Part shown: one piece after another, positions 1-64,000 of the stretch
How positions within the stretch are numbered: position 1 is the stretch's first letter
Layout: the number at the start of each line of letters is the position of its first letter
Assembly (NCBI RefSeq): GCF_900091415.1
Contig: NZ_FMHU01000002.1
Span: 1,178,001 to 1,242,000 of the forward strand
DNA length: 64,000 nt
Origin: Micromonospora inyonensis
Lineage (GTDB): Bacteria > Actinomycetota > Actinomycetes > Mycobacteriales > Micromonosporaceae
Direction: 5' to 3'
Notes under the pieces: model-generated
Seen by the model: the letters and a program-made list of their open reading frames with translations, nothing else
Told to the model about the DNA's origin: nothing
Databases searched by the model: none
Made by a program: the position numbers and the translations under genes

Positions 1-21
1 GCTGTCCCGGGTGAGGCGACC

Positions 22-2793
22 GTGGAACTCACCGTCGACGGTGTCGTGGTCGCTGTCGCACCGGGCACCTCGGTGCTGCGCGCCGCCGCCGAGGCCGGGA
101 TCGACATCCCCAAGTTGTGCGCCACCGACAGCCTGAAGGCCTTCGGTTCGTGCCGGCTGTGCGTGGTCGAGATCGACGGTGCACGCGGCACGCCGGCCTC
201 GTGCACCACCCCGGTCGGGCCGGGCATGGTCGTACACACCCAGACCTCGAGGCTGGAACGCCTGCGCCGCGGCGTCATGGAGCTCTACATCTCCGACCAC
301 CCGCTGGACTGCCTGACCTGCTCGGCCAACGGCGACTGTGAGCTGCAGGACATGTCCGGCGTGGTCGGGCTGCGCGAGGTCCGCTACGGGTTCGACGGCG
401 AGAATCACCTCGACGCGTCGACCGACCGCTCCAACCCCTACTTCGACTTCGACTCGTCCAAGTGCATCGTCTGCTCGCGCTGTGTGCGGGCCTGCGACGA
501 GATCCAGGGCACCTTTGCGCTGACCATCGAGGGTCGCGGCTTCGACTCGAAGGTTTCCGCGGGCACCGCGGCCGACAACTTCCTCAGCTCCGATTGCGTC
601 TCCTGCGGCGCCTGCGTGCAAGCCTGCCCGACGGCGACGCTGCAGGAGCGCTCGGTCGTCGAACTCGGCATGCCCACCCGTACCGTGATCACCACGTGCG
701 CCTACTGCGGCGTTGGCTGCTCGTTCAAGGCGGAGCTGCGCGGCGACGAGCTGGTCCGCATGATCCCCTACAAGGACGGCGGCGCCAACGAGGGCCACTC
801 GTGCGTCAAGGGCCGCTTCGCCTTCGGCTACGCCTCCCACCCCGACCGGGTGCTCACCCCGCGGCTACGCGAATCGATCACCGACGAGTGGCGGGAGGTC
901 AGCTGGGAGGAGGCGATCTCGTTCACCGCTCGGCGGCTGCGCGAGATCCAGGCCGAGTACGGCCAGGGCGCGATCGGTGCGATCACCTCGTCGCGGTGCA
1001 CCAACGAGGAGGTCTACGTCGTCCAGAAGATGGTGCGGGCGGCGTTCGGCAACAACAACGTCGACACCTGCGCGCGGGTGTGCCACTCGCCCACCGGCTA
1101 CGGCCTGAGCCAGGCATTCGGCACCTCGGCAGGCACGCAGGACTTCGCCTCGGTCGCCGATGCCGACGTCGTGCTGCTGATCGGGGCGAACCCCACCGAC
1201 GCGCACCCGGTCTTCGCCTCCCGGCTCAAGCAGCAGCTACGCCGGGGAGCCCAGTTGATCGTGGTGGACCCACGACGTATCGACCTCGTCCGCTCTCCGC
1301 ACGTCCAGGCGCGCCACCACCTGCAGCTGGCCCCCGGCACCAACGTCGCGGTTGTCAACGCGATGGCACATGTGGTGGTCACCGAGGGCCTGGTAAACGA
1401 CGAGTTCGTCGCGCAGCGCTGCGAGGACTTCGACGAGTGGGCAACGTTCATCGCCCGCCCGGAGAACAGCCCCGAGGCTGCGCAGGAGATCACCGGCGTG
1501 CCAGCAGCCGAGCTACGTGAGGCGGCCCGGCTGTACGCGACCGCGGGCAACGCCGCCATCTACTACGGCCTTGGCGTCACCGAGCACAGCCAGGGTTCCA
1601 CGATGGTCATGGGTATGGCCAACCTCGCGATGGCGACCGGCAACATCGGCCGTCCCGGGGTGGGGGTCAACCCGTTGCGCGGGCAGAACAACGTGCAGGG
1701 CTCGTGCGACATGGGCTCCTTCCCGCACGAGCTGCCCGGCTATCGGCACGTCGCCGACGACGATGTGCGGTCGGTCTATGAGCACCTGTGGGGAGTACCG
1801 CTGCTCGACGAGCCGGGCCTGCGCATCCCGAACATGTTCGACTCGGCGCTGGACGGGTCGTTCCGGGCCCTGTACGTACAAGGCGAGGACATCGCCCAGT
1901 CCGATCCGAACACCACGCACGTACACGCCGCCCTGAAGGCGCTCGACTTGCTGGTCGTACAGGACCTGTTCGTCAACGAGACGGCCACGTTCGCCCACGT
2001 CCTGCTGCCCGGCACGTCCTTCCTGGAGAAGGACGGCACGTTCACCAACGCCGAGCGGCGGATCAACCGGGTCCGCCCGGTGCAGCCGGCCCGCACCGGG
2101 AAGCAGGAATGGCAGATCGTCTGCGAGATCGCACAGGCGATGGGCTACCCCATGCACTACGAGTCGGCGGCCCAGGTCATGGATGAGATCGCCTTGACCA
2201 CCCCGACCTTCGCCGGCGTCTCGTTCGAGATGCTGGACCGGGTCGGCAGCGTGCAGTGGCCATGCAACGCTGCGGCTCCGAGCGGGACGCCGATCATGCA
2301 CGTCGACGGCTTCGTGCGCGGTAAGGGACGCTTCAACAGAACCGACTACGTGCCCACCCAGGAGCGCAGCACGCGGCGTTTCCCGCTGATCCTGACCACG
2401 GGCCGAATCCTGAGCCAGTACAACGTGGGCGCCCAGACCCGGCGCACCGGCAATGTCGCCTGGCATCCGGAGGACGTTCTGGAAATCCACCCGCACGACG
2501 CGGAGGTGCGCGGCATCCACGACGGGGACACGGTGACCCTCGCCAGCCGGGTCGGGCAGACCACGATGCGTGCCCAGCTGTCGGACCGGATGCCGGTCGG
2601 GGTCTGCTACACGACCTTCCACCACCCGGAGTCCGGGGCGAATGTGGTCACCACCGAGCATTCCGACTGGGCAACCAACTGCCCGGAGTACAAGGTGACC
2701 GCGGTGCAGGTGACACCAGCGAGCGCGACGGCGACGGCCGCCGCAGCCGAGCGCCCTGCGCTCCCGGTCGCGATCGTGAAGGACGAGCGTTAA
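22..2793 (+). CDS. fdsA: NAD-linked molybdenum formate dehydrogenase, alpha subunit
   Basis: Catalytic subunit that oxidises formate to CO2 at a molybdopterin centre and passes electrons along iron-sulfur clusters to the NAD-reducing beta/gamma subunits (presumably upstream, outside the window). Domains in order: [2Fe-2S] ferredoxin fold (residues 1-80, Cys in KLCATDS and GSCRLCVVE), NuoG-type cluster domain (CLTCSANGDCELQ, about 95-110), two [4Fe-4S] ferredoxin motifs (CIVCSRCVRACDE; CVSCGACVQACPT, about 150-205), then the molybdopterin domain opening with CAYCGVGC (about 225). The Mo ligand position is Cys, in DTCARVCHSPT near residue 353, so this is not a selenoprotein. The C-terminal cofactor-binding domain is complete. 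GTG at 22 is a plausible start, but the frame is open to the window edge, so the gene may begin further upstream. Its TAA stop abuts the insertion element. Confidence 0.93.
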   Translation: MELTVDGVVVAVAPGTSVLRAAAEAGIDIPKLCATDSLKAFGSCRLCVVEIDGARGTPASCTTPVGPGMVVHTQTSRLERLRRGVMELYISDHPLDCLTCSANGDCELQDMSGVVGLREVRYGFDGENHLDASTDRSNPYFDFDSSKCIVCSRCVRACDEIQGTFALTIEGRGFDSKVSAGTAADNFLSSDCVSCGACVQACPTATLQERSVVELGMPTRTVITTCAYCGVGCSFKAELRGDELVRMIPYKDGGANEGHSCVKGRFAFGYASHPDRVLTPRLRESITDEWREVSWEEAISFTARRLREIQAEYGQGAIGAITSSRCTNEEVYVVQKMVRAAFGNNNVDTCARVCHSPTGYGLSQAFGTSAGTQDFASVADADVVLLIGANPTDAHPVFASRLKQQLRRGAQLIVVDPRRIDLVRSPHVQARHHLQLAPGTNVAVVNAMAHVVVTEGLVNDEFVAQRCEDFDEWATFIARPENSPEAAQEITGVPAAELREAARLYATAGNAAIYYGLGVTEHSQGSTMVMGMANLAMATGNIGRPGVGVNPLRGQNNVQGSCDMGSFPHELPGYRHVADDDVRSVYEHLWGVPLLDEPGLRIPNMFDSALDGSFRALYVQGEDIAQSDPNTTHVHAALKALDLLVVQDLFVNETATFAHVLLPGTSFLEKDGTFTNAERRINRVRPVQPARTGKQEWQIVCEIAQAMGYPMHYESAAQVMDEIALTTPTFAGVSFEMLDRVGSVQWPCNAAAPSGTPIMHVDGFVRGKGRFNRTDYVPTQERSTRRFPLILTTGRILSQYNVGAQTRRTGNVAWHPEDVLEIHPHDAEVRGIHDGDTVTLASRVGQTTMRAQLSDRMPVGVCYTTFHHPESGANVVTTEHSDWATNCPEYKVTAVQVTPASATATAAAAERPALPVAIVKDER

Positions 2794-4019
2794 CGATCCC
2801 CACGAATGAATCCGGGGGATTTTCCTCCGGGGCCAGGCCCTGGATTCCCAGCTCGGACCGCACCTGATCCACCGTCCCGGAAGGAGGCGATCAGATGTCT
2901 TACGTCGTCGGCACTGGCACGGTCGCGTTCGGCCGTGGCGAGGATCGTCCTCGCGGCGTTTCGGTCGCGGCATGCGGTATAGCCGCATGCCGCGCACTCG
3001 AAGGTACGGATACCCAGTCCGAGGCGAAGATTGGCTCTCTCGCCGCACTCGGAGCAGGTCATCGTGGTGTAGGCGGGCGGTACCAGCACCACCTTGCGGC
3101 CCGCCCGCGTACCACGCTCGATCAGTTCTTTCTTACATGCGCCGATCGCCGCGTCGGCCGCTTTGCGGGCCATCGTGGTGCGGGCGAGGAATGTCGGCTT
3201 GAAGTCCTCGACCGCGATCAGCGCGTGGTGGTCAGTGACGTTCTTGGCCCAGACGCGGGCGTCGTGGGTGTTCTGTCGGGCGGCCTTTGTCGCGATCCGG
3301 GCGGCCTGCCGCTTCGCGGTCTGGTAGCCCTTCGACGGGGCGTGTCCCTTGGGACGACGGCGGCGGGCCATCGTGCGCTGGGCCTTGGCCATCTCGGCGG
3401 CGCACCGGCGGCGATGGCCGAGGTGCGGCAGGTCGAACGCCGGGTCGGTCGTGGCGGCGGTGGTCTTGACGCCCCAGTCGACGCCGATACCCGGCGAGTC
3501 CGACTCGGGTGCGGTGGTGATCTCACGGCGGACCACGAACGAGGCGTACCAGTGGCCGAGGGTGTCTTGGTAGACGCGCACGCTGGTCGGCTCGGACGGC
3601 AGTTCCCGCGACCAGACGACCGCAACGGTCACCGTGCCCGGCAGGCACAGCCGGCCGTCTTTGATCCGGAAGCCGCGGGTGGTGTACTCCAGGGTCGGCA
3701 GCGAGTCCTTGAGCCGCTTGACCTTCGGTCGGCCCCGGCCCTTGACCGTGAACGAGTGGGCCAGGGCGGCACCATAGGTGCGCAGTGTCTGCTGCTGTGC
3801 GACCTGCGATCCCTCGCGCAGCCAGGCATGACGGCTGCGGGCCTCGGTCAGCAGTTTCGACAGCCTCCCGAACGTCGGCTTACGGCCGGTCTTCTGCTGG
3901 TGCACAGCTTCGTTCCACAACCACCGGCACCGGCCCCACTCGTCGAGCAGTGCGGCCTGCGCGATACGGCCGGGCCGCAGGCGACAGGTGTAACGCACTG
4001 TCTCGTCCACCCCGAACAC
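2790..4019 (-). CDS. tnpB: IS605-family TnpB, RNA-guided nuclease
   Basis: TnpB (OrfB) proteins are RuvC-like nucleases guided by an omega-RNA made from the 3' end of their own gene and the element's right end. They are not needed for transposition chemistry but help retain the element. The RuvC acidic residues are visible: Asp in GVDWGVKTTAA, Glu in IAVEDFKP, Asp in CRDRNAARTIL. The zinc finger CSECG...CAACG is present and the length (about 409 aa) is normal, so the protein looks intact. The start is uncertain: TTG at 4031, GTG at 4019 or GTG at 4010 are all in frame. It is divergent from tnpA, the IS605 arrangement. The TAA stop overlaps the fdsA stop on the other strand and seems to be supplied by target DNA rather than by the element. 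Confidence 0.93.
   Translation of the reverse strand: MFGVDETVRYTCRLRPGRIAQAALLDEWGRCRWLWNEAVHQQKTGRKPTFGRLSKLLTEARSRHAWLREGSQVAQQQTLRTYGAALAHSFTVKGRGRPKVKRLKDSLPTLEYTTRGFRIKDGRLCLPGTVTVAVVWSRELPSEPTSVRVYQDTLGHWYASFVVRREITTAPESDSPGIGVDWGVKTTAATTDPAFDLPHLGHRRRCAAEMAKAQRTMARRRRPKGHAPSKGYQTAKRQAARIATKAARQNTHDARVWAKNVTDHHALIAVEDFKPTFLARTTMARKAADAAIGACKKELIERGTRAGRKVVLVPPAYTTMTCSECGERANLRLGLGIRTFECAACGYTACRDRNAARTILATAERDRASADDVRHLIASFRDGGSGAVRAGNPGPGPGGKSPGFIRGDR
2798..2822 (-). repeat. element end hairpin on the tnpB side, probable omega-RNA 3' region
   Basis: CCCCACG then GAATCCGGGGG forms a short stem-loop a few bases inside the element end, just behind the end of tnpB. In IS605 elements this end forms the scaffold of the guide RNA, and the guide itself is the flanking DNA. 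Here that flank would be the antisense of the last codons of fdsA. Inference from family architecture. Confidence 0.6.
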
Positions 4020-4048
4020 TATACACCACAAAGCTATATAGTCTCGGC

Positions 4049-4444
4049 GTGGACGAGGTCAGGTCGAACAACAACGTCGTGTACCGCTGCCACTACCACG
4101 TCGTCTGGTGCCCGAAGTACCGGCGCAAGGTCATCGACGGCACGGTGGACGAGCGGCTCAAAGAGATCATCCGCGAGGTTTGCGCCGAGCGGAACGCACC
4201 GATCGAGGCGATCGAGACGATGCCCGACCACGTGCACCTGCTCGTGGTCGTGGACCCGCAGTACGGCATCCACCGCCTGGTCAAGCAGATCAAGGGTCGA
4301 TCCTCCCGTCTGCTGCGCCAGGAGTTCCCGCACCTCAAGTCCCGGATGCCGACCCTGTGGACCAACTCGTACTTCGTCGCCACGACCGGCGGCGCCACTT
4401 CGGAGGTGGTCAAGAGGTATGTCGAGAACCAGCGCAACGTGTGA
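4049..4444 (+). CDS. tnpA: IS200/IS605-family TnpA, Y1 HUH transposase
   Basis: Single-strand DNA transposase that cuts and joins element ends through a phosphotyrosine intermediate. The 131-residue product has the HUH metal motif (PDHVHLLV, about residues 60-67) and the catalytic tyrosine in VVKRYVENQ near the C terminus, both intact. Length matches the family (130-150 aa). GTG at 4049 gives the conserved N terminus (VRSNNNVVYRCHYH); upstream codons in the same frame look non-coding. It is divergent from tnpB with about 30 bp between the starts. With both genes apparently intact, the element may still be mobile. Confidence 0.93.
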   Translation: MDEVRSNNNVVYRCHYHVVWCPKYRRKVIDGTVDERLKEIIREVCAERNAPIEAIETMPDHVHLLVVVDPQYGIHRLVKQIKGRSSRLLRQEFPHLKSRMPTLWTNSYFVATTGGATSEVVKRYVENQRNV

Positions 4445-4512
4445 CCAGACGCCCATCCGCCTTGGCAGCGAATGGGCTATCCCTGACCTGCTCCGCAAGG
4501 GTTCCGTTTCCT

Positions 4513-4536
4513 CCCCACGGCCAAAGCCGGGGGTTT
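4513..4536 (+). repeat. element end hairpin on the tnpA side
   Basis: CCCCACGGC then CAAA then GCCGGGGG: a strong stem-loop (CCCC/GGGG and GGC/GCC) about 70 bp past the tnpA stop. It matches the opposite end in CCCCACG, CCGGGGG and the following T tract. Confidence 0.65.
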
Positions 4537-4552
4537 CCACGGAAGACATCCG

Positions 4553-4777
4553 ATGAGCGCCATCACGACCCCGCCGCACGTGCGGATGGCCAACGACATC
4601 TCCCGGCAGTTTCAACACCGTCCGCAAGAGGAGGCGGTGGCGGCGGTGGCCGACCACATCCGGAGGTTCTGGGCACCGGGGTTGCGCGCAGCCCTCCTCG
4701 TGTACATCGAACAGGGCGGAGACCGGCTCGACCCGCTCGCCGTGGCGGCGGCGGCCCGGCTGCCGGAGAGGGCGTGA
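4553..4777 (+). CDS. fdsD: formate dehydrogenase delta subunit
   Basis: Small FdsD-type protein (74 aa) found with soluble NAD-linked formate dehydrogenases, thought to assist assembly or activity of the alpha subunit. The recognisable core is VRMANDISRQFQ, then EEAVAAVADHIRRFW and the GGDRLDPLAVAAA tail. Its proper place is next to fdsA; here 1.76 kb of IS605 element separates them. The ribosome-binding region before ATG 4553 (CACGGAAGACATCCG) lies at or in the element edge, so translation signals may be element-derived. The TGA stop overlaps the GTG start of the next gene (GTGA), which indicates translational coupling. Confidence 0.85.
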   Translation: MSAITTPPHVRMANDISRQFQHRPQEEAVAAVADHIRRFWAPGLRAALLVYIEQGGDRLDPLAVAAAARLPERA

Positions 4778-5619
4778 GCTTCTTGCGGCCGGACGTTCGT
4801 CGCGAAGGGCCGCGCCGCCGAACCGGCCACTGCCGCCGCGATGGACAGGCCACGACGGATGCGAGCTTCGGCCGGAAAAGGGTGGACGGGGAGAGGGCGG
4901 ACTGGGGTGAGGCACGGGCGCTGGCCCCGTCGGTGGCCGAGCCGCTGGCGCCCAACCGGCCCCACCCGGCAGCAGCGGTCGGCACGACGCTGGCCCGGCC
5001 GCTGCTCGCCCTGATCGACCTGCCGTCTTTCGACCGATCGGCGATGGACGGCTACGCCGTGCGGGGCGCACCGCGGTGGACGATCCGTGGTCGGGTCGAT
5101 GCGGGCCAGGCTGCCGGGTCGGTGCTGCGGCCCAGCGAGGCCCGTGGGGCGGCCACCGGTGCGTCGGTTCCGGAGGGGACCGACAGGATGCTGCCCAACG
5201 GGCAGGCCCTTCGTCACGAACGGTCGGTGACCGCGGCGGCCATGGCGCCGCTCGGTCGGCACGTGCGCCGGGCGGGCGAGGAGCGTCGGCGGGGGGAGCA
5301 GCTGGCCCCCGTCGGCACGCGGGTCACGTCCCAGTTGGCCGCGCTGGCCGCCGCAGTCGGCAACGACCTGCTCGAGGTGCACCTGCGGCCGTTGGCCGGC
5401 GCGCTGCCCCCCGGCGACGAGCTGTGCACCAGGGGGCTGCCGCGGCGTCCCGGCATCCCGGCGCTGTCTCCGGCCCGGGTCCTCGCGGGTGTCGCAGAGC
5501 CGGTGACGCACGTCGGCAGCGCGATGGTGCGCGGCGCCGCCGGTGCGGACGCGATCGCGGTCGTCGGGCCGGGCGAGGGCCCAGTACGGCTGATCGCGCT
5601 GCCCGGCGGGGGGTGCTGA
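4774..5619 (+). pseudogene. moeA: molybdopterin molybdotransferase MoeA, internally deleted
   Basis: MoeA inserts molybdate into adenylylated molybdopterin and normally has about 400 residues; this frame gives 281. The N-terminal half is recognisable: [16 protein letters not shown] (about residues 85-100), [12 protein letters not shown], then [10 protein letters not shown] where a PEGTDAV-type motif is usual, RRAGEE and GDEL. The sequence then jumps from about residue 225 to the family's C-terminal segment ([19 protein letters not shown]). The MogA-like molybdate/nucleotide-binding domain between them is essentially missing. The first 40 residues are Arg-rich and unlike MoeA, so GTG 4882 is an alternative start. 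No stop interrupts the frame. It is coupled to fdsD (GTGA) and fdhD (TGATG). Best read as a decayed gene kept in frame; a minimal MoeA variant is the alternative. Confidence 0.7.
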
Positions 5620-6524
5620 TGGGCAGGTTGTCGGTCCGCAAGCCTGTACTGCGGATCACCCCGGCCGGCGCCCACCGCGCCCCGGACAGCCTCGCCGCCG
5701 AGGAGCCCTTCGAGCTGCGGGTTGGCGCCCGAGCGCTCGCAGTGACGATGCGCACCCCGGGACACGACGTCGAACTGGCCCACGGGTTCCTGCTCACCGA
5801 GGGCGTCATCCGCACCGCAGCCGATGTGATCACCGCCCGCTACTGCGGGTCTCGCGACGACGAGGGTCGCAACACTTACAACGTGCTCGACGTCGCGCTC
5901 GCGGCCGGGGTTGCGCCGCCCGAGCCGGGGGTGGAGCGCAACTTCTACACCACGTCCTCCTGCGGGGTGTGCGGCAAGGCCTCGCTGGACGCGGTAAAGC
6001 TGGCCTCCAGCTTCCGTCCCGCCGTGGACCCGGTGCGAATCAGCACCCGGGTGCTGGCCGGGCTGCCCGCTGCGCTGCGGGCAGGGCAGCAGGTCTTCGA
6101 CACCACCGGTGGGCTGCACGCTGCGGCGCTGTTCACCGCCGACGGGCAGCTGCTGGTGGTCCGGGAGGACGTCGGGCGGCACAACGCCGTGGACAAGGTG
6201 CTGGGCTGGGCCCTGCTGGGCGGGCGGGTCCCGCTGCGCGGGTGCGTGCTGATGGTGTCCGGACGAGCGTCCTTCGAACTGGTGCAGAAGGCGGTGATGG
6301 CGGGCGTGCCGGTGCTGGCCGCGGTCTCCGCGCCGTCCTCGCTGGCCGTCGATCTGGCCGTCGAGTCAGGTCTGACGCTTGTCGGTTTCCTGCGCGGAGC
6401 GAGCATGAACGTCTACGCCGGCGCCGAGCGCGTGCTGGTGGAGCGGGCCGAGCCGGCCCGGCAGCAGCCCGCGGCGCCGGGCGCCGAGGGCCGGGAGCTG
6501 GCAGGGCAGGAGAAGGTGGGATAG
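5619..6524 (+). CDS. fdhD: formate dehydrogenase accessory sulfurtransferase FdhD
   Basis: FdhD passes sulfur from a cysteine desulfurase to the molybdenum cofactor of formate dehydrogenase, which is required for activity. The 301-aa product has the conserved loop cysteines in SSCGVCGKA (about residues 112-120), followed by [26 protein letters not shown] and the nucleotide-fold segment [13 protein letters not shown]. These are the standard family blocks and length. The start ATG overlaps the preceding stop (TGATG). The last 25 residues (Ala/Glu-rich) are non-conserved. Function fits its position in the fds cluster. Confidence 0.93.
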
Positions 6525-6533
6525 TCAGGGGCC

Positions 6534-7469
6534 ATGCTGCTGCGCTATCTCGAGTATCTCGACGCGCTGGCGCGGGTACGGCACTTCGCCCGCGCTGCCG
6601 AGGTATGCCACGTCTCGCAGCCCGCCCTGTCGGCGGGGATCCGCAAGCTGGAGACCGAGCTCGGCGTGCAGGTCGTTCAACGGGGCCACCGGTTCGAGGG
6701 CTTCACCCCGGAGGGCGAGCGGGTCGTCGCATCGGCGCGTCGGATGCTCGCCGAGCGCGACGCGCTGTGCCATGACCTGACGGCGATGCGCGGGGCGTTG
6801 TCGGGGGTCCTGCGGATCGGGGCGATTCCGACCGCCCTGACAGCGGTGGCACTGCTGACCGAGCCGTTCTCCGCCCGCCATCCGCTGGTGCGGCTCGCGG
6901 TGGAGTCGCTGTCGTCGCGCCAGATCGTGCGCCAACTGGCGGCGTTCGAGCTCGACGTCGGGATCACTTACATCGACGGTGAGCCCCTGGGCGCGGTCCG
7001 CACCGTGGCGCTCTACCGAGAGCGCTATCTGCTGCTCACGCCGGAGGGTGGCCCCTTCGCCGGGCGCAACAGCATCGGCTGGGCCGAGCTGTCGGAGGTG
7101 CCGCTGTGCCTGCTTCCGCCGAACATGGAGAACCGGCGCATCCTCAACCAGCACTTCGCCGAGGCCGGGGTGACGATCCTGCCGAAGCTGGAGTCCGACA
7201 CCCTCTCGGTGCTCTATGCGCACGTCTCGACCCACCGCTGGTCGACGGTGGTCGCGCAGCCGTGGTTGCACGCGTTCGGTGTTCCGGACGGAATGCAGTT
7301 GATTCCGATAGCCCGGCCCCAGCGCGCGCACCACGTCGGGCTGGTGCTGGCCGGTCGGGAGCCGCCACCGATGCTGGCGAGGGCGCTGCTGGACGTCGCG
7401 ACGACGCTGGACATGCGAGCCGAACTGGAGCGGCTGATCAACCGGCACACCCGCCGGTCCGCCGCGTAG
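6534..7469 (+). CDS. LysR-family regulator of the formate dehydrogenase locus
   Basis: A 311-aa LysR protein. The N-terminal winged helix-turn-helix is clear (FARAAEVCHVSQPALSAGIR, residues 19-38, then KLETELGVQVVQR). The rest is the two-lobed effector domain beginning GVLRIGAIPTALTAVALL at about 92. It begins 9 bp after fdhD on the same strand, so it may be co-transcribed and act on the fds operon, as LysR regulators do in several formate dehydrogenase clusters. The effector-domain sequence does not reveal a ligand. ATG 6534 fits the family N terminus. Confidence 0.9.
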   Translation: MLLRYLEYLDALARVRHFARAAEVCHVSQPALSAGIRKLETELGVQVVQRGHRFEGFTPEGERVVASARRMLAERDALCHDLTAMRGALSGVLRIGAIPTALTAVALLTEPFSARHPLVRLAVESLSSRQIVRQLAAFELDVGITYIDGEPLGAVRTVALYRERYLLLTPEGGPFAGRNSIGWAELSEVPLCLLPPNMENRRILNQHFAEAGVTILPKLESDTLSVLYAHVSTHRWSTVVAQPWLHAFGVPDGMQLIPIARPQRAHHVGLVLAGREPPPMLARALLDVATTLDMRAELERLINRHTRRSAA

Positions 7470-7544
7470 CGCAGGCGGAGCAGGCCCGCCGCGAGGGCGA
7501 CCGGCCGCCCGCCCGCCGTGACCGCGGTCGCTGACAGCCAGGAT

Positions 7545-7671
7545 CACGCGGAGAGCGCGCGCACAGCTCGACCGGGATGTGCCGGGTCGCCAGCGCCCCG
7601 AACCCGGTGGACACGCCGTAGTGGGGCTCCGCGTCTTCGGCGAGCGCCTCGACGACCTCGCGGCTGAGACC
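7545..7671 (-). pseudogene. hutH: histidine ammonia-lyase remnant (N-terminal piece)
   Basis: Read on the minus strand, one frame gives LSREVVEALAEDAEPHYG followed by VSTGFGALATRHIPVEL. This is the hallmark N-terminal block of HutH (YGVSTGFGALATRHI in streptomycete-type enzymes), including the conserved Tyr. It covers about 40 codons, has no start, no MIO triad and runs into unrelated sequence on both sides. It is more Streptomyces-like than the intact hutH at 17.8 kb (YGVNTGFGKLADRRI), so it is not a simple duplicate of it. Confidence 0.7.
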
Positions 7672-7721
7672 GAAAGGTGCGCTCCGACCGGGGGCCTTCC
7701 TCGAACTCGATGCGTGTCATC

Positions 7722-9008
7722 TCAGGCGCTGGGGACTCGACGCCGTCCACCAATGACTTCAGTGGTGAGCCGGTCCACCATCTCGGCAGCCTCCCGGAAC
7801 GGTTCCGTAGGCGGGATCAGCAGCCCTGCCCCGGCGTGTCCACCCTCTCGGAGCGCCGCCCCCATGTGCACGCGGGGGGCGACGCCCGTCGAAGCGACCT
7901 TCGCGGCGTCAATCCCGAAGGGAACACCCTTGAAACCGAGGTATGGGATCTTCCACAGCGGGTGGACGGAGTTCGTGATCTGATACATCGACTTGGTGAT
8001 CTTCACCATTTCGTCAGCCGAACCGCCGCTGTAATCCTGCAACGAGAATGCGGCAGCGGCCGCGAGACCACCGAGACCCACCGTTTCCGTGATGAGGCTT
8101 TCCCCACCCATGAAAGCGGTGTCCTCGTCTCGGAGGCCAGCGAAGAGCCTCGCCCTCAACGGCGGAATCGGAGCGCGAAACCATCGGCTCCCCGTCCCTG
8201 CCGTGCGAATGGCGAACTCCTTCTCACTGAGGGCCATCGCCGTGACAATCGTGCTTCCGGTCACGTCAAACGCCGAGTCGGCAATGCACTTACCGGTCGC
8301 CATCGCGGCGTGCAGGAAGAACAGGTCGTTCCTGCTCAAGAACGCAAGGACCTCGCGCGTCTTCGAAGTCAGACCATTCGCCTCGAGGATCGGATCGAAG
8401 AGCTGCTGGAAGAGAACTGCGGAGGCGGCTGTGTTTCGACTGTGCAGGTCATCACCCATACCGAGCGCCCGACGGATTATGGGAGAAACCGAAACTCCCC
8501 CACAAATCCGCAGAGCCGCCGACAGTTGGGGACCCAGTACCTCTCGAATCCACAGGAGCTTCTGACGGACTGTCGCATTCCAGACGCCATAAGTCAGTCG
8601 TTCGCGATCACTCCCCTCGTACAACACACAGTGCCCACGAGTCCCTGTCGCCCGGTCCTCAACGACCCAGACCGGCATCGACGCCGAAGTCACACCGGTC
8701 ACAGACCCGACGCACGCGTGATCGTGGCAAGGCTTGACCACGATCTCCCCAGCGGCCAGAAGCGCGTCAGCCTCCTCGGTGGTCGCAGCCAAACCCTCGT
8801 ACAAGGCAGCACCGAGGATCGCGCGTCGCTGCCCTCCCTGGTACTCCGACCAGGCAAGTGGCGCTCCGGAAGTCAGGATGGTGTGCGTCGTCATGCCGGG
8901 CAGCGCATGCAGGGCTGGCACCACGTCAACCAACACCGGGTCCGTAGCGAGCATTCTCGTCACCGCCGCCTGATTGGCCGCAGCGCGTATCTCCGTGAGT
9001 CCGGACAT
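7722..9008 (-). CDS. DUF1116 family protein (YlbE/AllG-like)
   Basis: A 428-aa member of the DUF1116 family; characterised relatives (E. coli YlbE/AllG) form part of the oxamate carbamoyltransferase complex with FdrA/AllF and AllH. Visible blocks include VLGPQLSAALRICGGVSVSP, GDDLHSRN, FFLHAAMATGKCIADSA and the tail FGIDAAKVASTGVAPRVHMG, typical of the family's C-terminal half. No FdrA or AllH homologue is nearby, so the enzymatic role here is not given by the family. ATG 9008 is chosen over the upstream in-frame TTG (9026) because an AAAGG ribosome site lies 10 bp before it. It is the last gene of the minus-strand operon with the hydrolase and symporter. Base composition looks lower in GC than the flanks. 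Confidence 0.8.
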   Translation of the reverse strand: MSGLTEIRAAANQAAVTRMLATDPVLVDVVPALHALPGMTTHTILTSGAPLAWSEYQGGQRRAILGAALYEGLAATTEEADALLAAGEIVVKPCHDHACVGSVTGVTSASMPVWVVEDRATGTRGHCVLYEGSDRERLTYGVWNATVRQKLLWIREVLGPQLSAALRICGGVSVSPIIRRALGMGDDLHSRNTAASAVLFQQLFDPILEANGLTSKTREVLAFLSRNDLFFLHAAMATGKCIADSAFDVTGSTIVTAMALSEKEFAIRTAGTGSRWFRAPIPPLRARLFAGLRDEDTAFMGGESLITETVGLGGLAAAAAFSLQDYSGGSADEMVKITKSMYQITNSVHPLWKIPYLGFKGVPFGIDAAKVASTGVAPRVHMGAALREGGHAGAGLLIPPTEPFREAAEMVDRLTTEVIGGRRRVPSA

Positions 9009-9036
9009 CAGAGGAAGACCTTTCAACGCAGCCTGA

Positions 9037-9924
9037 TCAGGACCATCGGCTGACGAAGTCAGTCACGGCCTGGTTCACTTCAGCGGGCTTGGAAGCACTC
9101 AGGAAGTGGTGCCCACCCTCGACGATCTCAAGCCGCGCGTCCACCGAATGGGAGAACAGCTTCACTTCCTGCTCTGCGTTCGCGACCGAGTACACCTGAT
9201 CTGCCGTACCGTGCAGCCACAGCAGAGGTGTGGTCACCTCGTCGAGGCGCCCATACAGTCCATCGCGATCACGCAGGTTGATCGTGCACAGTCGCAGCCG
9301 GTGACGACCATCATCGCCCGCGAAGTTGCTGCGGTAGGTGGTCAGCCAGAACGCTCGTTCCTCGCTCGTCAGCCCACCGAGGGCAGCATCGAAGGTGTCG
9401 TCAACAAACTGGTCCGGGACAACCCAACTATCATCCACCGGATGCCCGAACTGGTCGATGAAGGGAGTGCAGAACGCAGGCCCGTCCCAGCAGCCGAGGT
9501 CCCGACTGCGCTGGCTCTCCCGATCCATGGACGTGCCCAGAGGGATCAGTCCCTGAACGACGTGGGGTGCGAGAAGTGCCATGCGGGTCGCGATCCAGCC
9601 GCCCTGAGAGGTTCCGAGGACGAATGCCTTGTCGATCTTGAGCGCCTCCAGGACCTGCAAGTTCGCGACTGCGCTGTCCCAGTAGGTGAAGTGCCGATAG
9701 GTAGCCCTGGTTCGGCCGTGGCCATAGGGCTCCAGTGCGAGCAGGTTCATCCTGCTGTTCAGCTCCTCGTCGCTGAACTGTGGGCGGTACAGCTCCGCAG
9801 ACGTCGTGTAGGAGTTGATCATCACCAGGGTCGGCAGATCCGGGCTGTACGGTTTGGCGAACGTGGCCCCGATAGTCGAACCGCCGAGGTGGGGGATGTC
9901 GACGGTCAGTTCAGTCTTGCTCAT
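9037..9924 (-). CDS. alpha/beta-hydrolase fold enzyme
   Basis: A 295-aa soluble hydrolase. The nucleophile elbow is GTSQGGW (Ser about residue 110), the acid is Asp in HGTADQVYS and the general base His is in EGGHHFLSA, so the triad is complete. An unusual feature is the acidic N-terminal region NSYTTSAELY in place of the common HGxG oxyanion motif. It sits 28 bp upstream of the DUF1116 gene in the same operon as the SSS symporter. The substrate is unknown; by context it could cleave an ester or amide of the imported compound. Confidence 0.85.
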   Translation of the reverse strand: MSKTELTVDIPHLGGSTIGATFAKPYSPDLPTLVMINSYTTSAELYRPQFSDEELNSRMNLLALEPYGHGRTRATYRHFTYWDSAVANLQVLEALKIDKAFVLGTSQGGWIATRMALLAPHVVQGLIPLGTSMDRESQRSRDLGCWDGPAFCTPFIDQFGHPVDDSWVVPDQFVDDTFDAALGGLTSEERAFWLTTYRSNFAGDDGRHRLRLCTINLRDRDGLYGRLDEVTTPLLWLHGTADQVYSVANAEQEVKLFSHSVDARLEIVEGGHHFLSASKPAEVNQAVTDFVSRWS

Positions 9925-9938
9925 GTCGGCTTTCCATT

Positions 9939-9980
9939 CTTCGGGTGAAGGTGATAGAGGGCGCTTCGGGTGAAGGTGAT
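9939..9980. repeat. 17-bp tandem direct repeat in hydrolase leader
   Basis: CTTCGGGTGAAGGTGAT occurs at 9939-9955 and again, identical, at 9964-9980, a 25-bp period, directly upstream of the hydrolase start on the minus strand. It may be a recent duplication or a pair of binding sites. Confidence 0.85.
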
Positions 9981-10066
9981 GGGTGGCGGTATGCGACGGC
10001 GTAGACGCCAGGCGGGGGACTAAGGATCCGGCTCACACCTGGCGTGCAGCCGTCACTGCTCTGCTT

Positions 10067-11626
10067 TCAGATTGGCTCATGCGCCGCCGCGGCCCTGTGC
10101 GCCGAAGCACGCACTGAGGTGTCCGCAGCGGTCTCGGCGGTACCGCGAGCCTTCGCCGCCCGAAAGAGACCGTCGACGCGCTCGAGCTCCGCTGCACTGC
10201 TCGGTCGCACGAGACTCACCGCGACGAAGACGCCGAGGTTGACCACCAGCCCGACGAGGCCAGATCCGAGGCCGGCGAGCCACGGAACAGCACCACCGAT
10301 GTCCATATAGGGCACCGTGAGGGCGAGCGCCACGATAGAACCGACGATCAGTCCGGCGATAGCACCATCGCGGTTCCCGCGCCGCCAGACAAGGCCGCCG
10401 AAGATCGGAACCGCAAGCTGGATGATTGCCTGATAAGCCAGCTGCGTGACACCAGCCAGGTTCGGTGAGTCGTAGATCTGGTAGGCAATGACCGCCGAAA
10501 CGACCGCAGCCCCCGCCATCGCGGCCTTTGCCAGGTAGAGCTCCTGCTTGTCGCGGAGCGGACGGACCACACCGATGATGTCGTTCGCGACCTGTGTGCC
10601 GATGGCCTGTGTCACCCCATCCACGAAGCCCATGCCTGCTGCGAAGACGATGACGAGCGCAGCCGCGAGCAACCATGTCCCACCCGCGTCCTGGGCGATC
10701 GCGAAGAACGAAGACACCGGCTGTTCGGAAGCGATCGGAAGTGGCGCTGCGCACAAGGCGACCGCCATCAGCAGCACGAAGAAGACGAAACCGATAATCA
10801 TCGTCTGCAACGACCCCTTCTTCACCTCCTGCACACTGGCCGCTGTGTAGATCCGGGTGAAGATCATCGGCCAACAAAGACTGCCGATTATGCCGGCCGC
10901 GACAATCCCGAAATAGAACAGGCCACCGGACTCTGATTGAAATCCAGGAAGACTGAGTTGGCTCTCCGAGAGCTTGCCGAGATTCGAGAGACCATCGAAG
11001 TAGAAGAACAGCAGGCCGAGACAGAGAACGGCAGCGCCGAAGTAGGCGACGATGCCCTGCACCATATCCGTGATGATGAGACCCCTCATGCCCATCTGCA
11101 CGGTCCAGAACTGTCGCACCACGAGGATGACGATTCCGATGAGGATCGAGTCTCGCACCGACAGGTTGCCCAGCGAGGCCCATTCAACGACCGCGCCCAT
11201 GGCGATCAGACCGAGAATCAGCCACGGCACCAGCGCAACTACGCTGATAGCACTGGCGACCAGTTTGAGCGCCGAGCTGCCATACCGTAGAGACAGAAGG
11301 TCGGCTTGAGTGCGAAGGTCGAACTCCTTACCCCACTTCCACACCGGTCGCGCGATGAAGTACATCGCGATCACCCCAAGCACGGAGTAGACCAAGAAGT
11401 AGAGTCCGATGATTCCGCTGGCAACAGCGAGACCGAACACTGCGGTGAACGTCGAACCCGGCCACCAGGAATTGGTGTACGCCATGGAGACGAACCAACT
11501 GGAGAACGAGCGCTCACCGACAGCGTAATTGCTGAAGTTCGCCACGTCCGCGCGGCGCTTCGAGGTGTGTAGTACGCAAACGATGATGGCGAAGAACAGG
11601 CCCAGCGAGCCGAAAGTGATTAGCAT
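10067..11626 (-). CDS. sodium:solute symporter (SSS family)
   Basis: A 519-aa integral membrane protein of the SSS family (PutP/ActP relatives), with about 13 hydrophobic segments and the early family motif (FSSWFVSMAYTNSWWPGS, about residues 42-59). It likely takes up an organic anion or amide with Na+. It is translationally coupled to an 83-aa two-helix membrane protein (TGATG overlap at 11626), an arrangement seen for SSS symporters with a small partner subunit. A short hydrophilic C-terminal tail rich in Ala/Arg follows the last helix. The substrate is probably that of the hydrolase, amidase and DUF1116 enzymes in this island. Confidence 0.9.
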   Translation of the reverse strand: MLITFGSLGLFFAIIVCVLHTSKRRADVANFSNYAVGERSFSSWFVSMAYTNSWWPGSTFTAVFGLAVASGIIGLYFLVYSVLGVIAMYFIARPVWKWGKEFDLRTQADLLSLRYGSSALKLVASAISVVALVPWLILGLIAMGAVVEWASLGNLSVRDSILIGIVILVVRQFWTVQMGMRGLIITDMVQGIVAYFGAAVLCLGLLFFYFDGLSNLGKLSESQLSLPGFQSESGGLFYFGIVAAGIIGSLCWPMIFTRIYTAASVQEVKKGSLQTMIIGFVFFVLLMAVALCAAPLPIASEQPVSSFFAIAQDAGGTWLLAAALVIVFAAGMGFVDGVTQAIGTQVANDIIGVVRPLRDKQELYLAKAAMAGAAVVSAVIAYQIYDSPNLAGVTQLAYQAIIQLAVPIFGGLVWRRGNRDGAIAGLIVGSIVALALTVPYMDIGGAVPWLAGLGSGLVGLVVNLGVFVAVSLVRPSSAAELERVDGLFRAAKARGTAETAADTSVRASAHRAAAAHEPI

Positions 11627-11877
11627 CAGTCCATGCCCCCGTATCGGCGCTCGGTGACCCAGAGTCCATAAGTGACGGCGATAGGCGCCGCTGAAATGAG
11701 CAGCATGTACCAGACGGATACGGGCACCATCGCCACGATGGCGTGCTGGCCGGATAATGCGATGTAGATCGGGGGTGCAAGCGCTACCAGATACACCGCT
11801 GCGAAGAGTACACCAAATGCGTATCGCGCTCTCGCAGTCAATGTTGACTGCGGCCGACCTTCATGTGTGCGTTCCAT
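11626..11877 (-). CDS. small two-helix membrane partner of SSS symporter
   Basis: The 83-aa protein has two predicted transmembrane helices (about residues 19-41, 47-70) and a basic N terminus. Small proteins of this kind (DUF485/DUF997/DUF3311-like) precede SSS symporters and are often translated together with them; the stop overlaps the symporter start here. A specific family cannot be assigned by eye. It is the first gene of the minus-strand operon, divergent from the amidase. Confidence 0.75.
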   Translation of the reverse strand: MERTHEGRPQSTLTARARYAFGVLFAAVYLVALAPPIYIALSGQHAIVAMVPVSVWYMLLISAAPIAVTYGLWVTERRYGGMD

Positions 11878-11944
11878 GCGACTCCACCTCAGGGGGCTTC
11901 TCCGTGGACTTTGGGGGGTATGACGGTCGAGCGTAGGTAAGCGT

Positions 11945-11972
11945 CGTCACCTTAGATATCCGTCAGGTGACG
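11945..11972. promoter_or_regulatory. dyad operator between symporter and amidase operons
   Basis: CGTCACCT (11945-11952) and AGGTGACG (11965-11972) are perfect inverted arms around 12 bp (TAGATATCCGTC), centred in the 183-bp divergent intergenic region. Position suggests one regulator controls both arms of the island; the LuxR protein at 13.6 kb is the obvious candidate. Binding is inferred. Confidence 0.6.
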
Positions 11973-12060
11973 TATCTCGCGGACGGCCGGTGCGGGCTAA
12001 CGTGAGTTCAATGGCTCAGACGGCCAGCGACGCCACCCGGCGATTGACGAAGGAGTCGAC

Positions 12061-13410
12061 GTGTCTTCGCTGAGCGAAGCAGGCTCGCAAGTGCCTGGAT
12101 CCGGCTTCTTCGCGCGCATCGGCGTCAGCCAGATCGCAGCAGACCTTCGAGCAAGGCGCGTCACGGCGCCAGACCTGACTGACATCGCGCTCGCCGAGGC
12201 GGAGCGATGGCAACCGGCCATCAACGCGTTCGTCGATCTAGACGCCTTCAACGCTAGACGCGCAGCTCGTGTCGTCGCGCGCGAGCTTGCGCAAGGCATC
12301 GACCGCGGGCCCCTGCACGGCGTCCCGGTCGCGATCAAGGACGTCATCGACGTGCAGGGGATGCCCACCACGGCGGGCTCGCGAGTCACGGACAGGCGGC
12401 TGGCCGACGCCGACGCGGAGGCCGTCCGTGCGTTGCGTCAGGCCGGGGCGATCGTGATCGGAAAGACGACCACCCACGAGTTCGCCAATGGCCCGACCGG
12501 CGATCGAGCAGCGACAGGGCCCACTCGTAACCCCCACCGGCAAGACCGGATGGCGGGCGGATCAAGCAGCGGATCCGCCGCGGCGGTGGCCGCGGGCGTC
12601 GTGCCGGTAGCCCTCGGCACAGACACCGGAGGTTCCGCGCGGATACCGGCATCGATGTGCGGTGTAGTCGGTCTGCGTCCGACCCAAGGCGCCTTGAGCG
12701 TGGTCGGCGTCTACGCGCTAGCTCCGTCACTGGACACCATCGGCCTGCTGAGCCGGGACCTGGACGGTTGCCGCTTCCTCTGGCATGCGTTGGGCCGTCC
12801 TCGCAGCGGGCCGGCTCATCCGTCGAGCACGGTGGCGTGGGTACGCCCGGACTCGATCCACGCGACGGAGCCGTCAGTCACTCGCCGGTCGCGAGCCCTG
12901 GTCGACCACCTGATTGTCGACGAGTTGGACCTCCAGGGAGCGGACGAGTTGCATGCCGCGTACCGGGTCATCCAGGGACGTGAGGCGTACCTACGGCACG
13001 CCGAGTCCCTACGGACTTTGCCGTCGTTGTACGACCCCGAGGTCCTCGAGCGGTTTCAGCAGGGTGGCAGGGTGAGCGAGACCGAGTACATCCAGGCCCT
13101 CAACCTCGGCAGACTCGCCCGCCGCCGAACACTGGGCTTGCTGCGGAAACACGGAGTGCTCGCTCTGCCGAGCGTCCCGCTGCTACCGCCTGCCATCAAC
13201 AGCCGTGTCGAGTCCGTCGCGGGCGTGAAGGTCGAGGTCCGGTCAGCTCTACTCGCCCTCACCAGCCCCTGGAGCGTGATGGGTCTGCCCGCGATCAGTG
13301 TCCCTGCTGGTGAGGTGGACGGCTTGCCCGTTGGGCTGCAGTTGGTCGGACCCCCTGGCGCGGAGCCCCACCTCCTGCAGCTCGCGGCGACACTCGAATC
13401 GGCCGGATGA
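12061..13410 (+). CDS. amidase signature family amidase
   Basis: A 449-aa amidase signature enzyme that hydrolyses a C-N bond using a Ser-cisSer-Lys triad. All parts are present: Lys in VAIKDVID (about residue 86), the Gly/Ser-rich GGSSSGSAAAVAAG (about 162-175) and the nucleophile in GTDTGGSARIPA (about 182-193). Length is normal. GTG 12061 has an AAGGAG site 5 bp upstream. It is transcribed divergently from the SSS/hydrolase/DUF1116 operon and shares its operator region, so it probably acts on the same nutrient, releasing ammonia from an amide. The exact substrate cannot be read from sequence. Confidence 0.92.
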   Translation: MSSLSEAGSQVPGSGFFARIGVSQIAADLRARRVTAPDLTDIALAEAERWQPAINAFVDLDAFNARRAARVVARELAQGIDRGPLHGVPVAIKDVIDVQGMPTTAGSRVTDRRLADADAEAVRALRQAGAIVIGKTTTHEFANGPTGDRAATGPTRNPHRQDRMAGGSSSGSAAAVAAGVVPVALGTDTGGSARIPASMCGVVGLRPTQGALSVVGVYALAPSLDTIGLLSRDLDGCRFLWHALGRPRSGPAHPSSTVAWVRPDSIHATEPSVTRRSRALVDHLIVDELDLQGADELHAAYRVIQGREAYLRHAESLRTLPSLYDPEVLERFQQGGRVSETEYIQALNLGRLARRRTLGLLRKHGVLALPSVPLLPPAINSRVESVAGVKVEVRSALLALTSPWSVMGLPAISVPAGEVDGLPVGLQLVGPPGAEPHLLQLAATLESAG

Positions 13411-13534
13411 CTCTGGCCCTCTCGTCCGAGCATCCCAAGCCGCAGACCCCCGCGTGGAGGGCCGGACAGCCCCCTGGCCCACAGGTGAACCCTGGGTTAC
13501 GCTCGTAAGACGAACATCCAATCCTGCCGCCACC

Positions 13535-13554
13535 CCGAGACCGATGAGTCTCGG
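13535..13554 (+). terminator. stem-loop between amidase and LuxR gene
   Basis: CCGAGAC, loop CGATGA, GTCTCGG: a perfect 7-bp hairpin ending 27 bp before the LuxR ATG. It is followed by TCCGGTGTTTTGG. It may end amidase transcription or lie in the regulator's leader. Confidence 0.5.
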
Positions 13555-13581
13555 TCCGGTGTTTTGGCCAGGGAGCAGAAG

Positions 13582-14607
13582 ATGACAATCGAACCCGTTC
13601 TCCCGTACATGGCGACCGGTGCGAGACACGACGACGCACGAGACGAAGAACGTGCGCGAGCAAATGCCGCTATGGAAGTGCTCCGCGAACTGATCCCATG
13701 GGATGGCTACGCCCTGTCGGCCTGGGACATCGGAACTGGAACCCACCGACACATCACCCTCGCGAGCGAGGGCTACCCGACCGATCTGCAAGACCACATG
13801 AACGATGCGTTCGTCGAGCAGAACCCCGGCTTCCGCGTCCTTCACACACGAGTCCCACACGCCCTGCGATGGCTCGACCTCGCTCGCGATTGGGAAATTC
13901 AGTTCGCCCGAACGTCCTCCGCAGAAGAGCACCTTATACCCGCTGGATTCACCGAAGGCGCAACTATGTGCCTGAGGCTGCCAGACGGCAGGTACACAGG
14001 TGCATTGCACGTCAGCTGGAAGAAGTCAGCTCACGCGACCGACGAAGCACGCCGCATCATCGAAGGGTTCCGACCCGTCCTCGCCCGCGCCTGCGACCTG
14101 CTCAGCGACGTTCAACACGGAGTGCAAGACCTCGGTCCCGAGGCACACGTCGCACTCGTCTCGGCGGAGGGCTCCATCACCGATATGCCTGGGCGGAGCA
14201 TGGGCCCCATCCTCTCGGACCCTGAGGTTCTCCGCGACCTGATCCGCGAGCCCACCTACAGGGCCCGGCGGTTCCTCTGGGCGAGCACCGAAGGCCTCTG
14301 TCACCGCATCGAACTGGTCCCGTGGCGAGGCCGCACGACCATGCTCGTGGAACAGCGGATCTCCTGGCCCTTCGGCCTGACCAGTCGAGAGGCAGAGATC
14401 CTGCGACTCGTAGCCGACGGCATGTCGAACCCGCAGATCGGCAAAGAGCTGTTCATCAGCCCGAGAACCGTCTCCACTCACGTCGAGCACATCCTGCACA
14501 AGCTCAACTGCCAGTCCCGTGCGCAGCTAGCGCGATTCGCCGTCGACGCAGACCTCCTCCTCATGGGGTCTGCCCTCGGGCGGGCGCACTCGACCTCAGC
14601 CCGCTGA
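13582..14607 (+). CDS. LuxR-type transcriptional regulator
   Basis: A 341-aa regulator with a C-terminal LuxR/GerE helix-turn-helix (LTSREAEILRLVADGMSN, about 268-285, then RTVSTHVEHILHKL). The N-terminal 250 residues look like a GAF-type sensor region but carry no receiver-domain aspartate, so it is probably ligand-responsive rather than phosphorylated. ATG 13582 is preferred to the in-frame TTG 13564 because GGGAG lies 6 bp before it. It follows the amidase and is the likely regulator of this island. Confidence 0.88.
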   Translation: MTIEPVLPYMATGARHDDARDEERARANAAMEVLRELIPWDGYALSAWDIGTGTHRHITLASEGYPTDLQDHMNDAFVEQNPGFRVLHTRVPHALRWLDLARDWEIQFARTSSAEEHLIPAGFTEGATMCLRLPDGRYTGALHVSWKKSAHATDEARRIIEGFRPVLARACDLLSDVQHGVQDLGPEAHVALVSAEGSITDMPGRSMGPILSDPEVLRDLIREPTYRARRFLWASTEGLCHRIELVPWRGRTTMLVEQRISWPFGLTSREAEILRLVADGMSNPQIGKELFISPRTVSTHVEHILHKLNCQSRAQLARFAVDADLLLMGSALGRAHSTSAR

Positions 14608-14935
14608 CTCCGACCTCCCGCAGCCGAGCGAGACGACCAGGTCCGGTCTCGCGAGGAGACGGCCATGTCCAATCCTTAGCTGAGTTCGCGAGCGTCGGCG
14701 GGGATGCGTCACTGGCATGGTGGGGCAGGGATCGACGTAGGGCGAGGCTCCCGGTAAGACAGCAGTCGACCAAAACCCGATGCCCCAACCGGAAGCCTCG
14801 CTGCCTGTCTTACCGTCCGCGGTCGCGCTGTCCAGCCGCACCCTGAACCACCCGTCCGTGCGACTGACGACGACGCCTCCTTCGAACGGGCACAGACCCT
14901 GCTCGGCCAAAGCGTGCGACGAGAATCCGGCAACC
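14608..14935. other. non-coding stretch with crossed complementary segments
   Basis: No convincing gene. Contains three complementary pairs in preserved order: TGGGGCA 14721/TGCCCCA 14781, GCGAGGC 14742/GCCTCGC 14795, CGGTAAGACAG 14752/CTGTCTTACCG 14805. The order is A-B-C-A'-B'-C', so the helices would cross. The rest shows nothing recognisable and looks like the decayed edge of the ABC gene that follows. Confidence 0.5.
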
Positions 14936-14939
14936 AACG

Positions 14940-15376
14940 TTCCCAGAAAGAAGTCGCCGGCCGGACGGCCCGCCGCATCGGCCAAGCCGACGAGGCCAAG
15001 GGACTCGGTCACCCGCTTCCGGGGCGCGCCTCCGGCTCGGGCGATGGCCGCCAGATGATCGGCCGCCGCGCGGCGCGGGTGGACTGCGCGCGTCGAGTAC
15101 GGCACCGACCACGTGCATGGGGTGGGGAAGTTCTGCCAGTCGGTGCCCGCCGACCGTCGCCGCGCCGCTGGTCGGCCTGTCCAGGCCGAGGAGCATCCGC
15201 AGAGTGGTGGACTGCCCCACGCCATTAGGGCCGAGGAAGCCGGTGACGATGCCCGGTCTGACCTCGACCGAAAGGTCGTCAACGCCGTACGCTTGGGCGC
15301 CGCTCCAGCGGTCCGGTAGGTGCCGTCCGACGAGTGCGCCGCCGCCCGGCCAGCCACTGGATTGTTTGCATACCAA
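14940..15376 (-). pseudogene. ABC transporter ATPase gene, frameshifted and truncated
   Basis: The minus strand reads [20 protein letters not shown], then the Walker A region [29 protein letters not shown] and VVGAVLDA, the standard start of a CcmA/NatA-type ABC ATPase. After about 15080 the homologous sequence continues in another frame ([39 protein letters not shown]), where the Q-loop and helical region are expected. The signature and Walker B motifs are gone. The invariant Walker A Lys is Gln. Lys loss, frameshift and truncation together make this a dead gene. Confidence 0.8.
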
Positions 15377-15636
15377 TCCCTGATAGCATGCATCAAGCTA
15401 TGCGGTTTGGCCCGGCGGACCGACTGTCGACTGTAGCCTGAGACTCGCGTTCCAGGGGAAGGGTGATGGATGGGCATGACCCTTGCCGCACACACCACTT
15501 CCTTCGGCGGAGCGCCCAGACCAGAGGTTCGCGCGGCTGAACATGGCGCGTATCGCCTGCCCGAGAAGGCTTTCCCCACTGGCGGGGCGCCGCACCCGCC
15601 CGCTCGTGTTCTGATCTGCGCTAGGAGATGCTTGAA

Positions 15637-16494
15637 ATGACCGCCACCGCGGCTGCGGCGCCGATCGACGTATATGAGCGCCTGACCAGCGCTCGGCTTT
15701 CGCCTGCGCAGCGACGGATCGCACGCTATGTGATCGACCACCGTGATGCGGCGGCGTTCCTCACCAGCGAGAGCATCGCGCGGCAGGTCGGCGTCAGCCA
15801 GCCTTCGGTCTCGCGGTTCGCGGCCGCGCTCGGTTACGCCAGGTTCTCGGACTTCAAGCGAGCGCTCCAGAAGTGGGCACGCTCCGAGATGTCGGCACTT
15901 CCGCCCGCAGGCGAGAGCACGAGTCCTCTGGCCGAGGCGATCGGGACCGAGGTGGCCAACCTTCAGTGGCTCGGCCAGTCCGCCACCCTCGAAGAACAGA
16001 TCTCTCGGGTCGGGGCCGCCCTCATGTCCTCGCAACGACTGCCGGTCATCGGGCTGCGCATCTCGCGTTCGTTCGCCCAGCACTTCGCCTACCTCGGTGG
16101 CAAGGTGCACCCGCACATCTCGGTGATCGACCGCGGCGACACGGAGGCCAAGGAGAGCCTTGCTCGTGCTGCGGCGGAGGGGGGCACCTGGTGCCTGGCG
16201 TTCATTCTTCCGCGCTACCCGAGGGAGGCCTGTGACCTGGTGCGTTACGCGAGACAGATCGGGCTCAAGGCCGCGGTTCTGAGCGACGAGTCGTTTGCGA
16301 CAGTCGGGCACGAGACCGATGAGCTCATCACCGTCAGGTTCGGGAGTGGGTTGCTCTTCGACACGGCCGCAGCGATGAACATCGCCTCGTCCGCGCTCCT
16401 TCACGCCATGGCCGATTCCAACCCCGGAGCCTCCCAGGACGGTCTCGAGCGCTTCGAACGACACGCCACCGACCTCGTGGTCTTCGAGGAGTGA
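15637..16494 (+). CDS. RpiR/MurR-family transcriptional regulator
   Basis: A 285-aa regulator with an N-terminal RpiR helix-turn-helix (AQRRIARYVIDHRDAAAF..., SIARQVGVSQPSVSRFAAAL, about residues 20-70) and a C-terminal SIS domain (about 120-260), which usually binds a phosphosugar or related metabolite. ATG 15637 is preferred to ATG 15628 because the AGGAG site touches the first ATG but is 9 bp from the second. RpiR regulators also control hut-type amino-acid catabolism in some actinobacteria, and its place at the head of the hut-like island makes it the best candidate regulator there. It converges on the CurA-like reductase gene. Confidence 0.9.
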   Translation: MTATAAAAPIDVYERLTSARLSPAQRRIARYVIDHRDAAAFLTSESIARQVGVSQPSVSRFAAALGYARFSDFKRALQKWARSEMSALPPAGESTSPLAEAIGTEVANLQWLGQSATLEEQISRVGAALMSSQRLPVIGLRISRSFAQHFAYLGGKVHPHISVIDRGDTEAKESLARAAAEGGTWCLAFILPRYPREACDLVRYARQIGLKAAVLSDESFATVGHETDELITVRFGSGLLFDTAAAMNIASSALLHAMADSNPGASQDGLERFERHATDLVVFEE

Positions 16495-16515
16495 GCGAGG
16501 CCGTCGTCCAGCGCA

Positions 16516-17574
16516 TCACGGCACGGGCGGTGCGGAGCGCGTGGGGTCGTCGGCGACCCTGACGATGAGCTTCCCGAAATTCTTTCCCTTCAGAAGGCCG
16601 AAGAAGGCTTCGGGGGCGTTCTCGATCCCGTCGACGAAGTCCTCCCGATACCTGATCCGACCGTTCGAAAGCCACGCCGCCATGTCGCGCTGGAAGGCGG
16701 AGTAGTGGGTCGAGATGAAGTCCCGCTGGGTGAAGCCACGGACGACGAGTCGCTTGATGTTGATCGCGCTCATCAACTGCGGGAGCCGGTCGGGTCCAGG
16801 CGGCGCGGACGCCTCGTTGTACTGCGAGATCAGACCGCAGACGGGCACCCGTGCGAAATCGTTGAGGTGATCGAAGACGGCGTCCCACACAGCGCCGCCG
16901 ACATTCTCGAAGTAGATGTCGATCCCGTCCGGAACGGCCTCGCTCAGCTCGTTCTTGAAGGTGGGTGAACGGTGGTCGAGCGCGACGTCGAATCCCAGCT
17001 CGCGCAGCCACGCCACCTTGCTGGCGCCGCCCGCGATGCCGACGGTCCGCGCCCCCTGGATCTTGGCGATCTGGCCGACGGCGGACCCCACGGCCCCCGT
17101 GGCGGCCGCCACCACGAGCGTCTCGCCCGCGACGACGCGCCCGATCTCGGTGAGCCCGACGTAGGCGGCGAAACCGGGCATGCCGAGCACCCCGAGCGCG
17201 GTTGAGATAGGCGCCTTGGCCGGGTCGACCCTGCGCAGGTGCTCACTGTCCTGTACGGCATGGGTCTGCCAGCCGGAGTGCGCGAGGACGATGTCGCCGG
17301 GGCTGAAGGAGGGCGACGCCGACTCGAGGACCTCGCAGACGGTACCGCCCTCCATCACCTCGCCGACCTCCACCGGCTTGGCGTAGGAGCGCGATGCGTT
17401 CATCCGGCCACGCATGTACGGGTCGAGCGAGAGGTAGATCGTCCGCAGCAGCACCTGGCCGTTGCCGATGGCCGGGAGCTCGCGCGTCTCGAGACGAAGG
17501 TTCGAGCGGACGGCCTCACCGACGGGTCGGGAGGCGAGGACGACGGCACGGGACTGGGTCACACGGGGCACCAT
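16516..17574 (-). CDS. CurA/LTB4DH-type NADP-dependent ene-reductase
   Basis: Zinc-free medium-chain reductase (352 aa) that reduces activated C=C bonds with NADPH. Family marks: LSLDPYMRGRMN (about residues 45-56), the Rossmann glycine stretch AAATGAVGSAVGQIAK (about 150-165), YFENVGG (about 225) and a C-terminal NFGKLIVRV. ATG 17574 gives the normal length and N terminus; the longer in-frame upstream extension is not family-like. It is divergent from hutH across a 200-bp promoter region with a conserved element, so a role on an unsaturated acid made by HutH (a urocanate-like compound) is possible. That link is inference; these reductases are broad in substrate. Confidence 0.9.
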   Translation of the reverse strand: MVPRVTQSRAVVLASRPVGEAVRSNLRLETRELPAIGNGQVLLRTIYLSLDPYMRGRMNASRSYAKPVEVGEVMEGGTVCEVLESASPSFSPGDIVLAHSGWQTHAVQDSEHLRRVDPAKAPISTALGVLGMPGFAAYVGLTEIGRVVAGETLVVAAATGAVGSAVGQIAKIQGARTVGIAGGASKVAWLRELGFDVALDHRSPTFKNELSEAVPDGIDIYFENVGGAVWDAVFDHLNDFARVPVCGLISQYNEASAPPGPDRLPQLMSAINIKRLVVRGFTQRDFISTHYSAFQRDMAAWLSNGRIRYREDFVDGIENAPEAFFGLLKGKNFGKLIVRVADDPTRSAPPVP

Positions 17575-17583
17575 AACTGGAGG

Positions 17584-17616
17584 TTGCCCCCACTGCATAG
17601 AGCGGGATACGGTGCC
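17584..17616 (+). promoter_or_regulatory. conserved island element, copy 1 (upstream of hutH)
   Basis: TTGCC, 4 bp, then the 24-bp block CTGCATAGAGCG/GGATACGGTGCC. It matches 19 of 24 positions of the copy upstream of the ABC-importer gene at 19.9 kb. It lies between hutH and the divergent reductase. Probably a shared operator or promoter. Confidence 0.65.
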
Positions 17617-17774
17617 CCGGCCAGATGAATGCTTTTCTACAGCCAGGGGCAAGGTCCTCGCTCGACGTCGAGGGCGCCAGCCGCTGGGCGACCGGTCGCT
17701 GCCGTCGCCCCCGTCGCTGGGTCGACCATCGGATGCGAGCCTCAAGAGATCAGCTAACAGGAGGATTGATCATC

Positions 17775-19304
17775 GTGAGCACCATCACGATCACCGGCGA
17801 GCATGTGAGCCTCGAGACGCTTCGTCCTGTCTTCCGGGGCCCTGTCCAGGTGGCGCTCGCCCCGCAGGCAGTGGAGAACCTGCGACGCGCGAACCAGGTG
17901 ATTCTGGACGCGATCAGCCGGGCAGACGTGGTCTACGGGGTGAACACCGGCTTCGGGAAGCTGGCGGACCGACGGATCTCGCCGTCCGACCTCGTGGAGC
18001 TGCAACGCCGGTCGGTGCTGTCGCACATGGTCGGGGTGGGTGACCCGCTTCCCGACGACACGGTCCGCGCCATCATGGTCATCAAGCTCATCGGTCTTGC
18101 GCGCGGGCACTCCGGAATCCGCGTCGAGACCGCGGAGATGCTCGTGAACATGATCAACGCGGACGTGCTGCCGGTCATCCCCACGCAGGGCTCCGTCGGG
18201 GCCTCGGGAGACCTGGCGCCGCTGGCGCACCTCGCCGGCGCACTCATGGGAGAGGGCAGCGTTCGGATCGGCGGCGTCACGTACAACGCCGCAGAGGGTC
18301 TCGCGAAGGCGGGCATGGCTCCCGTCGAACTGGGCCCCAAGGAGGCGGTGGCCCTCCTGAACGGAGTCCAGGCATCCACCGCCATCGCCCTGCGCGGGCT
18401 GTTCGGCGCCGAGGCCGTGTTCAACGCCGGCCTGGCCGCCGGTGCGCTGACGCTGGAGGCGACGGCGGGCCGACAGGTCGCTCTCGACGACCGCATCCAG
18501 CAGATCCGCGGGCACGCTGGCCAGATTCGGGTCGCCGGCCTCCTGCGGCGCCTGGTCGCCGACAGCGCGGTCCTCGACGTGGAGTTCGAGGGACGTCGGC
18601 TCCAGGACCCCTACTGCCTGCGCTGCCAGCCCCAGGTCATGGGGGCAGCGCTGGATCTCCTGACGTTCGCCGCGCACACGATCCAGCAGGAAGTCAACGC
18701 GGTCTCCGACAACCCGCTGATGTTCCCCGACGACGATGTCGTCCTGTCGGGCGGGAACTTCCATGGCCAGCCCATCGCTTACGCGGCGGACATCATCGCC
18801 ATGGCGGTCTGTGAGATCGGGTCGATCTCCGAACGCCGCCAGGCAATGCTCATGGATGCCTCCATGAGCGGGCTGGCGCCGTTCCTGGTTGGCAACGCCG
18901 GCCTGAACTCAGGGTTCATCATGGCCCAGGTCACCAGTGCCGCGCTCGTCGCGGAGAACCGCGCCAAGGCGACTCCGAACAGCGTCGACAGCATTCCGAC
19001 CTCCGCCGGCCAAGAGGACCACGTCAGCATGGCGACGCATGCTTCCGTGCGCCTTGGACCCATGGTCCGCAACGCGGCGTACGTCGTCGCGATCGAGCTG
19101 CTGTGTGCTGCCCAGGGCCTGGACCTGAGGAACGGCGGGACCGCAGCGCCGGCGAATCGCCCCACCTACGACCTTGTCCGTTCCAAGGCCGAGTTCCTCG
19201 AGGACGACCGGATCATGGCGGGTGAGATGGAGGCCGTCGCCGCGGAAGTCCTCGACGGGGTGTTCACCGGGATCGTCGGTGGTGCGCTGGAGGGTATCGC
19301 CTGA
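17775..19304 (+). CDS. hutH: histidine ammonia-lyase (HAL-type MIO lyase)
   Basis: Removes ammonia from histidine (or a close relative) to give urocanate. The MIO-forming Ala-Ser-Gly is in GSVGASGDLAPL (about residue 142). The substrate-selectivity pair is Ser-His in SVLSHMVGVG, the histidine-type signature rather than the Phe or Tyr lyase type. YGVNTGFGKL and the C-terminal QEDHVSM with its Glu are also present. Length 509 aa is normal. GTG 17775 is chosen because AGGAGG lies 10 bp upstream. A strong terminator follows. The gene is monocistronic and shares an upstream 24-bp element with the ABC importer. No urocanase is present in the window to use its product. Confidence 0.92.
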   Translation: MSTITITGEHVSLETLRPVFRGPVQVALAPQAVENLRRANQVILDAISRADVVYGVNTGFGKLADRRISPSDLVELQRRSVLSHMVGVGDPLPDDTVRAIMVIKLIGLARGHSGIRVETAEMLVNMINADVLPVIPTQGSVGASGDLAPLAHLAGALMGEGSVRIGGVTYNAAEGLAKAGMAPVELGPKEAVALLNGVQASTAIALRGLFGAEAVFNAGLAAGALTLEATAGRQVALDDRIQQIRGHAGQIRVAGLLRRLVADSAVLDVEFEGRRLQDPYCLRCQPQVMGAALDLLTFAAHTIQQEVNAVSDNPLMFPDDDVVLSGGNFHGQPIAYAADIIAMAVCEIGSISERRQAMLMDASMSGLAPFLVGNAGLNSGFIMAQVTSAALVAENRAKATPNSVDSIPTSAGQEDHVSMATHASVRLGPMVRNAAYVVAIELLCAAQGLDLRNGGTAAPANRPTYDLVRSKAEFLEDDRIMAGEMEAVAAEVLDGVFTGIVGGALEGIA

Positions 19305-19346
19305 CCGACGGCTCTCCGCTCCTGCCGCATGACGTGTGTATTGCCA

Positions 19347-19373
19347 GGGGGTGGGCACAACGCGCCCACCCCC
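19347..19373 (+). terminator. strong terminator after hutH
   Basis: GGGGGTGGGC, loop ACAACGC, GCCCACCCCC: perfect 10-bp stem 42 bp past the hutH stop, followed by TTCACGTCCTTTTT. Confidence 0.85.
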
Positions 19374-19877
19374 TTCACGTCCTTTTTGAGCGATGCTCCT
19401 GGGCCCTGGTCGCCCTCGGCCAGCCCAACGCGCCTCTCCACGACCCACCTGCGGGGGAGAGGCAGAACCGGGATGAGGTCGATGCTGTCGATTCGACCCG
19501 TCACCGGCCCGGCGAAGCTCGTCGTGGATTGCGTCGCGTGTCTCGTTCTTGCGCCCCGCCGTGAACCAGCGATCCGCCGCATTCTGCGGTGCAGTATTGC
19601 GCGGAATTCGCCGCCGAGGGAATCGGCCGGACGCACATAGGGCTCGAGTCGGCCCACATCGCGTCGGTCGCTTGCGAGAGACTTGGCGGGCATCGTCCCC
19701 GCCGTGCCCGGATGACACCCATCGCACAACCTGACGGGATGATCCCGTTTGTCGAGCATCTCGCATCGACACGTTCCACCGTTACGCCATGCGCGCGATC
19801 CGCTACCCAACGAACGCCCGAAGGGCGCCTTGAAGGCGGTTGTGTTACGTCTCCGATACGTCCTCAGATCGCATGCG
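19374..19877. other. 500-bp stretch without a recognisable gene
   Basis: Several overlapping open frames exist but none has family features or a convincing start. One plus-strand frame (about 19590-19700, YCAEFAAEGIGRTHIGLES) has coding-like composition and could be a relic of a lost gene. Nothing can be named. Confidence 0.4.
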
Positions 19878-19886
19878 GGAGGGGGG

Positions 19887-19918
19887 TTGCCGTGCTGCAT
19901 GGAAGGGGATACCGTTCC
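19887..19918 (+). promoter_or_regulatory. conserved island element, copy 2 (upstream of ABC importer)
   Basis: TTGCC, 3 bp, then CTGCATGGAAGG/GGATACCGTTCC, 56 bp before the binding-protein ATG. It matches the hutH copy at 19 of 24 positions, and weaker similarity continues downstream (CCAG...TGAAT...CTTT). Candidate site of the RpiR protein or a common promoter. Confidence 0.65.
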
Positions 19919-19974
19919 GCCAGCACTGAATGAATTCTTTCACGTTGAGTCTCGAGTCCCCCAAGGAGCCAACG

Positions 19975-20910
19975 ATGCCGAGAAGCCGTGTAGTGACCGC
20001 CACCCTCTCCCTCCTTGCCGCCACCGCGATCCTCGTGAGCGGATGCGGGACGGAGGCCGACACGTCGAAGGACAGCGCTCTGCTCGTCCCGGAACTGAAT
20101 GAACTGCTGCCGCAGAAGGTGCGCGACGCGGGCGTCTTCACCGTGGCCACCGATCCGCAGTACCCGCCGTGCGACTTCACCAACGACTCCGGGAAGATCG
20201 ATGGCTTCAACCACGACATCCTGATGGCGATGGCGCCGCGACTCGGCGTCGAAATCCGCCAGGAGGCCATCGCCTTCGACGGCCTGCTTCCCGGAGTTCA
20301 GAGCGGTCGGTTCGATGCCGCGATGGAGTGCATCACGGACAACGTGGAGCGCCAGAAGACGGTGAAGTTCGTCGACTACGCCTACGCCACCAAGAGTGTC
20401 ATCACGACCTCCGAGAACAAGCGCGGCATCACGGAGAATCCCCTGACCGCGTGTGGGTTGAAGGCAGGCGTCCAGACCGGCACCGAGTTCGTCCAGGACG
20501 CGGAGCTGTTCTCGAAGAACTGCGAGTCGGAGGGCAAGGCTCCGCTGCAGATCACCAACTTCCCGACCGCCGGCGACCAGAACACCGCACTGCAGTCCGG
20601 CCGGATCGACTTCGCCTTCACCAACACCGCGACCGGGGTGTGGCAGGCAAAGGCCAGCAACGGCCAATTCAAGATCATTCCGAGTCCGCTCCTGTCGCGC
20701 ACCTACGTCGGCATCGTGGTGGGCCTTCAGTCCGACGACACCGCCAAGGCCCTGCTCGGCGCACTCGAGGCGATCATCAAGGACGGCACCTACGACAAGA
20801 TCATGGCGGAGTGGGACCTCAAGGACATCGCGTTGGACAAGCCCGGCATCAACCTGGCGACCGAGCGTCCCCTCGACGTGCCGAAGGTCTGCGGGTCGTG
20901 CGGCTCCTGA
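19975..20910 (+). CDS. amino-acid ABC importer, substrate-binding lipoprotein
   Basis: Family 3 periplasmic-type binding protein (311 aa) anchored as a lipoprotein: basic N terminus, hydrophobic stretch and lipobox LVSGC at about residue 22. Domain features: VATDPQYPPCDF (about 58-69), IDGFNHDILMAMAPRLGVE, FDGLLPGVQSGRFDAAMECI and FVDYAYATKS. ATG 19975 has AAGGAG 6 bp upstream; the longer frame upstream is leader. It is separated from its permease gene by 311 bp with a strong hairpin, which could give a higher protein level for the binding protein. The expected ligand is a polar amino acid; the neighbourhood points to histidine or a relative. Confidence 0.9.
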   Translation: MPRSRVVTATLSLLAATAILVSGCGTEADTSKDSALLVPELNELLPQKVRDAGVFTVATDPQYPPCDFTNDSGKIDGFNHDILMAMAPRLGVEIRQEAIAFDGLLPGVQSGRFDAAMECITDNVERQKTVKFVDYAYATKSVITTSENKRGITENPLTACGLKAGVQTGTEFVQDAELFSKNCESEGKAPLQITNFPTAGDQNTALQSGRIDFAFTNTATGVWQAKASNGQFKIIPSPLLSRTYVGIVVGLQSDDTAKALLGALEAIIKDGTYDKIMAEWDLKDIALDKPGINLATERPLDVPKVCGSCGS

Positions 20911-21040
20911 CCTAGGGAACGCGCCGATATCAGCGTCGACGTCACCCCGGCGGGCCGCGTCGAGAATGGCCTCGATCAGCTCGTCGCCCCGAGCTTCTCG
21001 ACAACCGCAAGGGGCATCGCCACGGTATCGAGAGCCGCCA

Positions 21041-21080
21041 GGGTTCGGTGCGGAACGGACATCCACACCGCACCGAACCC
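21041..21080 (+). terminator. 13-bp hairpin between binding-protein and permease genes
   Basis: GGGTTCGGTGCGG (21041-21053) and CCGCACCGAACCC (21068-21080) pair perfectly around a 14-nt loop. There is no T run, so it is more likely an attenuator or 3'-stabilising structure than a full stop. Nothing else recognisable lies in 20911-21221. Confidence 0.7.
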
Positions 21081-21221
21081 TGCGGTTCGGACCGACTCGA
21101 GCGCGCAAGCCCGGCCATCCACGCTGACCGCCTGTCGTGAGCACACGAGGAGCGTCGGCCTCGGACATCAACCAGGCCTCTCGGATCACCGCCAGCGAGA
21201 AACAAGAGAAGGTGCAACGTC

Positions 21222-22106
21222 GTGACACAACCGGCAGCCGATGTCGTAGTGCGAGATCCTTTCGCGAAACCCCGGCCACGCAGACACCCGAGCCACTGGA
21301 TCAGTGGGCTCGTCGCGGCTGCGATCCTGGGCTTCCTCGTCTACGGACTCGTGAACAACGAGAACCTGGAATGGGATGTCGTAGGCGATTACCTCTTCGC
21401 CGATCCCATCCTGGAGGGCTTGTGGATGACCATCAAGCTCTCGCTGCTCTCCCAGTTCATCGCTGTGCTGATCGGTTGCCTGCTCGCCCTCCTCGGCGAG
21501 TCCCGGAACCCCGTCTTCCGCACCTTCGTCAAGGCGTATGTCGGGTTGTTCCGAGGGCTACCCCTGCTTGTTCTCCTTCTGATCTGCTTCAACGCCGCAC
21601 TCTTCGTTCCGCGGATCGGCCTCGGCGGTGCCAGTTGGGAGACGAACACCCTCATCACCGGGTTCACAGCCGCCATCATCGGCCTGTCCCTGCACGAGGG
21701 TGCCTTCATGGTCGAGATCATCCGAGCGGGCTTCATGTCGGTTCCTCCGGGCCAGCGTGAGGCGGCCCAGGTCCTGGGAATGAAGCGCGGTCTCACCATG
21801 CGGACCATCGTCATTCCACAGGCGATCCGGGTCATCATTCCGCCGACGGGCAATCAGTTCATCAGCCTCCTCAAGGCGAGCTCGCTCGTCGCCGTCATCG
21901 GTGGAGGCGACCTCCTCACCCGCGCCCAGCAGATCTACGGCTCCAACTTCAAGGTCATCCCGCTCCTCATGGTGGTCAGTTTCTGGTATCTGACCATCGT
22001 CATGCTGGCGACCCTGGGCCAGCACTTCCTCGAGAGGAAGTACTCCCTGTCCGCAGGACCGCAGCGGAAACTCATGAAACCTCGAGTCGCGGAGGCGTCG
22101 AAGTGA
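21222..22106 (+). CDS. amino-acid ABC importer, permease
   Basis: Inner-membrane permease (294 aa) of the HisM/GlnP type. A cytosolic N terminus of about 30 residues is followed by helices from about residue 31, and the permease core starts at [17 protein letters not shown]. The EAA-like loop that contacts the ATPase is [20 protein letters not shown] (about 180-199). GTG 21222 follows GAGAAGG. The stop overlaps the ATPase start (GTGA), so the two are translationally coupled. Only one permease is present, so it would act as a homodimer. Confidence 0.9.
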
Positions 22107-22870
22107 ACCAGCAGCCACTTGTGACCATCCGGGACGTGCGGAAGAGTTTCGGCGAGGTAGAGGTCCTCAAGGGCATCGACCTCGACGTCATGCACGGAGA
22201 GGTGTTGTGTCTGATCGGCCCGTCGGGCTCAGGGAAGAGTACGCTGCTTCGTTGCGTGAACGTCCTCGAACAGATCGACGGCGGCTACATCCAGGTCGAG
22301 AACGACTTCGCGGGTGCGACGGTCAGGAACGGCGAGCTCCACGAGCCCAGCGAGGCCGAGCTCGCGAGGTACCGCCAGCGCATCGGCATGGTGTTCCAGC
22401 ACTTCAACCTCTTCGCCCACCTGACCGCGCTCGAGAACGTGACCATCGGACTCGTCAAGGTCCGGGGATTCGCCAAGAGCGAGGCGGTCGCCCGCGCGCG
22501 GGCGTCCTTGTCCGACGTCGGGCTGGAGCACCTGGAGAACTCGTACCCGCGCCACCTCTCCGGTGGGCAGCAGCAACGTGTCGCCATCGCCCGCGCGCTG
22601 GCCATGGAGCCGAGGCTCATGCTGTTCGACGAGCCGACGAGCGCCCTGGATCCCGAGCTCGTCGGGGAGGTGCTGTCGGTGATGCGTCGCGTGGCCGAGC
22701 GGGGGATGACCATGATCGTGGTGACCCACGAGATGCGGTTCGCGCGGGACGTCGCCGATCGCGTCGCCTTCATGGACCAGGGACGGATCGCCGAGATCGA
22801 CGACGCCAAGAAGCTGATCGACTCGCCGACCTCCGAACGCACGAAGAACTTCCTCAACCACGTGAAGTGA
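22103..22870 (+). CDS. amino-acid ABC importer, ATPase
   Basis: GlnQ/HisP-type ATPase (255 aa). Walker [10 protein letters not shown] (about residues 38-46), Q-loop MVFQHFNLF, signature [14 protein letters not shown] (about 152-165), Walker [13 protein letters not shown] (about 170-181) and the H-loop VVTHEM are all intact. A 10-residue insertion after the first helix ([19 protein letters not shown] region) is common in this subfamily. It is coupled to the permease and followed 6 bp later by a hydrolase gene. Confidence 0.93.
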
Positions 22871-22876
22871 GAGGTC

Positions 22877-23650
22877 ATGGTCAAGCTGCAGATCGCGTTC
22901 GGTGAGCCACGCGGCGCCACGGATGCTCCATACCTGGTCCTCGGCCACTCCCTGGGTACGTCATCCGACCTCTGGGCCGACGCGGCCCCGGTGCTCGCGC
23001 CGCACTTCCGTGTCATCACCTGGGACCTTCCCGGGCACGGCGCATCGCCCGCCGCCGAGGGTGCGTTCACGATCAGCGACCTGTCCGACGCGGTGGTCGG
23101 TCAGCTCGATGCGCGGGGGGTCTCCACGTTCTCGTACGCGGGCGTCTCCATCGGTGGCACCGTGGGGTTGGACCTGGCCGTCCGTCATGCCGAGCGCGTC
23201 GACGGCGTCGTGGTCATCTCCGCTGGTGTCGATGTCGACGCGCCAGCGGCCTGGGCCGAGCGCGCGGCGCTGGTGCGTTCGAAAGGGACCGAAGCGCTGG
23301 CTGCGGGATCGCTGCAGCGCTGGTTCGCGCCGGTGACCCGGGAGCACCGCGGTGACCGAGCGGCGTCGATGGTCGAGGCACTCCGTCTCACCGACGACCG
23401 CAGTTATGCCTGGGCGTGCGAGGCTCTCGCCGCGTACGACGTCTCCGCCGACCTGCCACGGACGGACGTCCGCGCTCTCGCGTTGTGGGGCGAGTACGAC
23501 CAGCTCGTCCCCGAGCGCAAGTCGGCGGAGCTCGCTCGAATGCTGTCGAACGGGTCTGTCCAGTGCGTTCCCGGTGCGGCGCATGCCGCACCCCTCGAGC
23601 AGCCCACGACCGTGTCGGGCCTGCTGGTCGACTTCTTCCGTGGTCGGTGA
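22877..23650 (+). CDS. alpha/beta hydrolase, 3-oxoadipate enol-lactonase-like
   Basis: A 257-aa hydrolase of the PcaD-like group. Motifs: LGHSLGTSSDLW (oxyanion region), DLPGHGAS, nucleophile elbow GVSIGGTVG (Ser about residue 94), acid Asp in WGEYDQLVP and base His in GAAHAAPLEQP. It starts 6 bp after the ABC ATPase, so it is in the import operon. An enol-lactonase or esterase role on the imported or ring-opened compound is possible; such an enzyme is not part of any standard histidine pathway. Confidence 0.88.
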   Translation: MVKLQIAFGEPRGATDAPYLVLGHSLGTSSDLWADAAPVLAPHFRVITWDLPGHGASPAAEGAFTISDLSDAVVGQLDARGVSTFSYAGVSIGGTVGLDLAVRHAERVDGVVVISAGVDVDAPAAWAERAALVRSKGTEALAAGSLQRWFAPVTREHRGDRAASMVEALRLTDDRSYAWACEALAAYDVSADLPRTDVRALALWGEYDQLVPERKSAELARMLSNGSVQCVPGAAHAAPLEQPTTVSGLLVDFFRGR

Positions 23651-23853
23651 CCTTCACCGCGAGTGACGGCCACGTTCGACGGCGGAGGACCGCACCGCCG
23701 ATGCCTCCTGACAAGCCCGATATGCCGGTGAGGACGTGTGTCCTCCGACAGAAACGACGTTGACAGAACCTATGTCCAGTACAGCCTTCCATCACCACAT
23801 CGCTATCGACCGACGGCGACCTACGACGCGCGTCGACGCAAGGAGTGGTCGCC

Positions 23854-25065
23854 GTGTCGGTTCGTGACAGATTGGCGGAGATCAGCCCGATCGGCCGGGA
23901 CAACGTCCGCGGTGGCTATTCGCGTCACCTGCTGGACCCGGCGGAGATGGTGCTTCGCGGCTGGTTCGAAAGCTCAGCAGAGGCACTGGGTCTCTCCGTC
24001 GAGGTGGACGGGAACGGGAACCTGTGGGCGTGGTGGGGTGAGTCCCGACGGGGAGCCGTCGCGACCGGCAGCCACCTGGACTCCGTGCCCGGCGGAGGTG
24101 CCTTGGACGGACCTCTCGGGGTGGTGAGCGCACTCGAGGCGGTCGCGATCCTCAAGGCCGAAGGCTGGCGTCCCACACGGCCGATCGCCGTGTGCGCGTT
24201 CGCGGAGGAAGAAGGATCCCGCTTCGGCATGCCCTGCCTGGGCTCTCGGCTGATGGTCGGGGAGATCACGCCGGAGGACACGCTCGCCCGGGTCGACCGC
24301 GATGGCGTCACCCTCGAAGAGGCCTGGCGGCAGGCGGGCCTGGAGGTCTCCACCATCGGCCCGGACCCGGACCGACTCGCCGGCATCGACATGTTCCTCG
24401 AACTTCATGTCGAGCAGGGCCTCGACCTGGAGAACCGCGGTCTCCCCCTCGCGGTGGGTTCGGCCATCATGGCGCACGGCAGGTGGCGGCTCTCGATCCT
24501 CGGGGAGGGTAACCATGCCGGGACCACGCCGATGCAGGGACGCCGCGATCCGGTGGTCGCGGTCTCGTCGGCCGCTCTGGCGGTCCGCGAGATCGCCATG
24601 GAGCGACCGGCCGCTCGTGGCACCGTCGGCCGCATCTCGGTCACCCCGAACGGCACGAACGTCATCGCCTCGCGTGTCGACGCCTGGCTCGACATCCGGG
24701 CGCATTCGGACTCGGAGGTGCGCGCGCAGTTGGACGCCACGGTTGCGCTCATCCAGAAGCGGGTCGCGGCCGAGGGCTGCGCTCTCCAGGTCCACGAGGA
24801 GTCGTTCTCGCCGTTGGTCCTGTTCGACGAGCCGCTCACGGCGAGGATCGCCGGCGTTCTCGGCGGTGTGCCGGCGATACCGACAGGCGCCGGCCACGAC
24901 GCAGGCGTCCTCTCCGCGTACGTCCCATCCGCGATGATCTTCGTCCGGAATCCGACCGGCATCTCGCACGCCCCGGAGGAGACCGCCCGCGAGGAGGACT
25001 GCGAGGCCGGAGCGCACGGGCTTGCCGACGTTCTCCGAGACCTCGCCGGCGGGGCCTCCCGATGA
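23854..25065 (+). CDS. AllC/HyuC-type M20 hydrolase, likely alternative N-formylglutamate deformylase
   Basis: Zinc-dependent amidohydrolase (403 aa) related to allantoate amidohydrolase and N-carbamoyl-amino-acid hydrolase. Metal-site blocks are present: GSHLDSVPGGGALDG (about residues 71-85), FAEEEGSRFG, ELHVEQGLDLE and GAGHDAGVLS. In actinobacterial hut clusters such proteins are thought to replace HutG, splitting N-formyl-L-glutamate to formate and glutamate; adjacency to hutF, which makes formylglutamate, supports this. GTG 23854 is preferred to GTG 23845 because AAGGAG is 8 bp before the former and overlaps the latter. It overlaps hutF by four bases. Confidence 0.88.
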   Translation: MSVRDRLAEISPIGRDNVRGGYSRHLLDPAEMVLRGWFESSAEALGLSVEVDGNGNLWAWWGESRRGAVATGSHLDSVPGGGALDGPLGVVSALEAVAILKAEGWRPTRPIAVCAFAEEEGSRFGMPCLGSRLMVGEITPEDTLARVDRDGVTLEEAWRQAGLEVSTIGPDPDRLAGIDMFLELHVEQGLDLENRGLPLAVGSAIMAHGRWRLSILGEGNHAGTTPMQGRRDPVVAVSSAALAVREIAMERPAARGTVGRISVTPNGTNVIASRVDAWLDIRAHSDSEVRAQLDATVALIQKRVAAEGCALQVHEESFSPLVLFDEPLTARIAGVLGGVPAIPTGAGHDAGVLSAYVPSAMIFVRNPTGISHAPEETAREEDCEAGAHGLADVLRDLAGGASR

Positions 25066-26348
25066 GCGGCGAACGGCAGCGCTTCCACTGCGAGGCCGCG
25101 CTCGTGGAGGGACGCCTGGCCGAGAGGGTGCGGGTGGAGGCGGTGGACGGCGTCGTCGTCGAGCTCGTCGTGGGCGTACCGCCGCGGCCCGACGATGTCG
25201 TGCTCGGAACGGTCGTGCCGGGATTCGCGAATGCCCACTCCCATGCGTTCCATCGAGAGCTGCGCGGTTGTACGCACGCCGACGGAGGTGACTTCTGGCA
25301 GTGGCGGCACCGGATGTACGAGGTCGCCAACCGCCTGACCCCGGACAGCTACCACGTCGTCGCGGAACGGGTCTTCACGGAGATGCGCGACGCGGGTTAC
25401 ACGGCAGTCGGTGAGTTTCACTACCTGCACCACCAGCCCGGCGGAACGCCGTACGGCGGTCACGAGATGGAGCTGGCGCTGGTGGCGGCGGCGACCTCCG
25501 CCGGCATCCGGCTGGTACTCCTGGACACCTGCTACCTGTCGGGTGGCGTCAACGAGCCACTGGGCGCGGAGCAGCAGCGGTTCGGCGACGGGGACGCCCA
25601 TCGGTGGTTGGACCGCTGGCATCGTCTGCGCGACGCGCTGTCCGGACGAGGTGACGGGCTCGTCACCCTGGGTGCCGCCATCCACTCGGTCCGAGCCGTG
25701 TCGCGATACGACCTCTCCGTGATCGCCGACAGCCTCCCACAGAACGTGCCGCTGCACGCCCACGTCTCCGAGCAGCCTGCGGAGAACCGGGCATGCCTCG
25801 AGGCGCACGGCCTGACGCCGGTCGGGCTGCTCGCGGATCACGGGCTGGTGTCGTCGCGTTTCTCCGCCGTTCACGCGACGCACCTGACCACCGGCGACAT
25901 CGACCTGCTCGGAGACGCCGGCGCGACGATCGTGATGTGTCCCACGACCGAAGCCGATCTCGGCGACGGGATCGGCCCCGCCCCCGAGCTCCAGGGCGCG
26001 GGGGCACGCCTCGCCATCGGTTCGGACCAGCACGTGGTGATCGATCCGCTCGAGGAACTCAGCCGCTTGGAGCTCGACCAGCGCCTGCGGCTGCAACGGC
26101 GTGGGGTCTTCCCGCCGGACATGCTCTGGGCGGCGGGCACCGCCGGGGGGTACGGATCCCTCGGCCTGTCACGGAACCCTGGATCTCCCCCGGGACTGCG
26201 CGTGGGCGAGCACTGGGACGCGGTCGAGATCGACACGACGTCGGCGAGACTTCGAGGAGTCGACCCTTGGCAGATGCCACTCGCGGCACGTGCCTGCGAT
26301 GTGCGGGCGACCATCGTCGCCGGTCGGCTGACACGTCCCGGTCGCTGA
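25062..26348 (+). CDS. hutF: formimidoylglutamate deiminase
   Basis: Amidohydrolase-superfamily enzyme (428 aa) that converts N-formimino-L-glutamate to N-formyl-L-glutamate and ammonia. Metal and catalytic blocks are in order: FANAHSHAFHR (HxH, about residues 55-65), HAHVSEQPAEN (about 232), VHATHLT (about 268) and GSDQHVVIDPLEELS (about 320). All expected ligands are present, so it should be active. It is translationally coupled (ATGA) to the upstream M20 hydrolase, making a two-step module from formiminoglutamate to glutamate. An inverted-repeat region ends the transcript, facing hutD. Confidence 0.93.
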   Translation: MSGERQRFHCEAALVEGRLAERVRVEAVDGVVVELVVGVPPRPDDVVLGTVVPGFANAHSHAFHRELRGCTHADGGDFWQWRHRMYEVANRLTPDSYHVVAERVFTEMRDAGYTAVGEFHYLHHQPGGTPYGGHEMELALVAAATSAGIRLVLLDTCYLSGGVNEPLGAEQQRFGDGDAHRWLDRWHRLRDALSGRGDGLVTLGAAIHSVRAVSRYDLSVIADSLPQNVPLHAHVSEQPAENRACLEAHGLTPVGLLADHGLVSSRFSAVHATHLTTGDIDLLGDAGATIVMCPTTEADLGDGIGPAPELQGAGARLAIGSDQHVVIDPLEELSRLELDQRLRLQRRGVFPPDMLWAAGTAGGYGSLGLSRNPGSPPGLRVGEHWDAVEIDTTSARLRGVDPWQMPLAARACDVRATIVAGRLTRPGR

Positions 26349-26488
26349 GCCTGAATCCGTGGACCGACGCGCCACCGTCCGGATGCTGTCCGCGCCGGTG
26401 GCCGTCGTCCCGACAGGTCCACGTCGGCCACCTCGACGACTGCCCGCCGCGACGATCGATGAACCGAACCCGTCCACGGATTCAGGCT
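26348..26488. repeat. 17-bp inverted repeat enclosing alternative hairpins
   Basis: AGCCTGAATCCGTGGAC (26348-26364) and its exact reverse complement (26472-26488) enclose 107 bp. Inside, GCCACCG/CGGTGGC and GGTGGCCG/CGGCCACC are two hairpins that share the GGTGGC segment, so they exclude each other. The region lies between the convergent hutF and hutD ends. A bidirectional terminator is the simplest reading. Confidence 0.75.
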
Positions 26489-26492
26489 GAGG

Positions 26493-27116
26493 TCACCGAA
26501 CCGCGAGCCACCGCCGAACCCCTAGCCCGTCGAGTGCGGCCGACGGTCGCCAGACGTCGAACCTGCTGGTCCCACGGCCAGCGGTCAGGGCGATCACGAC
26601 GGCGGCCGTCGGGAACTCCCGCCATGGGGACCGGCAGGGTAGGAGTTCAGCCGGGTCGGGGTCGTCGACCTTGACCATGAGGTTGACGGCACGGCACGGC
26701 GTCGCCAGTCGGAGCAGCGTCGTCTCGGAGTCGCCGGCGAACGAGAACGGTGTGTCAGCGGCGATGCGGTGGGTCTCACCGTCCACCCGCAGCTCGACGG
26801 CCTTGTCCACCGGAACGAAGGTGCGCGTGACCCCCGGTAGGCGGGAGAACGGGCCTGGTCCGGTCAGGTCGGCGATGCTCAGTCGCCAGGCCGGCCGGCC
26901 GGGGGTCAGCCCCCGGCTCTCGTGGTAGGACACCACTTCGCGGGTGACACCTGCACCCGTCGCCCACGGGGTCGGCCGAAGCTGGCAGAAGCGGCGCAAC
27001 GGTGCGGGCACCCCGCCGTCACCGGGGGGCCCGCCCGTTGGGGCGTCTCCGGTCCCCTGACCGAGATCCCCGTCGACGTGACTGGCTCCGTGGCCAGCCG
27101 TCGAGTTCCGCGTCAC
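26493..27116 (-). CDS. hutD: HutD-family protein
   Basis: HutD proteins (cupin-like bicupin fold) accompany hut genes and modulate pathway flux; their biochemistry is not settled. This 207-aa version has the family core PWATGAGVTREVVSY, then WRLSIADLTGPGPFSRLPGV, TRTFVPVDK and a DTPFSFAGD segment. The first 40 residues are a Gly/Ala/Pro-rich extension with no family match, so a later start is possible. GTG 27116 overlaps the stop of the upstream hydrolase (GTGA), so it is translated in a BVMO-hydrolase-hutD operon, an unusual setting. Confidence 0.88.
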   Translation of the reverse strand: MTRNSTAGHGASHVDGDLGQGTGDAPTGGPPGDGGVPAPLRRFCQLRPTPWATGAGVTREVVSYHESRGLTPGRPAWRLSIADLTGPGPFSRLPGVTRTFVPVDKAVELRVDGETHRIAADTPFSFAGDSETTLLRLATPCRAVNLMVKVDDPDPAELLPCRSPWREFPTAAVVIALTAGRGTSRFDVWRPSAALDGLGVRRWLAVR

Positions 27117-27997
27117 CGATTCGTCCCGGGCGCGGCGTGGTCCTGCGCCGCGGCGTCACTCTCGAGCTCCTCCAGGATCGTGAGGAGGAGAGTCGCCGTC
27201 GCCTCGGGGTCGCTGATGTTGGGAGAGTGCTTCGCGTCGATCTCGTAGACCCGGCAGCTGGGTGCGTGCTCGGCGATCCTGTGCGCCCAGTCCGGCTCGA
27301 CAAGGTCGTCCTGGCGTCCGCTGACCAGTGCCAGTGGCGTCCGGACCGTTCGGAGGCTCTGCGGGTAGTCGTCGGGGGATCTCGGCACGCCCTCGAACGG
27401 GGTGGCGAGCCCGGCTGCGGCGACGGCTCGGTAGTGACCCGGGTTGCAGGCGTCACGTAGCCGGAGCTCGACGTGGTCGTCGATCGCCGGGAACTGCCCG
27501 GTGAGCAGGCGCACGACCCGCAGCATGTCCGCGTGGGAGCCGTCGAAGTGCGACAGCGCGGCCAACGCCTCCCTGGTGCGGTACGGGCCACCCGTTCCCG
27601 CGATCGACACGGCCGTCCGGACACGCCACGAGAACCAGGGCAGGGTCGCTGCCCGCAGCGCCATGGCGCCGCCGAAGGAGTTCCCGACGAGATGGGCGGG
27701 GTGGTCCTCCAGCCTGAGTGTGTCGAGTAGCGCCGCCACCTGGCGGAGTCGGAACTCGTACGGTGCCACGTCGAGCTGCACCATCTTGCTGGAGGACCCG
27801 TAGCCGTACAGGTCTGGCGCGATCACCTGGTAGCGCTCCGCCAGGGTGGGGATCACGTTGATCCAGCTGGCCTCGGCCGAACCACCCCATGCCCCGTCGT
27901 GCAGCAGCACCAGGGGAGGGGCGGAGGGGGAGCCCGCTGACAGGAAGCTCGTCACAAGCCCGCCGACGCTGATCTGGTCTCGTTTGATTGTCGACAT
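27113..27997 (-). CDS. alpha/beta hydrolase, meta-cleavage-product type
   Basis: A 294-aa hydrolase. Motifs: LLHDGAWGGSAEASW (oxyanion region, about residues 31-45), DLYGYGSS, nucleophile GNSFGGAMAL (Ser about 109), acid Asp in GRQDDLVEP and base His in DAKHSPNISDP. It lies 53 bp downstream of the BVMO gene and is coupled to hutD. A BVMO makes an ester or lactone; an adjacent esterase of this fold is the usual partner that opens it. ATG 27997 has GCAGGAG about 8 bp upstream. Confidence 0.88.
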   Translation of the reverse strand: MSTIKRDQISVGGLVTSFLSAGSPSAPPLVLLHDGAWGGSAEASWINVIPTLAERYQVIAPDLYGYGSSSKMVQLDVAPYEFRLRQVAALLDTLRLEDHPAHLVGNSFGGAMALRAATLPWFSWRVRTAVSIAGTGGPYRTREALAALSHFDGSHADMLRVVRLLTGQFPAIDDHVELRLRDACNPGHYRAVAAAGLATPFEGVPRSPDDYPQSLRTVRTPLALVSGRQDDLVEPDWAHRIAEHAPSCRVYEIDAKHSPNISDPEATATLLLTILEELESDAAAQDHAAPGTNR

Positions 27998-28050
27998 GTC
28001 GGTGTCTCCTGCCGAGTGCACAGTGCCAAGGGTCATCAGGGATCTGGTGT

Positions 28051-30036
28051 CTAGTCGAGGAAATCGTGGTCCGACTCGACGACCGACTCGGTGATGTCCC
28101 AGTACTCCACATTGGTGTAGGGCCAGATCTGGGACACCCGTCCGTGCCGGTTCTGATACCACGTGCTCACGTACGGCTGACCCCAGGCCATCCTCCGGTT
28201 GCCCTGGTCGACCCAGGCGACGAAGCGGTCGAGCGCTTCCCTGCGTACGTCGATCGCGGCCGCCCCCCGGCGAAGAACCTCGTGGATCGCTTTGAGCGAG
28301 TACTCGACCGCGCGCTCCAGCATGAAGTGCAGGCTGCCCGCGACGACGCCACCCACGTTGGGGCCGTAGATCAGGAAGAAGTTGGGGAACCCCGGGACCA
28401 TGACGCCGTTGTGGGCGCGTGCGTCACCGTCCCAGAAGTCGTGGATTTCCACACCGTTCCGTCCCAGGACCTCGACCTCGTCGAGATAGTCGGACGGCTT
28501 GAAGCCCGTCGCGTACACGACGACGTCCACCTCGTGCAGGAGACCGTCGTTGTCGACGATGCCGTCCTCGGTGAACCGCGCGATTCCGGAAGTCACGAGC
28601 GTCGTCTTCTCGGCGAGCAGCGCGGAGGCCCACACCTCGTTGTCCCGCAGCATGCGCTTCGCACCCGGTGGGTACGTGGGGACGACGTGCTGGAGGATTT
28701 CCGGGGCGTCCCGGAACTGGGCCTCCAGTCGGGCGACCAGGTACTCCCGCAGCTCCTGGTTCTTGGCCGAGACGCTGAGCGGCGCACCGGGCCAGTCCGC
28801 TTCCGCGGTGACGGTATGGGTCCGTCCGGGGATGCCCGTGAGGATCACCCAGAGGCGGTACCACTGCGCGTAGTGCGGAACCTTTCGCACGAGCCAGCTG
28901 AACGCGTCCGTCATCGGGTGGTGGTAGTTCGGTGCCGGCAGCATCCACGGCGCACTGCGCTGGAAGACGGTGAGAGCGTCCACATCCCCGACGATGGCCG
29001 GCACGATCTGGTAGGCGCTCGCACCGGTGCCGATGACGGCAACCCGCTTGCCCTTCAGGTCGACTGCGTGATCCCACTCCTGCGAGTGCATCGTCGTCCC
29101 ACGGAACAGGCTCTGGCCTTCGAACTCCGGGATGTTCGGCCTGTCGAGCTGGCCCAACGCGCTGACCACCGCCGCGAACCGGCGGACCTGCTCGCTGCCG
29201 TTCGGCCCACGGGTGGTCGCCTCCCAGACCCTGCCGTCGTCGTCCCAGCGCAGGCGAAGCAGTCTGGTCGAGAACTCGATCCGGTCGGTGATCAGGGCCC
29301 GCTCGGCCACGTCGCGAAGGTAGTCGAGGATCTCGCCGCCCCGCGCGAACTGGTGCGGCCAATCCCCACGCTGCGCGAACGAGTAGGAGTATCCGAAGGT
29401 GGGAGTGTCGAGACGGACGCCGGGATAGGTGTTCTTCGCCCACGTACCTCCCACGGACCCGTTGGCCTCGATCAGCGTGAACGGCACTTCCGCCTGGGCG
29501 AACCGGTGGGCGGCGGCGATCCCCGCGACACCTGCGCCGATGATGAGGGTGGGGAACGATCGTCCCTGCGCGACCTCTCCGAACGTCCAGGACGGCCGGC
29601 CGCCCTTGTCGGTTGCGAGGTCGAGCTCGTGGGTCAGCATCCGATACCACTCCTCTCGACCGCCGCTGAGGTAGTGGAAGATCTCCCGGACCGTCTCGTC
29701 CGGCAGCACGTCGACCGTGGTGATCTGCTTCTCGCGCAGGACGGTCAGTGCGGAGAAGGCGACGGCAGCAGCCTTCTCCTTCTGACTCTCCGACATCCCC
29801 CCGTGCGGATGCGGCTGCGTGTCCATCGGCGTCAGAGGTGGTTGGAGGTCCGTGTGCAGGATCGACGTGTCGCCGAGAGCTGCCGCCAGCGCAGCGAGCA
29901 GGACGGGCAGCTCCGAGCCGGCCGACACCTGCCTGAGGAACTCGTCGTCCTCGACGATCGCTTCGGACTGGGAGACCGGGTAGAGGTCGTCGAACCGATG
30001 GATCTCGTCAGCATCAGGTTCGGGAGTCGGTGTCAT
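28051..30036 (-). CDS. Baeyer-Villiger monooxygenase, HAPMO-like
   Basis: Flavin monooxygenase (661 aa) that inserts oxygen next to a carbonyl using NADPH and O2. FAD motif TLIIGAGVAGIAAA (about residues 148-161), BVMO fingerprint FRGTTMHSQEW (about 294-304), NADPH motif VAVIGTGASAYQIVP and YATGFKPSDY. The N-terminal extension of about 140 residues (AALAAALGDTSILHTDL, LTPMDT) resembles 4-hydroxyacetophenone monooxygenase. ATG 30036 is chosen; the in-frame extension to 30126 would run through the promoter. It heads a BVMO-hydrolase-hutD operon. BVMOs are not part of known histidine degradation, so its presence is a strong hint of a different or extended substrate. Confidence 0.93.
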   Translation of the reverse strand: MTPTPEPDADEIHRFDDLYPVSQSEAIVEDDEFLRQVSAGSELPVLLAALAAALGDTSILHTDLQPPLTPMDTQPHPHGGMSESQKEKAAAVAFSALTVLREKQITTVDVLPDETVREIFHYLSGGREEWYRMLTHELDLATDKGGRPSWTFGEVAQGRSFPTLIIGAGVAGIAAAHRFAQAEVPFTLIEANGSVGGTWAKNTYPGVRLDTPTFGYSYSFAQRGDWPHQFARGGEILDYLRDVAERALITDRIEFSTRLLRLRWDDDGRVWEATTRGPNGSEQVRRFAAVVSALGQLDRPNIPEFEGQSLFRGTTMHSQEWDHAVDLKGKRVAVIGTGASAYQIVPAIVGDVDALTVFQRSAPWMLPAPNYHHPMTDAFSWLVRKVPHYAQWYRLWVILTGIPGRTHTVTAEADWPGAPLSVSAKNQELREYLVARLEAQFRDAPEILQHVVPTYPPGAKRMLRDNEVWASALLAEKTTLVTSGIARFTEDGIVDNDGLLHEVDVVVYATGFKPSDYLDEVEVLGRNGVEIHDFWDGDARAHNGVMVPGFPNFFLIYGPNVGGVVAGSLHFMLERAVEYSLKAIHEVLRRGAAAIDVRREALDRFVAWVDQGNRRMAWGQPYVSTWYQNRHGRVSQIWPYTNVEYWDITESVVESDHDFLD

Positions 30037-30249
30037 TCGGGTTGCTACCCCCCTCGTCTGTGGGTCTGGCGAGCGGACGCCAGCGCCGGCTGCGCAGTGT
30101 CGGAGCTGGGCTTTTCCCGCTCGCATAATACTATGCTAGCGACGCGATCTCGCATAGAGTTGTGCCGGGCCCGGGTTGACGGCCGGCCGCGACGCCGGCC
30201 GCACCGCGGCCGACGCGGATCCGTCCCCCACGAGAGCGAGGAAGATCAA
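30037..30249. promoter_or_regulatory. divergent promoter region between BVMO and SnoaL operons
   Basis: Contains an AT-rich patch in otherwise GC-rich DNA with a dyad GCATA-ATAC-TATGC (30123-30136). CGCATA repeats at 30151-30156, 29 bp from the first copy. The patch likely holds -10 elements and an operator for both directions. Confidence 0.55.
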
Positions 30250-30651
30250 GTGAGCGTTTCGGCTGACGTCGTCAAGGCATGGCTGGAGGAGTTCGGGCGG
30301 GTATGGCGCGAAGGCGACGTGGAGGGGGCGGCGGCCATCATGACCGAGGACGCCAGCTACCGGAACAGTCCCTTCCTGGAGCAGCCGTACGTCGGTCACG
30401 ACGCCATCGCGGGGTTCTGGGAGGCCGCGCTCGTCGGCGTCTCCGATGTCGACTTCCGCTACGGAACGCCGGTGATCGAGGGTGACCGGGTGGGTGTCGA
30501 ATGGTGGTGCAACCTCCGCTCGGGCGGGGAGGACTACACCCTGGCGGGCAACTTCCTGCTGACCTTCGCCGGGGAGAGGGTTGCCGACCTGCGCGAGTCG
30601 TTCGTCAAGCAGAAGGGTGCTCTTGCGCCGCACGCTGGCTGGGGTCTCTGA
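30250..30651 (+). CDS. SnoaL-like (NTF2 fold) protein
   Basis: A 133-aa NTF2-fold protein: AWLEEFGRVWREGDVEGAAA, the EDASYRNSPF segment and YVGHDAIAGFW are typical of SnoaL-like proteins acting as isomerases, hydratases or small-molecule binders. GTG 30250 follows a GAGGAAG site; frame upstream of it is non-coding. It is the first gene of an operon with the DAO oxidase, hutI and SDR, divergent from the BVMO. The precise reaction cannot be told from sequence. Confidence 0.8.
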   Translation: MSVSADVVKAWLEEFGRVWREGDVEGAAAIMTEDASYRNSPFLEQPYVGHDAIAGFWEAALVGVSDVDFRYGTPVIEGDRVGVEWWCNLRSGGEDYTLAGNFLLTFAGERVADLRESFVKQKGALAPHAGWGL

Positions 30652-30704
30652 GGCTCCGCCGCCAACGATCGTCCAGCGCCGCGTCGAGCCAGATGTGAGG
30701 GAGC

Positions 30705-32009
30705 ATGGGTACCGAGGTAGAGAACCGCGCTGACGTGCTGATCATCGGGGCGGGGGTGATCGGCGCCAGTGCCGCCTTCGCGCTGGCCAAGGCGGGCCAC
30801 GACGTGCTCGTGGTCGATCGCAACCGCGGGGTCGGAGACGGTTCGACCGGGTCGTCGGCAGGCATCATCCGCGTCCACGCGAGCGACGCGCAGAGCTCGG
30901 CGCTCGCTGCCGACGCCCTGGCGGTCTGGAACAACTGGCGTGACTTCCTCGGGGCCGACAGCACCGAGGAGGTCACGCGTTTCGTACGGTGCGGCTCGCT
31001 GATCCTCGATGCCGGGAACGGGTTCGTCGACCGAGCCGCAGCGGCGATGAGGGCCGCCGAGGTCTCGTTCGAGGAGTGGTCGCTGGACGAGATGAGCGAT
31101 CACTTCCCGTACTTCGACTTCCACCGGTTCGGACCGCCCCGGCCGGTGGACGACGACGAGTTCTGGTCGGATCCGACAGAGTTGCTGCCTGGCGCTCTCT
31201 ACACCCCGCAGTCGGGGTACGTCGGTGACCCGACCCTCGCGGCAGTCAATCTGATGCACGCGGCCCAGCGAGAAGGTGCCCGCCTGCGGCGTTCGGCCAC
31301 CGTCGCGCGGATCGATCTCGAGGGCGCCCGCGCCGTGGGAGCAACGCTGGCCGATGGGAGCAGGTTGCGAGCGGACGCGGTTCTCGTCGCCGCCGGCCCG
31401 CACAGCGATTCACTTGTCAGTGCAATCGGCGGAACCTCCGACTTCCGGGTCCGAACCCGGCGGATCCGGGAGGAACTGCTCCACGTGCCTGCGCCTGCGG
31501 GGCTGGACCTCGCGCTGCAAGGGGTACACCTCGTGGACGGCGACCTCAACATCAACTTCCGTCCGGAGCTGGGCAACGCGTTCCTCGGTGGCAGTAACGG
31601 TGATCTCGTCGAGGAGCAGACGGTCGTCGAGGACCCCGACGAGTTCGACCCGCTGACGACGGCCGACGTCTGGGAACGCACGACTCTGCGGCTGGCCCGG
31701 CGCGTCCCGGCACTGGGCATCCCGCGTGCGCGAACCGGCGTCGTCGGGCTGTACGACGCGGCGGAGGACTGGCTGCCAATCTACGACCGGACCTGCTTCG
31801 ACGGGCTGTTCGTCGCGATGGCGACCTCCGGCACACAGTTCAAGACGGCGCCGATCGTGGGTGAGCTACTTCGCCATGTCGTCGAGACAGCGCTGGACGG
31901 CCGCGACCACACCGCGGAACCCTTCGTCGCTCCCACCAGCGGGCGCAGCTATTCGACCGCGCAGTTCTCCCGGCTGCGTGATCCGCACAAGGGCCAGCTT
32001 CGGGGATGA
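30705..32009 (+). CDS. DAO-family FAD oxidoreductase
   Basis: A 434-aa FAD enzyme of the D-amino-acid oxidase/sarcosine oxidase beta family. FAD motif VLIIGAGVIGASAAFALAKA (about residues 11-30), ribose-binding Asp in VVDRN, GSSAGIIR and the C-terminal GLFVAMATSGTQFKTAP. Such enzymes oxidise C-N bonds of secondary or primary amines (N-demethylation or deamination). It is placed 13 bp before hutI, so it should act in the same pathway, perhaps removing an N-substituent from the side chain or ring. ATG 30705 has GAGGGAG upstream. Confidence 0.88.
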   Translation: MGTEVENRADVLIIGAGVIGASAAFALAKAGHDVLVVDRNRGVGDGSTGSSAGIIRVHASDAQSSALAADALAVWNNWRDFLGADSTEEVTRFVRCGSLILDAGNGFVDRAAAAMRAAEVSFEEWSLDEMSDHFPYFDFHRFGPPRPVDDDEFWSDPTELLPGALYTPQSGYVGDPTLAAVNLMHAAQREGARLRRSATVARIDLEGARAVGATLADGSRLRADAVLVAAGPHSDSLVSAIGGTSDFRVRTRRIREELLHVPAPAGLDLALQGVHLVDGDLNINFRPELGNAFLGGSNGDLVEEQTVVEDPDEFDPLTTADVWERTTLRLARRVPALGIPRARTGVVGLYDAAEDWLPIYDRTCFDGLFVAMATSGTQFKTAPIVGELLRHVVETALDGRDHTAEPFVAPTSGRSYSTAQFSRLRDPHKGQLRG

Positions 32010-32022
32010 GGGGCCGGCGAGC

Positions 32023-33270
32023 ATGTGGGACGACCAGAGGCACCAGGACGTGAACGAGCCACCGGAAGCCGTCGTCATCGACGGCATCGCAGAGTTGACC
32101 ACGAACGACGAGGCCAACGGCGGGCGGATCCGTGACGCGGCGCTGGTCGTCGAAGGAGATCGGATCGCGTGGGTCGGGCCGTCCCGTGCGGCGCCCCCCG
32201 CCGACCGGAGGGTGGACCTGGCCGGCCGGGCCGTGCTCCCGGGCTGGGTCGATTCCCACACCCACATGGTCTTCGCCGGGGACCGCACTGCGGAGTTCGA
32301 GGCGAGGATGGCCGGCGAGCCGTACGCGGCGGGCGGTATCAACGTGACGGTCCAGGCCACGCGGGCGGCGAGCGAGGCGGATCTCGAGGCGAACATCGAG
32401 CGGCTCGTAGCGGAGGCGCGCCGTGGCGGGACGACGACGATCGAGACGAAGACCGGGTACGGCCTGACCCTGACCGACGAGGTACGGGCAGCTCGCCTGG
32501 CCGGTCGGTACGTGGACGCGGTGACGTTCCTCGGCGCCCACGTCGTGCCTGCGGGCGCCGACCCGGACGAGTACGTCGCGCTCGTCGCTGGTCCGATGCT
32601 CGACGCCGTCGCTCCCTTCGTGGCGGCGGTGGATGTCTTCTGCGAGGTCGGTGCCTTCGACGAGGCGGCGACGCGGCGGATCCTCGACGTGGCCAGGGCG
32701 CGGGGAATGGCGCGTCGCCTGCACGGCAACCAGCTCGGGCACGGGCCGGGGGCGCAGCTCGCGGTCGAGTACGGCGCCCTCAGCGTGGATCACCTCGGCT
32801 TCCTGACCGACGACGACGTCGCGGCCCTGGCCTCCTCCTGGGCGGGCGCGAGGCGAGGGACGGTCGCGACCGTTCTTCCGGCCTGCGACCTCTCCACACG
32901 GATGCCGCTCGCGCCTGCCCGACGCCTCCTGGACGCCGGCGCGGTCGTCGCGATCGCCTCGAACTGCAACCCCGGGACGTCCTTCACCACCTCGATGGCG
33001 TTCTCCGTCGCCACCGCCGTGCTGCAGATGGGTCTCACCGTGCAGGAGGCGGTCCGCGCGGCGACCTTGGGAGGGGCGATCGCGTTGGGGATGGACGAGG
33101 AGGGGTGGCTCGATCCCCGGGGCGCGGCGCAGCCGGCCGTCGGGGTGGTCGGTCCTGGCCGGCGGGCGGATTTCCAGGTGCTGGACGCCCCCTCGGTCAC
33201 CCACCTCGCCTACCGTCCCGGCGTCCCGCTCACGAGCGCCGTGTGGCGGTCCGGCATCCGCGAGGTCTGA
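32023..33270 (+). CDS. hutI: imidazolonepropionase-like amidohydrolase with altered metal site
   Basis: HutI opens 4-imidazolone-5-propionate to N-formimino-L-glutamate. This 415-aa protein has the HxH pair in DSHTHMVFAGDR (about residues 75-86), TKTGYGLTL, HGNQLGHGPG, DHLGFLTD and SNCNPGTSFTTSM. In canonical HutI the last block reads (S/T)D.NPG, and that Asp binds the metal and activates water (Asp324 in B. subtilis); here the codon is AAC, Asn. The other family blocks are preserved, including LAYRPGVPLTSAVWRSG at the end. ATG 32023 gives the family start. It may act on a modified substrate or be weakly active. Confidence 0.85.
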   Translation: MWDDQRHQDVNEPPEAVVIDGIAELTTNDEANGGRIRDAALVVEGDRIAWVGPSRAAPPADRRVDLAGRAVLPGWVDSHTHMVFAGDRTAEFEARMAGEPYAAGGINVTVQATRAASEADLEANIERLVAEARRGGTTTIETKTGYGLTLTDEVRAARLAGRYVDAVTFLGAHVVPAGADPDEYVALVAGPMLDAVAPFVAAVDVFCEVGAFDEAATRRILDVARARGMARRLHGNQLGHGPGAQLAVEYGALSVDHLGFLTDDDVAALASSWAGARRGTVATVLPACDLSTRMPLAPARRLLDAGAVVAIASNCNPGTSFTTSMAFSVATAVLQMGLTVQEAVRAATLGGAIALGMDEEGWLDPRGAAQPAVGVVGPGRRADFQVLDAPSVTHLAYRPGVPLTSAVWRSGIREV

Positions 33271-33365
33271 CGTCCCGCCCGCCGAGACACTTCTGCTCCC
33301 GCCTGCGGCCCATCGCCGTCGCGGGGGCCACCGAACATCCACACCCCACTCTGATCGGAGACATC

Positions 33366-34142
33366 ATGACTTCAACGATCGCCGGCCGGACGGTCCTCAT
33401 CACCGGCGCGGCCGAACGCGCGGGCCGCGTGTTCGCGCGCAGGTTCGCAGCGGCCGGGGCGGCCGTGGTGGTGAACCACTGGAAGCAGGCGGAGCTCGCC
33501 GAGGAGACCGTCGAGCTCATCCGCTCCGCGGGCGGTGAGGCGATCGCCGTGGAGGCGGACGTGTCGAACACCGCGGACGCCCGTCGGCTCGTGGACCAGG
33601 CGGCGGCCTGGCGCGGCGACGTCTCCGTGCTGATCCACAATGCGAGCTCACTTCGCGCGAAGGAGTTCGAGGACGTGACCGAGGACGACTTCGATGCCTC
33701 GTTCGGGATCAACATCCGGGGACCGTTCTTCCTCAGCCAGGCCGCGGCGGCAGTCATGAAGAAGCAGGGGCACGGCAGGATCATCGCGCTGGTGGGCAAC
33801 TCGACCAACGAGGCATGGCCGAACCTCATCCCGCATGGCCTGTCCAAGACGGCCCTGATCAGGCTCATGGAGCAGCTCGCCGTCGCCCTGTCTCCGACGG
33901 TGCAGTGCAACGCGGTGGCACCCACCCAGTTCTTCCGCTCGGACGACGGCACCAACGACGCGCTGCGTCGTTATCGCGGCGAACCGCTCGTCGACGGCGA
34001 CACCTACCGGGTCGGGACGCGGTACGAGTTCCGCAACGGGGATGCGGACGACGTCGCGGAGACGTTGCTCTTCCTCTCGACGTGCTCGCCCTACCTGAAC
34101 GGCACGGTCATCCGTCTCGACGGCGGGAAGGCTCTCTACTAG
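33366..34142 (+). CDS. short-chain dehydrogenase/reductase lacking the catalytic Tyr
   Basis: SDR-fold protein (258 aa). Cofactor motif TVLITGAAERAGR (about residues 8-20), a nearby basic residue pattern of pteridine-reductase-like SDRs, HNAS at about 90 and the terminal LNGTVIRLDGG. The usual YxxxK catalytic motif reads HGLSK (IPHGLSKTAL, about 157): Lys is kept, Tyr is His. A Ser is available upstream (VGNSTNEAW). It may be a divergent enzyme or non-catalytic. ATG 33366; 95 bp after hutI on the same strand, probably the last gene of that operon. Confidence 0.85.
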   Translation: MTSTIAGRTVLITGAAERAGRVFARRFAAAGAAVVVNHWKQAELAEETVELIRSAGGEAIAVEADVSNTADARRLVDQAAAWRGDVSVLIHNASSLRAKEFEDVTEDDFDASFGINIRGPFFLSQAAAAVMKKQGHGRIIALVGNSTNEAWPNLIPHGLSKTALIRLMEQLAVALSPTVQCNAVAPTQFFRSDDGTNDALRRYRGEPLVDGDTYRVGTRYEFRNGDADDVAETLLFLSTCSPYLNGTVIRLDGGKALY

Positions 34143-34307
34143 CGACCTCTCGCGCCCCTGACCCGCCCCGCGCCCACCGAGCGGTGTCCATCGTGGCGAC
34201 GGTCCCGATGCGGCGGCGCTGGCAGGTCGAGGAGGCCTGCACGGCCATGGAACACCTCGGCTGCCGGGGAGGGTGGACGCGGTGAGAACGAGAGAAGGAT
34301 GATGTTC

Positions 34308-35849
34308 ATGCTCATCGGCATCCCGAGCGAGTCGAAACAGAGCACCCTGGTCGCGGCGACCGCCAGGACCGTATCCCAACTGACCGACCTCGGCTACGAC
34401 GTGCTCGTCGAGTCGGGTGCCGGCGACCTCGCCGACCAGCCGGACAGCGCGTTCACCGACGCTGGTGTCCGGGTCGGTACGACGGACGAGGTGTGGGCCG
34501 CCGACGTCGTCGTGAAGGTCAACGCCCCCACGCACGAGGAGATCGGCCGGCTCCGGCAGGGTGCCACGATCATTTCGATGATGGCGCCGGGTCGTAGCCC
34601 CGAGCTGCTGGAGGAGTTGCAGGCGCAGGGCGTGACCGCGCTCGCGATGGACGCGGTGCCGAGGATCTCGCGCGCGCAGCCGATGGACGTGCTGTCCTCG
34701 ATGGCGAACGTCGCGGGCTACCGCGCCGTGGTCGAGGCCGCGCACGAGTTCGGCCGGATGTTCACCGGCCAGGTGACCGCCGCGGGCAAGATCCCGCCGG
34801 CCCGGGTGTTCGTGGTGGGCGCCGGCGTCGCGGGTCTGGCCGCGATCGGTGCCGCGTCGGCGATGGGTGCGGTCGTGCGTGCGTTCGACGTGCGTCCCGA
34901 GGTGGCCGAGCAGGTCGAGTCGATGGGCGCGCAGTTCGTCGAACTGGACCGGTCGGTGTTCAGGACGGAGAAGTCCTCCGACGGCTATGCCAAGGAGATG
35001 ACCGAGGAGCAGCAGGCCGCGACTGCCGCGATGTACGACGAGGAGGCGCGCGCCGCCGACATCGTCATCACCACCGCGCTGATCCCCGGGCGCCCGGCGC
35101 CGCGCCTGCTCACCGCCGAGACGGTGGCCGGCATGAAGAACGGCTCCGTGGTCGTCGACATGGCCGCGGCCAACGGCGGCAACGTCGCGGGCACCGTGGC
35201 GGATCAGAAGGTCGTCACCGGGAACGGCGTGACGATCCTGGGTTACACCGACCTCGCCGGCCGCCTCGCTGCGCAGACGTCGCAGCTGTACGGCACCAAC
35301 ATCGTCAACCTGCTCAAGCTGCTGACCCCGGAGAAGGACGGCAACCTGACGCTGGACTTCGACGACGTCGTCCAGCGTGGCATCACCGTCGTCAAGGAGG
35401 GCCAGCCCACCTGGCCGCCGCCGGCCGTGCAGGTCTCGGCCTCGCCCGCAGCCGCGACACCCACGGTCGCTGCTCCGGTCAAGGAGGAGAAGGCGCCGCT
35501 GTCCGCAGGTGCGAAGGTCGGTCTGGTGTTGGGCGGGATCGTCCTGTTCTGGCTGGTCAACGCGACCGCGCCGGACCCGATTCCACGGCACTTCACGACG
35601 CTGATGCTCTCGATCGTGATCGGTTACTACGTCATCGGCAAGGTGGCGCACGCGCTGCACACGCCGCTGATGTCGGTCACCAACGCCATCTCCGGCGTGG
35701 TCGTGGTCGGCGCGCTGATCCAGGTTGCTTCGGACAACACCACCATTCGGATTCTCTCCACCGTGGCGACCCTGCTTGCCTCCATCAACATCTTCGGTGG
35801 CTTCGCGGTCACGCGGCGCATGCTCGGCATGTTCAACAAGGGGGCCTGA
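34308..35849 (+). CDS. pntA: NAD(P) transhydrogenase, alpha subunit
   Basis: Proton-pumping transhydrogenase alpha subunit (513 aa). The soluble NAD(H)-binding domain (1-370) has VVGAGVAGLAAIGAASAMGA (about 166-185), FDVRPEV and the GYTDLAGR mobile-loop region. A Pro/Ala-rich linker follows, then four helices (about 410-505). This is the fused E. coli-type PntA; many actinobacteria split it in two genes. ATG 34308 is chosen: AAGGA is 8 bp before it and the product begins MLIGIPSES like the family. It is 3 bp before pntB. Confidence 0.93.
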   Translation: MLIGIPSESKQSTLVAATARTVSQLTDLGYDVLVESGAGDLADQPDSAFTDAGVRVGTTDEVWAADVVVKVNAPTHEEIGRLRQGATIISMMAPGRSPELLEELQAQGVTALAMDAVPRISRAQPMDVLSSMANVAGYRAVVEAAHEFGRMFTGQVTAAGKIPPARVFVVGAGVAGLAAIGAASAMGAVVRAFDVRPEVAEQVESMGAQFVELDRSVFRTEKSSDGYAKEMTEEQQAATAAMYDEEARAADIVITTALIPGRPAPRLLTAETVAGMKNGSVVVDMAAANGGNVAGTVADQKVVTGNGVTILGYTDLAGRLAAQTSQLYGTNIVNLLKLLTPEKDGNLTLDFDDVVQRGITVVKEGQPTWPPPAVQVSASPAAATPTVAAPVKEEKAPLSAGAKVGLVLGGIVLFWLVNATAPDPIPRHFTTLMLSIVIGYYVIGKVAHALHTPLMSVTNAISGVVVVGALIQVASDNTTIRILSTVATLLASINIFGGFAVTRRMLGMFNKGA

Positions 35850-35852
35850 GCG

Positions 35853-37322
35853 ATGGACATCAACTCGACCACTGGCGCGGTGTACATCGTCGCCTCGCTG
35901 TTGTTCGTCCTCTCGCTGGCCGGCCTGTCGAAGCACGAGTCCGCCAAGAACGGACTGACCTACGGCATCGCCGGCATGGCGATGGCGCTCGTCGCGACCG
36001 TCGCCCTGGTCGTCGACGTCGCCACCGACCTCGACGGCGGCATGATCTCGGTCCTGCTCACGCTGGCCGCGATCACGGTCGGTGCCGTGATCGGCCTGTG
36101 GCGGGCCAGGATCGTCGAGATGACCGGGATGCCCGAGCTCATCGCGCTGCTGCACAGCTTCGTCGGCCTTGCCGCCGTCGCGATCGGGTGGAACGGCCAC
36201 ATCGAAGGCTCGCACCACGCCCTGGGCAGCCTCGACAACATCCACGAGGCCGAGGTCGCGATCGGCATCTTCATCGGCGCGGTCACCTTCACCGGCTCGA
36301 TCGTCGCCAACCTGAAGCTCTCGGCGAAGATGAAGTCCGCCCCGCTCATGCTGCCGGGCAAGAACGTCGTCAACGTCGGTTCGCTGGTCCTCTTCGCGAT
36401 CCTCACCATCGTCTACGCCGCCATCGACGCCGGCAGCACCGGCCAGGACGTCGTCCTCGTCGTGCTGACGGTGCTCGCTCTGGCCCTGGGCTGGCACCTG
36501 GTCGCCTCCATCGGTGGCGGCGACATGCCGGTCGTGGTCTCGATGCTCAACAGCTACTCGGGGTGGGCCGCGGCCGCCTCGGGGTTCCTGCTCAGCAACG
36601 ACCTGCTGATCGTGACCGGTGCTCTGGTCGGCTCGTCCGGTGCCTACCTGTCCTACATCATGTGCAAGGCGATGAACCGCTCCTTCATCTCCGTCATCGC
36701 CGGTGGCTTCGGCATCGAGGCCGGCCCCGGGGGCGAGAAGGACTACGGCGAGCACCGCGAGATCCATGCCGACGCCGTCGCCGAGCTGCTGGCCGGCGCG
36801 TCCTCGGTCGTCATCACCCCCGGCTACGGCATGGCGGTGGCGCAGGCGCAGTACCCCGTCGCCGACCTGACCGCGAAGCTTCGCGCCAAGGGCGTCAACG
36901 TGAGGTTCGGCATCCACCCCGTGGCGGGTCGCCTTCCCGGCCACATGAACGTGCTGCTGGCCGAGGCCAAGGTGCCCTACGACATCGTGCTCGAGATGGA
37001 CGAGATCAACGACGACTTCGACAGCACCGACGTGGTCCTGGTCATCGGCGCCAACGACACGGTCAACCCGGCCGCGTCGGAGGACCCGTCCTCGCCGATC
37101 GCCGGCATGCCGGTGCTGAAGGTCTGGAACGCCCACGACGTGATCGTCTTCAAACGGTCGATGGCCACCGGATACGCCGGCGTGCAGAACCCCCTGTTCT
37201 TCCGCGACAACAGCCAGATGCTCTTCGGCGACGCCAAGGAGCGGGTCGAGGACATCGTCCGAGCCCTGGACCGGGTTCCAGAGGTCAGCGGGGCGGCCAT
37301 CCATCGTCCGGCGCTGGTCTGA
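35853..37322 (+). CDS. pntB: NAD(P) transhydrogenase, beta subunit
   Basis: The 489-aa beta subunit has about nine membrane helices in the first 280 residues and the NADP(H)-binding domain after about 310 ([64 protein letters not shown]). These are the standard NADP-site motifs. It forms the proton-linked NADPH-generating complex with PntA. A NADPH supply next to a cluster holding an NADPH-using BVMO and reductase is fitting, though pnt genes are also common housekeeping genes. Confidence 0.95.
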
Positions 37323-37421
37323 CCTGTCGGGTCTCAGGGGCGAGGAGATCTCATCCAACTGAGCCACGTGCCGCCTCCCGGCCCAGGGCGGCGAACAACG
37401 GAGAAAGGATGTCGAAGCGCG

Positions 37422-38201
37422 ATGAACATCGTCGTACTCGTCAAGCAGGTGCCCGATTCGGGCGCGGACCGCAACCTGCGTAGTGACGACAACACCGTCG
37501 ACCGTGGTTCGGCGAACAATGTGATCAATGAGATGGACGAGTACGCCATCGAGGAGGCGCTGAAGATCAAGGAGGCGCACGGTGGTGAGGTGACCATCCT
37601 GACCATGGGTCCGGACCGGGCTTCCGAGTCGATCCGTAAGGCGCTTTCGATGGGCCCGGACAGGGCCGTTCACGTGGTGGACGACGCGTTGCACGGTTCC
37701 TGCGCGGTGGCCACCTCTAAGGTCCTCGCCGCCGCTCTCGGCACGCTCGACGCCGATGTGGTGCTGTGCGGGGCGGAGTCGACCGACGGGCGGGTCCAGG
37801 TGCTGCCGCACATGCTCGCCGAGCGGCTCGGTGTCGCCGCGCTGACCGGCGCGCGGAAGCTGACCGTCGACGGCCAGACGCTGACCGTCGAGCGGCAGAC
37901 GGAGGAGGGCTACGAGGTGGTCACCGCCTCGACCCCGGCGGTGGTCTCCGTGTGGGACACCATCAACGAGCCGCGTTACCCGTCGTTCAAGGGCATCATG
38001 GCGGCGAAGAAGAAGCCCGTGCGGACGCTCTCCCTGGCCGACCTGGGTGTCACGCCCGGCGAGGTCGGTTTCGACGGCGCGACCAGCGCCGTGCTGGAGC
38101 ACCGCAAGCGTCCGCCGCGTTCCGGCGGTGAGAAGGTCATCGACGAGGGCTCCGGCGGCGTGCGGCTGGTCGAGTTCCTCGCCACCGAGAAGTTCGTGTG
38201 A
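37422..38201 (+). CDS. etfB: electron transfer flavoprotein, beta subunit
   Basis: A 259-aa ETF beta subunit: MNIVVLVKQVPDSG start, INEMDEYAIEEALKIKE (about 30-46), CGAESTDGRVQVLPHMLAE (about 115-133) and the recognition-loop region. It binds AMP and docks to flavin dehydrogenases. Residues around KKKPV mark the end of the ETF core. ATG 37422 begins the conserved sequence; the GAGAAAGGA site is 13 bp upstream, a loose spacing. Confidence 0.95.
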   Translation: MNIVVLVKQVPDSGADRNLRSDDNTVDRGSANNVINEMDEYAIEEALKIKEAHGGEVTILTMGPDRASESIRKALSMGPDRAVHVVDDALHGSCAVATSKVLAAALGTLDADVVLCGAESTDGRVQVLPHMLAERLGVAALTGARKLTVDGQTLTVERQTEEGYEVVTASTPAVVSVWDTINEPRYPSFKGIMAAKKKPVRTLSLADLGVTPGEVGFDGATSAVLEHRKRPPRSGGEKVIDEGSGGVRLVEFLATEKFV

Positions 38202-38210
38202 GGGGTCAGG

Positions 38211-39170
38211 ATGTCTGAGGTTCTCGTCGTCGTCGAAGCCACCCGTGAGTTCGGCGTCAAGAAGGTAACCCTCGAGATGCTCACCCTCGCCCGCGAGTTG
38301 GGTACCCCCGCCGCGGTGGTGCTCGGTGGTCCCGGCGCGGCCGGGGCGCTCGCCGCCAAGCTGGGTGAGTACGGCGCGGAGAAGATCTACGCCGCCGAGA
38401 GCGAGGAGATCGACGGCTACCTGGTGGCTCCGAAGGCCACCGTCCTGGCCGACCTGGTGCGGCGGGTCCAGCCCGCGGCGGTGCTGCTCGCCTCGGCTCA
38501 GGAGGGCAAGGAGATCGCTGCCCGCCTCGCGGTCAAGCTGGACAACGGCATCCTGACCGACGTGGTGGGCCTCGCCGCCGACGGCACTGCCACCCAGGTC
38601 GCCTTCGCCGGTTCCACCATCGTCACGTCGAAGGTCACCCGGGGCCTGCCGCTGGTCACGCTCCGGCCGAACTCGGTCAACCCCGTCCCGGCCCCGGCGA
38701 CCCCGACGGTCGAGCAGCTCACCGTCACGGTGGCCGACACGGACCGGCTGGCGAGGGTGGTCGACCGGGTCGCCGAGCAGAAGGGCTCCCGTCCCGAGCT
38801 GACCGAGGCGTCGGTCGTCGTCTCCGGTGGCCGCGGGGTCGGCAACGCCGACAACTTCATGCTGGTCGAGGAGCTGGCCGACCTGCTGGGCGGGGCGGTG
38901 GGCGCGTCCCGGGCAGCGGTCGACTCCGGCTACTACCCGCACCAGTTCCAGGTCGGGCAGACCGGCAAGACCGTCTCCCCGCAGCTCTACGTCGCGCTCG
39001 GCATCTCCGGCGCGATCCAGCACCGGGCCGGCATGCAGACCTCGAAGATCATCGTCGCGGTGAACAAGGACGCCGAGGCGCCGATCTTCGAGCTGGCCGA
39101 CTTCGGCGTGGTGGGCGACCTGTTCACGATCGTCCCGCAGGCCGCCGAGGAGATCCGCAAACGCAGGTGA
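38211..39170 (+). CDS. etfA: electron transfer flavoprotein, alpha subunit
   Basis: A 319-aa ETF alpha subunit with the C-terminal FAD-binding signature [20 protein letters not shown] (about 240-259) followed by [13 protein letters not shown] and [20 protein letters not shown]. It pairs with EtfB, starts 9 bp after it and passes electrons from flavin dehydrogenases to the quinone pool. Followed by a weak hairpin (CGACGG/CCGTCG, 39190-39208) before the convergent dehydrogenase gene. Confidence 0.95.
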
Positions 39171-39289
39171 CAGACCGGGGTCGGCACGACGACGGTCGCC
39201 AGCCGTCGCCAGTGCCACCAGCGCGCCCTACGGCAGACGACTCCTCTCTGGTCTCTGGGTGGTGATGGTGCCGGTGGTCGACGCGCTGG

Positions 39290-40174
39290 TCATCGGGTCG
39301 CCTCGGTGTCGCGGTGGCGCTGTACCTCGGCGAGCGACGCCCAGTCCTGCTGCCCGTGTCCTGCGCCGATCGCCTCGGTCAGCAGGGCCGAGAGCAGGTC
39401 GCCCACCGGCAGGTGCAGTCCCGTGGTCGCGGCTTGAGCGCGAGCGAGATCGACGTCCTTGCGGCCCAGTACCGGGGTGAAGCCGGCAGGCTCGTACCGG
39501 GAGGCGGCGATGAGGTTGCCGTACCTGGTGTAGACCGGGCCGGGGGTGATCGTGGAGGTGAACAGCTCCACGAGCACCGCGGCGTCGATCCCGCCGCGCT
39601 CGCCCACGGCGACGGCTTCGGACATCGTCTGGATCGCCGAGGCGATCAGCAACTGTCCGGCGACCTTCACCACGTTCGCCTGCCACGACTCGGTGCCTAC
39701 CAGCCACACCTTCGCGCTCACTGCCTCCAGCAGCGGGCGCACGCGGTGCACGGGTTCCGGGGCGCCGGCGGTGACGATGTTGAGCGTGCCGGCCTCGGCG
39801 ACAGGGACGCCGCCGAACATCGGCGCTGCCACATACCCGACACCGTGGTCGGCGTGCACGGTGTCGGCCTCCTCGGCGAGGGCGGGGCTGATCGTCGCGA
39901 GGTTCACATGCACCGCCCCCTCGGGAGCGGCCGTCAGGGCGCCACTGTCCAGGAACACCTCACGCACCGCCGCGTCATCGGCGAGCACCGACAGCACCAC
40001 TTTCGAACCGAACATCTCGGCCGGGTCCTGGACCTCGGTAGCGCCAAGCTCTACCAGCGGCGCCGTCCGCGTACGGTTCCGATTCCAGACCGCGACCTCG
40101 AATCCCGCCCTCAGTAGGTTCCGCGCGATCGGGGCCCCCATCGCTCCTGTACCCACCACGGTCACCTCAGCCAT
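39290..40174 (-). CDS. beta-hydroxyacid dehydrogenase-like NAD(P) oxidoreductase
   Basis: A 294-aa enzyme of the 3-hydroxyisobutyrate dehydrogenase/6-phosphogluconate dehydrogenase-like family. Cofactor motif VVGTGAMGAPIARNL (about residues 5-19), Arg/Asn at the end of strand 2 (WNRNRTR) suggesting NADP, substrate loop APMFGGVPVAEAGTL (about 121-135). The catalytic Lys is in NVVKVAGQ; the usual KxxxN Asn is Gln. ATG 40174 is chosen over GTG 40183. It is divergent from the CGNR regulator, whose two operators lie in between, so it is the likely regulated gene. Confidence 0.87.
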   Translation of the reverse strand: MAEVTVVGTGAMGAPIARNLLRAGFEVAVWNRNRTRTAPLVELGATEVQDPAEMFGSKVVLSVLADDAAVREVFLDSGALTAAPEGAVHVNLATISPALAEEADTVHADHGVGYVAAPMFGGVPVAEAGTLNIVTAGAPEPVHRVRPLLEAVSAKVWLVGTESWQANVVKVAGQLLIASAIQTMSEAVAVGERGGIDAAVLVELFTSTITPGPVYTRYGNLIAASRYEPAGFTPVLGRKDVDLARAQAATTGLHLPVGDLLSALLTEAIGAGHGQQDWASLAEVQRHRDTEATR

Positions 40175-40192
40175 TACACACACCTTCCAACT

Positions 40193-40213
40193 GGAACCGT
40201 CTTAGACGGTTCC
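40193..40213. promoter_or_regulatory. palindromic operator 1 of CGNR regulator
   Basis: GGAACCGTCT and AGACGGTTCC form a perfect palindrome around a single T, 18 bp from the dehydrogenase start. The GGAACC/GGTTCC half-site recurs at the second site. Confidence 0.8.
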
Positions 40214-40237
40214 AACGTTACACGGTCGGGAATGGGT

Positions 40238-40257
40238 GGAACCATCTAGACTGGTTC
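40238..40257. promoter_or_regulatory. palindromic operator 2, abutting the CGNR start codon
   Basis: GGAACCATCTAGACTGGTTC has the same half-sites (GAACCA/TGGTTC) around CTAGA. It ends 1 bp before ATG 40259, so no room remains for a ribosome site; the regulator mRNA is probably leaderless and autorepressed. Confidence 0.75.
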
Positions 40258-40258
40258 T

Positions 40259-40867
40259 ATGGGTGAGGTGACGGTGGTGTTGGCCGAGGTGGGCGTGGCA
40301 GAGGCTCCGCCATTCCGGCTGGACAACGAACAGCTTGCCTTCCGCTTCACCGCCACCCTCAGCGACCGCAGCGGTACCCCGGTCGACCGCCTGCCCACCC
40401 CCAGACGTCTAGACGACTGGCTCGCCGCGAACGACCTGAGCCTCGGGTCCGCTCACGCCACGGAGGCCGACCTGAACCTCGCCCGCCGGCTCCGCGAGGC
40501 CATCCACCGCACCGGCACCGCTACCACCACCGACACGACCCCCGACCGAGCGGACCTCGACCTCATCAACACCCTCGCCCGCGACAGTCGGACATTCCCC
40601 GAACTCGACAAGACCCGGCTGCGCTGGCGCACCCGGTCGAGGCACCCGGTCCGCGCCGCACTCGGCCTCATCGCCCAGGACGCGATCATCGCCCTCGGCG
40701 GGCATCAGCGCGGTCAGGTCAAGGCGTGCGAGCACGCGGACTGCGGTGGTCTCTACCTCGACACCAGTCGGGGTCAGAACCGCCGCTGGTGCTCGATGAA
40801 CACCTGCGGCAACCGCGCCAAGAAAGCCAAGTTCCGGCACCAGAGCGTCGCGAAAACCCCGATATGA
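40259..40867 (+). CDS. CGNR zinc-finger (ABATE domain) regulator
   Basis: A 202-aa protein with an N-terminal ABATE region (FRLDNEQLAFRFTATLSDR, WLAANDLSLGSA, LREAIHR) and a C-terminal CGNR zinc finger: two Cys in KACEHADCGGLYLD and CSMNTCGNRAKKAKF. CGNR proteins are actinobacterial regulators thought to bind DNA through the finger. It has no ribosome-binding site, and its ATG touches operator 2, consistent with leaderless translation and autorepression. It probably controls the divergent dehydrogenase. Confidence 0.9.
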   Translation: MGEVTVVLAEVGVAEAPPFRLDNEQLAFRFTATLSDRSGTPVDRLPTPRRLDDWLAANDLSLGSAHATEADLNLARRLREAIHRTGTATTTDTTPDRADLDLINTLARDSRTFPELDKTRLRWRTRSRHPVRAALGLIAQDAIIALGGHQRGQVKACEHADCGGLYLDTSRGQNRRWCSMNTCGNRAKKAKFRHQSVAKTPI

Positions 40868-41522
40868 CCTTTGCGGGACCGGTGCCGCCGTGCAACCGCT
40901 CCCACGTGGCGAGACACCTGAACGCGGCAGTCACGAGCTACGTGAGTCAGGTGCCCCTCAAGCCGGTGGTGATGGCCGGGCTCCGTACGCCACGACCACG
41001 AGCTGAACAAAAGGACCTCCGCGGACCGCGAGCGGATCCGACGCGTGCCCGTGGTGTGAGACTCCGGGGGCGACACAGTGGTCATGCCCAATAACGGACC
41101 GCAATCGCATGGATTATCCTCTTTGATGGCTTATGTGCGAATTCAAAGATAGCGGACATCCCGTTGCGTATGTAACACGCAGGCATACGATGTGCGCAGT
41201 AGATCAACGAGTTAATGCTTGTTCGCGGTACCACCTCACCCGCCATTGTGCTTGAGGAAGGCCTTCGCGCATGGAGCCGTCGTAGCTTACCCAGTCTAGC
41301 GTGGAAGGACGTCCGCTCCCCGAGTGGACTGCGCTAAGCGGGAACCGGCCCTCATCGGTTCCGAATGCCACGTCCGACAGTGAATTCAGGCGAGGCCTTC
41401 TTGGTAGTTCTCGGACAGGTCCGGAGCGACGCAGCGCTCAGGTTTGACCGTTCGTGACTTCGCGGTTCTTGAGCCGCCACCGCTACTCGCTGTACGTCTC
41501 CGAGCCGACGGGAGATTTTGAC
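40868..41522. other. 650-bp non-coding region, AT-richer, with hairpins
   Basis: No gene on either strand has family features. The 41.1-41.25 kb part is visibly AT-richer. On the minus strand it contains hairpin GGAACCG/CGGTTCC (41341-41362), a T-box-like motif (41224-41237) and CGTATG/CATACG arms around 41166-41188. The plus-strand promoter of the cupin gene must lie in its right end. Confidence 0.6.
41224..41237 (-). promoter_or_regulatory. orphan T-box-like sequence
   Basis: The minus strand reads GAGGTGGTACCGCG, matching the T-box antiterminator consensus AGGGTGGNACCGCG at 12 of 14 positions, with 12 consecutive matches including GGTGGTACCGCG. A stem-loop lies about 100 nt upstream on that strand. 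No aminoacyl-tRNA synthetase or amino-acid gene follows it (next 350 bp on the minus strand is non-coding), so it would be a relic or a regulator of an unseen transcript. Chance similarity is not excluded. Confidence 0.4.
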
Positions 41523-42068
41523 ATGCTTGCGCCAACGAGTACGAGAAATGGAATTGGCATTCACGCCGGCAGCAAGAGGGTGGCCGTCCGCTCGGCCAGG
41601 GATGGCGATGGTTTAGCCAGTCCTCAGGGGCAGGCGCTGATCCCGACGGTCAGCCAACAGCTGTGTGGGACGAGCGGAATTTCGGCCTGCGCGGTAGTGA
41701 TGCAACCCGGCAAGGTGGCGCGGCTGCATCTGCATGCGCGGACAGAAATCGTGGTGGTCTGCGTAGAGGGTTGGGCGGCCACGTTGATCGGACCTGACTT
41801 CGAGCCGGTACTGCATGGACCGGGTGAGTTCATGTACGTGCCCGAAGGTGTCCTCCATTCTGCCGTGAATTTGAGCTTTGAGCATCGTGTGGTGGCGTAT
41901 GAGTTTCGGACTGACCCGAAGCTCAACGAGGATGTGGTGCTGGTGCCTGAGCAGGAAGAAGCCATGCTGGAGGCGGCGACCGAACTACAGCGACGTTTCG
42001 CGGAGGGCAGCCTGAAGGTGCCGAGCCACTGGGGCCTCACGAGAACTTCCCGCCCTGATGGCCAGTAG
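41523..42068 (+). CDS. cupin-domain protein
   Basis: A 181-aa single-cupin protein. Metal-site motif 1 is VARLHLHARTEIVVVCVEGW (two His and Glu), motif 2 is FMYVPEGVLHSAVN (His), so a metal could bind. ATG 41523 is preceded by GGGAG at 8 bp. Cupins of this size act as small dioxygenases, isomerases or regulators; which applies is not clear. First of three same-strand genes ending with an aminotransferase. Confidence 0.8.
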   Translation: MLAPTSTRNGIGIHAGSKRVAVRSARDGDGLASPQGQALIPTVSQQLCGTSGISACAVVMQPGKVARLHLHARTEIVVVCVEGWAATLIGPDFEPVLHGPGEFMYVPEGVLHSAVNLSFEHRVVAYEFRTDPKLNEDVVLVPEQEEAMLEAATELQRRFAEGSLKVPSHWGLTRTSRPDGQ

Positions 42069-42121
42069 GGGTCAACGCCCATGCTCTGCGTGACCAGTGC
42101 CGTTTGTGGGAGATCGTGAAG

Positions 42122-42496
42122 ATGGCCTCGTCACCAATCGTTGGCGTCTGGCGAGTCAGGGCCGAGGGGGCGCCTTTTCCGTACCATATGTTCGCCTTCC
42201 ATTCCGACGGAATCCTGCATCAGTCCAACCCCCCGGCCGGAAACACCACCACGAGCGACACAGCCGGTTTGGGCGTCTGGGAGGACCGAGGAGGCGCCGT
42301 CAAGGCCCGACTCGAGGAGTACCGCCTCGCCTGCCACGACCACAGCATTACCCGCGGCGTGATAGAGCTGACGCTCAGCGTCAGCCACAACTCATTCACC
42401 GGCACCGCCGAGTTCAACGTCTACGACGTAGACGACAAGCATCTTGACGGCCCTCTCTATGCCACCGTGGAAGGGCAGAAAGTGACTTTGGTGTAG
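42122..42496 (+). CDS. small beta-barrel (lipocalin/SnoaL-like) protein of unknown role
   Basis: A 124-aa protein beginning PIVGVWRVRAEGAPFPYHMF, with alternating polar/hydrophobic strands, HQSNPPAGNTTTSDTAGLG and late FTGTAEFNVYDVDD. The pattern (IVG.W.........F...DG....NP) is that of small calycin-like barrels that bind or act on small molecules. I cannot name a family with certainty. ATG 42122 follows GGGAG at 9 bp; TTG 42104 is possible. It lies 4 bp before the aminotransferase, so the two are coupled. Confidence 0.65.
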   Translation: MASSPIVGVWRVRAEGAPFPYHMFAFHSDGILHQSNPPAGNTTTSDTAGLGVWEDRGGAVKARLEEYRLACHDHSITRGVIELTLSVSHNSFTGTAEFNVYDVDDKHLDGPLYATVEGQKVTLV

Positions 42497-42500
42497 TTCC

Positions 42501-43709
42501 ATGCCGGTAACCACCCCGCTGTCATCCCTGGCCGGTCGGGCCGTCGCTGACCCCATCGCACCGATCTTCGGCAGAATCATGCCCCTACAAGCGGCCGATC
42601 CCTCGTTCGTCTCGCTGTCCGCAGGCTCGCCCGACAACCGCCTGCTCCCCAATGACCTGCTCGAAGACCTGGTGCGAGACGCCCGCCGGGCCGACCAGCA
42701 CATCGGCCTACTCAACTACGCCATGCCCCAGGGCCTGCCGTCGCTGCGTGCGCACTTTGCCGGGCTGCTCCAGGATCTAGGTGTCCGGTGCACACCCGAT
42801 GGCCTGCTGATAACGAGCGGGGGCATGGAGGCCATCAGCCTGGCCGCGGAACTCACTCTCAACCCCGGAGATGTCGTCCTCGTCGAGAGCCCGGCCTTCC
42901 CCGGCGCCATGAGCACCTTCCAGCGCTGCGGGGCCAGGGTGATCCATGTGGACTGCGACGACGACGGCATCATCCCCGAAGCCGTCGTCGAGGCCATCGC
43001 GCTGCATCAGCCCAAGCTCCTGTCGGTCATGCCCGATTTCCAGAATCCGTCCGGACGGGTCATGCCCGCCGCGCGCCGGGAGCGCCTGGCGCAAATCATC
43101 GAGGACACCGGCGTTCTGGCGATAGAGGACGGCGTCTACACCCAACTCCGGTTCACTGACGATCCCCTGCCACCCCTGCAGTCCTACGCGCCCGACCACG
43201 TCTTCTACGCCTCTTCCGTCTCGAAGATCCTCGCGCCCGCCATGCGCGTAGGCGCCCTCGTGACTCCTCCTGCCTTTGTGGAGCACGCCCGACGCGTCAA
43301 GTCGGCCTACAACATGCAGGCATCGGGATTCACCCAGGCCATCGCAGCCCGATTCCTGGACCCTGGAGCGTCTGTTCTCGAGGATCACCTCCAGTCCCTC
43401 CGTGCCGCCTACGCTGAGCGATGCAGGGTCATGGACCAGGCGCTCGCGCGACATTTTTCGGACACCGCCGGCTATACCTGGACCAGGCCGTCGGGCGGTA
43501 TGTTCCTCTGGCTCGAAGGGCCAAACTCCGTCGACTTCACCGCAGCCCTCGACCGGGCACTGGAGGCGGGTGTGGCCTACATCCCCGGTTCGCTGTTCTA
43601 TGTCGATCCCAGGTGCGGCCACCAGGCCGCCCGGCTCAACTACGCGAGCACCCCGCCTGACCGAATTCCCGAGGGCATCGCCCGGCTCGCCGAGGCACTG
43701 TCGGGTTAG
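42501..43709 (+). CDS. PLP-dependent class I/II aminotransferase
   Basis: Fold-type I aminotransferase (402 aa) of the aspartate/2-aminoadipate (MocR-tail, LysN-like) group. N-terminal SLSAGSPDNRLLPNDLLED replaces the common FxxGxPD; ITSGGMEAISLAAELTLNPG, VMPDFQNPSG (Asn/Pro binding PLP), and the Lys in ASSVSKILAPAMRVG at about residue 240. No GntR domain, so it is an enzyme and not a MocR regulator. Start ATG is just after the preceding stop. With the cupin it could make an alpha-keto acid or amine for a small biosynthetic or catabolic step. Confidence 0.9.
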   Translation: MPVTTPLSSLAGRAVADPIAPIFGRIMPLQAADPSFVSLSAGSPDNRLLPNDLLEDLVRDARRADQHIGLLNYAMPQGLPSLRAHFAGLLQDLGVRCTPDGLLITSGGMEAISLAAELTLNPGDVVLVESPAFPGAMSTFQRCGARVIHVDCDDDGIIPEAVVEAIALHQPKLLSVMPDFQNPSGRVMPAARRERLAQIIEDTGVLAIEDGVYTQLRFTDDPLPPLQSYAPDHVFYASSVSKILAPAMRVGALVTPPAFVEHARRVKSAYNMQASGFTQAIAARFLDPGASVLEDHLQSLRAAYAERCRVMDQALARHFSDTAGYTWTRPSGGMFLWLEGPNSVDFTAALDRALEAGVAYIPGSLFYVDPRCGHQAARLNYASTPPDRIPEGIARLAEALSG

Positions 43710-45508
43710 GGCCCGGGGTCCGGAAGTCGCGGGCGGGTGACCATCCATCGGCGATGAGTCGGAAGTCGTCGCCGCCCTCGCCGTGGAGGAGCACTCCGTC
43801 CCGGTCCGTCGCGATGATCTGGTCGACGTACACTCCGCGGCCCTGGCTGGAGTTGTCGGTCGTGCTGCTCCACCGTCGGTCCCCTTGGTGGAGCCGCATT
43901 CGCCCCGGAGCCCAGGTGTGCCCTCCGTCCGTGGAAACCTCGGACCGGGCGCTGTCGTAGCGGGGCTCCGTGTCGTACCACAGGAGGAAAGCCGCCGTCC
44001 CGCCTCGCGCCGCCCGACGCAGCGGTGCGGTGAGCGTGCTCGTCGCGCCGTCGCGCGGGTCGGTCCGCCAGGCCCCGCGTGACCGGGGGCGCACCGGCAT
44101 CGCCTCGGCGAGGTCGCGCGCGACCGCGCGTCAGGCGATGGTGTTGCTGCCCCAGCCACGGTCGGGGTGCACCCGGTTGCTGAGCAGGATGACGAACGAG
44201 TGGGAGAGCGGGTCGATGACGATGGACGTGCCGGTGAAGCCGGTGTGCCCGAAGGTCACGGGGGAGGAGAACCCCATCATGTACCAGTGCTTGTTGAGCT
44301 CGAAGCCGAGTCCGCGGCGGCTTTCCGGATCGGCCGGCTCCAGCCGTGCGTTGTGGTTGACCATCATCGCCCCTACCGTGTCGTCCCGCAGAATCCGCTG
44401 CCACGGTACGTACCGCCGTTGAGCAGTGCCTGGCAGAGGACGGCGAGGTCCGCGGCGGTGGAGAAGATGCCGGCATGCCCGGCCACGCCCCCGAGCGACC
44501 AGGCGTTCTCGTCGTGTACCTCGCCCCAGACCATGCCGCGCCCGGCGTACGGCTGGTACTCCCGGGCAGGTCGCGGGCGTTGAGGCGGTCACTCCAGTGG
44601 TAGTCGAAGTCGGTGTCGAGTCCGCCGACCAGCTCGAACGGACGGCAGGTGCCGCGACCTTCGGTGATCGACGCGACGCCCTCGAAGAGGCAGGTGCCCG
44701 GGTAGACGAGCGCCGTGTCCGTGGTGGGCATGTTGGGGCTGGGCAACACCCACGGCAGATCGGTGTCGGCCGCCAGCATGTCCCGCTTCCAGTGCCGGCA
44801 CTGCACCACGTGCAGGTCGACCGGCCGTCCGGCCTCGTCGGGCAGGAACTCGGCGTTGAAGAGACGAGCCAGTTCGCCGACGGTCATACCGTGCTGCTGC
44901 ACGATCTCCTTCAGCCCGACACCGGAGGTGTAGCCGGCGGTCATCATCGGGCCGTGCGGCCGGCCGCCGACCGGGTTGGGCCGGTCGAGTACGACGTACC
45001 GCTTGCCGACCCGTGCCGCGGCGAGCATCGAGGTGTACATCGTCCAGATGTAGGTGTAGAACCGGGCGCCGACATCCTGGATGTCGAACACCACCGTGTC
45101 CGTCCCGGACCGGGTGAACATGGTCTCCCAGTCGGCCTGCGAGGCGCCGTACGCGTCGTAGACGGTGATGCCGGTCCGGGCGTCCGTGCCGGTGCCCTCG
45201 CTGCCGCCGGCCTGGGCCGAGCCCCGGAACCCGTGCTCGGGGCCGAACGCCGCCACCACATTGACCTGACCCGAGCCGTGCATCAGGTCGACCAGGTGGC
45301 GGTAGGAGGAGTCGACGCCGGTCGGGTTGGAGATGACCCCCACCCGCTGCCCGCGCAGGTCCCGGAAGCCGGAGCGGACCACAACGTCCAGGCCGGTCTC
45401 GACCCGGCGGATTCCAGGGTCGGCGCTTCCGGGTGCGCTGGCCAGGGCCCCGGCGAGGGTGCCCCCGGTGACCGCGCTGGCTCCGGTGAGGAAGGTTCTG
45501 CGCTCCAT
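43706..45508 (-). pseudogene. broken NamZ (DUF1343)/serine beta-lactamase fusion gene
   Basis: Starts as a secreted protein: Tat-type signal MERRTFLTGASAVTGG, then a DUF1343/NamZ exo-muramidase domain (LRGQRVGVISNPTGVD, AAFGPEHGFRGSAQAGG, TVVFDIQDVGARFYTYI, WVLPSPNMPTTDTALVYPGT) to about 44575. The frame then fails: a beta-lactamase-type region (VHDENAWSLGGVAGHAGIFS) appears in a second frame, and its C-terminal end (VGAMMVNHNARLEP, FGHTGFTGTS) in a third. A last domain (AAFLLWYDTEPRYDSARSEV) is shifted again. The end of NamZ and the lactamase SxxK are missing, so there is also a deletion. This fusion is normally one peptidoglycan-recycling enzyme; here it is dead. Confidence 0.85.
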
Positions 45509-45641
45509 CGGGTGCCTCCCAAGCCGCTCAATCCATCGAAACCTAGCTACATCCCGCAGGCCGTCAAGGAAGGAGTCGACCGGCGGCGCGCGGGGTGGCC
45601 GACCGTAGCTGCTCGCGGGGGCGGTATGGAATGCTTCGCCC

Positions 45642-46139
45642 ATGCCTTCCTACCCGCCTACCTTCGCCGACCAGGTCGTCGCGCAGCCAGCCCGTGCCCA
45701 GTTCGAGGCGTTCCTCGACGAGCACCGAGGCGCACTCGATGGCTGCCTGGACGGGCTGACAGAGGAACAGGCGCGCCGATCGTTGGTGGCATCCCGGACG
45801 ACGCTGATGGGTCTTGTGAAACATGCGACCTTCGTCGAGAAGGTCTGGTTTGACGAAGCCGTCACGTGCCGGTCGCGCGCTGAGATCGGCATCCCTGCGA
45901 CGCCAGACGAGTCGTTCGTCCTCGACGACGGCGACACGATCGCCACCGTCCAGCAGGCACACCGCGAAGCCTGCGAAGCATCACGCCGTGCGACGTCGTC
46001 CCTGGGTCTGGACGACATCCTTCACGGGAACCGGCGGGGCCCGCTTCCGCTGCGGTGGGTGTATCTCCACGTGTTGCGCGAGCTCGCCCAGCACTGTGGG
46101 CACGCGGACATTCTTCGGGAGCAGCTCGTCAACGAGTAG
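45642..46139 (+). CDS. DinB-like (DUF664) protein
   Basis: A 165-aa four-helix protein of the DinB/DUF664 type: SRTTLMGLVKHATFVEKVWF (about residues 49-68) with the first metal His, and VLRELAQHCGHADILREQL near the end with two more His. Three His fit the usual metal site. The role may be in thiol transfer or stress protection, as for related DinB proteins, but this is not shown. It is divergent from the broken NamZ gene and followed by a 97-bp gap. Confidence 0.85.
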   Translation: MPSYPPTFADQVVAQPARAQFEAFLDEHRGALDGCLDGLTEEQARRSLVASRTTLMGLVKHATFVEKVWFDEAVTCRSRAEIGIPATPDESFVLDDGDTIATVQQAHREACEASRRATSSLGLDDILHGNRRGPLPLRWVYLHVLRELAQHCGHADILREQLVNE

Positions 46140-46236
46140 TGCACGGACGTGTCGAACCGAGTACACCCGCACTGAAGCGCGTCCACCACGCCGTAGCTGT
46201 TCCGGCATGGCACCACCGACAAGGGTGAGGGCGCAA

Positions 46237-48303
46237 TCATCGTCGACCGTCCACCATCGGCGAAACGTGGCGCTCCCTCGACGTAGGGACGGAGGTGGCG
46301 GCATCGGCCGCCACCCGCAGCGCGCTACGGGCCACGCGGTCGGTCTCACGCAGCATCGTGGGATCGCTGCGCGGCACCGGGCTGATGATCGTGTCGCCCA
46401 TCACCTCCTCGAGAGGGATGCCGGCGACGTGGAACGCGGCGTCGCGCGTACCGTCGGGATGGACCAGTAGCCCCGTCTGGGGGTCGACGTCGAATCCGCC
46501 GGTGGGGTGCCGACGTCCGTCCCGTCCGCGGACGCTGAACGGACGGATGCGGCCCGCCGCCGCGAGCGAGAGGGTGAGGGGGTCGGCGCTGGCCGTGACG
46601 TCGTGCGCGTGCATCCACGCGTCGATGAGCACGGCACTGGTGACGGCGGAACCGGCGACGGCGGGCGACTCGGCGCGGAAGAGGCCGAGCTCGTCGTCGG
46701 CGACGACGCGCGCCGCGGGGCCGATGAACCTGACGAGACCGGCGTCCGCGAGGGCCAGCAACTGCCGGCTGCGGAAGGCCGGTGGGCCGCTGCCGACCAT
46801 GCCGCCGAACGTCTGCAGGGCGCGGAAGCCGTTCGCGCGCGACTCGGCGTCGAAGCCACCGAACGTTCCGATGGCGTTCGCCAGCCGTCGCGCCGCGCTG
46901 ATCGACCACAGGCCGGCCTTGACGGCGCTGTCCCGTCCCTTCGCCGACTCGGTGAGGTCGTCGGCCACGTAGTCGGCGACCCATGCGGTGAAGCTCTCGG
47001 GGTCGGGGAACGCACCGCGGACGGGCGACATCGCCGCCGGCAGGTCGAAGCGGTCCGTGGCGTCCGGCACGTGTGGCGCTATCGCGGCGTCGAGGGCCGC
47101 CGGTACGCCGTCGGTGGTGTCGATCGTCGCGAGGACCGTGGTCAGTGGGGCGGCGAACGCTTCAGGGCGTACGCGGTGGAGCGTCTCGTAGTAGTCGACG
47201 AAGGCGTCCTTGACGATGAGCGGCCACAGTTGGCGGTCGAAGTCGATGGGGCGTGGGATCGTGGACCAGTCGACCGACCGCAGGTGACGCTGTGGCGCCG
47301 AGGGCGGCAGTGAGCCGTAGAGCGACTTCGCCCGGTACGGGACGCCCCGGTGAGAGGTGACGTACATCGTCGGCTCGCGTCCCGACGGTTCGTAGCGCAC
47401 GCCCGCCCGGGTCAGCGGGTCGTCGACGAATCGCCCACCGCGACCGATGGTCAGCAGCGTCATCACGTCGAAGAAGCCCATCCCGAGCCCGCGTACGATC
47501 GCGGTCGTCCCGTCCGGAATGTCTCCGACGGCCTGGTCGATGGGGTTGTCGGGACGTACCCAGGTCATCTCGGGGTGCCGGGTCAGCACCGCCAGGAAAC
47601 CGTGCTCCTCGTCGGTGTGGTCGCGCGGCAGCCACCCGGTCGCGGCCACGACGGCATCGCACGCGAGCACCGCGCCGGTGCTGAGTTCGACGAGCTGGCG
47701 CCCGGCGTCCTCCCGTACGCCGACGGCTCGCGCCAGGTGGGTGGCAACCGTCACGCGCGCGGGCAGGATGTGGAGGGCCCGCGCGAAGCACCAGCGGACG
47801 TACTCGCCATAGAGCGCCCGGCTCGGATGGGTTGCGACCGTCATGGCCTCGAGTTCGTCGCGGTAGTCGTCGACGAAGCCCGGGCGGACGGCAGCGGAGG
47901 CGAACGCGGCGCGGTGGGCCGGGTCGATGTCCGCCACCTGGATCGCCGACGACGGCGACGGGCGCGCGGCATCGAGTGCGAGGCGGCACCACTCGAACAG
48001 TGTGGGTCCGGGTGTGACCGGACCGACCATCGTCACGGTGTCGTCGGGGAAGAGTGTCACGGCCCCCGCGAGGGTGTTCATGCACATCTGGCGCGTCTGG
48101 TCGGTACGCCAGATGCGACCCGCGCCGAGCTCGGTGTCGTCGACGACATGGATGTCGAGATGGTCGATATCGGGGAAGTCGGTGAGATTCGCACCGATCC
48201 GCTCGAGCAGCGACACCCCCCGGGGGCCCGCGCCGACGAGCGCGATGACGGGGCGGGTCGAGCGATCTGTCCATAGTGGATGAATGCCTATGAATCGGGT
48301 CAC
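46237..48303 (-). CDS. large FAD/NAD(P)-binding protein (PF13454-like)
   Basis: A 688-aa protein with an N-terminal FAD motif ALVGAGPRGVSLLERIGANL (about residues 21-40), MCMNTLAGAVTLFPD, and AVVAATGWLPRDH (second nucleotide site). This is the layout of the FAD/NAD(P)-binding family PF13454, found in N-hydroxylation and sulfur-compound oxidation clusters. The C-terminal part (480-690, ANGFRALQTFGGMVGSGPP, DGTRDAAFHVAGIP) is poorly characterised. It is divergent from metNIQ with an operator-like dyad next to the start. It probably oxidises the compound imported there. Confidence 0.8.
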   Translation of the reverse strand: MTRFIGIHPLWTDRSTRPVIALVGAGPRGVSLLERIGANLTDFPDIDHLDIHVVDDTELGAGRIWRTDQTRQMCMNTLAGAVTLFPDDTVTMVGPVTPGPTLFEWCRLALDAARPSPSSAIQVADIDPAHRAAFASAAVRPGFVDDYRDELEAMTVATHPSRALYGEYVRWCFARALHILPARVTVATHLARAVGVREDAGRQLVELSTGAVLACDAVVAATGWLPRDHTDEEHGFLAVLTRHPEMTWVRPDNPIDQAVGDIPDGTTAIVRGLGMGFFDVMTLLTIGRGGRFVDDPLTRAGVRYEPSGREPTMYVTSHRGVPYRAKSLYGSLPPSAPQRHLRSVDWSTIPRPIDFDRQLWPLIVKDAFVDYYETLHRVRPEAFAAPLTTVLATIDTTDGVPAALDAAIAPHVPDATDRFDLPAAMSPVRGAFPDPESFTAWVADYVADDLTESAKGRDSAVKAGLWSISAARRLANAIGTFGGFDAESRANGFRALQTFGGMVGSGPPAFRSRQLLALADAGLVRFIGPAARVVADDELGLFRAESPAVAGSAVTSAVLIDAWMHAHDVTASADPLTLSLAAAGRIRPFSVRGRDGRRHPTGGFDVDPQTGLLVHPDGTRDAAFHVAGIPLEEVMGDTIISPVPRSDPTMLRETDRVARSALRVAADAATSVPTSRERHVSPMVDGRR

Positions 48304-48309
48304 AGGAAT

Positions 48310-48339
48310 ACCCTACATGGTCACTAGGTTTAGTAGGGT
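48310..48339. promoter_or_regulatory. 30-bp dyad between FAD gene and metN
   Basis: ACCCTAC (48310-48316) and GTAGGGT (48333-48339) are perfect arms of a 30-bp dyad in the divergent intergenic region, 7 bp from the FAD-protein start. A good candidate operator for both directions. No regulator gene is adjacent. Confidence 0.6.
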
Positions 48340-48461
48340 TCCGGCACGGTGAAACTGCTGGTCACCCGCCACACGCGAGCAGTGCCGCGGCGTGACGCGG
48401 GGTGGGAGAGGCGCCGTGCCCTGGCGCGCTGAGACGAGCGTGGGAAGGAAAGGCGGCGACG

Positions 48462-49424
48462 GTGATCGAGTTCCGCGACCTGAAGAAGTCCTACGGCGAT
48501 CACGTCGTGCTCGACGAGATAAACCTGCAGATCGGCCAGCGGGAGATCTTCGGCCTGGTGGGCGTGAGCGGCGCGGGGAAGTCCACGCTGCTGCGGTGCA
48601 TCAACCGGCTCGAGAAGATCGACAGCGGTAGCCTCCTCGTCGACGGCACGGACGTGGGTGCCATCAGCGATCGGGACCTGCCACGGTTCCGCCGCCGAAT
48701 CGGCATGGTTTTCCAGCAGTTCTCGCTGATGGAGCGCAAGAACGTCTACGACAACGTGTACTTCCCCCTCAGGTGTCAGGGCGTACGCCGATCAGCGGCC
48801 GATCGGAAGGTGCGCGATCTCCTCGACCTCGTCGGACTCGGTGACAAGCTCAAGGCGCTGCCCCGGGAGTTGAGCGGTGGGCAGAAGCAGCGGGTCGCCA
48901 TCGCGCGGGCTCTGGTGAACGATCCGATGATCCTGCTGTGCGACGAGGCCACCTCCGCCCTCGACCCGAACATCACCGAGGCGGTCCTCGATCTCCTCAG
49001 GCGCATCAACGGCGAGCTCGGCCTCACGATCGTCGTGGTGACCCACGAGGTGGCGGTCATGAAGTCCGTGTGCACCCGGATGGGCCTGCTCAGCGGCGGG
49101 CACCTGCGCGCGGAGGGGACCGTCGAGCACTTCTTCCTGGAGAACCCGGAGCTGCTGGGTGACTTCACCCGCGACGCGGGGCGTCGCCCGGACGTCGCTC
49201 CCGGCACCTCGCTCGTCCGGGTCGTCCAGCGGGACGCCGCGGGGACCGGTCTGCTGTCGCAGCTCGCCATCCGTACCGGTGTGCCGTTCGAGATCTCGTG
49301 GGGCGGGCTCGACCGCTACCGGGACCGGGTCTCGGGATCGTTCCTGCTTCAGGTGGCCGACGCCGATCTTCGCGCGGTGTGCGACGGCCTGACCGCTCTC
49401 GGGGCCGACTGGAAGGAGATCTGA
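48462..49424 (+). CDS. metN: MetN-type ABC importer ATPase
   Basis: A 320-aa ATPase of the methionine-uptake family. Walker A GVSGAGKST, Q-loop MVFQQFSLM, signature [14 protein letters not shown], Walker B ILLCDEATSALDP and the H-loop VVTHEV are intact; the C-terminal NIL domain (about 245-320, GLLSQLAIRTGVPFEI, GSFLLQVADADLRAVC) is the ligand-sensing region of MetN. GTG 48462 gives the conserved start MIEFRDLKKSYG with GAAAGG 8 bp before it. First gene of an operon with metI, metQ and three enzymes. Confidence 0.93.
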   Translation: MIEFRDLKKSYGDHVVLDEINLQIGQREIFGLVGVSGAGKSTLLRCINRLEKIDSGSLLVDGTDVGAISDRDLPRFRRRIGMVFQQFSLMERKNVYDNVYFPLRCQGVRRSAADRKVRDLLDLVGLGDKLKALPRELSGGQKQRVAIARALVNDPMILLCDEATSALDPNITEAVLDLLRRINGELGLTIVVVTHEVAVMKSVCTRMGLLSGGHLRAEGTVEHFFLENPELLGDFTRDAGRRPDVAPGTSLVRVVQRDAAGTGLLSQLAIRTGVPFEISWGGLDRYRDRVSGSFLLQVADADLRAVCDGLTALGADWKEI

Positions 49425-50086
49425 TGTACCAGTACGAGTTCTCCGAGCTCTTCGAGCGGATCATCCTGCCCGGGCTGATCGACACCCTCCTCATGCTGCT
49501 CGGATCGTTCGTCACGTGCACCGTCGTGGGGTTCACGCTCGCCCTGGTCCTGGTGACGACCGACACGCACGGGCTCCGACCCGACCGGACGGTCCACGAG
49601 ATCGTGAGCACCGGCATCAGCATGCTGCGGTCGGTGCCGTTCATCATCCTCGCCATCTCGATCATCCCGCTGACCCGGCTGGTCGTCGGCACCTCGATCG
49701 GCGTGTGGGCGGCGGTCTTCGCCATCACCTTCGCGGGCAGCCCGCTGATCGCGCGGCTCCTCGAGAGTGCCTTCAAGGAGGTCAACCCGAGCCTCATCGA
49801 GGCGGCACGGTCCTTCGGCGCGAGCGACCGGCAGATCACCTTCCGGGTCATCGTCACCGAGTCCGTACCGGCGATCGTCTCGCAGATGACGCTCGGGGTG
49901 ATCTCACTGCTCGGCTTCACCGCGGTGGCCGGCACGATCGGCGCGGGCGGCCTGGGTGCCGTCGCCCTGACCTACGGCTACCAGAACTTCAACGACCAGA
50001 TCATGTACGGAACCGTCGCGATCCTGGTCGTCATGGTGATCGGCATTCAGCTCAGCGGAAACGCCCTCTACCGGAAACTCCGGTAA
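49424..50086 (+). CDS. metI: MetI-type ABC importer permease
   Basis: The 220-aa permease has five helices (about 20-42, 58-80 and later) and the loop EAARSFGASDRQITFRVIVT that contacts MetN. The family element GRSVPFIILAISIIPLTRL-like region is seen as LRSVPFIILAISIIPLTRLV. It starts with ATG overlapping the metN stop (TGATG), so the two are coupled. Confidence 0.93.
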   Translation: MYQYEFSELFERIILPGLIDTLLMLLGSFVTCTVVGFTLALVLVTTDTHGLRPDRTVHEIVSTGISMLRSVPFIILAISIIPLTRLVVGTSIGVWAAVFAITFAGSPLIARLLESAFKEVNPSLIEAARSFGASDRQITFRVIVTESVPAIVSQMTLGVISLLGFTAVAGTIGAGGLGAVALTYGYQNFNDQIMYGTVAILVVMVIGIQLSGNALYRKLR

Positions 50087-50128
50087 CCCCGACCCCGTGA
50101 CGTGCCCAGTACGAAAGGCAGCACCCCC

Positions 50129-50944
50129 ATGAGAAACCCGCTCAGGAGAGCGATCCCGCTCGTCGTCGTCGCCCTGGCCGTGTCCTTCGCGGCCTGCTCG
50201 TCCGGCTCCGACTCCGGAGGCGACGGCAGGACGGTCACGATCGGCGTACTCGCCCGCGAGGAGCCCGACCTGACCTTCGTGGCCGAGCATCTGGCCCGGC
50301 AGGGCTACACGATGAAGGTCCAGGTGTTCGACGACAACATCGCCATGAACCGGGCCACCGAGGACGGCAGCATCGACGCCAACTTCTTTCAGAACGCCAA
50401 CTACCTCAAGAGCTACCAGGAGAGCAACGGGTCATCGCTCGTCACCTACGGCCCCTGGTTGCAGACCACCGCCGTGCAGTTCGTCTCGAGCAAGCACGCC
50501 TCGGCCGACGCCCTCCCGAACGGCGCGCGCATCGGCATCGCCAACGACTCCGCGAATCGCGCCCGTGAGCTTCAGCTCCTCGCGGCCAACGGCCTCATCG
50601 AACTCAAGAAGGGGGTCGAGGCACCCACGATCCTCGACGTCACCGCCAACCCGAAGAACCTCCGCTGGGTCGAGGTCAACCCGCGCAGCAAGGCCGCGGC
50701 GTTCCCCGACCTGGACGCGATGACCGCGCCGTCGATCACGGTCCACCTGATGAAGGACCCCTCGATCAAGGCCCTCTACGAGGAGACACCGGAGGTCTAC
50801 GGCACCTACGGAGGCACGCTCTGGGTCGTCAAGGAGGGTTACGAGAACACCGCCTGGCTCGACGCGGCGGTCTCGTTCATGCAGTCCGCGGACTACAAGA
50901 CCTGGATCGCGAACACCTACAAGGGCCTCAAGAAGACGCCCTGA
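50129..50944 (+). CDS. metQ: MetQ/NlpA-type substrate-binding lipoprotein
   Basis: Lipoprotein of the NlpA family (271 aa) that delivers methionine-like ligands. Signal peptide with lipobox SFAAC, then TVTIGVLAREEPDLTFVAEH and the QVFDDNIAMNRATEDGSIDANFFQ binding region, ARIGIANDSANRARELQLL and LKKGVEAPTILDVTANPK. The ligand-binding pocket differs enough that a methionine derivative is possible. ATG 50129 follows an AAAGG site; the in-frame upstream start is less likely. Confidence 0.9.
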   Translation: MRNPLRRAIPLVVVALAVSFAACSSGSDSGGDGRTVTIGVLAREEPDLTFVAEHLARQGYTMKVQVFDDNIAMNRATEDGSIDANFFQNANYLKSYQESNGSSLVTYGPWLQTTAVQFVSSKHASADALPNGARIGIANDSANRARELQLLAANGLIELKKGVEAPTILDVTANPKNLRWVEVNPRSKAAAFPDLDAMTAPSITVHLMKDPSIKALYEETPEVYGTYGGTLWVVKEGYENTAWLDAAVSFMQSADYKTWIANTYKGLKKTP

Positions 50945-50990
50945 CTCCTCACCGGCCCATCGAACCACGACCCCCGGAAGGGAACACACC

Positions 50991-51350
50991 ATGGTCAGCG
51001 TCGTCGGCATGACCGATCTCCCGCTCGACAAGGTCGACCTCCCCACGTTCGTCGACGACATCGGGCGTGCGGCGCAGACAGCCTTCGAGTTGCCCCCGCA
51101 CATGCGCAGCGTCTACCTCGTGCCGCTGCCACCCGAGAACTGCACCGTGAAGGACGGCTACGAGATCACGTTCTTCCTGTACACGGCACCCGGCAAGAGC
51201 GTTGAGCTCAAGCGCCGGATAGTGAAGGCGCTCAACGACGTCGTCCAGGCCAACGACTGGGGCGACACCGCCAAGGTGGTCGTCATCATCAAGGAGCATG
51301 CCGCCGAGAACGTCGGAGTCGGCGGAGTTCTTCGCCTCGACGTGACCTGA
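50991..51350 (+). CDS. tautomerase-superfamily-like protein
   Basis: A 119-aa protein. The C-terminal half (KSVELKRRIVKALNDVVQAN, KVVVIIKEHAAENVGVGGVL) is like 4-oxalocrotonate-tautomerase family proteins, including the ENxGVGG stretch. The N-terminal proline base is not at position 2 in this start, so a standard Pro-1 mechanism is not evident, unless processed. It begins 46 bp after metQ in the same direction with GGAAGGGAA upstream, so it is part of the operon. Confidence 0.65.
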   Translation: MVSVVGMTDLPLDKVDLPTFVDDIGRAAQTAFELPPHMRSVYLVPLPPENCTVKDGYEITFFLYTAPGKSVELKRRIVKALNDVVQANDWGDTAKVVVIIKEHAAENVGVGGVLRLDVT

Positions 51351-51397
51351 CACCGGCCGGCCGTCTCGCGACCGACCTGATTCGAGAGGAACACCGC

Positions 51398-52396
51398 ATG
51401 AAGTACCGCCCCATCGGCCGGACCTCGCTGAAGGCGTCCGTGGTCACCTTCGGCGCCATGGGCATCGGCGGCGGATTCCGCTACCCGGATGCCGACGACA
51501 CGGTGTCGGTCCGCGCCGTACGCGCCGCCCTCGACCGTGGTGTCAACGTCGTCGACACTGCGCCGGTCTACGGATTCGGTCACAGCGAGGAGGTGGTCGG
51601 CGAAGCCATTCGCGGCCGTCGCGACGACGTCATCATCGCCACCAAGTGCGGGCTGTGGTGGGGCGACGACGAGGGCAGCTACCGCTTCACGTGGGACGGG
51701 CACGCCGTCAGGCGCAACCTCAGTCCGCGGACCATCCGGATCGAGGTGGAGGAGAGCCTGAGGCGGCTCGGCACCGACCGCATCGACATCTACTACACCC
51801 ACAACCCGGCGATGCCGCCGTTCCTGACGCCGATCGAGGACACGATCGCGACGCTCGTCGAGCTGCGCGACGAGGGGAAGATCCTGACGATCGGTGCGTC
51901 GAACTGTCCTCCGGAGGACGTCGAGACCTACCTCGCGCACGACGCGATCGAGATCGTGCAGCGCAGGTACAGCCTCCTCGCCCGCGAGGTGCGCGACGAC
52001 ATCCTGCCGCTGTGCGCGTCGACGGGGCTGTCCCTGCACGCCTACTCACCCCTCGCGAACGGGCTGCTCACGGGCGCGTTCACCCGGTCCGCGCCGCCGG
52101 CGCGCGAAGGCTCCCGGCGGGACGACCCGCTGTTCGGCGACCGCTTCGGACCGGCCATGGACCTGGTCGAGGGACTGACCGCCGTCGCCTCGTCCCTGGG
52201 CACCACCCCCGGTGCGCTGGCGATCGCCTACCTCCTCGCGTCGTCCGACGCCGTCAACGTCATCTGCGGCATCCGGCGCGAGTCGCATCTGGACGACGTC
52301 GTCGCGGGTGTCGAACTCGACATCGACGCGAGCGTCACGGCCGCCCTCGACGAGCTGGCGGAGGACTTCGAGGCCACCGCCCGGGAGACGGCGTGA
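51398..52396 (+). CDS. aldo/keto reductase
   Basis: A 332-aa AKR barrel enzyme. Catalytic Asp/Tyr in NVVDTAPVYGFGHSEEVVG (about residues 49-67), Lys in IIATKCGLWW (about 80) and TH near the fourth strand (YYTHNPAM); the C-terminal NADP-binding loop includes INVICGIRRESHLDDV. The mechanism and NADP use are as in the family; the substrate is unknown. Its stop overlaps the next start (GTGA), so it is coupled to the amidohydrolase. Confidence 0.9.
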   Translation: MKYRPIGRTSLKASVVTFGAMGIGGGFRYPDADDTVSVRAVRAALDRGVNVVDTAPVYGFGHSEEVVGEAIRGRRDDVIIATKCGLWWGDDEGSYRFTWDGHAVRRNLSPRTIRIEVEESLRRLGTDRIDIYYTHNPAMPPFLTPIEDTIATLVELRDEGKILTIGASNCPPEDVETYLAHDAIEIVQRRYSLLAREVRDDILPLCASTGLSLHAYSPLANGLLTGAFTRSAPPAREGSRRDDPLFGDRFGPAMDLVEGLTAVASSLGTTPGALAIAYLLASSDAVNVICGIRRESHLDDVVAGVELDIDASVTAALDELAEDFEATARETA

Positions 52397-53649
52397 GCCG
52401 GTCGGCGCGGGTGGCGGGTCGTGCGGGTGCCGTGCTGAGCCGGCTCTGGAGCGGGGCACGGCTGGCTCCGGCGGTGTCCGTGTATCACCACCTGCACGCC
52501 CATCCCGAGCTGTCCGGCCAGGAGCACCGGACCGCCGAGTTCGTCGGGGCGCGACTCGTCGACCTGGGGATCGAGACGTTCCGGTGCGGCGGTACGGGCG
52601 TCGTCGGCATCCTGCGCAACGGGGAAGGACCCGTCGTGGCATACCGCGCGGACCTCGACGGGCTCCCGATCCAGGAGGAGTCGGGCGTGGCCTACGCGAG
52701 CACCGACACGGGCCGGCTTCCGGACGGATCGGTGTCCGGGGTGATGCATGCCTGCGGCCACGACCTCCATGTGACGGTCGCGCTCGCGACCGCCGGCGTG
52801 CTGGTCGAGAACCGGGCAGCCTGGGCCGGCACCGTCGTGTGGATCTTCCAACCGGCGGAGGAGACGGCCGTGGGGGCGGCGGCCATGGTCGACGACGGGC
52901 TGTGGGAGAAGGCCCCGCGTCCCGAGGCGGTGCTGGCGCAGCACGTGACGTCCCTGCCGAGCGACCGGGTGCGGATCGGCGTCGGGAACGTCATGAACCT
53001 CGGCGACTCGTGGCGTGTGCGACTGCGCGGACGCGGCGCACACGGGGCCCGTCCGCACGAGTCCATCGACCCGATCGTGCTCGGTGCCCACCTCGTCACC
53101 CGCCTGCAGACCGTCGTCTCCCGGCGGGTGGAACCCGGGTCTCCGGTCGTGCTCACCGTCGGCACCTTCCATGCCGGTACCAAGGAGAACGTCATTCCGG
53201 ACGAGGCGATCCTCTCGCTCAACATCCGCACGCCGGATGCACGGGCGCGGGAGACCGTACTCTCCGCCGTCCGGCGCATGATCGTCGCCGAGGCGAGCGC
53301 GAGCGGCGCGCCCGAGCCGAACATCGAGGAGATCAGCCGTTTCCCCCGGTGCTTCAACGCGCCGGAGCAGGCCGGGGAGGTGGCGGCGGTCCTCGATGCC
53401 GTCTTCGGGCCGGACAACGTCGCGCGCGATCTGCGGGCGACCGGCAGCGAGGACGTGGGTTGGCTCGCCGACGCGATCGGCGTGCCGCTCGTCTTCTGGA
53501 TGTTCGGTGCCTACCGTCCCGGCCGGGAACCCGGCGACATGCCGTCGAACCACACGCCGTACTTCGCCCCGGAACCCGAGTACGCGATCCCCGCCGGGGT
53601 GCGCGCCGCGCTCGCCGCCCTCGGCACCCGTCTCGACCTCCCGTCCTAG
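52393..53649 (+). CDS. M20D-family amidohydrolase (aminoacylase-like)
   Basis: A 418-aa binuclear metallohydrolase that removes acyl groups from N-acyl amino acids. Motifs: HLHAHPELSGQEHRTAEFVG, YRADLDGLPIQEESGV, MHACGHDLHVTV (metal ligands, about 118-129), FQPAEETAVGA (Glu general base), GARPHESIDPI and the final SNHTPYF. All metal ligands are intact. Same type as YxeP and hippurate hydrolases, often the deacylase of sulfur-amino-acid salvage operons with MetNIQ-like importers. The start GTG 52393 overlaps the AKR stop. Confidence 0.92.
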   Translation: MSRSARVAGRAGAVLSRLWSGARLAPAVSVYHHLHAHPELSGQEHRTAEFVGARLVDLGIETFRCGGTGVVGILRNGEGPVVAYRADLDGLPIQEESGVAYASTDTGRLPDGSVSGVMHACGHDLHVTVALATAGVLVENRAAWAGTVVWIFQPAEETAVGAAAMVDDGLWEKAPRPEAVLAQHVTSLPSDRVRIGVGNVMNLGDSWRVRLRGRGAHGARPHESIDPIVLGAHLVTRLQTVVSRRVEPGSPVVLTVGTFHAGTKENVIPDEAILSLNIRTPDARARETVLSAVRRMIVAEASASGAPEPNIEEISRFPRCFNAPEQAGEVAAVLDAVFGPDNVARDLRATGSEDVGWLADAIGVPLVFWMFGAYRPGREPGDMPSNHTPYFAPEPEYAIPAGVRAALAALGTRLDLPS

Positions 53650-55197
<1,548 letters not shown>

Positions 55198-55220
55198 TCA
55201 GTGGCGACGCGTTCTTCCAC

Positions 55221-55252
55221 GGGGCCCGGCTCGCTTCGGCGGGCCGGGCCCC
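55221..55252 (+). terminator. strong terminator after protease
   Basis: GGGGCCCGGC, 12-nt loop, GCCGGGCCCC: perfect 10-bp stem 24 bp past the protease stop. Confidence 0.8.
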
Positions 55253-55332
55253 TCGCGTTCGATCGCCGGCCGTCGGCACTTCTGCTCGTGCCGTTGGCGG
55301 ATCTCGCCCGACGGCGCGGTAGCGTCGCCGCC

Positions 55333-55746
55333 GTGACCTCACCGGCCCGACTGATTCGCGAGCCCGCCCTGTCCGACGTCGCCGAGTACGCGTACGCGGC
55401 CACGGTCGAGCCGCCGGCGCGGCTCGTCTTCACCGCCGGCTCCTGCCCGCTGGACGCGGAGGGGCGGACCGTCGCGCCGGGCGACCCGGTTGGCCAGGCC
55501 CGGCAGGTGATGGCCAACCTGGAGACCGCCCTCGCGGCGGCTGGCGCCCTGCTCACCGACGTCGTCAAGACCACCGTCTACGTGGCGTCGCCCCGCCGGG
55601 CCGACCTGGTGGCCGTCTGGGAGGTCGTCCGGGACGCGTTCGGCGACCACGAGCCGCCCAGCACGCTGCTCGGGGTGGCCGTGCTCGGGTACGACGACCA
55701 GCTCGTCGAAGTCGAGGCCGTCGCCGCCGTCCGCGACGGGCGCTGA
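55333..55746 (+). CDS. RidA-family protein
   Basis: A 137-aa RidA/YjgF-type protein that removes reactive enamine/imine intermediates. Signature blocks: RLVFTAGSCPLDAEGRTV, QARQVMANLETALAAAG, DVVKTTVYVASPRRADLVAV and PPSTLLGVAVLGYDDQLVEV. The typical Arg of active RidA (IR.A.TxV.) is not obvious here, so it may be a RidA relative with other function. GTG 55333 starts the conserved region. Convergent with the importer operon. Confidence 0.85.
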   Translation: MTSPARLIREPALSDVAEYAYAATVEPPARLVFTAGSCPLDAEGRTVAPGDPVGQARQVMANLETALAAAGALLTDVVKTTVYVASPRRADLVAVWEVVRDAFGDHEPPSTLLGVAVLGYDDQLVEVEAVAAVRDGR

Positions 55747-55839
55747 CCCGCGGACCGCCCGGGAACCTCGGGTTCGCCGGTGAGGTTGGCGGCCCCTCTG
55801 GACGCCGCCGACGTCCGGTGAGCGTGCGGTCGCCCAGAC

Positions 55840-56649
55840 TCAGCCGGCGGCCGGCTCCCTGGTGTCGGCCGGTACGACCAGCGGCGCTCCGGTGACCGGG
55901 TCGGGAACGACCTGGTTCGGCATCCCGAAGACCTCGGCGACGAGTTCGGCGCCCACCGTCGAGGCGGGATGGCCCTGGGCCACGATCCGACCGTCGCGCA
56001 TCGCCACGAGGTGGGTGGCGTACCGGGCCGCGTGGTTGAGGTCGTGCAGCACAGCCACGACGGTGCGGCCCTGGGTGACGAGCCGGTGCAGCACGTTGAG
56101 GACGTCGATCTGGTGAGCCACGTCCAGGTAGGTGGTGGGCTCGTCGAGGAGGACGAGGGGCGTCTCCTGGGCCAGCACCATGGCGATCCAGGCCCGCTGT
56201 CGCTGCCCGCCGGAGAGTTCGTCGGCCCGGCGGTCGGCCAGGTCGGTCGTGCCGGTCGAGGCCAGGGCCGCCTCGACGGCCTCCTCGTCGGCCCGGGAGA
56301 AGCGGCGTAGCACCCGCTGGTGGGCATAGCGGCCCCGGCCGACCAGTTCCCGGACGGTGATCCCCTCGGGTGCGGTCATGGTCTGCGGTAGGAGCGCGAT
56401 CCGGCGGGCGCGTTCCTTCGCCGGCAGCGCGACGAGGTCCGACCCGTCGAGCAGGACCCGTCCCACGGCGGGGCGGAGCAGCCCGGAGAGGGCCCGCAGG
56501 AGCGTCGACTTGCCGCATGCGTTCGGCCCGATGAGCACGGTGAACGAACCGTCCGGCACCGCGAAGGACAGCTCCTCGCTGACGGTCCGCTGGTCGTAGC
56601 GGAGGGTGACGCGTTCGGCGCGGAGCCGGGCGTTCAGCTGGTCGACCAT
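55840..56649 (-). CDS. ferric-siderophore ABC importer, ATPase
   Basis: FecE/FepC-type ATPase (269 aa). Walker A IGPNACGKST, signature LSGGQRQRAWIAMVLAQ, Walker B LVLLDEPTTYLDVAHQ are intact. The ATG at 56649 lies 16 bp inside the permease gene end, so they overlap. It is the last gene of the SIP-binding protein-permease-permease-ATPase operon. Confidence 0.93.
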   Translation of the reverse strand: MVDQLNARLRAERVTLRYDQRTVSEELSFAVPDGSFTVLIGPNACGKSTLLRALSGLLRPAVGRVLLDGSDLVALPAKERARRIALLPQTMTAPEGITVRELVGRGRYAHQRVLRRFSRADEEAVEAALASTGTTDLADRRADELSGGQRQRAWIAMVLAQETPLVLLDEPTTYLDVAHQIDVLNVLHRLVTQGRTVVAVLHDLNHAARYATHLVAMRDGRIVAQGHPASTVGAELVAEVFGMPNQVVPDPVTGAPLVVPADTREPAAG

Positions 56650-57710
56650 CCGGTCCTCCTGATCTCGTGGACGAGCAGCCAGAGCAGGTACGCGCCGCCG
56701 AGGGTGACCGTCACCACCCCCACCGGCACGGTCAGCGGGATCACGTGCTGGGCAACCAGGTCGGAGCCGAGCAGCAGCAACGCCCCCACCACGGCGGTGG
56801 CGGCGAGCGGCAGTCCCGGTGCCCGGACGAGCCGGTGGGCGATCTGCGGGGCGGACAGGGCCACGAAGGAGATCGGACCGGCCACCGTGGTGACGGCGCT
56901 GACCAGAACGACCGCCACCAGCACGAGGGCGACGCGGTCCCGGTCGACCGCGACTCCGCTGGCGGCGGCGAGGTCGTCGCCCAGTTCCAGCTGGGCCAGG
57001 GCCGCCGACCACAGGGGGGTGATCAGCAGCAGCGCCAGGATGACGCCGGCGGCGGGCCAGACCACCTCGGCGGTGGCGGTGTTGAGGGAGCCGGCACCCC
57101 AGGCGGCGGCGAAGAGTGCCGTCTCCAGGTCGGCGCGGAGCAGCAGCCAGGTGTTGGTGGCGGCGAGCATCGAGGAGACCCCGACACCCACGACGATGAG
57201 CCGGAACCCGGAGAGCCCGTCCCGGTACGCGAGCAGGTAGATCGCCAGGGCGGCCAGCAGGCCACCGGCGAGCGAGCCGAGCATCAGCAGGTGCCAGCCG
57301 CCGCCGAGCAGCAGCAGGGCGATCAACATTCCGGAGAACGATCCGTTGGCCAGGCCGATGATGTCCGGACTGGCCAGCGAATTGCGGGTGATGGTCTGGA
57401 AGATCGCACCGGCGACGCCGAGCGCCGCGCCGAAGGTGATGGCGGCGGCGACGCGGGGCAGCCGCCATTCCAGTACGACGGTGCGGGTCAGCCCGCCGAT
57501 CCGGCCGCCGAGCACGCCGAGGACCTCGTCGAGGCGGAGCGGGAAGTCACCCACCCAGAGGCCGACCACCGCCAGCGCCGTGACGAGGAGTGCCCCGGTG
57601 GCGCAGACGGCGGCCTCGCGTACGCCGATGGACACGTGTGCGCGGTCGGTGCCGAGCACCAGTCGGCGGCGTCCCCTGGTGCGGCGGGGTGGCCGGATCC
57701 CGGCGCTCAC
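56634..57710 (-). CDS. ferric-siderophore ABC importer, permease 2
   Basis: A 358-aa FecCD-family permease with about nine to ten helices, RLPRVAAAITFGAALGVAGA and GPISFVALSAPQIAHRLVR (the contact with the ATPase). GTG 57710 overlaps the stop of the upstream permease. FepG-like second subunit. Confidence 0.92.
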   Translation of the reverse strand: MSAGIRPPRRTRGRRRLVLGTDRAHVSIGVREAAVCATGALLVTALAVVGLWVGDFPLRLDEVLGVLGGRIGGLTRTVVLEWRLPRVAAAITFGAALGVAGAIFQTITRNSLASPDIIGLANGSFSGMLIALLLLGGGWHLLMLGSLAGGLLAALAIYLLAYRDGLSGFRLIVVGVGVSSMLAATNTWLLLRADLETALFAAAWGAGSLNTATAEVVWPAAGVILALLLITPLWSAALAQLELGDDLAAASGVAVDRDRVALVLVAVVLVSAVTTVAGPISFVALSAPQIAHRLVRAPGLPLAATAVVGALLLLGSDLVAQHVIPLTVPVGVVTVTLGGAYLLWLLVHEIRRTGWSTS

Positions 57711-58756
57711 AGCGCCGTCGCCCGTCGGCGTCGGGCCAGCGCGATCAGGACCGGTGCGCCCACGAACGCGGTGACGATGCCGACCGGCATCTCGCTGGGC
57801 AGGACGGCGATCCGGCCGAGTATGTCGGCCAGCAGCACCAGGACCCCGCCGGCCAGCAGGGATCCGGCGAGGATCCGGCGCTGGTCGGTGCCGACGCCCC
57901 AGCGCACCAGGTGCGGCACCACGAGCCCGACGAACGAGATGGGGCCGGCGACGGCGCTCGCCCCACCGGCGAGCAGGGTCACCGCGCCCAGCACGAGCAG
58001 CCGGGTGCGGACGAGGCTGACTCCCTGCGCGGCCGCCAGGTCCGGGCCGAGCGCGAGTGCGTTCAGGCTGCGCGCGGTGAGCAGCGCCGCGACCAGCCCG
58101 GCCGCGATCAGCGGCAGCACCGGGAGCACCACGGCGATGTCGCGTTCGAGCAGGCTACCGGCGTTCCAGCCACGCATCCGGTCGAAGGTGTCGGGGTGGG
58201 TGAGGGTGACTCCGGTGGTCAGTCCGGCCAGCACCGCGCCCGCCGCCACCCCGGTCACCAGCAGCCGGGTCGGGGTGGCCCGCAGGTCGGCGGCACCGCC
58301 GACGGCGTACACGGCGATGGCGACCAGGAGCGCGCCGAGCAGGGCGAGCCACATGTAGGCGGCCGGCGAGGTGACCCCGAAGAAGGCGATGCCCACGGCG
58401 ACGAACGCGGCGGCGCCGGCGTTGACGCCGAGGATGCCCGGTTCGGCGAGCGCGTTGCGGGTGAACGCCTGCATCAGGGCGCCCGCGACCCCGAGCGCGG
58501 CGCCGACCAGCAGTCCGGCCAGGGTGCGCGGCAGGCGCTGTCCCCAGACCACGTACTGCGCGGTCTCGGTGCCCGCGCCCCGCAGCGCCGCCCACACGTC
58601 CGACGGGGGCACCGGGTTCGCGCCGACGAAGACCGACAACACCAGCGACCCCAGGAGTACGGCGACCACCCCGGTCAGCCAGCGCCAGGTGGTACGACGG
58701 CGCGCGGCACGGCCGGTGGTCGGCGGTGCCGCGCGCGCGGATGCGGTGGTGGTCAA
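57707..58756 (-). CDS. ferric-siderophore ABC importer, permease 1
   Basis: A 349-aa FecCD permease (FepD-like): WGQRLPRTLAGLLVGAALGV, GPISFVGLVVPHLVRWGV, ten helices expected. It overlaps both neighbours by four bases (ATGA-type coupling), so the complex is made in stoichiometric amounts. Confidence 0.92.
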   Translation of the reverse strand: MTTTASARAAPPTTGRAARRRTTWRWLTGVVAVLLGSLVLSVFVGANPVPPSDVWAALRGAGTETAQYVVWGQRLPRTLAGLLVGAALGVAGALMQAFTRNALAEPGILGVNAGAAAFVAVGIAFFGVTSPAAYMWLALLGALLVAIAVYAVGGAADLRATPTRLLVTGVAAGAVLAGLTTGVTLTHPDTFDRMRGWNAGSLLERDIAVVLPVLPLIAAGLVAALLTARSLNALALGPDLAAAQGVSLVRTRLLVLGAVTLLAGGASAVAGPISFVGLVVPHLVRWGVGTDQRRILAGSLLAGGVLVLLADILGRIAVLPSEMPVGIVTAFVGAPVLIALARRRRATAL

Positions 58757-59691
58757 CTCGACGCGGCGAGGATGCGTTCGAGGTCGTCGAGGACGACCTG
58801 CCCGCCGACCGTACCGACCCCGGTGATCCAGAAGGACTGGTCGACCAGGTGCAGGCGGGGGAAGGCGGCGGCGTTGGCGCTGACCGAGGCCGGGATGGTG
58901 CTGCGGTCGTTCACGTCGACGGTGGTGACGAAGACGTGGTCGGCCTTGGCCTCCAGCACCCGCTCGGGGGAGATGTCGACCGAGATGGAGTTCTCCCAGT
59001 CGCGCTGCGGGGTGGTGAAGCCGACGCAGTTCAGCGTGCTGCCCGCGAAGGAGGTGGGTCCGTACAGCGTGAGGACGCCGTCACGGGGGCGGATGAGTTG
59101 TGCGGTCTTGCCGGCGGTGTCGAACTTCTTGGCGATCTCCGCGCACCGCTGCTGGTAGCCGGTGAGGAGCTTGTCGGCGGAGTCCGCACCGCCGAGCGTG
59201 GTCGCGGTGAAGCGGACGTTGTCCTGCCACGGGGCCGTCTGCGAGGCCATGAAGACGGTCGGGGCGACGTCGGTGAGCTGGTCGTAGAGGGCGGAGTGCC
59301 GGGACTCGGTGGCGATGATCAGGTCGGGCTTGAGGGCCGCGATCTTCTGCACGTTGGGTTCCTGGACGGTTCCGACCGTGGTGATGCCGGCGGCCTTGTC
59401 CCCGAGGTACTTGGGCACGCCGGTGGCCTCGTTGAGTACGGCTGCGCCGACCGGGGTGATCTCCAGGGCGATGGCGGTGTCGAGCTGCACCGGTTCGAGG
59501 ACGACGACCCGGGTCGGCGCGGCCGGTACGTCGGTCTTGCCCCTCGCGTGCTCGACGGTTCTGGTGTCGCCGGTGCTGCTCGCCGGGTCGGAGTCGGGGG
59601 AGCCGCAGGCGGCCACGACGAGCGCCATCGTCGAGGCGATGGTGAGGGCGAGGATGCGTCGGCGGGCTGTTCGAGGGGTTGGTGAGCGCAC
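58753..59691 (-). CDS. ferric-siderophore-binding lipoprotein
   Basis: A 312-aa FepB/FhuD-type binding protein. Signal peptide with lipobox VVAAC at about residue 29, then PTRVVVLEPVQLDTAIAL, TVQEPNVQKIAALKPDLII and SISVDISPERVLEAKADHVF. An iron box is 49 bp upstream of the ATG. The binding site cannot be matched to a given siderophore; the salicylate synthase at the window end suggests an aryl-capped one. Confidence 0.9.
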   Translation of the reverse strand: MRSPTPRTARRRILALTIASTMALVVAACGSPDSDPASSTGDTRTVEHARGKTDVPAAPTRVVVLEPVQLDTAIALEITPVGAAVLNEATGVPKYLGDKAAGITTVGTVQEPNVQKIAALKPDLIIATESRHSALYDQLTDVAPTVFMASQTAPWQDNVRFTATTLGGADSADKLLTGYQQRCAEIAKKFDTAGKTAQLIRPRDGVLTLYGPTSFAGSTLNCVGFTTPQRDWENSISVDISPERVLEAKADHVFVTTVDVNDRSTIPASVSANAAAFPRLHLVDQSFWITGVGTVGGQVVLDDLERILAASS

Positions 59692-59739
59692 GGCACAGGG
59701 TTCCTGTCTGGTGACTTACAGTGAGGTCATGGCAGTAAG

Positions 59740-59758
59740 TTAGGTTAGCGTACCCTCA
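59740..59758. promoter_or_regulatory. iron box (DtxR/IdeR-type)
   Basis: TTAGGTTAGCGTACCCTCA matches the DtxR/IdeR consensus TTAGGTTAGCCTAACCTAA at 16 of 19 positions. It is upstream of the binding-protein gene and overlaps the stop codon of the SIP gene. Confidence 0.85.
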
Positions 59759-60606
59759 TTCACTGCCTCGTCCCGGACTGGGCGATCATGCCAATATCCC
59801 TGGGTGTGGACCTGTTCCGGGCTGATGTGCGCCTCAGTGAAAAGTCGACGCACATGCGCAATCTTGCTACTCTCCGTAGCTATCCAGGCGTAGAAGCGAG
59901 ACCCCGCCCCGGCCGCCGCAGGACCGTGTTCGGCCAGCCAGTCGCCGACCATGGCGGTCAGTACCGTCCCGCCCCGGGCCGCGCCCCGCAACCGGACCTC
60001 GACCGAGTGGCCGGCGGTCACGTCGTCGAGGGTGGCGGCGTCCGCCGCGGCACCAGCCTCCAGGAGAATTGTCGCCCGTACCCCTGGCGCGAGGCTGGGC
60101 AGGATGCCCCGCACCGCCGGGTACGCCGTCTCGTCCGCCGCGATCAGCACCCGCGTCGCCGGCCCCGGAGCCCACTGCACGCCGTACCCGGGCTGGCCGG
60201 CCCGGATGTGCGGACCCGACAGGAGCAGTCGGTCGCCCGGTCGGGCCGCCACCGCCCAGCAGCTCGCCGGACCGTGCGGCTGGTGCAGGTAGAAGTCCAG
60301 GTCCAACTCGCCCGCCGCCGGCCGGGTCCGGTACGCGGTGTAGCTGCGAAGCCATGGACGCTCGCGGTCGGGGACGGACCGCCACTCGTGCCGCCACCCC
60401 TGCTCGGGCAGCCCCGCCCGCAGCCCGGCCGGGTAGTCGCCGGTGACCGGCAGCATGATCTTGATGCGCTGGTCGAGCTGGTACGGGGCCAGATCCCGCA
60501 GTCGTCCGTCGCCGAGCGTGACGCGGACGAACCCGGGCGACAGGCGCCGGGTCGCCGTCACGGTTGTCTCGAACAGGATGTTGGGCGAGTTTCGGAAGGC
60601 AGACAT
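59740..60606 (-). CDS. siderophore-interacting protein (ferric-siderophore reductase)
   Basis: A 288-aa SIP-family flavoprotein that reduces ferric siderophores in the cytosol to release iron. FAD-binding motif LRSYTAYRTRPAAGELDLDF (about residues 77-96), GPASCWAVAARPGDRLLLSG (about 103-122), LIAADETAYPAVRGIL and the final YWHDR. ATG 60606 gives MSAFRNSPNILFETTVTATR; the longer frame to 60915 would cover the tRNA-like gene. It reads into the importer genes with 48 bp between. Confidence 0.88.
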   Translation of the reverse strand: MSAFRNSPNILFETTVTATRRLSPGFVRVTLGDGRLRDLAPYQLDQRIKIMLPVTGDYPAGLRAGLPEQGWRHEWRSVPDRERPWLRSYTAYRTRPAAGELDLDFYLHQPHGPASCWAVAARPGDRLLLSGPHIRAGQPGYGVQWAPGPATRVLIAADETAYPAVRGILPSLAPGVRATILLEAGAAADAATLDDVTAGHSVEVRLRGAARGGTVLTAMVGDWLAEHGPAAAGAGSRFYAWIATESSKIAHVRRLFTEAHISPEQVHTQGYWHDRPVRDEAVNEGTLT

Positions 60607-60848
60607 GCCGGAGAAGGCTAGCGGGCCGTGCCCGGCCTGCTCACCGACCCGGTTCTGCTCGGCCGCGCGGACCAGCCTGCCCGTCAGCCCCCGGGTGCCG
60701 CCGGCCCACCGGCAAAGCCGTCGAACCCGATCACCACCAGACTTTCCCGGGCCGGACAGTCCGGATCCCGGGTGCACCGGCAGGTACGTGGCAGCGACGT
60801 CGAAACCGGATAGCCATGTCGGCCCGGCCGGTGCGATGATCGACATCT

Positions 60849-60976
60849 GGGTCGCTAGCTCAACTGGTAGAGCATTCGACTGAGTAGCGCGTCCGCTCTC
60901 CGCCTGTGCGGTCACGGGAGCGCTTCCTTCTCCTTGTTGGATCGAAGGGTTCGGGGTTCGAGTCCCCGGCGACCCA
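60849..60976 (+). tRNA. tRNA-Lys-like gene with enlarged anticodon loop, probably non-functional
   Basis: All arms of a tRNA are present: acceptor GGGTCGC (60849-60855) pairs with GCGACCC (60969-60975), A discriminator, D-arm GCTC...GAGC, anticodon stem TTCGA (60875-60879) with TCGAA (60942-60946), T-arm CGGGG-TTCGAGT-CCCCG. The anticodon loop, normally 7 nt, is 62 nt (60880-60941), i.e. 55 extra. Part of the insert folds into its own hairpin (CGCTC/GAGCG with CCGC/GCGG inside). The body resembles bacterial tRNA-Lys, but the anticodon cannot be read. CCA is not encoded. Confidence 0.7.
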
Positions 60977-61030
60977 CTGTGCCGCGTCTGCGGGCCGGCA
61001 ACTGCCGGAGTCGACCGGAACGGGGGACCA

Positions 61031-61235
61031 CGTGCTCGAGAAGCTAATCGTCCAGAAGACGCTGCGTGTGCCGGCGAGCACCGGCGCGGCCGGCGACGGC
61101 ACGGCGGTGGCCCGGCAACTGGACGCGGCGCTGCTCGATGTCGGGTTCTCGGCGTCGCGGGCTCTGCTGGAGCACATTTCGCCGACCTGCTCGGCGGAAG
61201 GCCACGCCTGGGACCTCACGCGCTGGCCGTGGGCG
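61031..61235 (+). pseudogene. N-terminal fragment of an actinobacterial hypothetical protein
   Basis: The frame reads VLEKLIVQKTLRVPASTG, DGTAVARQLDAALLDVGFSA and SRALLEHIS, a conserved-looking N terminus I recall from actinobacterial hypothetical proteins but cannot name. It loses similarity after about 61190 and runs into a different frame. GTG 61031 could be the start. It looks truncated and fused to the fragment that follows. Confidence 0.5.
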
Positions 61236-61558
61236 AGTCGATCGCGGCGGCGCTCAGCCAGGCCCCCGGCGTGCGCGGTGTCGACGACCTCCAGCGGGCC
61301 GTGGATGCCCTCGACGCGTTCATCGTCGGAGCGCTCCGCAGGGAGATCACCGAGCGACGCACCGCCCGTTCGACCGGCACCGACGTGTCCGCCTGGCAGG
61401 CCGCCCTCGGGCCCTACCTGACACGCATGCTCGAAACAGGCCGTTACCCGACCGTCGCCCGGCTCGTGGTGGACGGCGCCCACCTCGACGCCGGGGAGAC
61501 CTTCCACCACAACCTGACCACCGTCCTGGACGGCATCACCAGCCGCCCCCGCAGGTGA
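61211..61558 (+). pseudogene. TetR-type regulator C-terminal fragment
   Basis: In a second frame, HALAVGESIAAALSQAPGVR, then SAWQAALGPYLTRMLETGRY and ETFHHNLTTVLDGITSRPRR resemble the ligand-binding C-terminal region of TetR-family regulators (ends in a LLDGI-type motif). The N-terminal helix-turn-helix is absent, and no good start is seen. Probably the tail of a lost regulator joined to the previous fragment by deletion. Confidence 0.5.
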
Positions 61559-61727
61559 CCGGCTGCTCGCACCGGAGGGTCTGCGCCGTAGGTCAACCGC
61601 TGACCGGCGGAGCCCGCTCAGGTCCACCTCCGGGATCTGCCATGGTGGCCGCGCCGGTACGCCTCCGAGAACGTGCGGTCGTCGCGCAACGTGTAGCTTG
61701 CCAACGGACGAGGCGAGGAAGAGACAG

Positions 61728-62918
61728 GTGACTGCTGGCGGGTTCTCGTCGAAGCGGCTGGCTCGGGTGCGGGAGCTGCTCGAGCGTCTCGTCGACTCCG
61801 GTTTCGTCCCGGGTGTGGTGGCCGTCCTCGCCCGCCACGGCGAGGTGCACGTCGAGGCAACGGGCAACCTCGCGTTCGAGGGCGCCGGGTCGCGGACGCC
61901 GATGGCGCGCGACACGATCTGTCGCATGGGCTCGATGACGAAGCCCATCGTCGCCGCGTGTGCGATGACGCTCGTCGAGGACTGCACCCTCCGCCTCGAC
62001 GACCCGGTCGACGACCTCCTCCCGGAGCTGGCCGACATGACCGTGCTCGTCGACCCCCACGGGCCACTGGACGACACCGTCCCGGCGGAACGCCCGATAA
62101 CGCTGCGGGACCTGCTGGCCAACACCCTGGGCACCGGCATGGTCCCCGCCGAGCCCGGAACGGTCCCGATCGCCGACGCGCTGAACACACTCCACCAGCC
62201 GTCGCCGGACGAGTGGATCCGCCAGCTCGGCGCGCTTCCGCTCGTCCACCAGCCCGGTGAGCGCTGGATGTACGACACCGCCGCCAACGTGACCGGTGTG
62301 CTCGTGGCCCGGGCCACCGGCATGTCCTTCGGGGAAGCCGTGCGCGAGCGGATCTGCGATCCGCTCGGGATGACCGACACCGAATTCAGCGTGGGCGGCG
62401 GGAGCCTCGACCGGCTGGCGACGGCGTACGAGCGCGACAACGCCGCCACCGGCGAGCCGGTCGTCGAGGACGCCCCCGACGGGCGGTGGAGCCGGCCGCG
62501 GGCGTTCGAGTCAGGCGGCGGCGGGCTCGTCTCGACCGCCGACGACTACCTCGCCTTCGCCTCGGCCCTGCTGGCCGGTGGTACCCACCGCGGCGAGCGG
62601 GTGCTGTCGCGGCTGTCGGTGACCCTGATGACCACCGACCACCTGACCCCGGCACAGAAGGCGGTCTCCGGGTTCTGGCCGGGGTACTTCGACTCCATCG
62701 GCTGGGGTTTCGGAGTGTCGGTCCGTACCCGCCGCACGCATCTCGGCCCCTCGGTCGGCAGCTACGGATGGCCCGGCTACTACGGCACCGCCTGGTACAA
62801 CGATCCCGCCGAGGACATGACGGCGATCTTCATCATGCAGCGGGCGCACGCGGGCGACCAGAGGCTGCCGATGTGGCACGACCTCTGGACCGCCGTCTAC
62901 CAGGCGATCGACGACTGA
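61728..62918 (+). CDS. serine hydrolase, beta-lactamase class C/esterase family
   Basis: A 396-aa S12-type hydrolase. The SxxK motif is SMTK in CRMGSMTKPIVAA (about residue 70), the second motif WMYDTAANV gives the Tyr base (about 180), and the late conserved region has FGVSVRTRRTHLGPSVGSYG (HxG-like block replaced by SYG). No signal peptide, so cytoplasmic esterase activity is more likely than beta-lactamase. GTG 61728 follows AGGAAGAG; TTG 61698 is possible. It is the only intact gene between the tRNA-like gene and the siderophore locus. Confidence 0.87.
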   Translation: MTAGGFSSKRLARVRELLERLVDSGFVPGVVAVLARHGEVHVEATGNLAFEGAGSRTPMARDTICRMGSMTKPIVAACAMTLVEDCTLRLDDPVDDLLPELADMTVLVDPHGPLDDTVPAERPITLRDLLANTLGTGMVPAEPGTVPIADALNTLHQPSPDEWIRQLGALPLVHQPGERWMYDTAANVTGVLVARATGMSFGEAVRERICDPLGMTDTEFSVGGGSLDRLATAYERDNAATGEPVVEDAPDGRWSRPRAFESGGGGLVSTADDYLAFASALLAGGTHRGERVLSRLSVTLMTTDHLTPAQKAVSGFWPGYFDSIGWGFGVSVRTRRTHLGPSVGSYGWPGYYGTAWYNDPAEDMTAIFIMQRAHAGDQRLPMWHDLWTAVYQAIDD

Positions 62919-63049
62919 CCACGCGGGCCGCTTTCCGGATGTCCGGGACGCAGCAGACACCTGAGGGCCCCGGATCCGGGACCCCTCCGTGCTGGCCGGT
63001 CCGGTCCTACGGCCCTACCCGCCGCACGCGGCCGCTGCTGTACTCAGGG

Positions 63050-63334
63050 CATGGCCGTCAAGCTGCTTTCGGTGCTGTGACGCTCGCCGGTGGCATCGTT
63101 CTTCGTCCTGGCGTACCTGCTGTCGTGGAGCTGGTGGGTGCCGATCGCGCTCACCGGGGGTGTGCGGCCGGCTGGCATGTGGCCTACAACCTGTCCTCGG
63201 CGTCGGCCGTCGCGTCGGGAACCGTCGCCGCGGTCTCCACCACCATCGTCATGCTGTGGGCGGTGGCCCTGCTGACCCCCGCCTACCGCGCCACCCGCCG
63301 CGACGCACCCTCCCCGCTGCGCGGCGACCGGTGA
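63050..63334 (+). pseudogene. CPBP-family intramembrane protease remnant
   Basis: N-terminal membrane segment ASFFVLAYLLSWSWWVPIAL (63093 on) is followed by a frameshift and deletion, then the C-terminal block GWHVAYNLSSASAVASG and a final helix (VAAVSTTIVMLWAVALL) in another frame. The EExxxR and FxxxH catalytic motifs between them are lost. A stop codon (63077) also cuts the likely start at ATG 63050. Confidence 0.7.
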
Positions 63335-63526
63335 CGGCCGGGCGGGTTGGACGGGTGCGCCGCGCGGCGTCGGGCGACGCGGCGACCTCGCCGTGAGAGA
63401 AGTGCCGCCACGCCGCACGGCGAGGCGCGGCGTGGCGGGGGAGCGGGCGGGGTCGGGGTCACCACTGTGGGCGGCCACGACGAGCCTGTGTGGAGGAGGG
63501 CGACCGCCTACCGCAACCCGAAGCTA
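63335..63526. other. GC-rich spacer before siderophore gene
   Basis: No gene recognised; leads into the second iron box. Together with 62919-63049 it seems to be decayed sequence. Confidence 0.5.
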
Positions 63527-63545
63527 TAAGGGTAGCCTCACCTAA
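63527..63545. promoter_or_regulatory. iron box (DtxR/IdeR-type)
   Basis: TAAGGGTAGCCTCACCTAA matches the 19-bp DtxR/IdeR consensus at 16 positions. It lies 82 bp upstream of the GTG start of the salicylate-synthase-like gene. Confidence 0.85.
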
Positions 63546-63626
63546 TCAGTGGCGTAGATGTGCGCACGAGTCGCGGTGCCCCGGCGTCCGTCCGCAGGGG
63601 ACCGCCCGTCGGAGGAGGCCGTCCGG

Positions 63627-64000
63627 GTGGAACGTCCTGGGTTGTTGGAAGACGACCGGAAGCTCACCAGTCTGTACTACTCGGGTCGCCTGGTCGGCGC
63701 CGGTGACCCGCTGCGACTGGCCACCGAGCTTGCCCGGGCGACGTCGGGCCCGTACGTCCTCTACGAGAACAACGGCACCTGGTCGCTCGCGTCCGGATCC
63801 GCGTACGAGCTGGTGCTGTACGCCGACACGCTGCGGGTTCGCGACGCCGACGGCTGGTCGACCCGCTCCGTCGGCGCGGACCCGCTGCAGACCGTGGCGG
63901 ATGCGTTCAGCCGTTGCCCGATCGGCGGCGCGCGGGCGTACGGTTGGGCCGGATTCGGACTCGGCCATCTGCTGCACGGGGACCCGGCGGCGGCCCGTGG
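63627..64000 (+). CDS. salicylate synthase-like protein, N-terminal part (runs off window)
   Basis: An open frame from GTG 63627 (GGAGGAGG 8 bp upstream) to the window end: YYSGRLVGAGDPLRLATELA, SGPYVLYENNGTWSLASGSA, DPLQTVADAFSRCPIGGARA and YGWAGFGLGHLLHGD. The pattern (VLYE..GTWS, then RAYGWAGF) is that of the N-terminal half of chorismate-using salicylate synthases (MbtI/Irp9), which make the salicylate cap of siderophores. The catalytic half is outside the window. The upstream iron box and the neighbouring siderophore importer support this. Confidence 0.65.
   Translation, partial: MERPGLLEDDRKLTSLYYSGRLVGAGDPLRLATELARATSGPYVLYENNGTWSLASGSAYELVLYADTLRVRDADGWSTRSVGADPLQTVADAFSRCPIGGARAYGWAGFGLGHLLHGDPAAAR

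What the first reader, a model, noticed from the sequence alone, without database searches (positions are those of the whole stretch)
15637..34142. Histidine-utilisation-like island without urocanase, carrying BVMO, DAO oxidase, SnoaL and ene-reductase
Seen: HutH, HutF, HutD, a HutI homologue, the HutG-alternative M20 hydrolase and an amino-acid ABC importer lie in four transcription units, interleaved with a CurA-type reductase, two alpha/beta hydrolases, a Baeyer-Villiger monooxygenase, a SnoaL-like protein, a DAO-type oxidase and an SDR. No urocanase gene or fragment is present in 64 kb. Known: hut pathways go histidine, urocanate (HutH), imidazolonepropionate (HutU), formiminoglutamate (HutI), then HutF/HutG; none of the extra enzymes is required. 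Inference: the island degrades a histidine relative (N-methylated, hydroxylated or side-chain-altered), or joins the last hut steps to a different front end in which oxidation replaces hydration.
Basis: partly seen in the sequence, partly recalled or inferred. Interest (0 to 1): 0.85.

Follow-up and report, generated by a model that had tools for sequence, protein, structure and literature searches.

The report
Histidine-type degradation island without urocanase
A soil bacterium carries a second, separately controlled set of histidine-breakdown genes that has every usual step except one and instead holds several oxidising and splitting enzymes; a distant relative carries the same set and shows no gene for the missing step, so these bacteria may break down an imidazole compound by a route not yet described.

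Summary
The gene set at 15637-34142 is real. It is a second hut-like set: the genome has a hut operon with urocanase on another contig, but there hutI is in two pieces and the RpiR regulator is short, so HutI2 of the island is the only whole HutI found. HutH2, DAO and SnoaL orthologues fall on contigs of equal length in further actinobacteria. In P. kujensis no urocanase and no second HutH or HutI was found. Promoter elements recur inside the island; the one sought at G237's hutU is absent there. HutI2 and HutF2 look like a standard tail; HutH2 is of another HutH lineage. Best reading: a mobile, RpiR-controlled catabolic island joining a urocanase-free front end to the normal hut tail. Substrate and chemistry are not shown; G237 keeps hutH-hutU near the island, which argues for overlap with ordinary histidine use.

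The parts
15390..15403 (+). GCATA-N4-TATGC site, 1 mismatch, upstream of RpiR2
15637..16494 (+). RpiR-family regulator (RpiR2)
   Evidence: PF01418 43.9 bits; 78% in P. kujensis
16516..17574 (-). CurA-type NADPH enone reductase (start chosen by eye)
   Evidence: NF058644 above cut-off
17594..17613 (+). TGCATAGAG-N3-GATACNGT promoter element between CurA and HutH2
17775..19304 (+). HutH2, histidine ammonia-lyase of a lineage distinct from the genome's other HutH (43% identity)
   Evidence: TIGR01225 above cut-off
19896..19915 (+). second TGCATAGAG-N3-GATACNGT element (2 mismatches) before the SBP gene
19975..20910 (+). ABC importer, polar amino-acid substrate-binding protein
   Evidence: PF00497
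21222..22106 (+). ABC importer permease
   Evidence: PF00528, TIGR01726
22103..22870 (+). ABC importer ATPase
   Evidence: PF00005
22877..23650 (+). alpha/beta hydrolase ABH1, PcaD-like but below its cut-off
   Evidence: TIGR02427 198 bits, cut-off 256
23854..25065 (+). M20 amidohydrolase (HutG alternative)
   Evidence: NF006770 above cut-off; 52% to the copy in the canonical operon
25062..26348 (+). HutF2, formiminoglutamate deiminase
   Evidence: NF006681 above cut-off, TIGR02022 just below; tree
26493..27116 (-). HutD (start uncertain; no match in P. kujensis stretches)
   Evidence: PF05962 71 bits
27113..27997 (-). alpha/beta hydrolase ABH2, next to BVMO
   Evidence: PF12697
28051..30036 (-). 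type I Baeyer-Villiger monooxygenase with long N-terminal part; FRGTTMHSQEWD fits the recalled motif FxGxxxHxxxW(P/D)
   Evidence: PF00743, sequence
30123..30136 (+). GCATAATACTATGC, perfect GCATA-N4-TATGC site between BVMO and SnoaL
30152..30165 (+). second GCATA-N4-TATGC site (1 mismatch), 29 bp on
30250..30651 (+). SnoaL-like protein, ketosteroid-isomerase fold
   Evidence: PF12680 58 bits; model and fold comparison
30705..32009 (+). DAO-type oxidase, proline/sarcosine/glycine oxidase fold
   Evidence: PF01266 170 bits
32023..33270 (+). HutI2, imidazolonepropionase with Asn at the position of the metal/catalytic Asp (role recalled)
   Evidence: TIGR01224 above cut-off
33366..34142 (+). short-chain dehydrogenase (pteridine-reductase/FabG-like)
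   Evidence: PF00106 119 bits

Best explanation
The region is a horizontally spread, RpiR-controlled catabolic island for an imidazole amino acid. It has its own importer, its own ammonia-lyase (HutH2) and a complete standard hut tail (HutI2, HutF2, M20 hydrolase; end products glutamate, formate and ammonia), but urocanase is replaced by an oxidation/reduction module (BVMO with esterase ABH2, CurA reductase, SDR, SnoaL, DAO). Most likely order: import; HutH2 removes ammonia to give urocanate or a substituted urocanate; a flavin monooxygenase oxygenates and CurA reduces the acrylate double bond, so that the net result equals urocanase's hydration; HutI2, HutF2 and M20 finish. Shown: the gene set, its conservation, recurring promoter elements, a host in which no urocanase was found. 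Inferred: substrate, step order, control by RpiR2, roles of SnoaL, DAO, SDR and the two hydrolases.
For: Gene families. Kept as a unit in G237 and P. kujensis, part of it in a MAG. P. kujensis: no PF01175 match, no HutU by protein search, one HutH and one HutI, both the island's. HutH2/DAO/SnoaL orthologues on contigs of equal length: 13, 10 and 7 shared lengths of at least 10 kb. Promoter elements recur in the island; one of the two was sought at G237's hutU and is absent. HutF2 and HutI2 have few island-specific changes, HutH2 is of another lineage. Precedent for imidazole ring oxygenation by a flavin monooxygenase: HinF, EC 1.14.13.5, of histamine catabolism (passages of PMC6467879).
Against: The window genome and G237 both keep a urocanase, in G237 about 5 kb from the island. 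Urocanase is missing in 20 of 62 genomes of P. kujensis' genus, so its absence there is not special. The assumed order leaves SnoaL, DAO, SDR and two hydrolases without a firm role. CurA-type reductases act on enones rather than acids (recalled). BVMO relatives elsewhere sit among genes for carbocyclic aromatics, which points to ketone oxidation, not ring oxygenation.
Confidence: 0.5

Rival explanations
1. Imidazolyl-ketone route: HutH2 makes urocanate, SnoaL hydrates it, SDR oxidises to a beta-keto acid that loses CO2 to 4-acetylimidazole, BVMO and ABH2 turn this into 4-imidazolone and acetate, HutI2, HutF2 and M20 yield glycine and formate, DAO oxidises glycine (or sarcosine, if the ring was N-methylated).
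Against: HutI2 and HutF2 show only 6 island-specific changes each, none at a presumed catalytic residue by eye, so nothing suggests a smaller substrate; leaves CurA and ABH1 unexplained.
Confidence: 0.17
2. A modified histidine (N-alkyl, side-chain or acyl form) is trimmed by DAO, BVMO and the hydrolases; the histidine-like core then goes through HutH2 and, where present, a hutU elsewhere in the genome.
For: Urocanase is present in G000 and G237; DAO resembles oxidases of secondary amines.
Against: No urocanase found in P. kujensis; the one element sought at G237's hutU is absent.
Confidence: 0.18
3. An ordinary second hut operon for histidine; the extra enzymes are accessory or unrelated.
For: All hut steps but one are present and the own canonical hutI is broken, so HutI2 may simply replace it; G237 has hutH-hutU but no other HutI.
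Against: Extra genes are kept with HutH2 across genera; HutH2 is redundant if hutH1-hutU is the histidine route; P. kujensis without urocanase.
Confidence: 0.12
4. Chance neighbours.
For: BVMO relatives occur without hut genes in 10 of 12 named loci, some of them short.
Against: 16 of 16 and 15 of 16 genes kept in two genomes, one rearranged.
Confidence: 0.03

Closest known systems
Histidine utilisation (hut), HutF branch
   Same: HutH, HutI, HutF, an amidohydrolase, HutD, an importer and a regulator; HutH, HutI, HutF (NF006681) and M20 pass NCBIfam cut-offs
   Different: no HutU; HutH of a separate lineage; seven non-hut enzymes; own promoter elements
Histamine catabolism (hin) of Pseudomonas putida U
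   Same: works alike in outline if the inference holds: a flavin monooxygenase (HinF, EC 1.14.13.5) and amidases on an imidazole compound (passages of PMC6467879)
   Different: hin starts from an amine and ends at aspartate (the end recalled; HinI is listed as aspartate ammonia-lyase); a HinF orthologue was not looked for here; the island oxygenase is a BVMO
Ergothioneine utilisation (Ert)
   Same: lyase-type start (recalled) and amidohydrolase end on an imidazole amino acid
   Different: M20 scores 282 bits against ErtE (cut-off 520) and HutI2 19.6 against ErtD (cut-off 600)
Hydroxyacetophenone-type BVMO plus esterase clusters
   Same: BVMO with adjacent alpha/beta hydrolase
   Different: the island lacks the ring-hydroxylating and ring-cleaving types of enzyme seen at L083

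Membership tests
Canonical hut pathway | HutH above family cut-off | tested here: met
   TIGR01225 603 bits, cut-off 539
Canonical hut pathway | HutU (urocanase) in the set | tested here: not met
   only match of the genome is on another contig; none in P. kujensis
Canonical hut pathway | HutI above cut-off | tested here: met
   TIGR01224 315 bits, cut-off 298; but Asn for Asp at position 314
Canonical hut pathway | HutF plus N-formylglutamate-releasing hydrolase | tested here: met
   NF006681 and NF006770 above cut-off, TIGR02022 403 bits against 413; activity not tested
Canonical hut pathway | induction by histidine or urocanate | not testable with these tools
   needs expression data
Ergothioneine utilisation (Ert) | ErtD and ErtE above cut-off | tested here: not met
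   19.6 against 600 and 281.9 against 520 bits
Histamine catabolism (hin) | HinF-type ring monooxygenase | not tested
   no HinF sequence was compared
Type I Baeyer-Villiger monooxygenase | FxGxxxHxxxW(P/D) motif (recalled) | tested here: met
   FRGTTMHSQEWD in the translation, by eye
Ketosteroid isomerase | fold | tested here: met
Ketosteroid isomerase | catalytic Asp38 and Asp99 | tested here: inconclusive
   Asn39 and Asn101 stand there by eye against a recalled KSI sequence; no residue table was computed; Asn39 is invariant, Asn101 is not
Sarcosine/glycine oxidase family | fold | tested here: met
Sarcosine/glycine oxidase family | active-site residues and substrate | not tested
   no residue comparison or assay

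The most novel reading that the evidence does not exclude
The island encodes a complete, urocanase-independent route for an imidazole amino acid, possibly histidine itself, in which a Baeyer-Villiger-type flavoenzyme with a reductase or esterase does the work of urocanase; it has spread between actinobacterial families and in P. kujensis is the only hut-like system.
Probability: 0.3. Interest if true: 0.85.

Novelty: new variant of a known kind. Interest (0 to 1): 0.6.

Why it matters
Histidine breakdown is a textbook pathway in which urocanase follows the ammonia-lyase. A conserved island that keeps both ends and swaps the middle would show a second way to open the imidazole ring, or reveal the catabolic route of a histidine derivative. 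It also warns that genomes scored hut-negative for lack of hutU may still carry such a route, and it gives a small list of proteins and one species without detectable urocanase in which to test it.

Tried and rejected
Rejected: chance neighbours. HutI2's Asn as a sign of a new reaction: the same Asn clade sits in operons with HutU in L073-L075. Absence of urocanase in P. kujensis as special: 20 of 62 genomes of its genus lack it. Pseudonocardia as the window's genus, my first guess: the genomes of P. kujensis' genus all bear other handles than those of the window's genus and family, and the nearest named proteins are Micromonospora.

Led nowhere: BVMO loci of 36-41% identity, L069-L072, 0 of 4 with hut genes; distant DAO loci, 20 fetched of 29 hits outside the own genome, some cut by contig ends, 0 of 20 with HutH, HutI, HutF, M20, HutU, BVMO or SnoaL matches; plasmid hits: DAO 2 records, one opened, no hut genes, BVMO 149 records, none opened; viral contigs, none. 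Paper searches on hut plus Baeyer-Villiger, formiminoglutamate iminohydrolase, imidazole propionate degradation, ergothioneine catabolism, acetophenone monooxygenase plus imidazole, urocanase-independent histidine degradation, P. kujensis, methylhistidine degradation, histamine/imidazoleacetate: going by titles and starts of abstracts, no listed paper describes this island; only PMC6467879 was opened (passages). The library holds open-licence papers only, so this is no proof of absence from print.

Limits of the promoter elements: they were read off the same intergenic sequences before being counted, so the shuffle figures are partly circular. With 2 mismatches GCATA-N4-TATGC is at chance level in the window (6 found, 5.67 expected) and not significant in P. 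kujensis (4 found, 1.52 expected, 7 of 100 shuffles reach it). The short core GCATAGAG occurs 4 times in the window, 2 of them outside the island. The CurA/HutH2 element is not matched in P. kujensis within 3 mismatches. L002 has one 2-mismatch GCATA-N4-TATGC site right before its own RpiR gene, at chance level; the other element was not sought in L120.

Full report
What is there. Codon-position scans and family searches confirm the set: RpiR2, CurA, HutH2, a three-gene amino-acid ABC importer, ABH1, M20, HutF2, HutD, ABH2, BVMO, SnoaL, DAO, HutI2, SDR; 16 genes in all. SnoaL is on the + strand (30250-30651). There is no urocanase in the window; the genome's single PF01175 match is at G000:C1:3009067.

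The genome already has a hut operon. Around that match lie an RpiR gene, hutU, an M20 hydrolase gene, hutF, hutI and hutH. Against the island proteins these give 43% (HutH), 52% (M20) and 51% (HutF) identity. This operon is damaged: hutI matches a canonical HutI only in two pieces, residues 1-110 (85%) and 200-396 (90%), in different frames, and its RpiR reading frame has 137 residues with only the DNA-binding domain recognised. An assembly error cannot be excluded. As read, HutI2 of the island is the only whole HutI found in the genome.

The island is a unit. In G237 all 16 genes occur in the same order at 85-96% identity (ABH2 there reads in two frames). G237's contig length, 6,945,737, equals that given for a HutH protein of Micromonospora olivasterospora, so I take G237 to be that species or a very close one, and the window genome to be a Micromonospora; this is inference. 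In Pseudonocardia kujensis 15 of 16 genes occur (60-87%; no HutD match), in a different order, with BVMO-ABH2 next to RpiR2 and CurA. A 6.5-kb MAG contig (L081) carries HutF, M20, BVMO, ABH2, SnoaL and DAO at 54-65%. Of 12 loci found with BVMO in named genomes, 2 carry hut genes within the stretch held and 10 do not. In the 160 genomes of the window's genus a DAO match at E up to 1e-60 occurs in 2, the own genome and G237; in 354 of the family, at 1e-100, in the same 2.

Wider spread. HutH2 orthologues of 76% or more are named in Micromonospora, Aeromicrobium, Nocardioides, Saccharopolyspora, Pseudonocardia, Amycolatopsis and Mycolicibacterium. Matching longest-contig lengths, as a stand-in for linkage, among contigs of at least 10 kb: HutH2 with DAO 13, HutH2 with SnoaL 10, DAO with SnoaL 7; of 30 DAO proteins of 45% or more 15 share a length with HutH2 or SnoaL, of 24 below 45% none shares one with HutH2 (rows entered: 79 of the 120 listed HutH2 hits, the self row among those left out; all 120 listed DAO hits of 153 that passed; all 27 SnoaL hits). 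Equal length is not proof of the same contig, and distance on long contigs is unknown. Of 26 HutH2 proteins of 76% or more on contigs of at least 10 kb, 14 have such a partner and 12 do not; one of the 12 is the G237 protein, which does have both partners, so the method also misses true cases.

Urocanase. All 160 held genomes of the window's genus have PF01175. P. kujensis has none, one aromatic lyase, HutH2, and one HutI, HutI2. But 20 of 62 genomes of its genus lack urocanase, so the island may simply have entered a hut-less strain; the point that stands is that the island lives in a genome without detectable urocanase. The completeness of that assembly was not given. In G237 a HutH of another type (57% to the own HutH1) and HutU lie in tandem next to the ETF genes, about 5 kb from the island's SDR gene, and no HutI other than HutI2 was found in the genome. 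So in G237, and perhaps in the window genome, HutI2 probably also serves ordinary histidine breakdown.

Control. Two promoter elements recur: TGCATAGAG-N3-GATACNGT before HutH2/CurA and before SBP (2 found, 0.09 expected), and GCATA-N4-TATGC before RpiR2 and twice, 29 bp apart, between BVMO and SnoaL (3 found with at most 1 mismatch, 0.25 expected, 0 of 100 shuffles). The pair 29 bp apart recurs in G237 and, with 2 mismatches each, in P. kujensis, and the first element before SBP in P. kujensis. In the canonical operon neither is above chance, and the second has no match in the stretch with G237's hutU. The elements were defined by eye on these same sequences, so the numbers are partly circular; weaker counts that do not stand out are told under Tried and rejected. 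That RpiR2 binds them is inference.

How it may work. The tail looks standard and the front end foreign. The economical reading is that HutH2 makes urocanate or an analogue, and an oxygenase plus an ene-reductase reach the imidazolone level without urocanase. Ring oxygenation by a flavin monooxygenase has precedent in histamine catabolism, where HinF is listed as EC 1.14.13.5 FAD-monooxygenase (passages of PMC6467879). The rival ketone route explains more of the extra genes but asks the tail to take a smaller substrate, for which the sequences give no hint. I cannot choose firmly between them.

Verdict. It is a new variant of a known kind, a hut-like system with a different middle, well supported as a unit and open in chemistry.

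Noticed in passing
L002:5942-6807 and 11135-11548 (own genome, canonical hut operon): hutI of the canonical operon is in two pieces with about 90 residues missing between them; the RpiR gene before hutU is only 137 residues long.
   Followed up: partly
HutI2 position 314; L073, L074, L075: A HutI clade with Asn in place of the metal/catalytic Asp, in G040 and G062 the only HutI match at E up to 1e-60 among the 6 candidates scored, inside operons with HutU. How such an enzyme works is unclear.
   Followed up: partly
window 34299-39170: PntA, PntB and both electron-transfer flavoprotein subunits follow the island directly and are kept in G237; PntA has no match in the P. kujensis stretch. They could supply NADPH and take electrons from DAO.
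   Followed up: partly
window 22-2793 and 5076-6524: Formate dehydrogenase-like molybdoprotein and FdhD; formate is an end product of the hut tail.
   Followed up: no
window 7722-14607: AllG-family protein, alpha/beta hydrolase, a weakly MctP-like transporter, AtzE-like amidase and a LuxR regulator left of the island; may be another small nitrogen-compound catabolic set.
   Followed up: no
L068:6845-7719 (G237): ABH2 reads in two frames; pseudogene or sequencing error.
   Followed up: no
L082-L091: BVMO relatives (52-72%) with recurring aromatic-catabolism neighbours in Arthrobacter, Citricoccus, Kocuria, Nesterenkonia and in Leucobacter and Propionibacteriaceae MAGs; two BVMO genes tail to tail in L087.
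   Followed up: partly
L073:4352-4669 (G142): Only a fragment of HutH (about residues 343-450) is matched between M20 and HutU.
   Followed up: no
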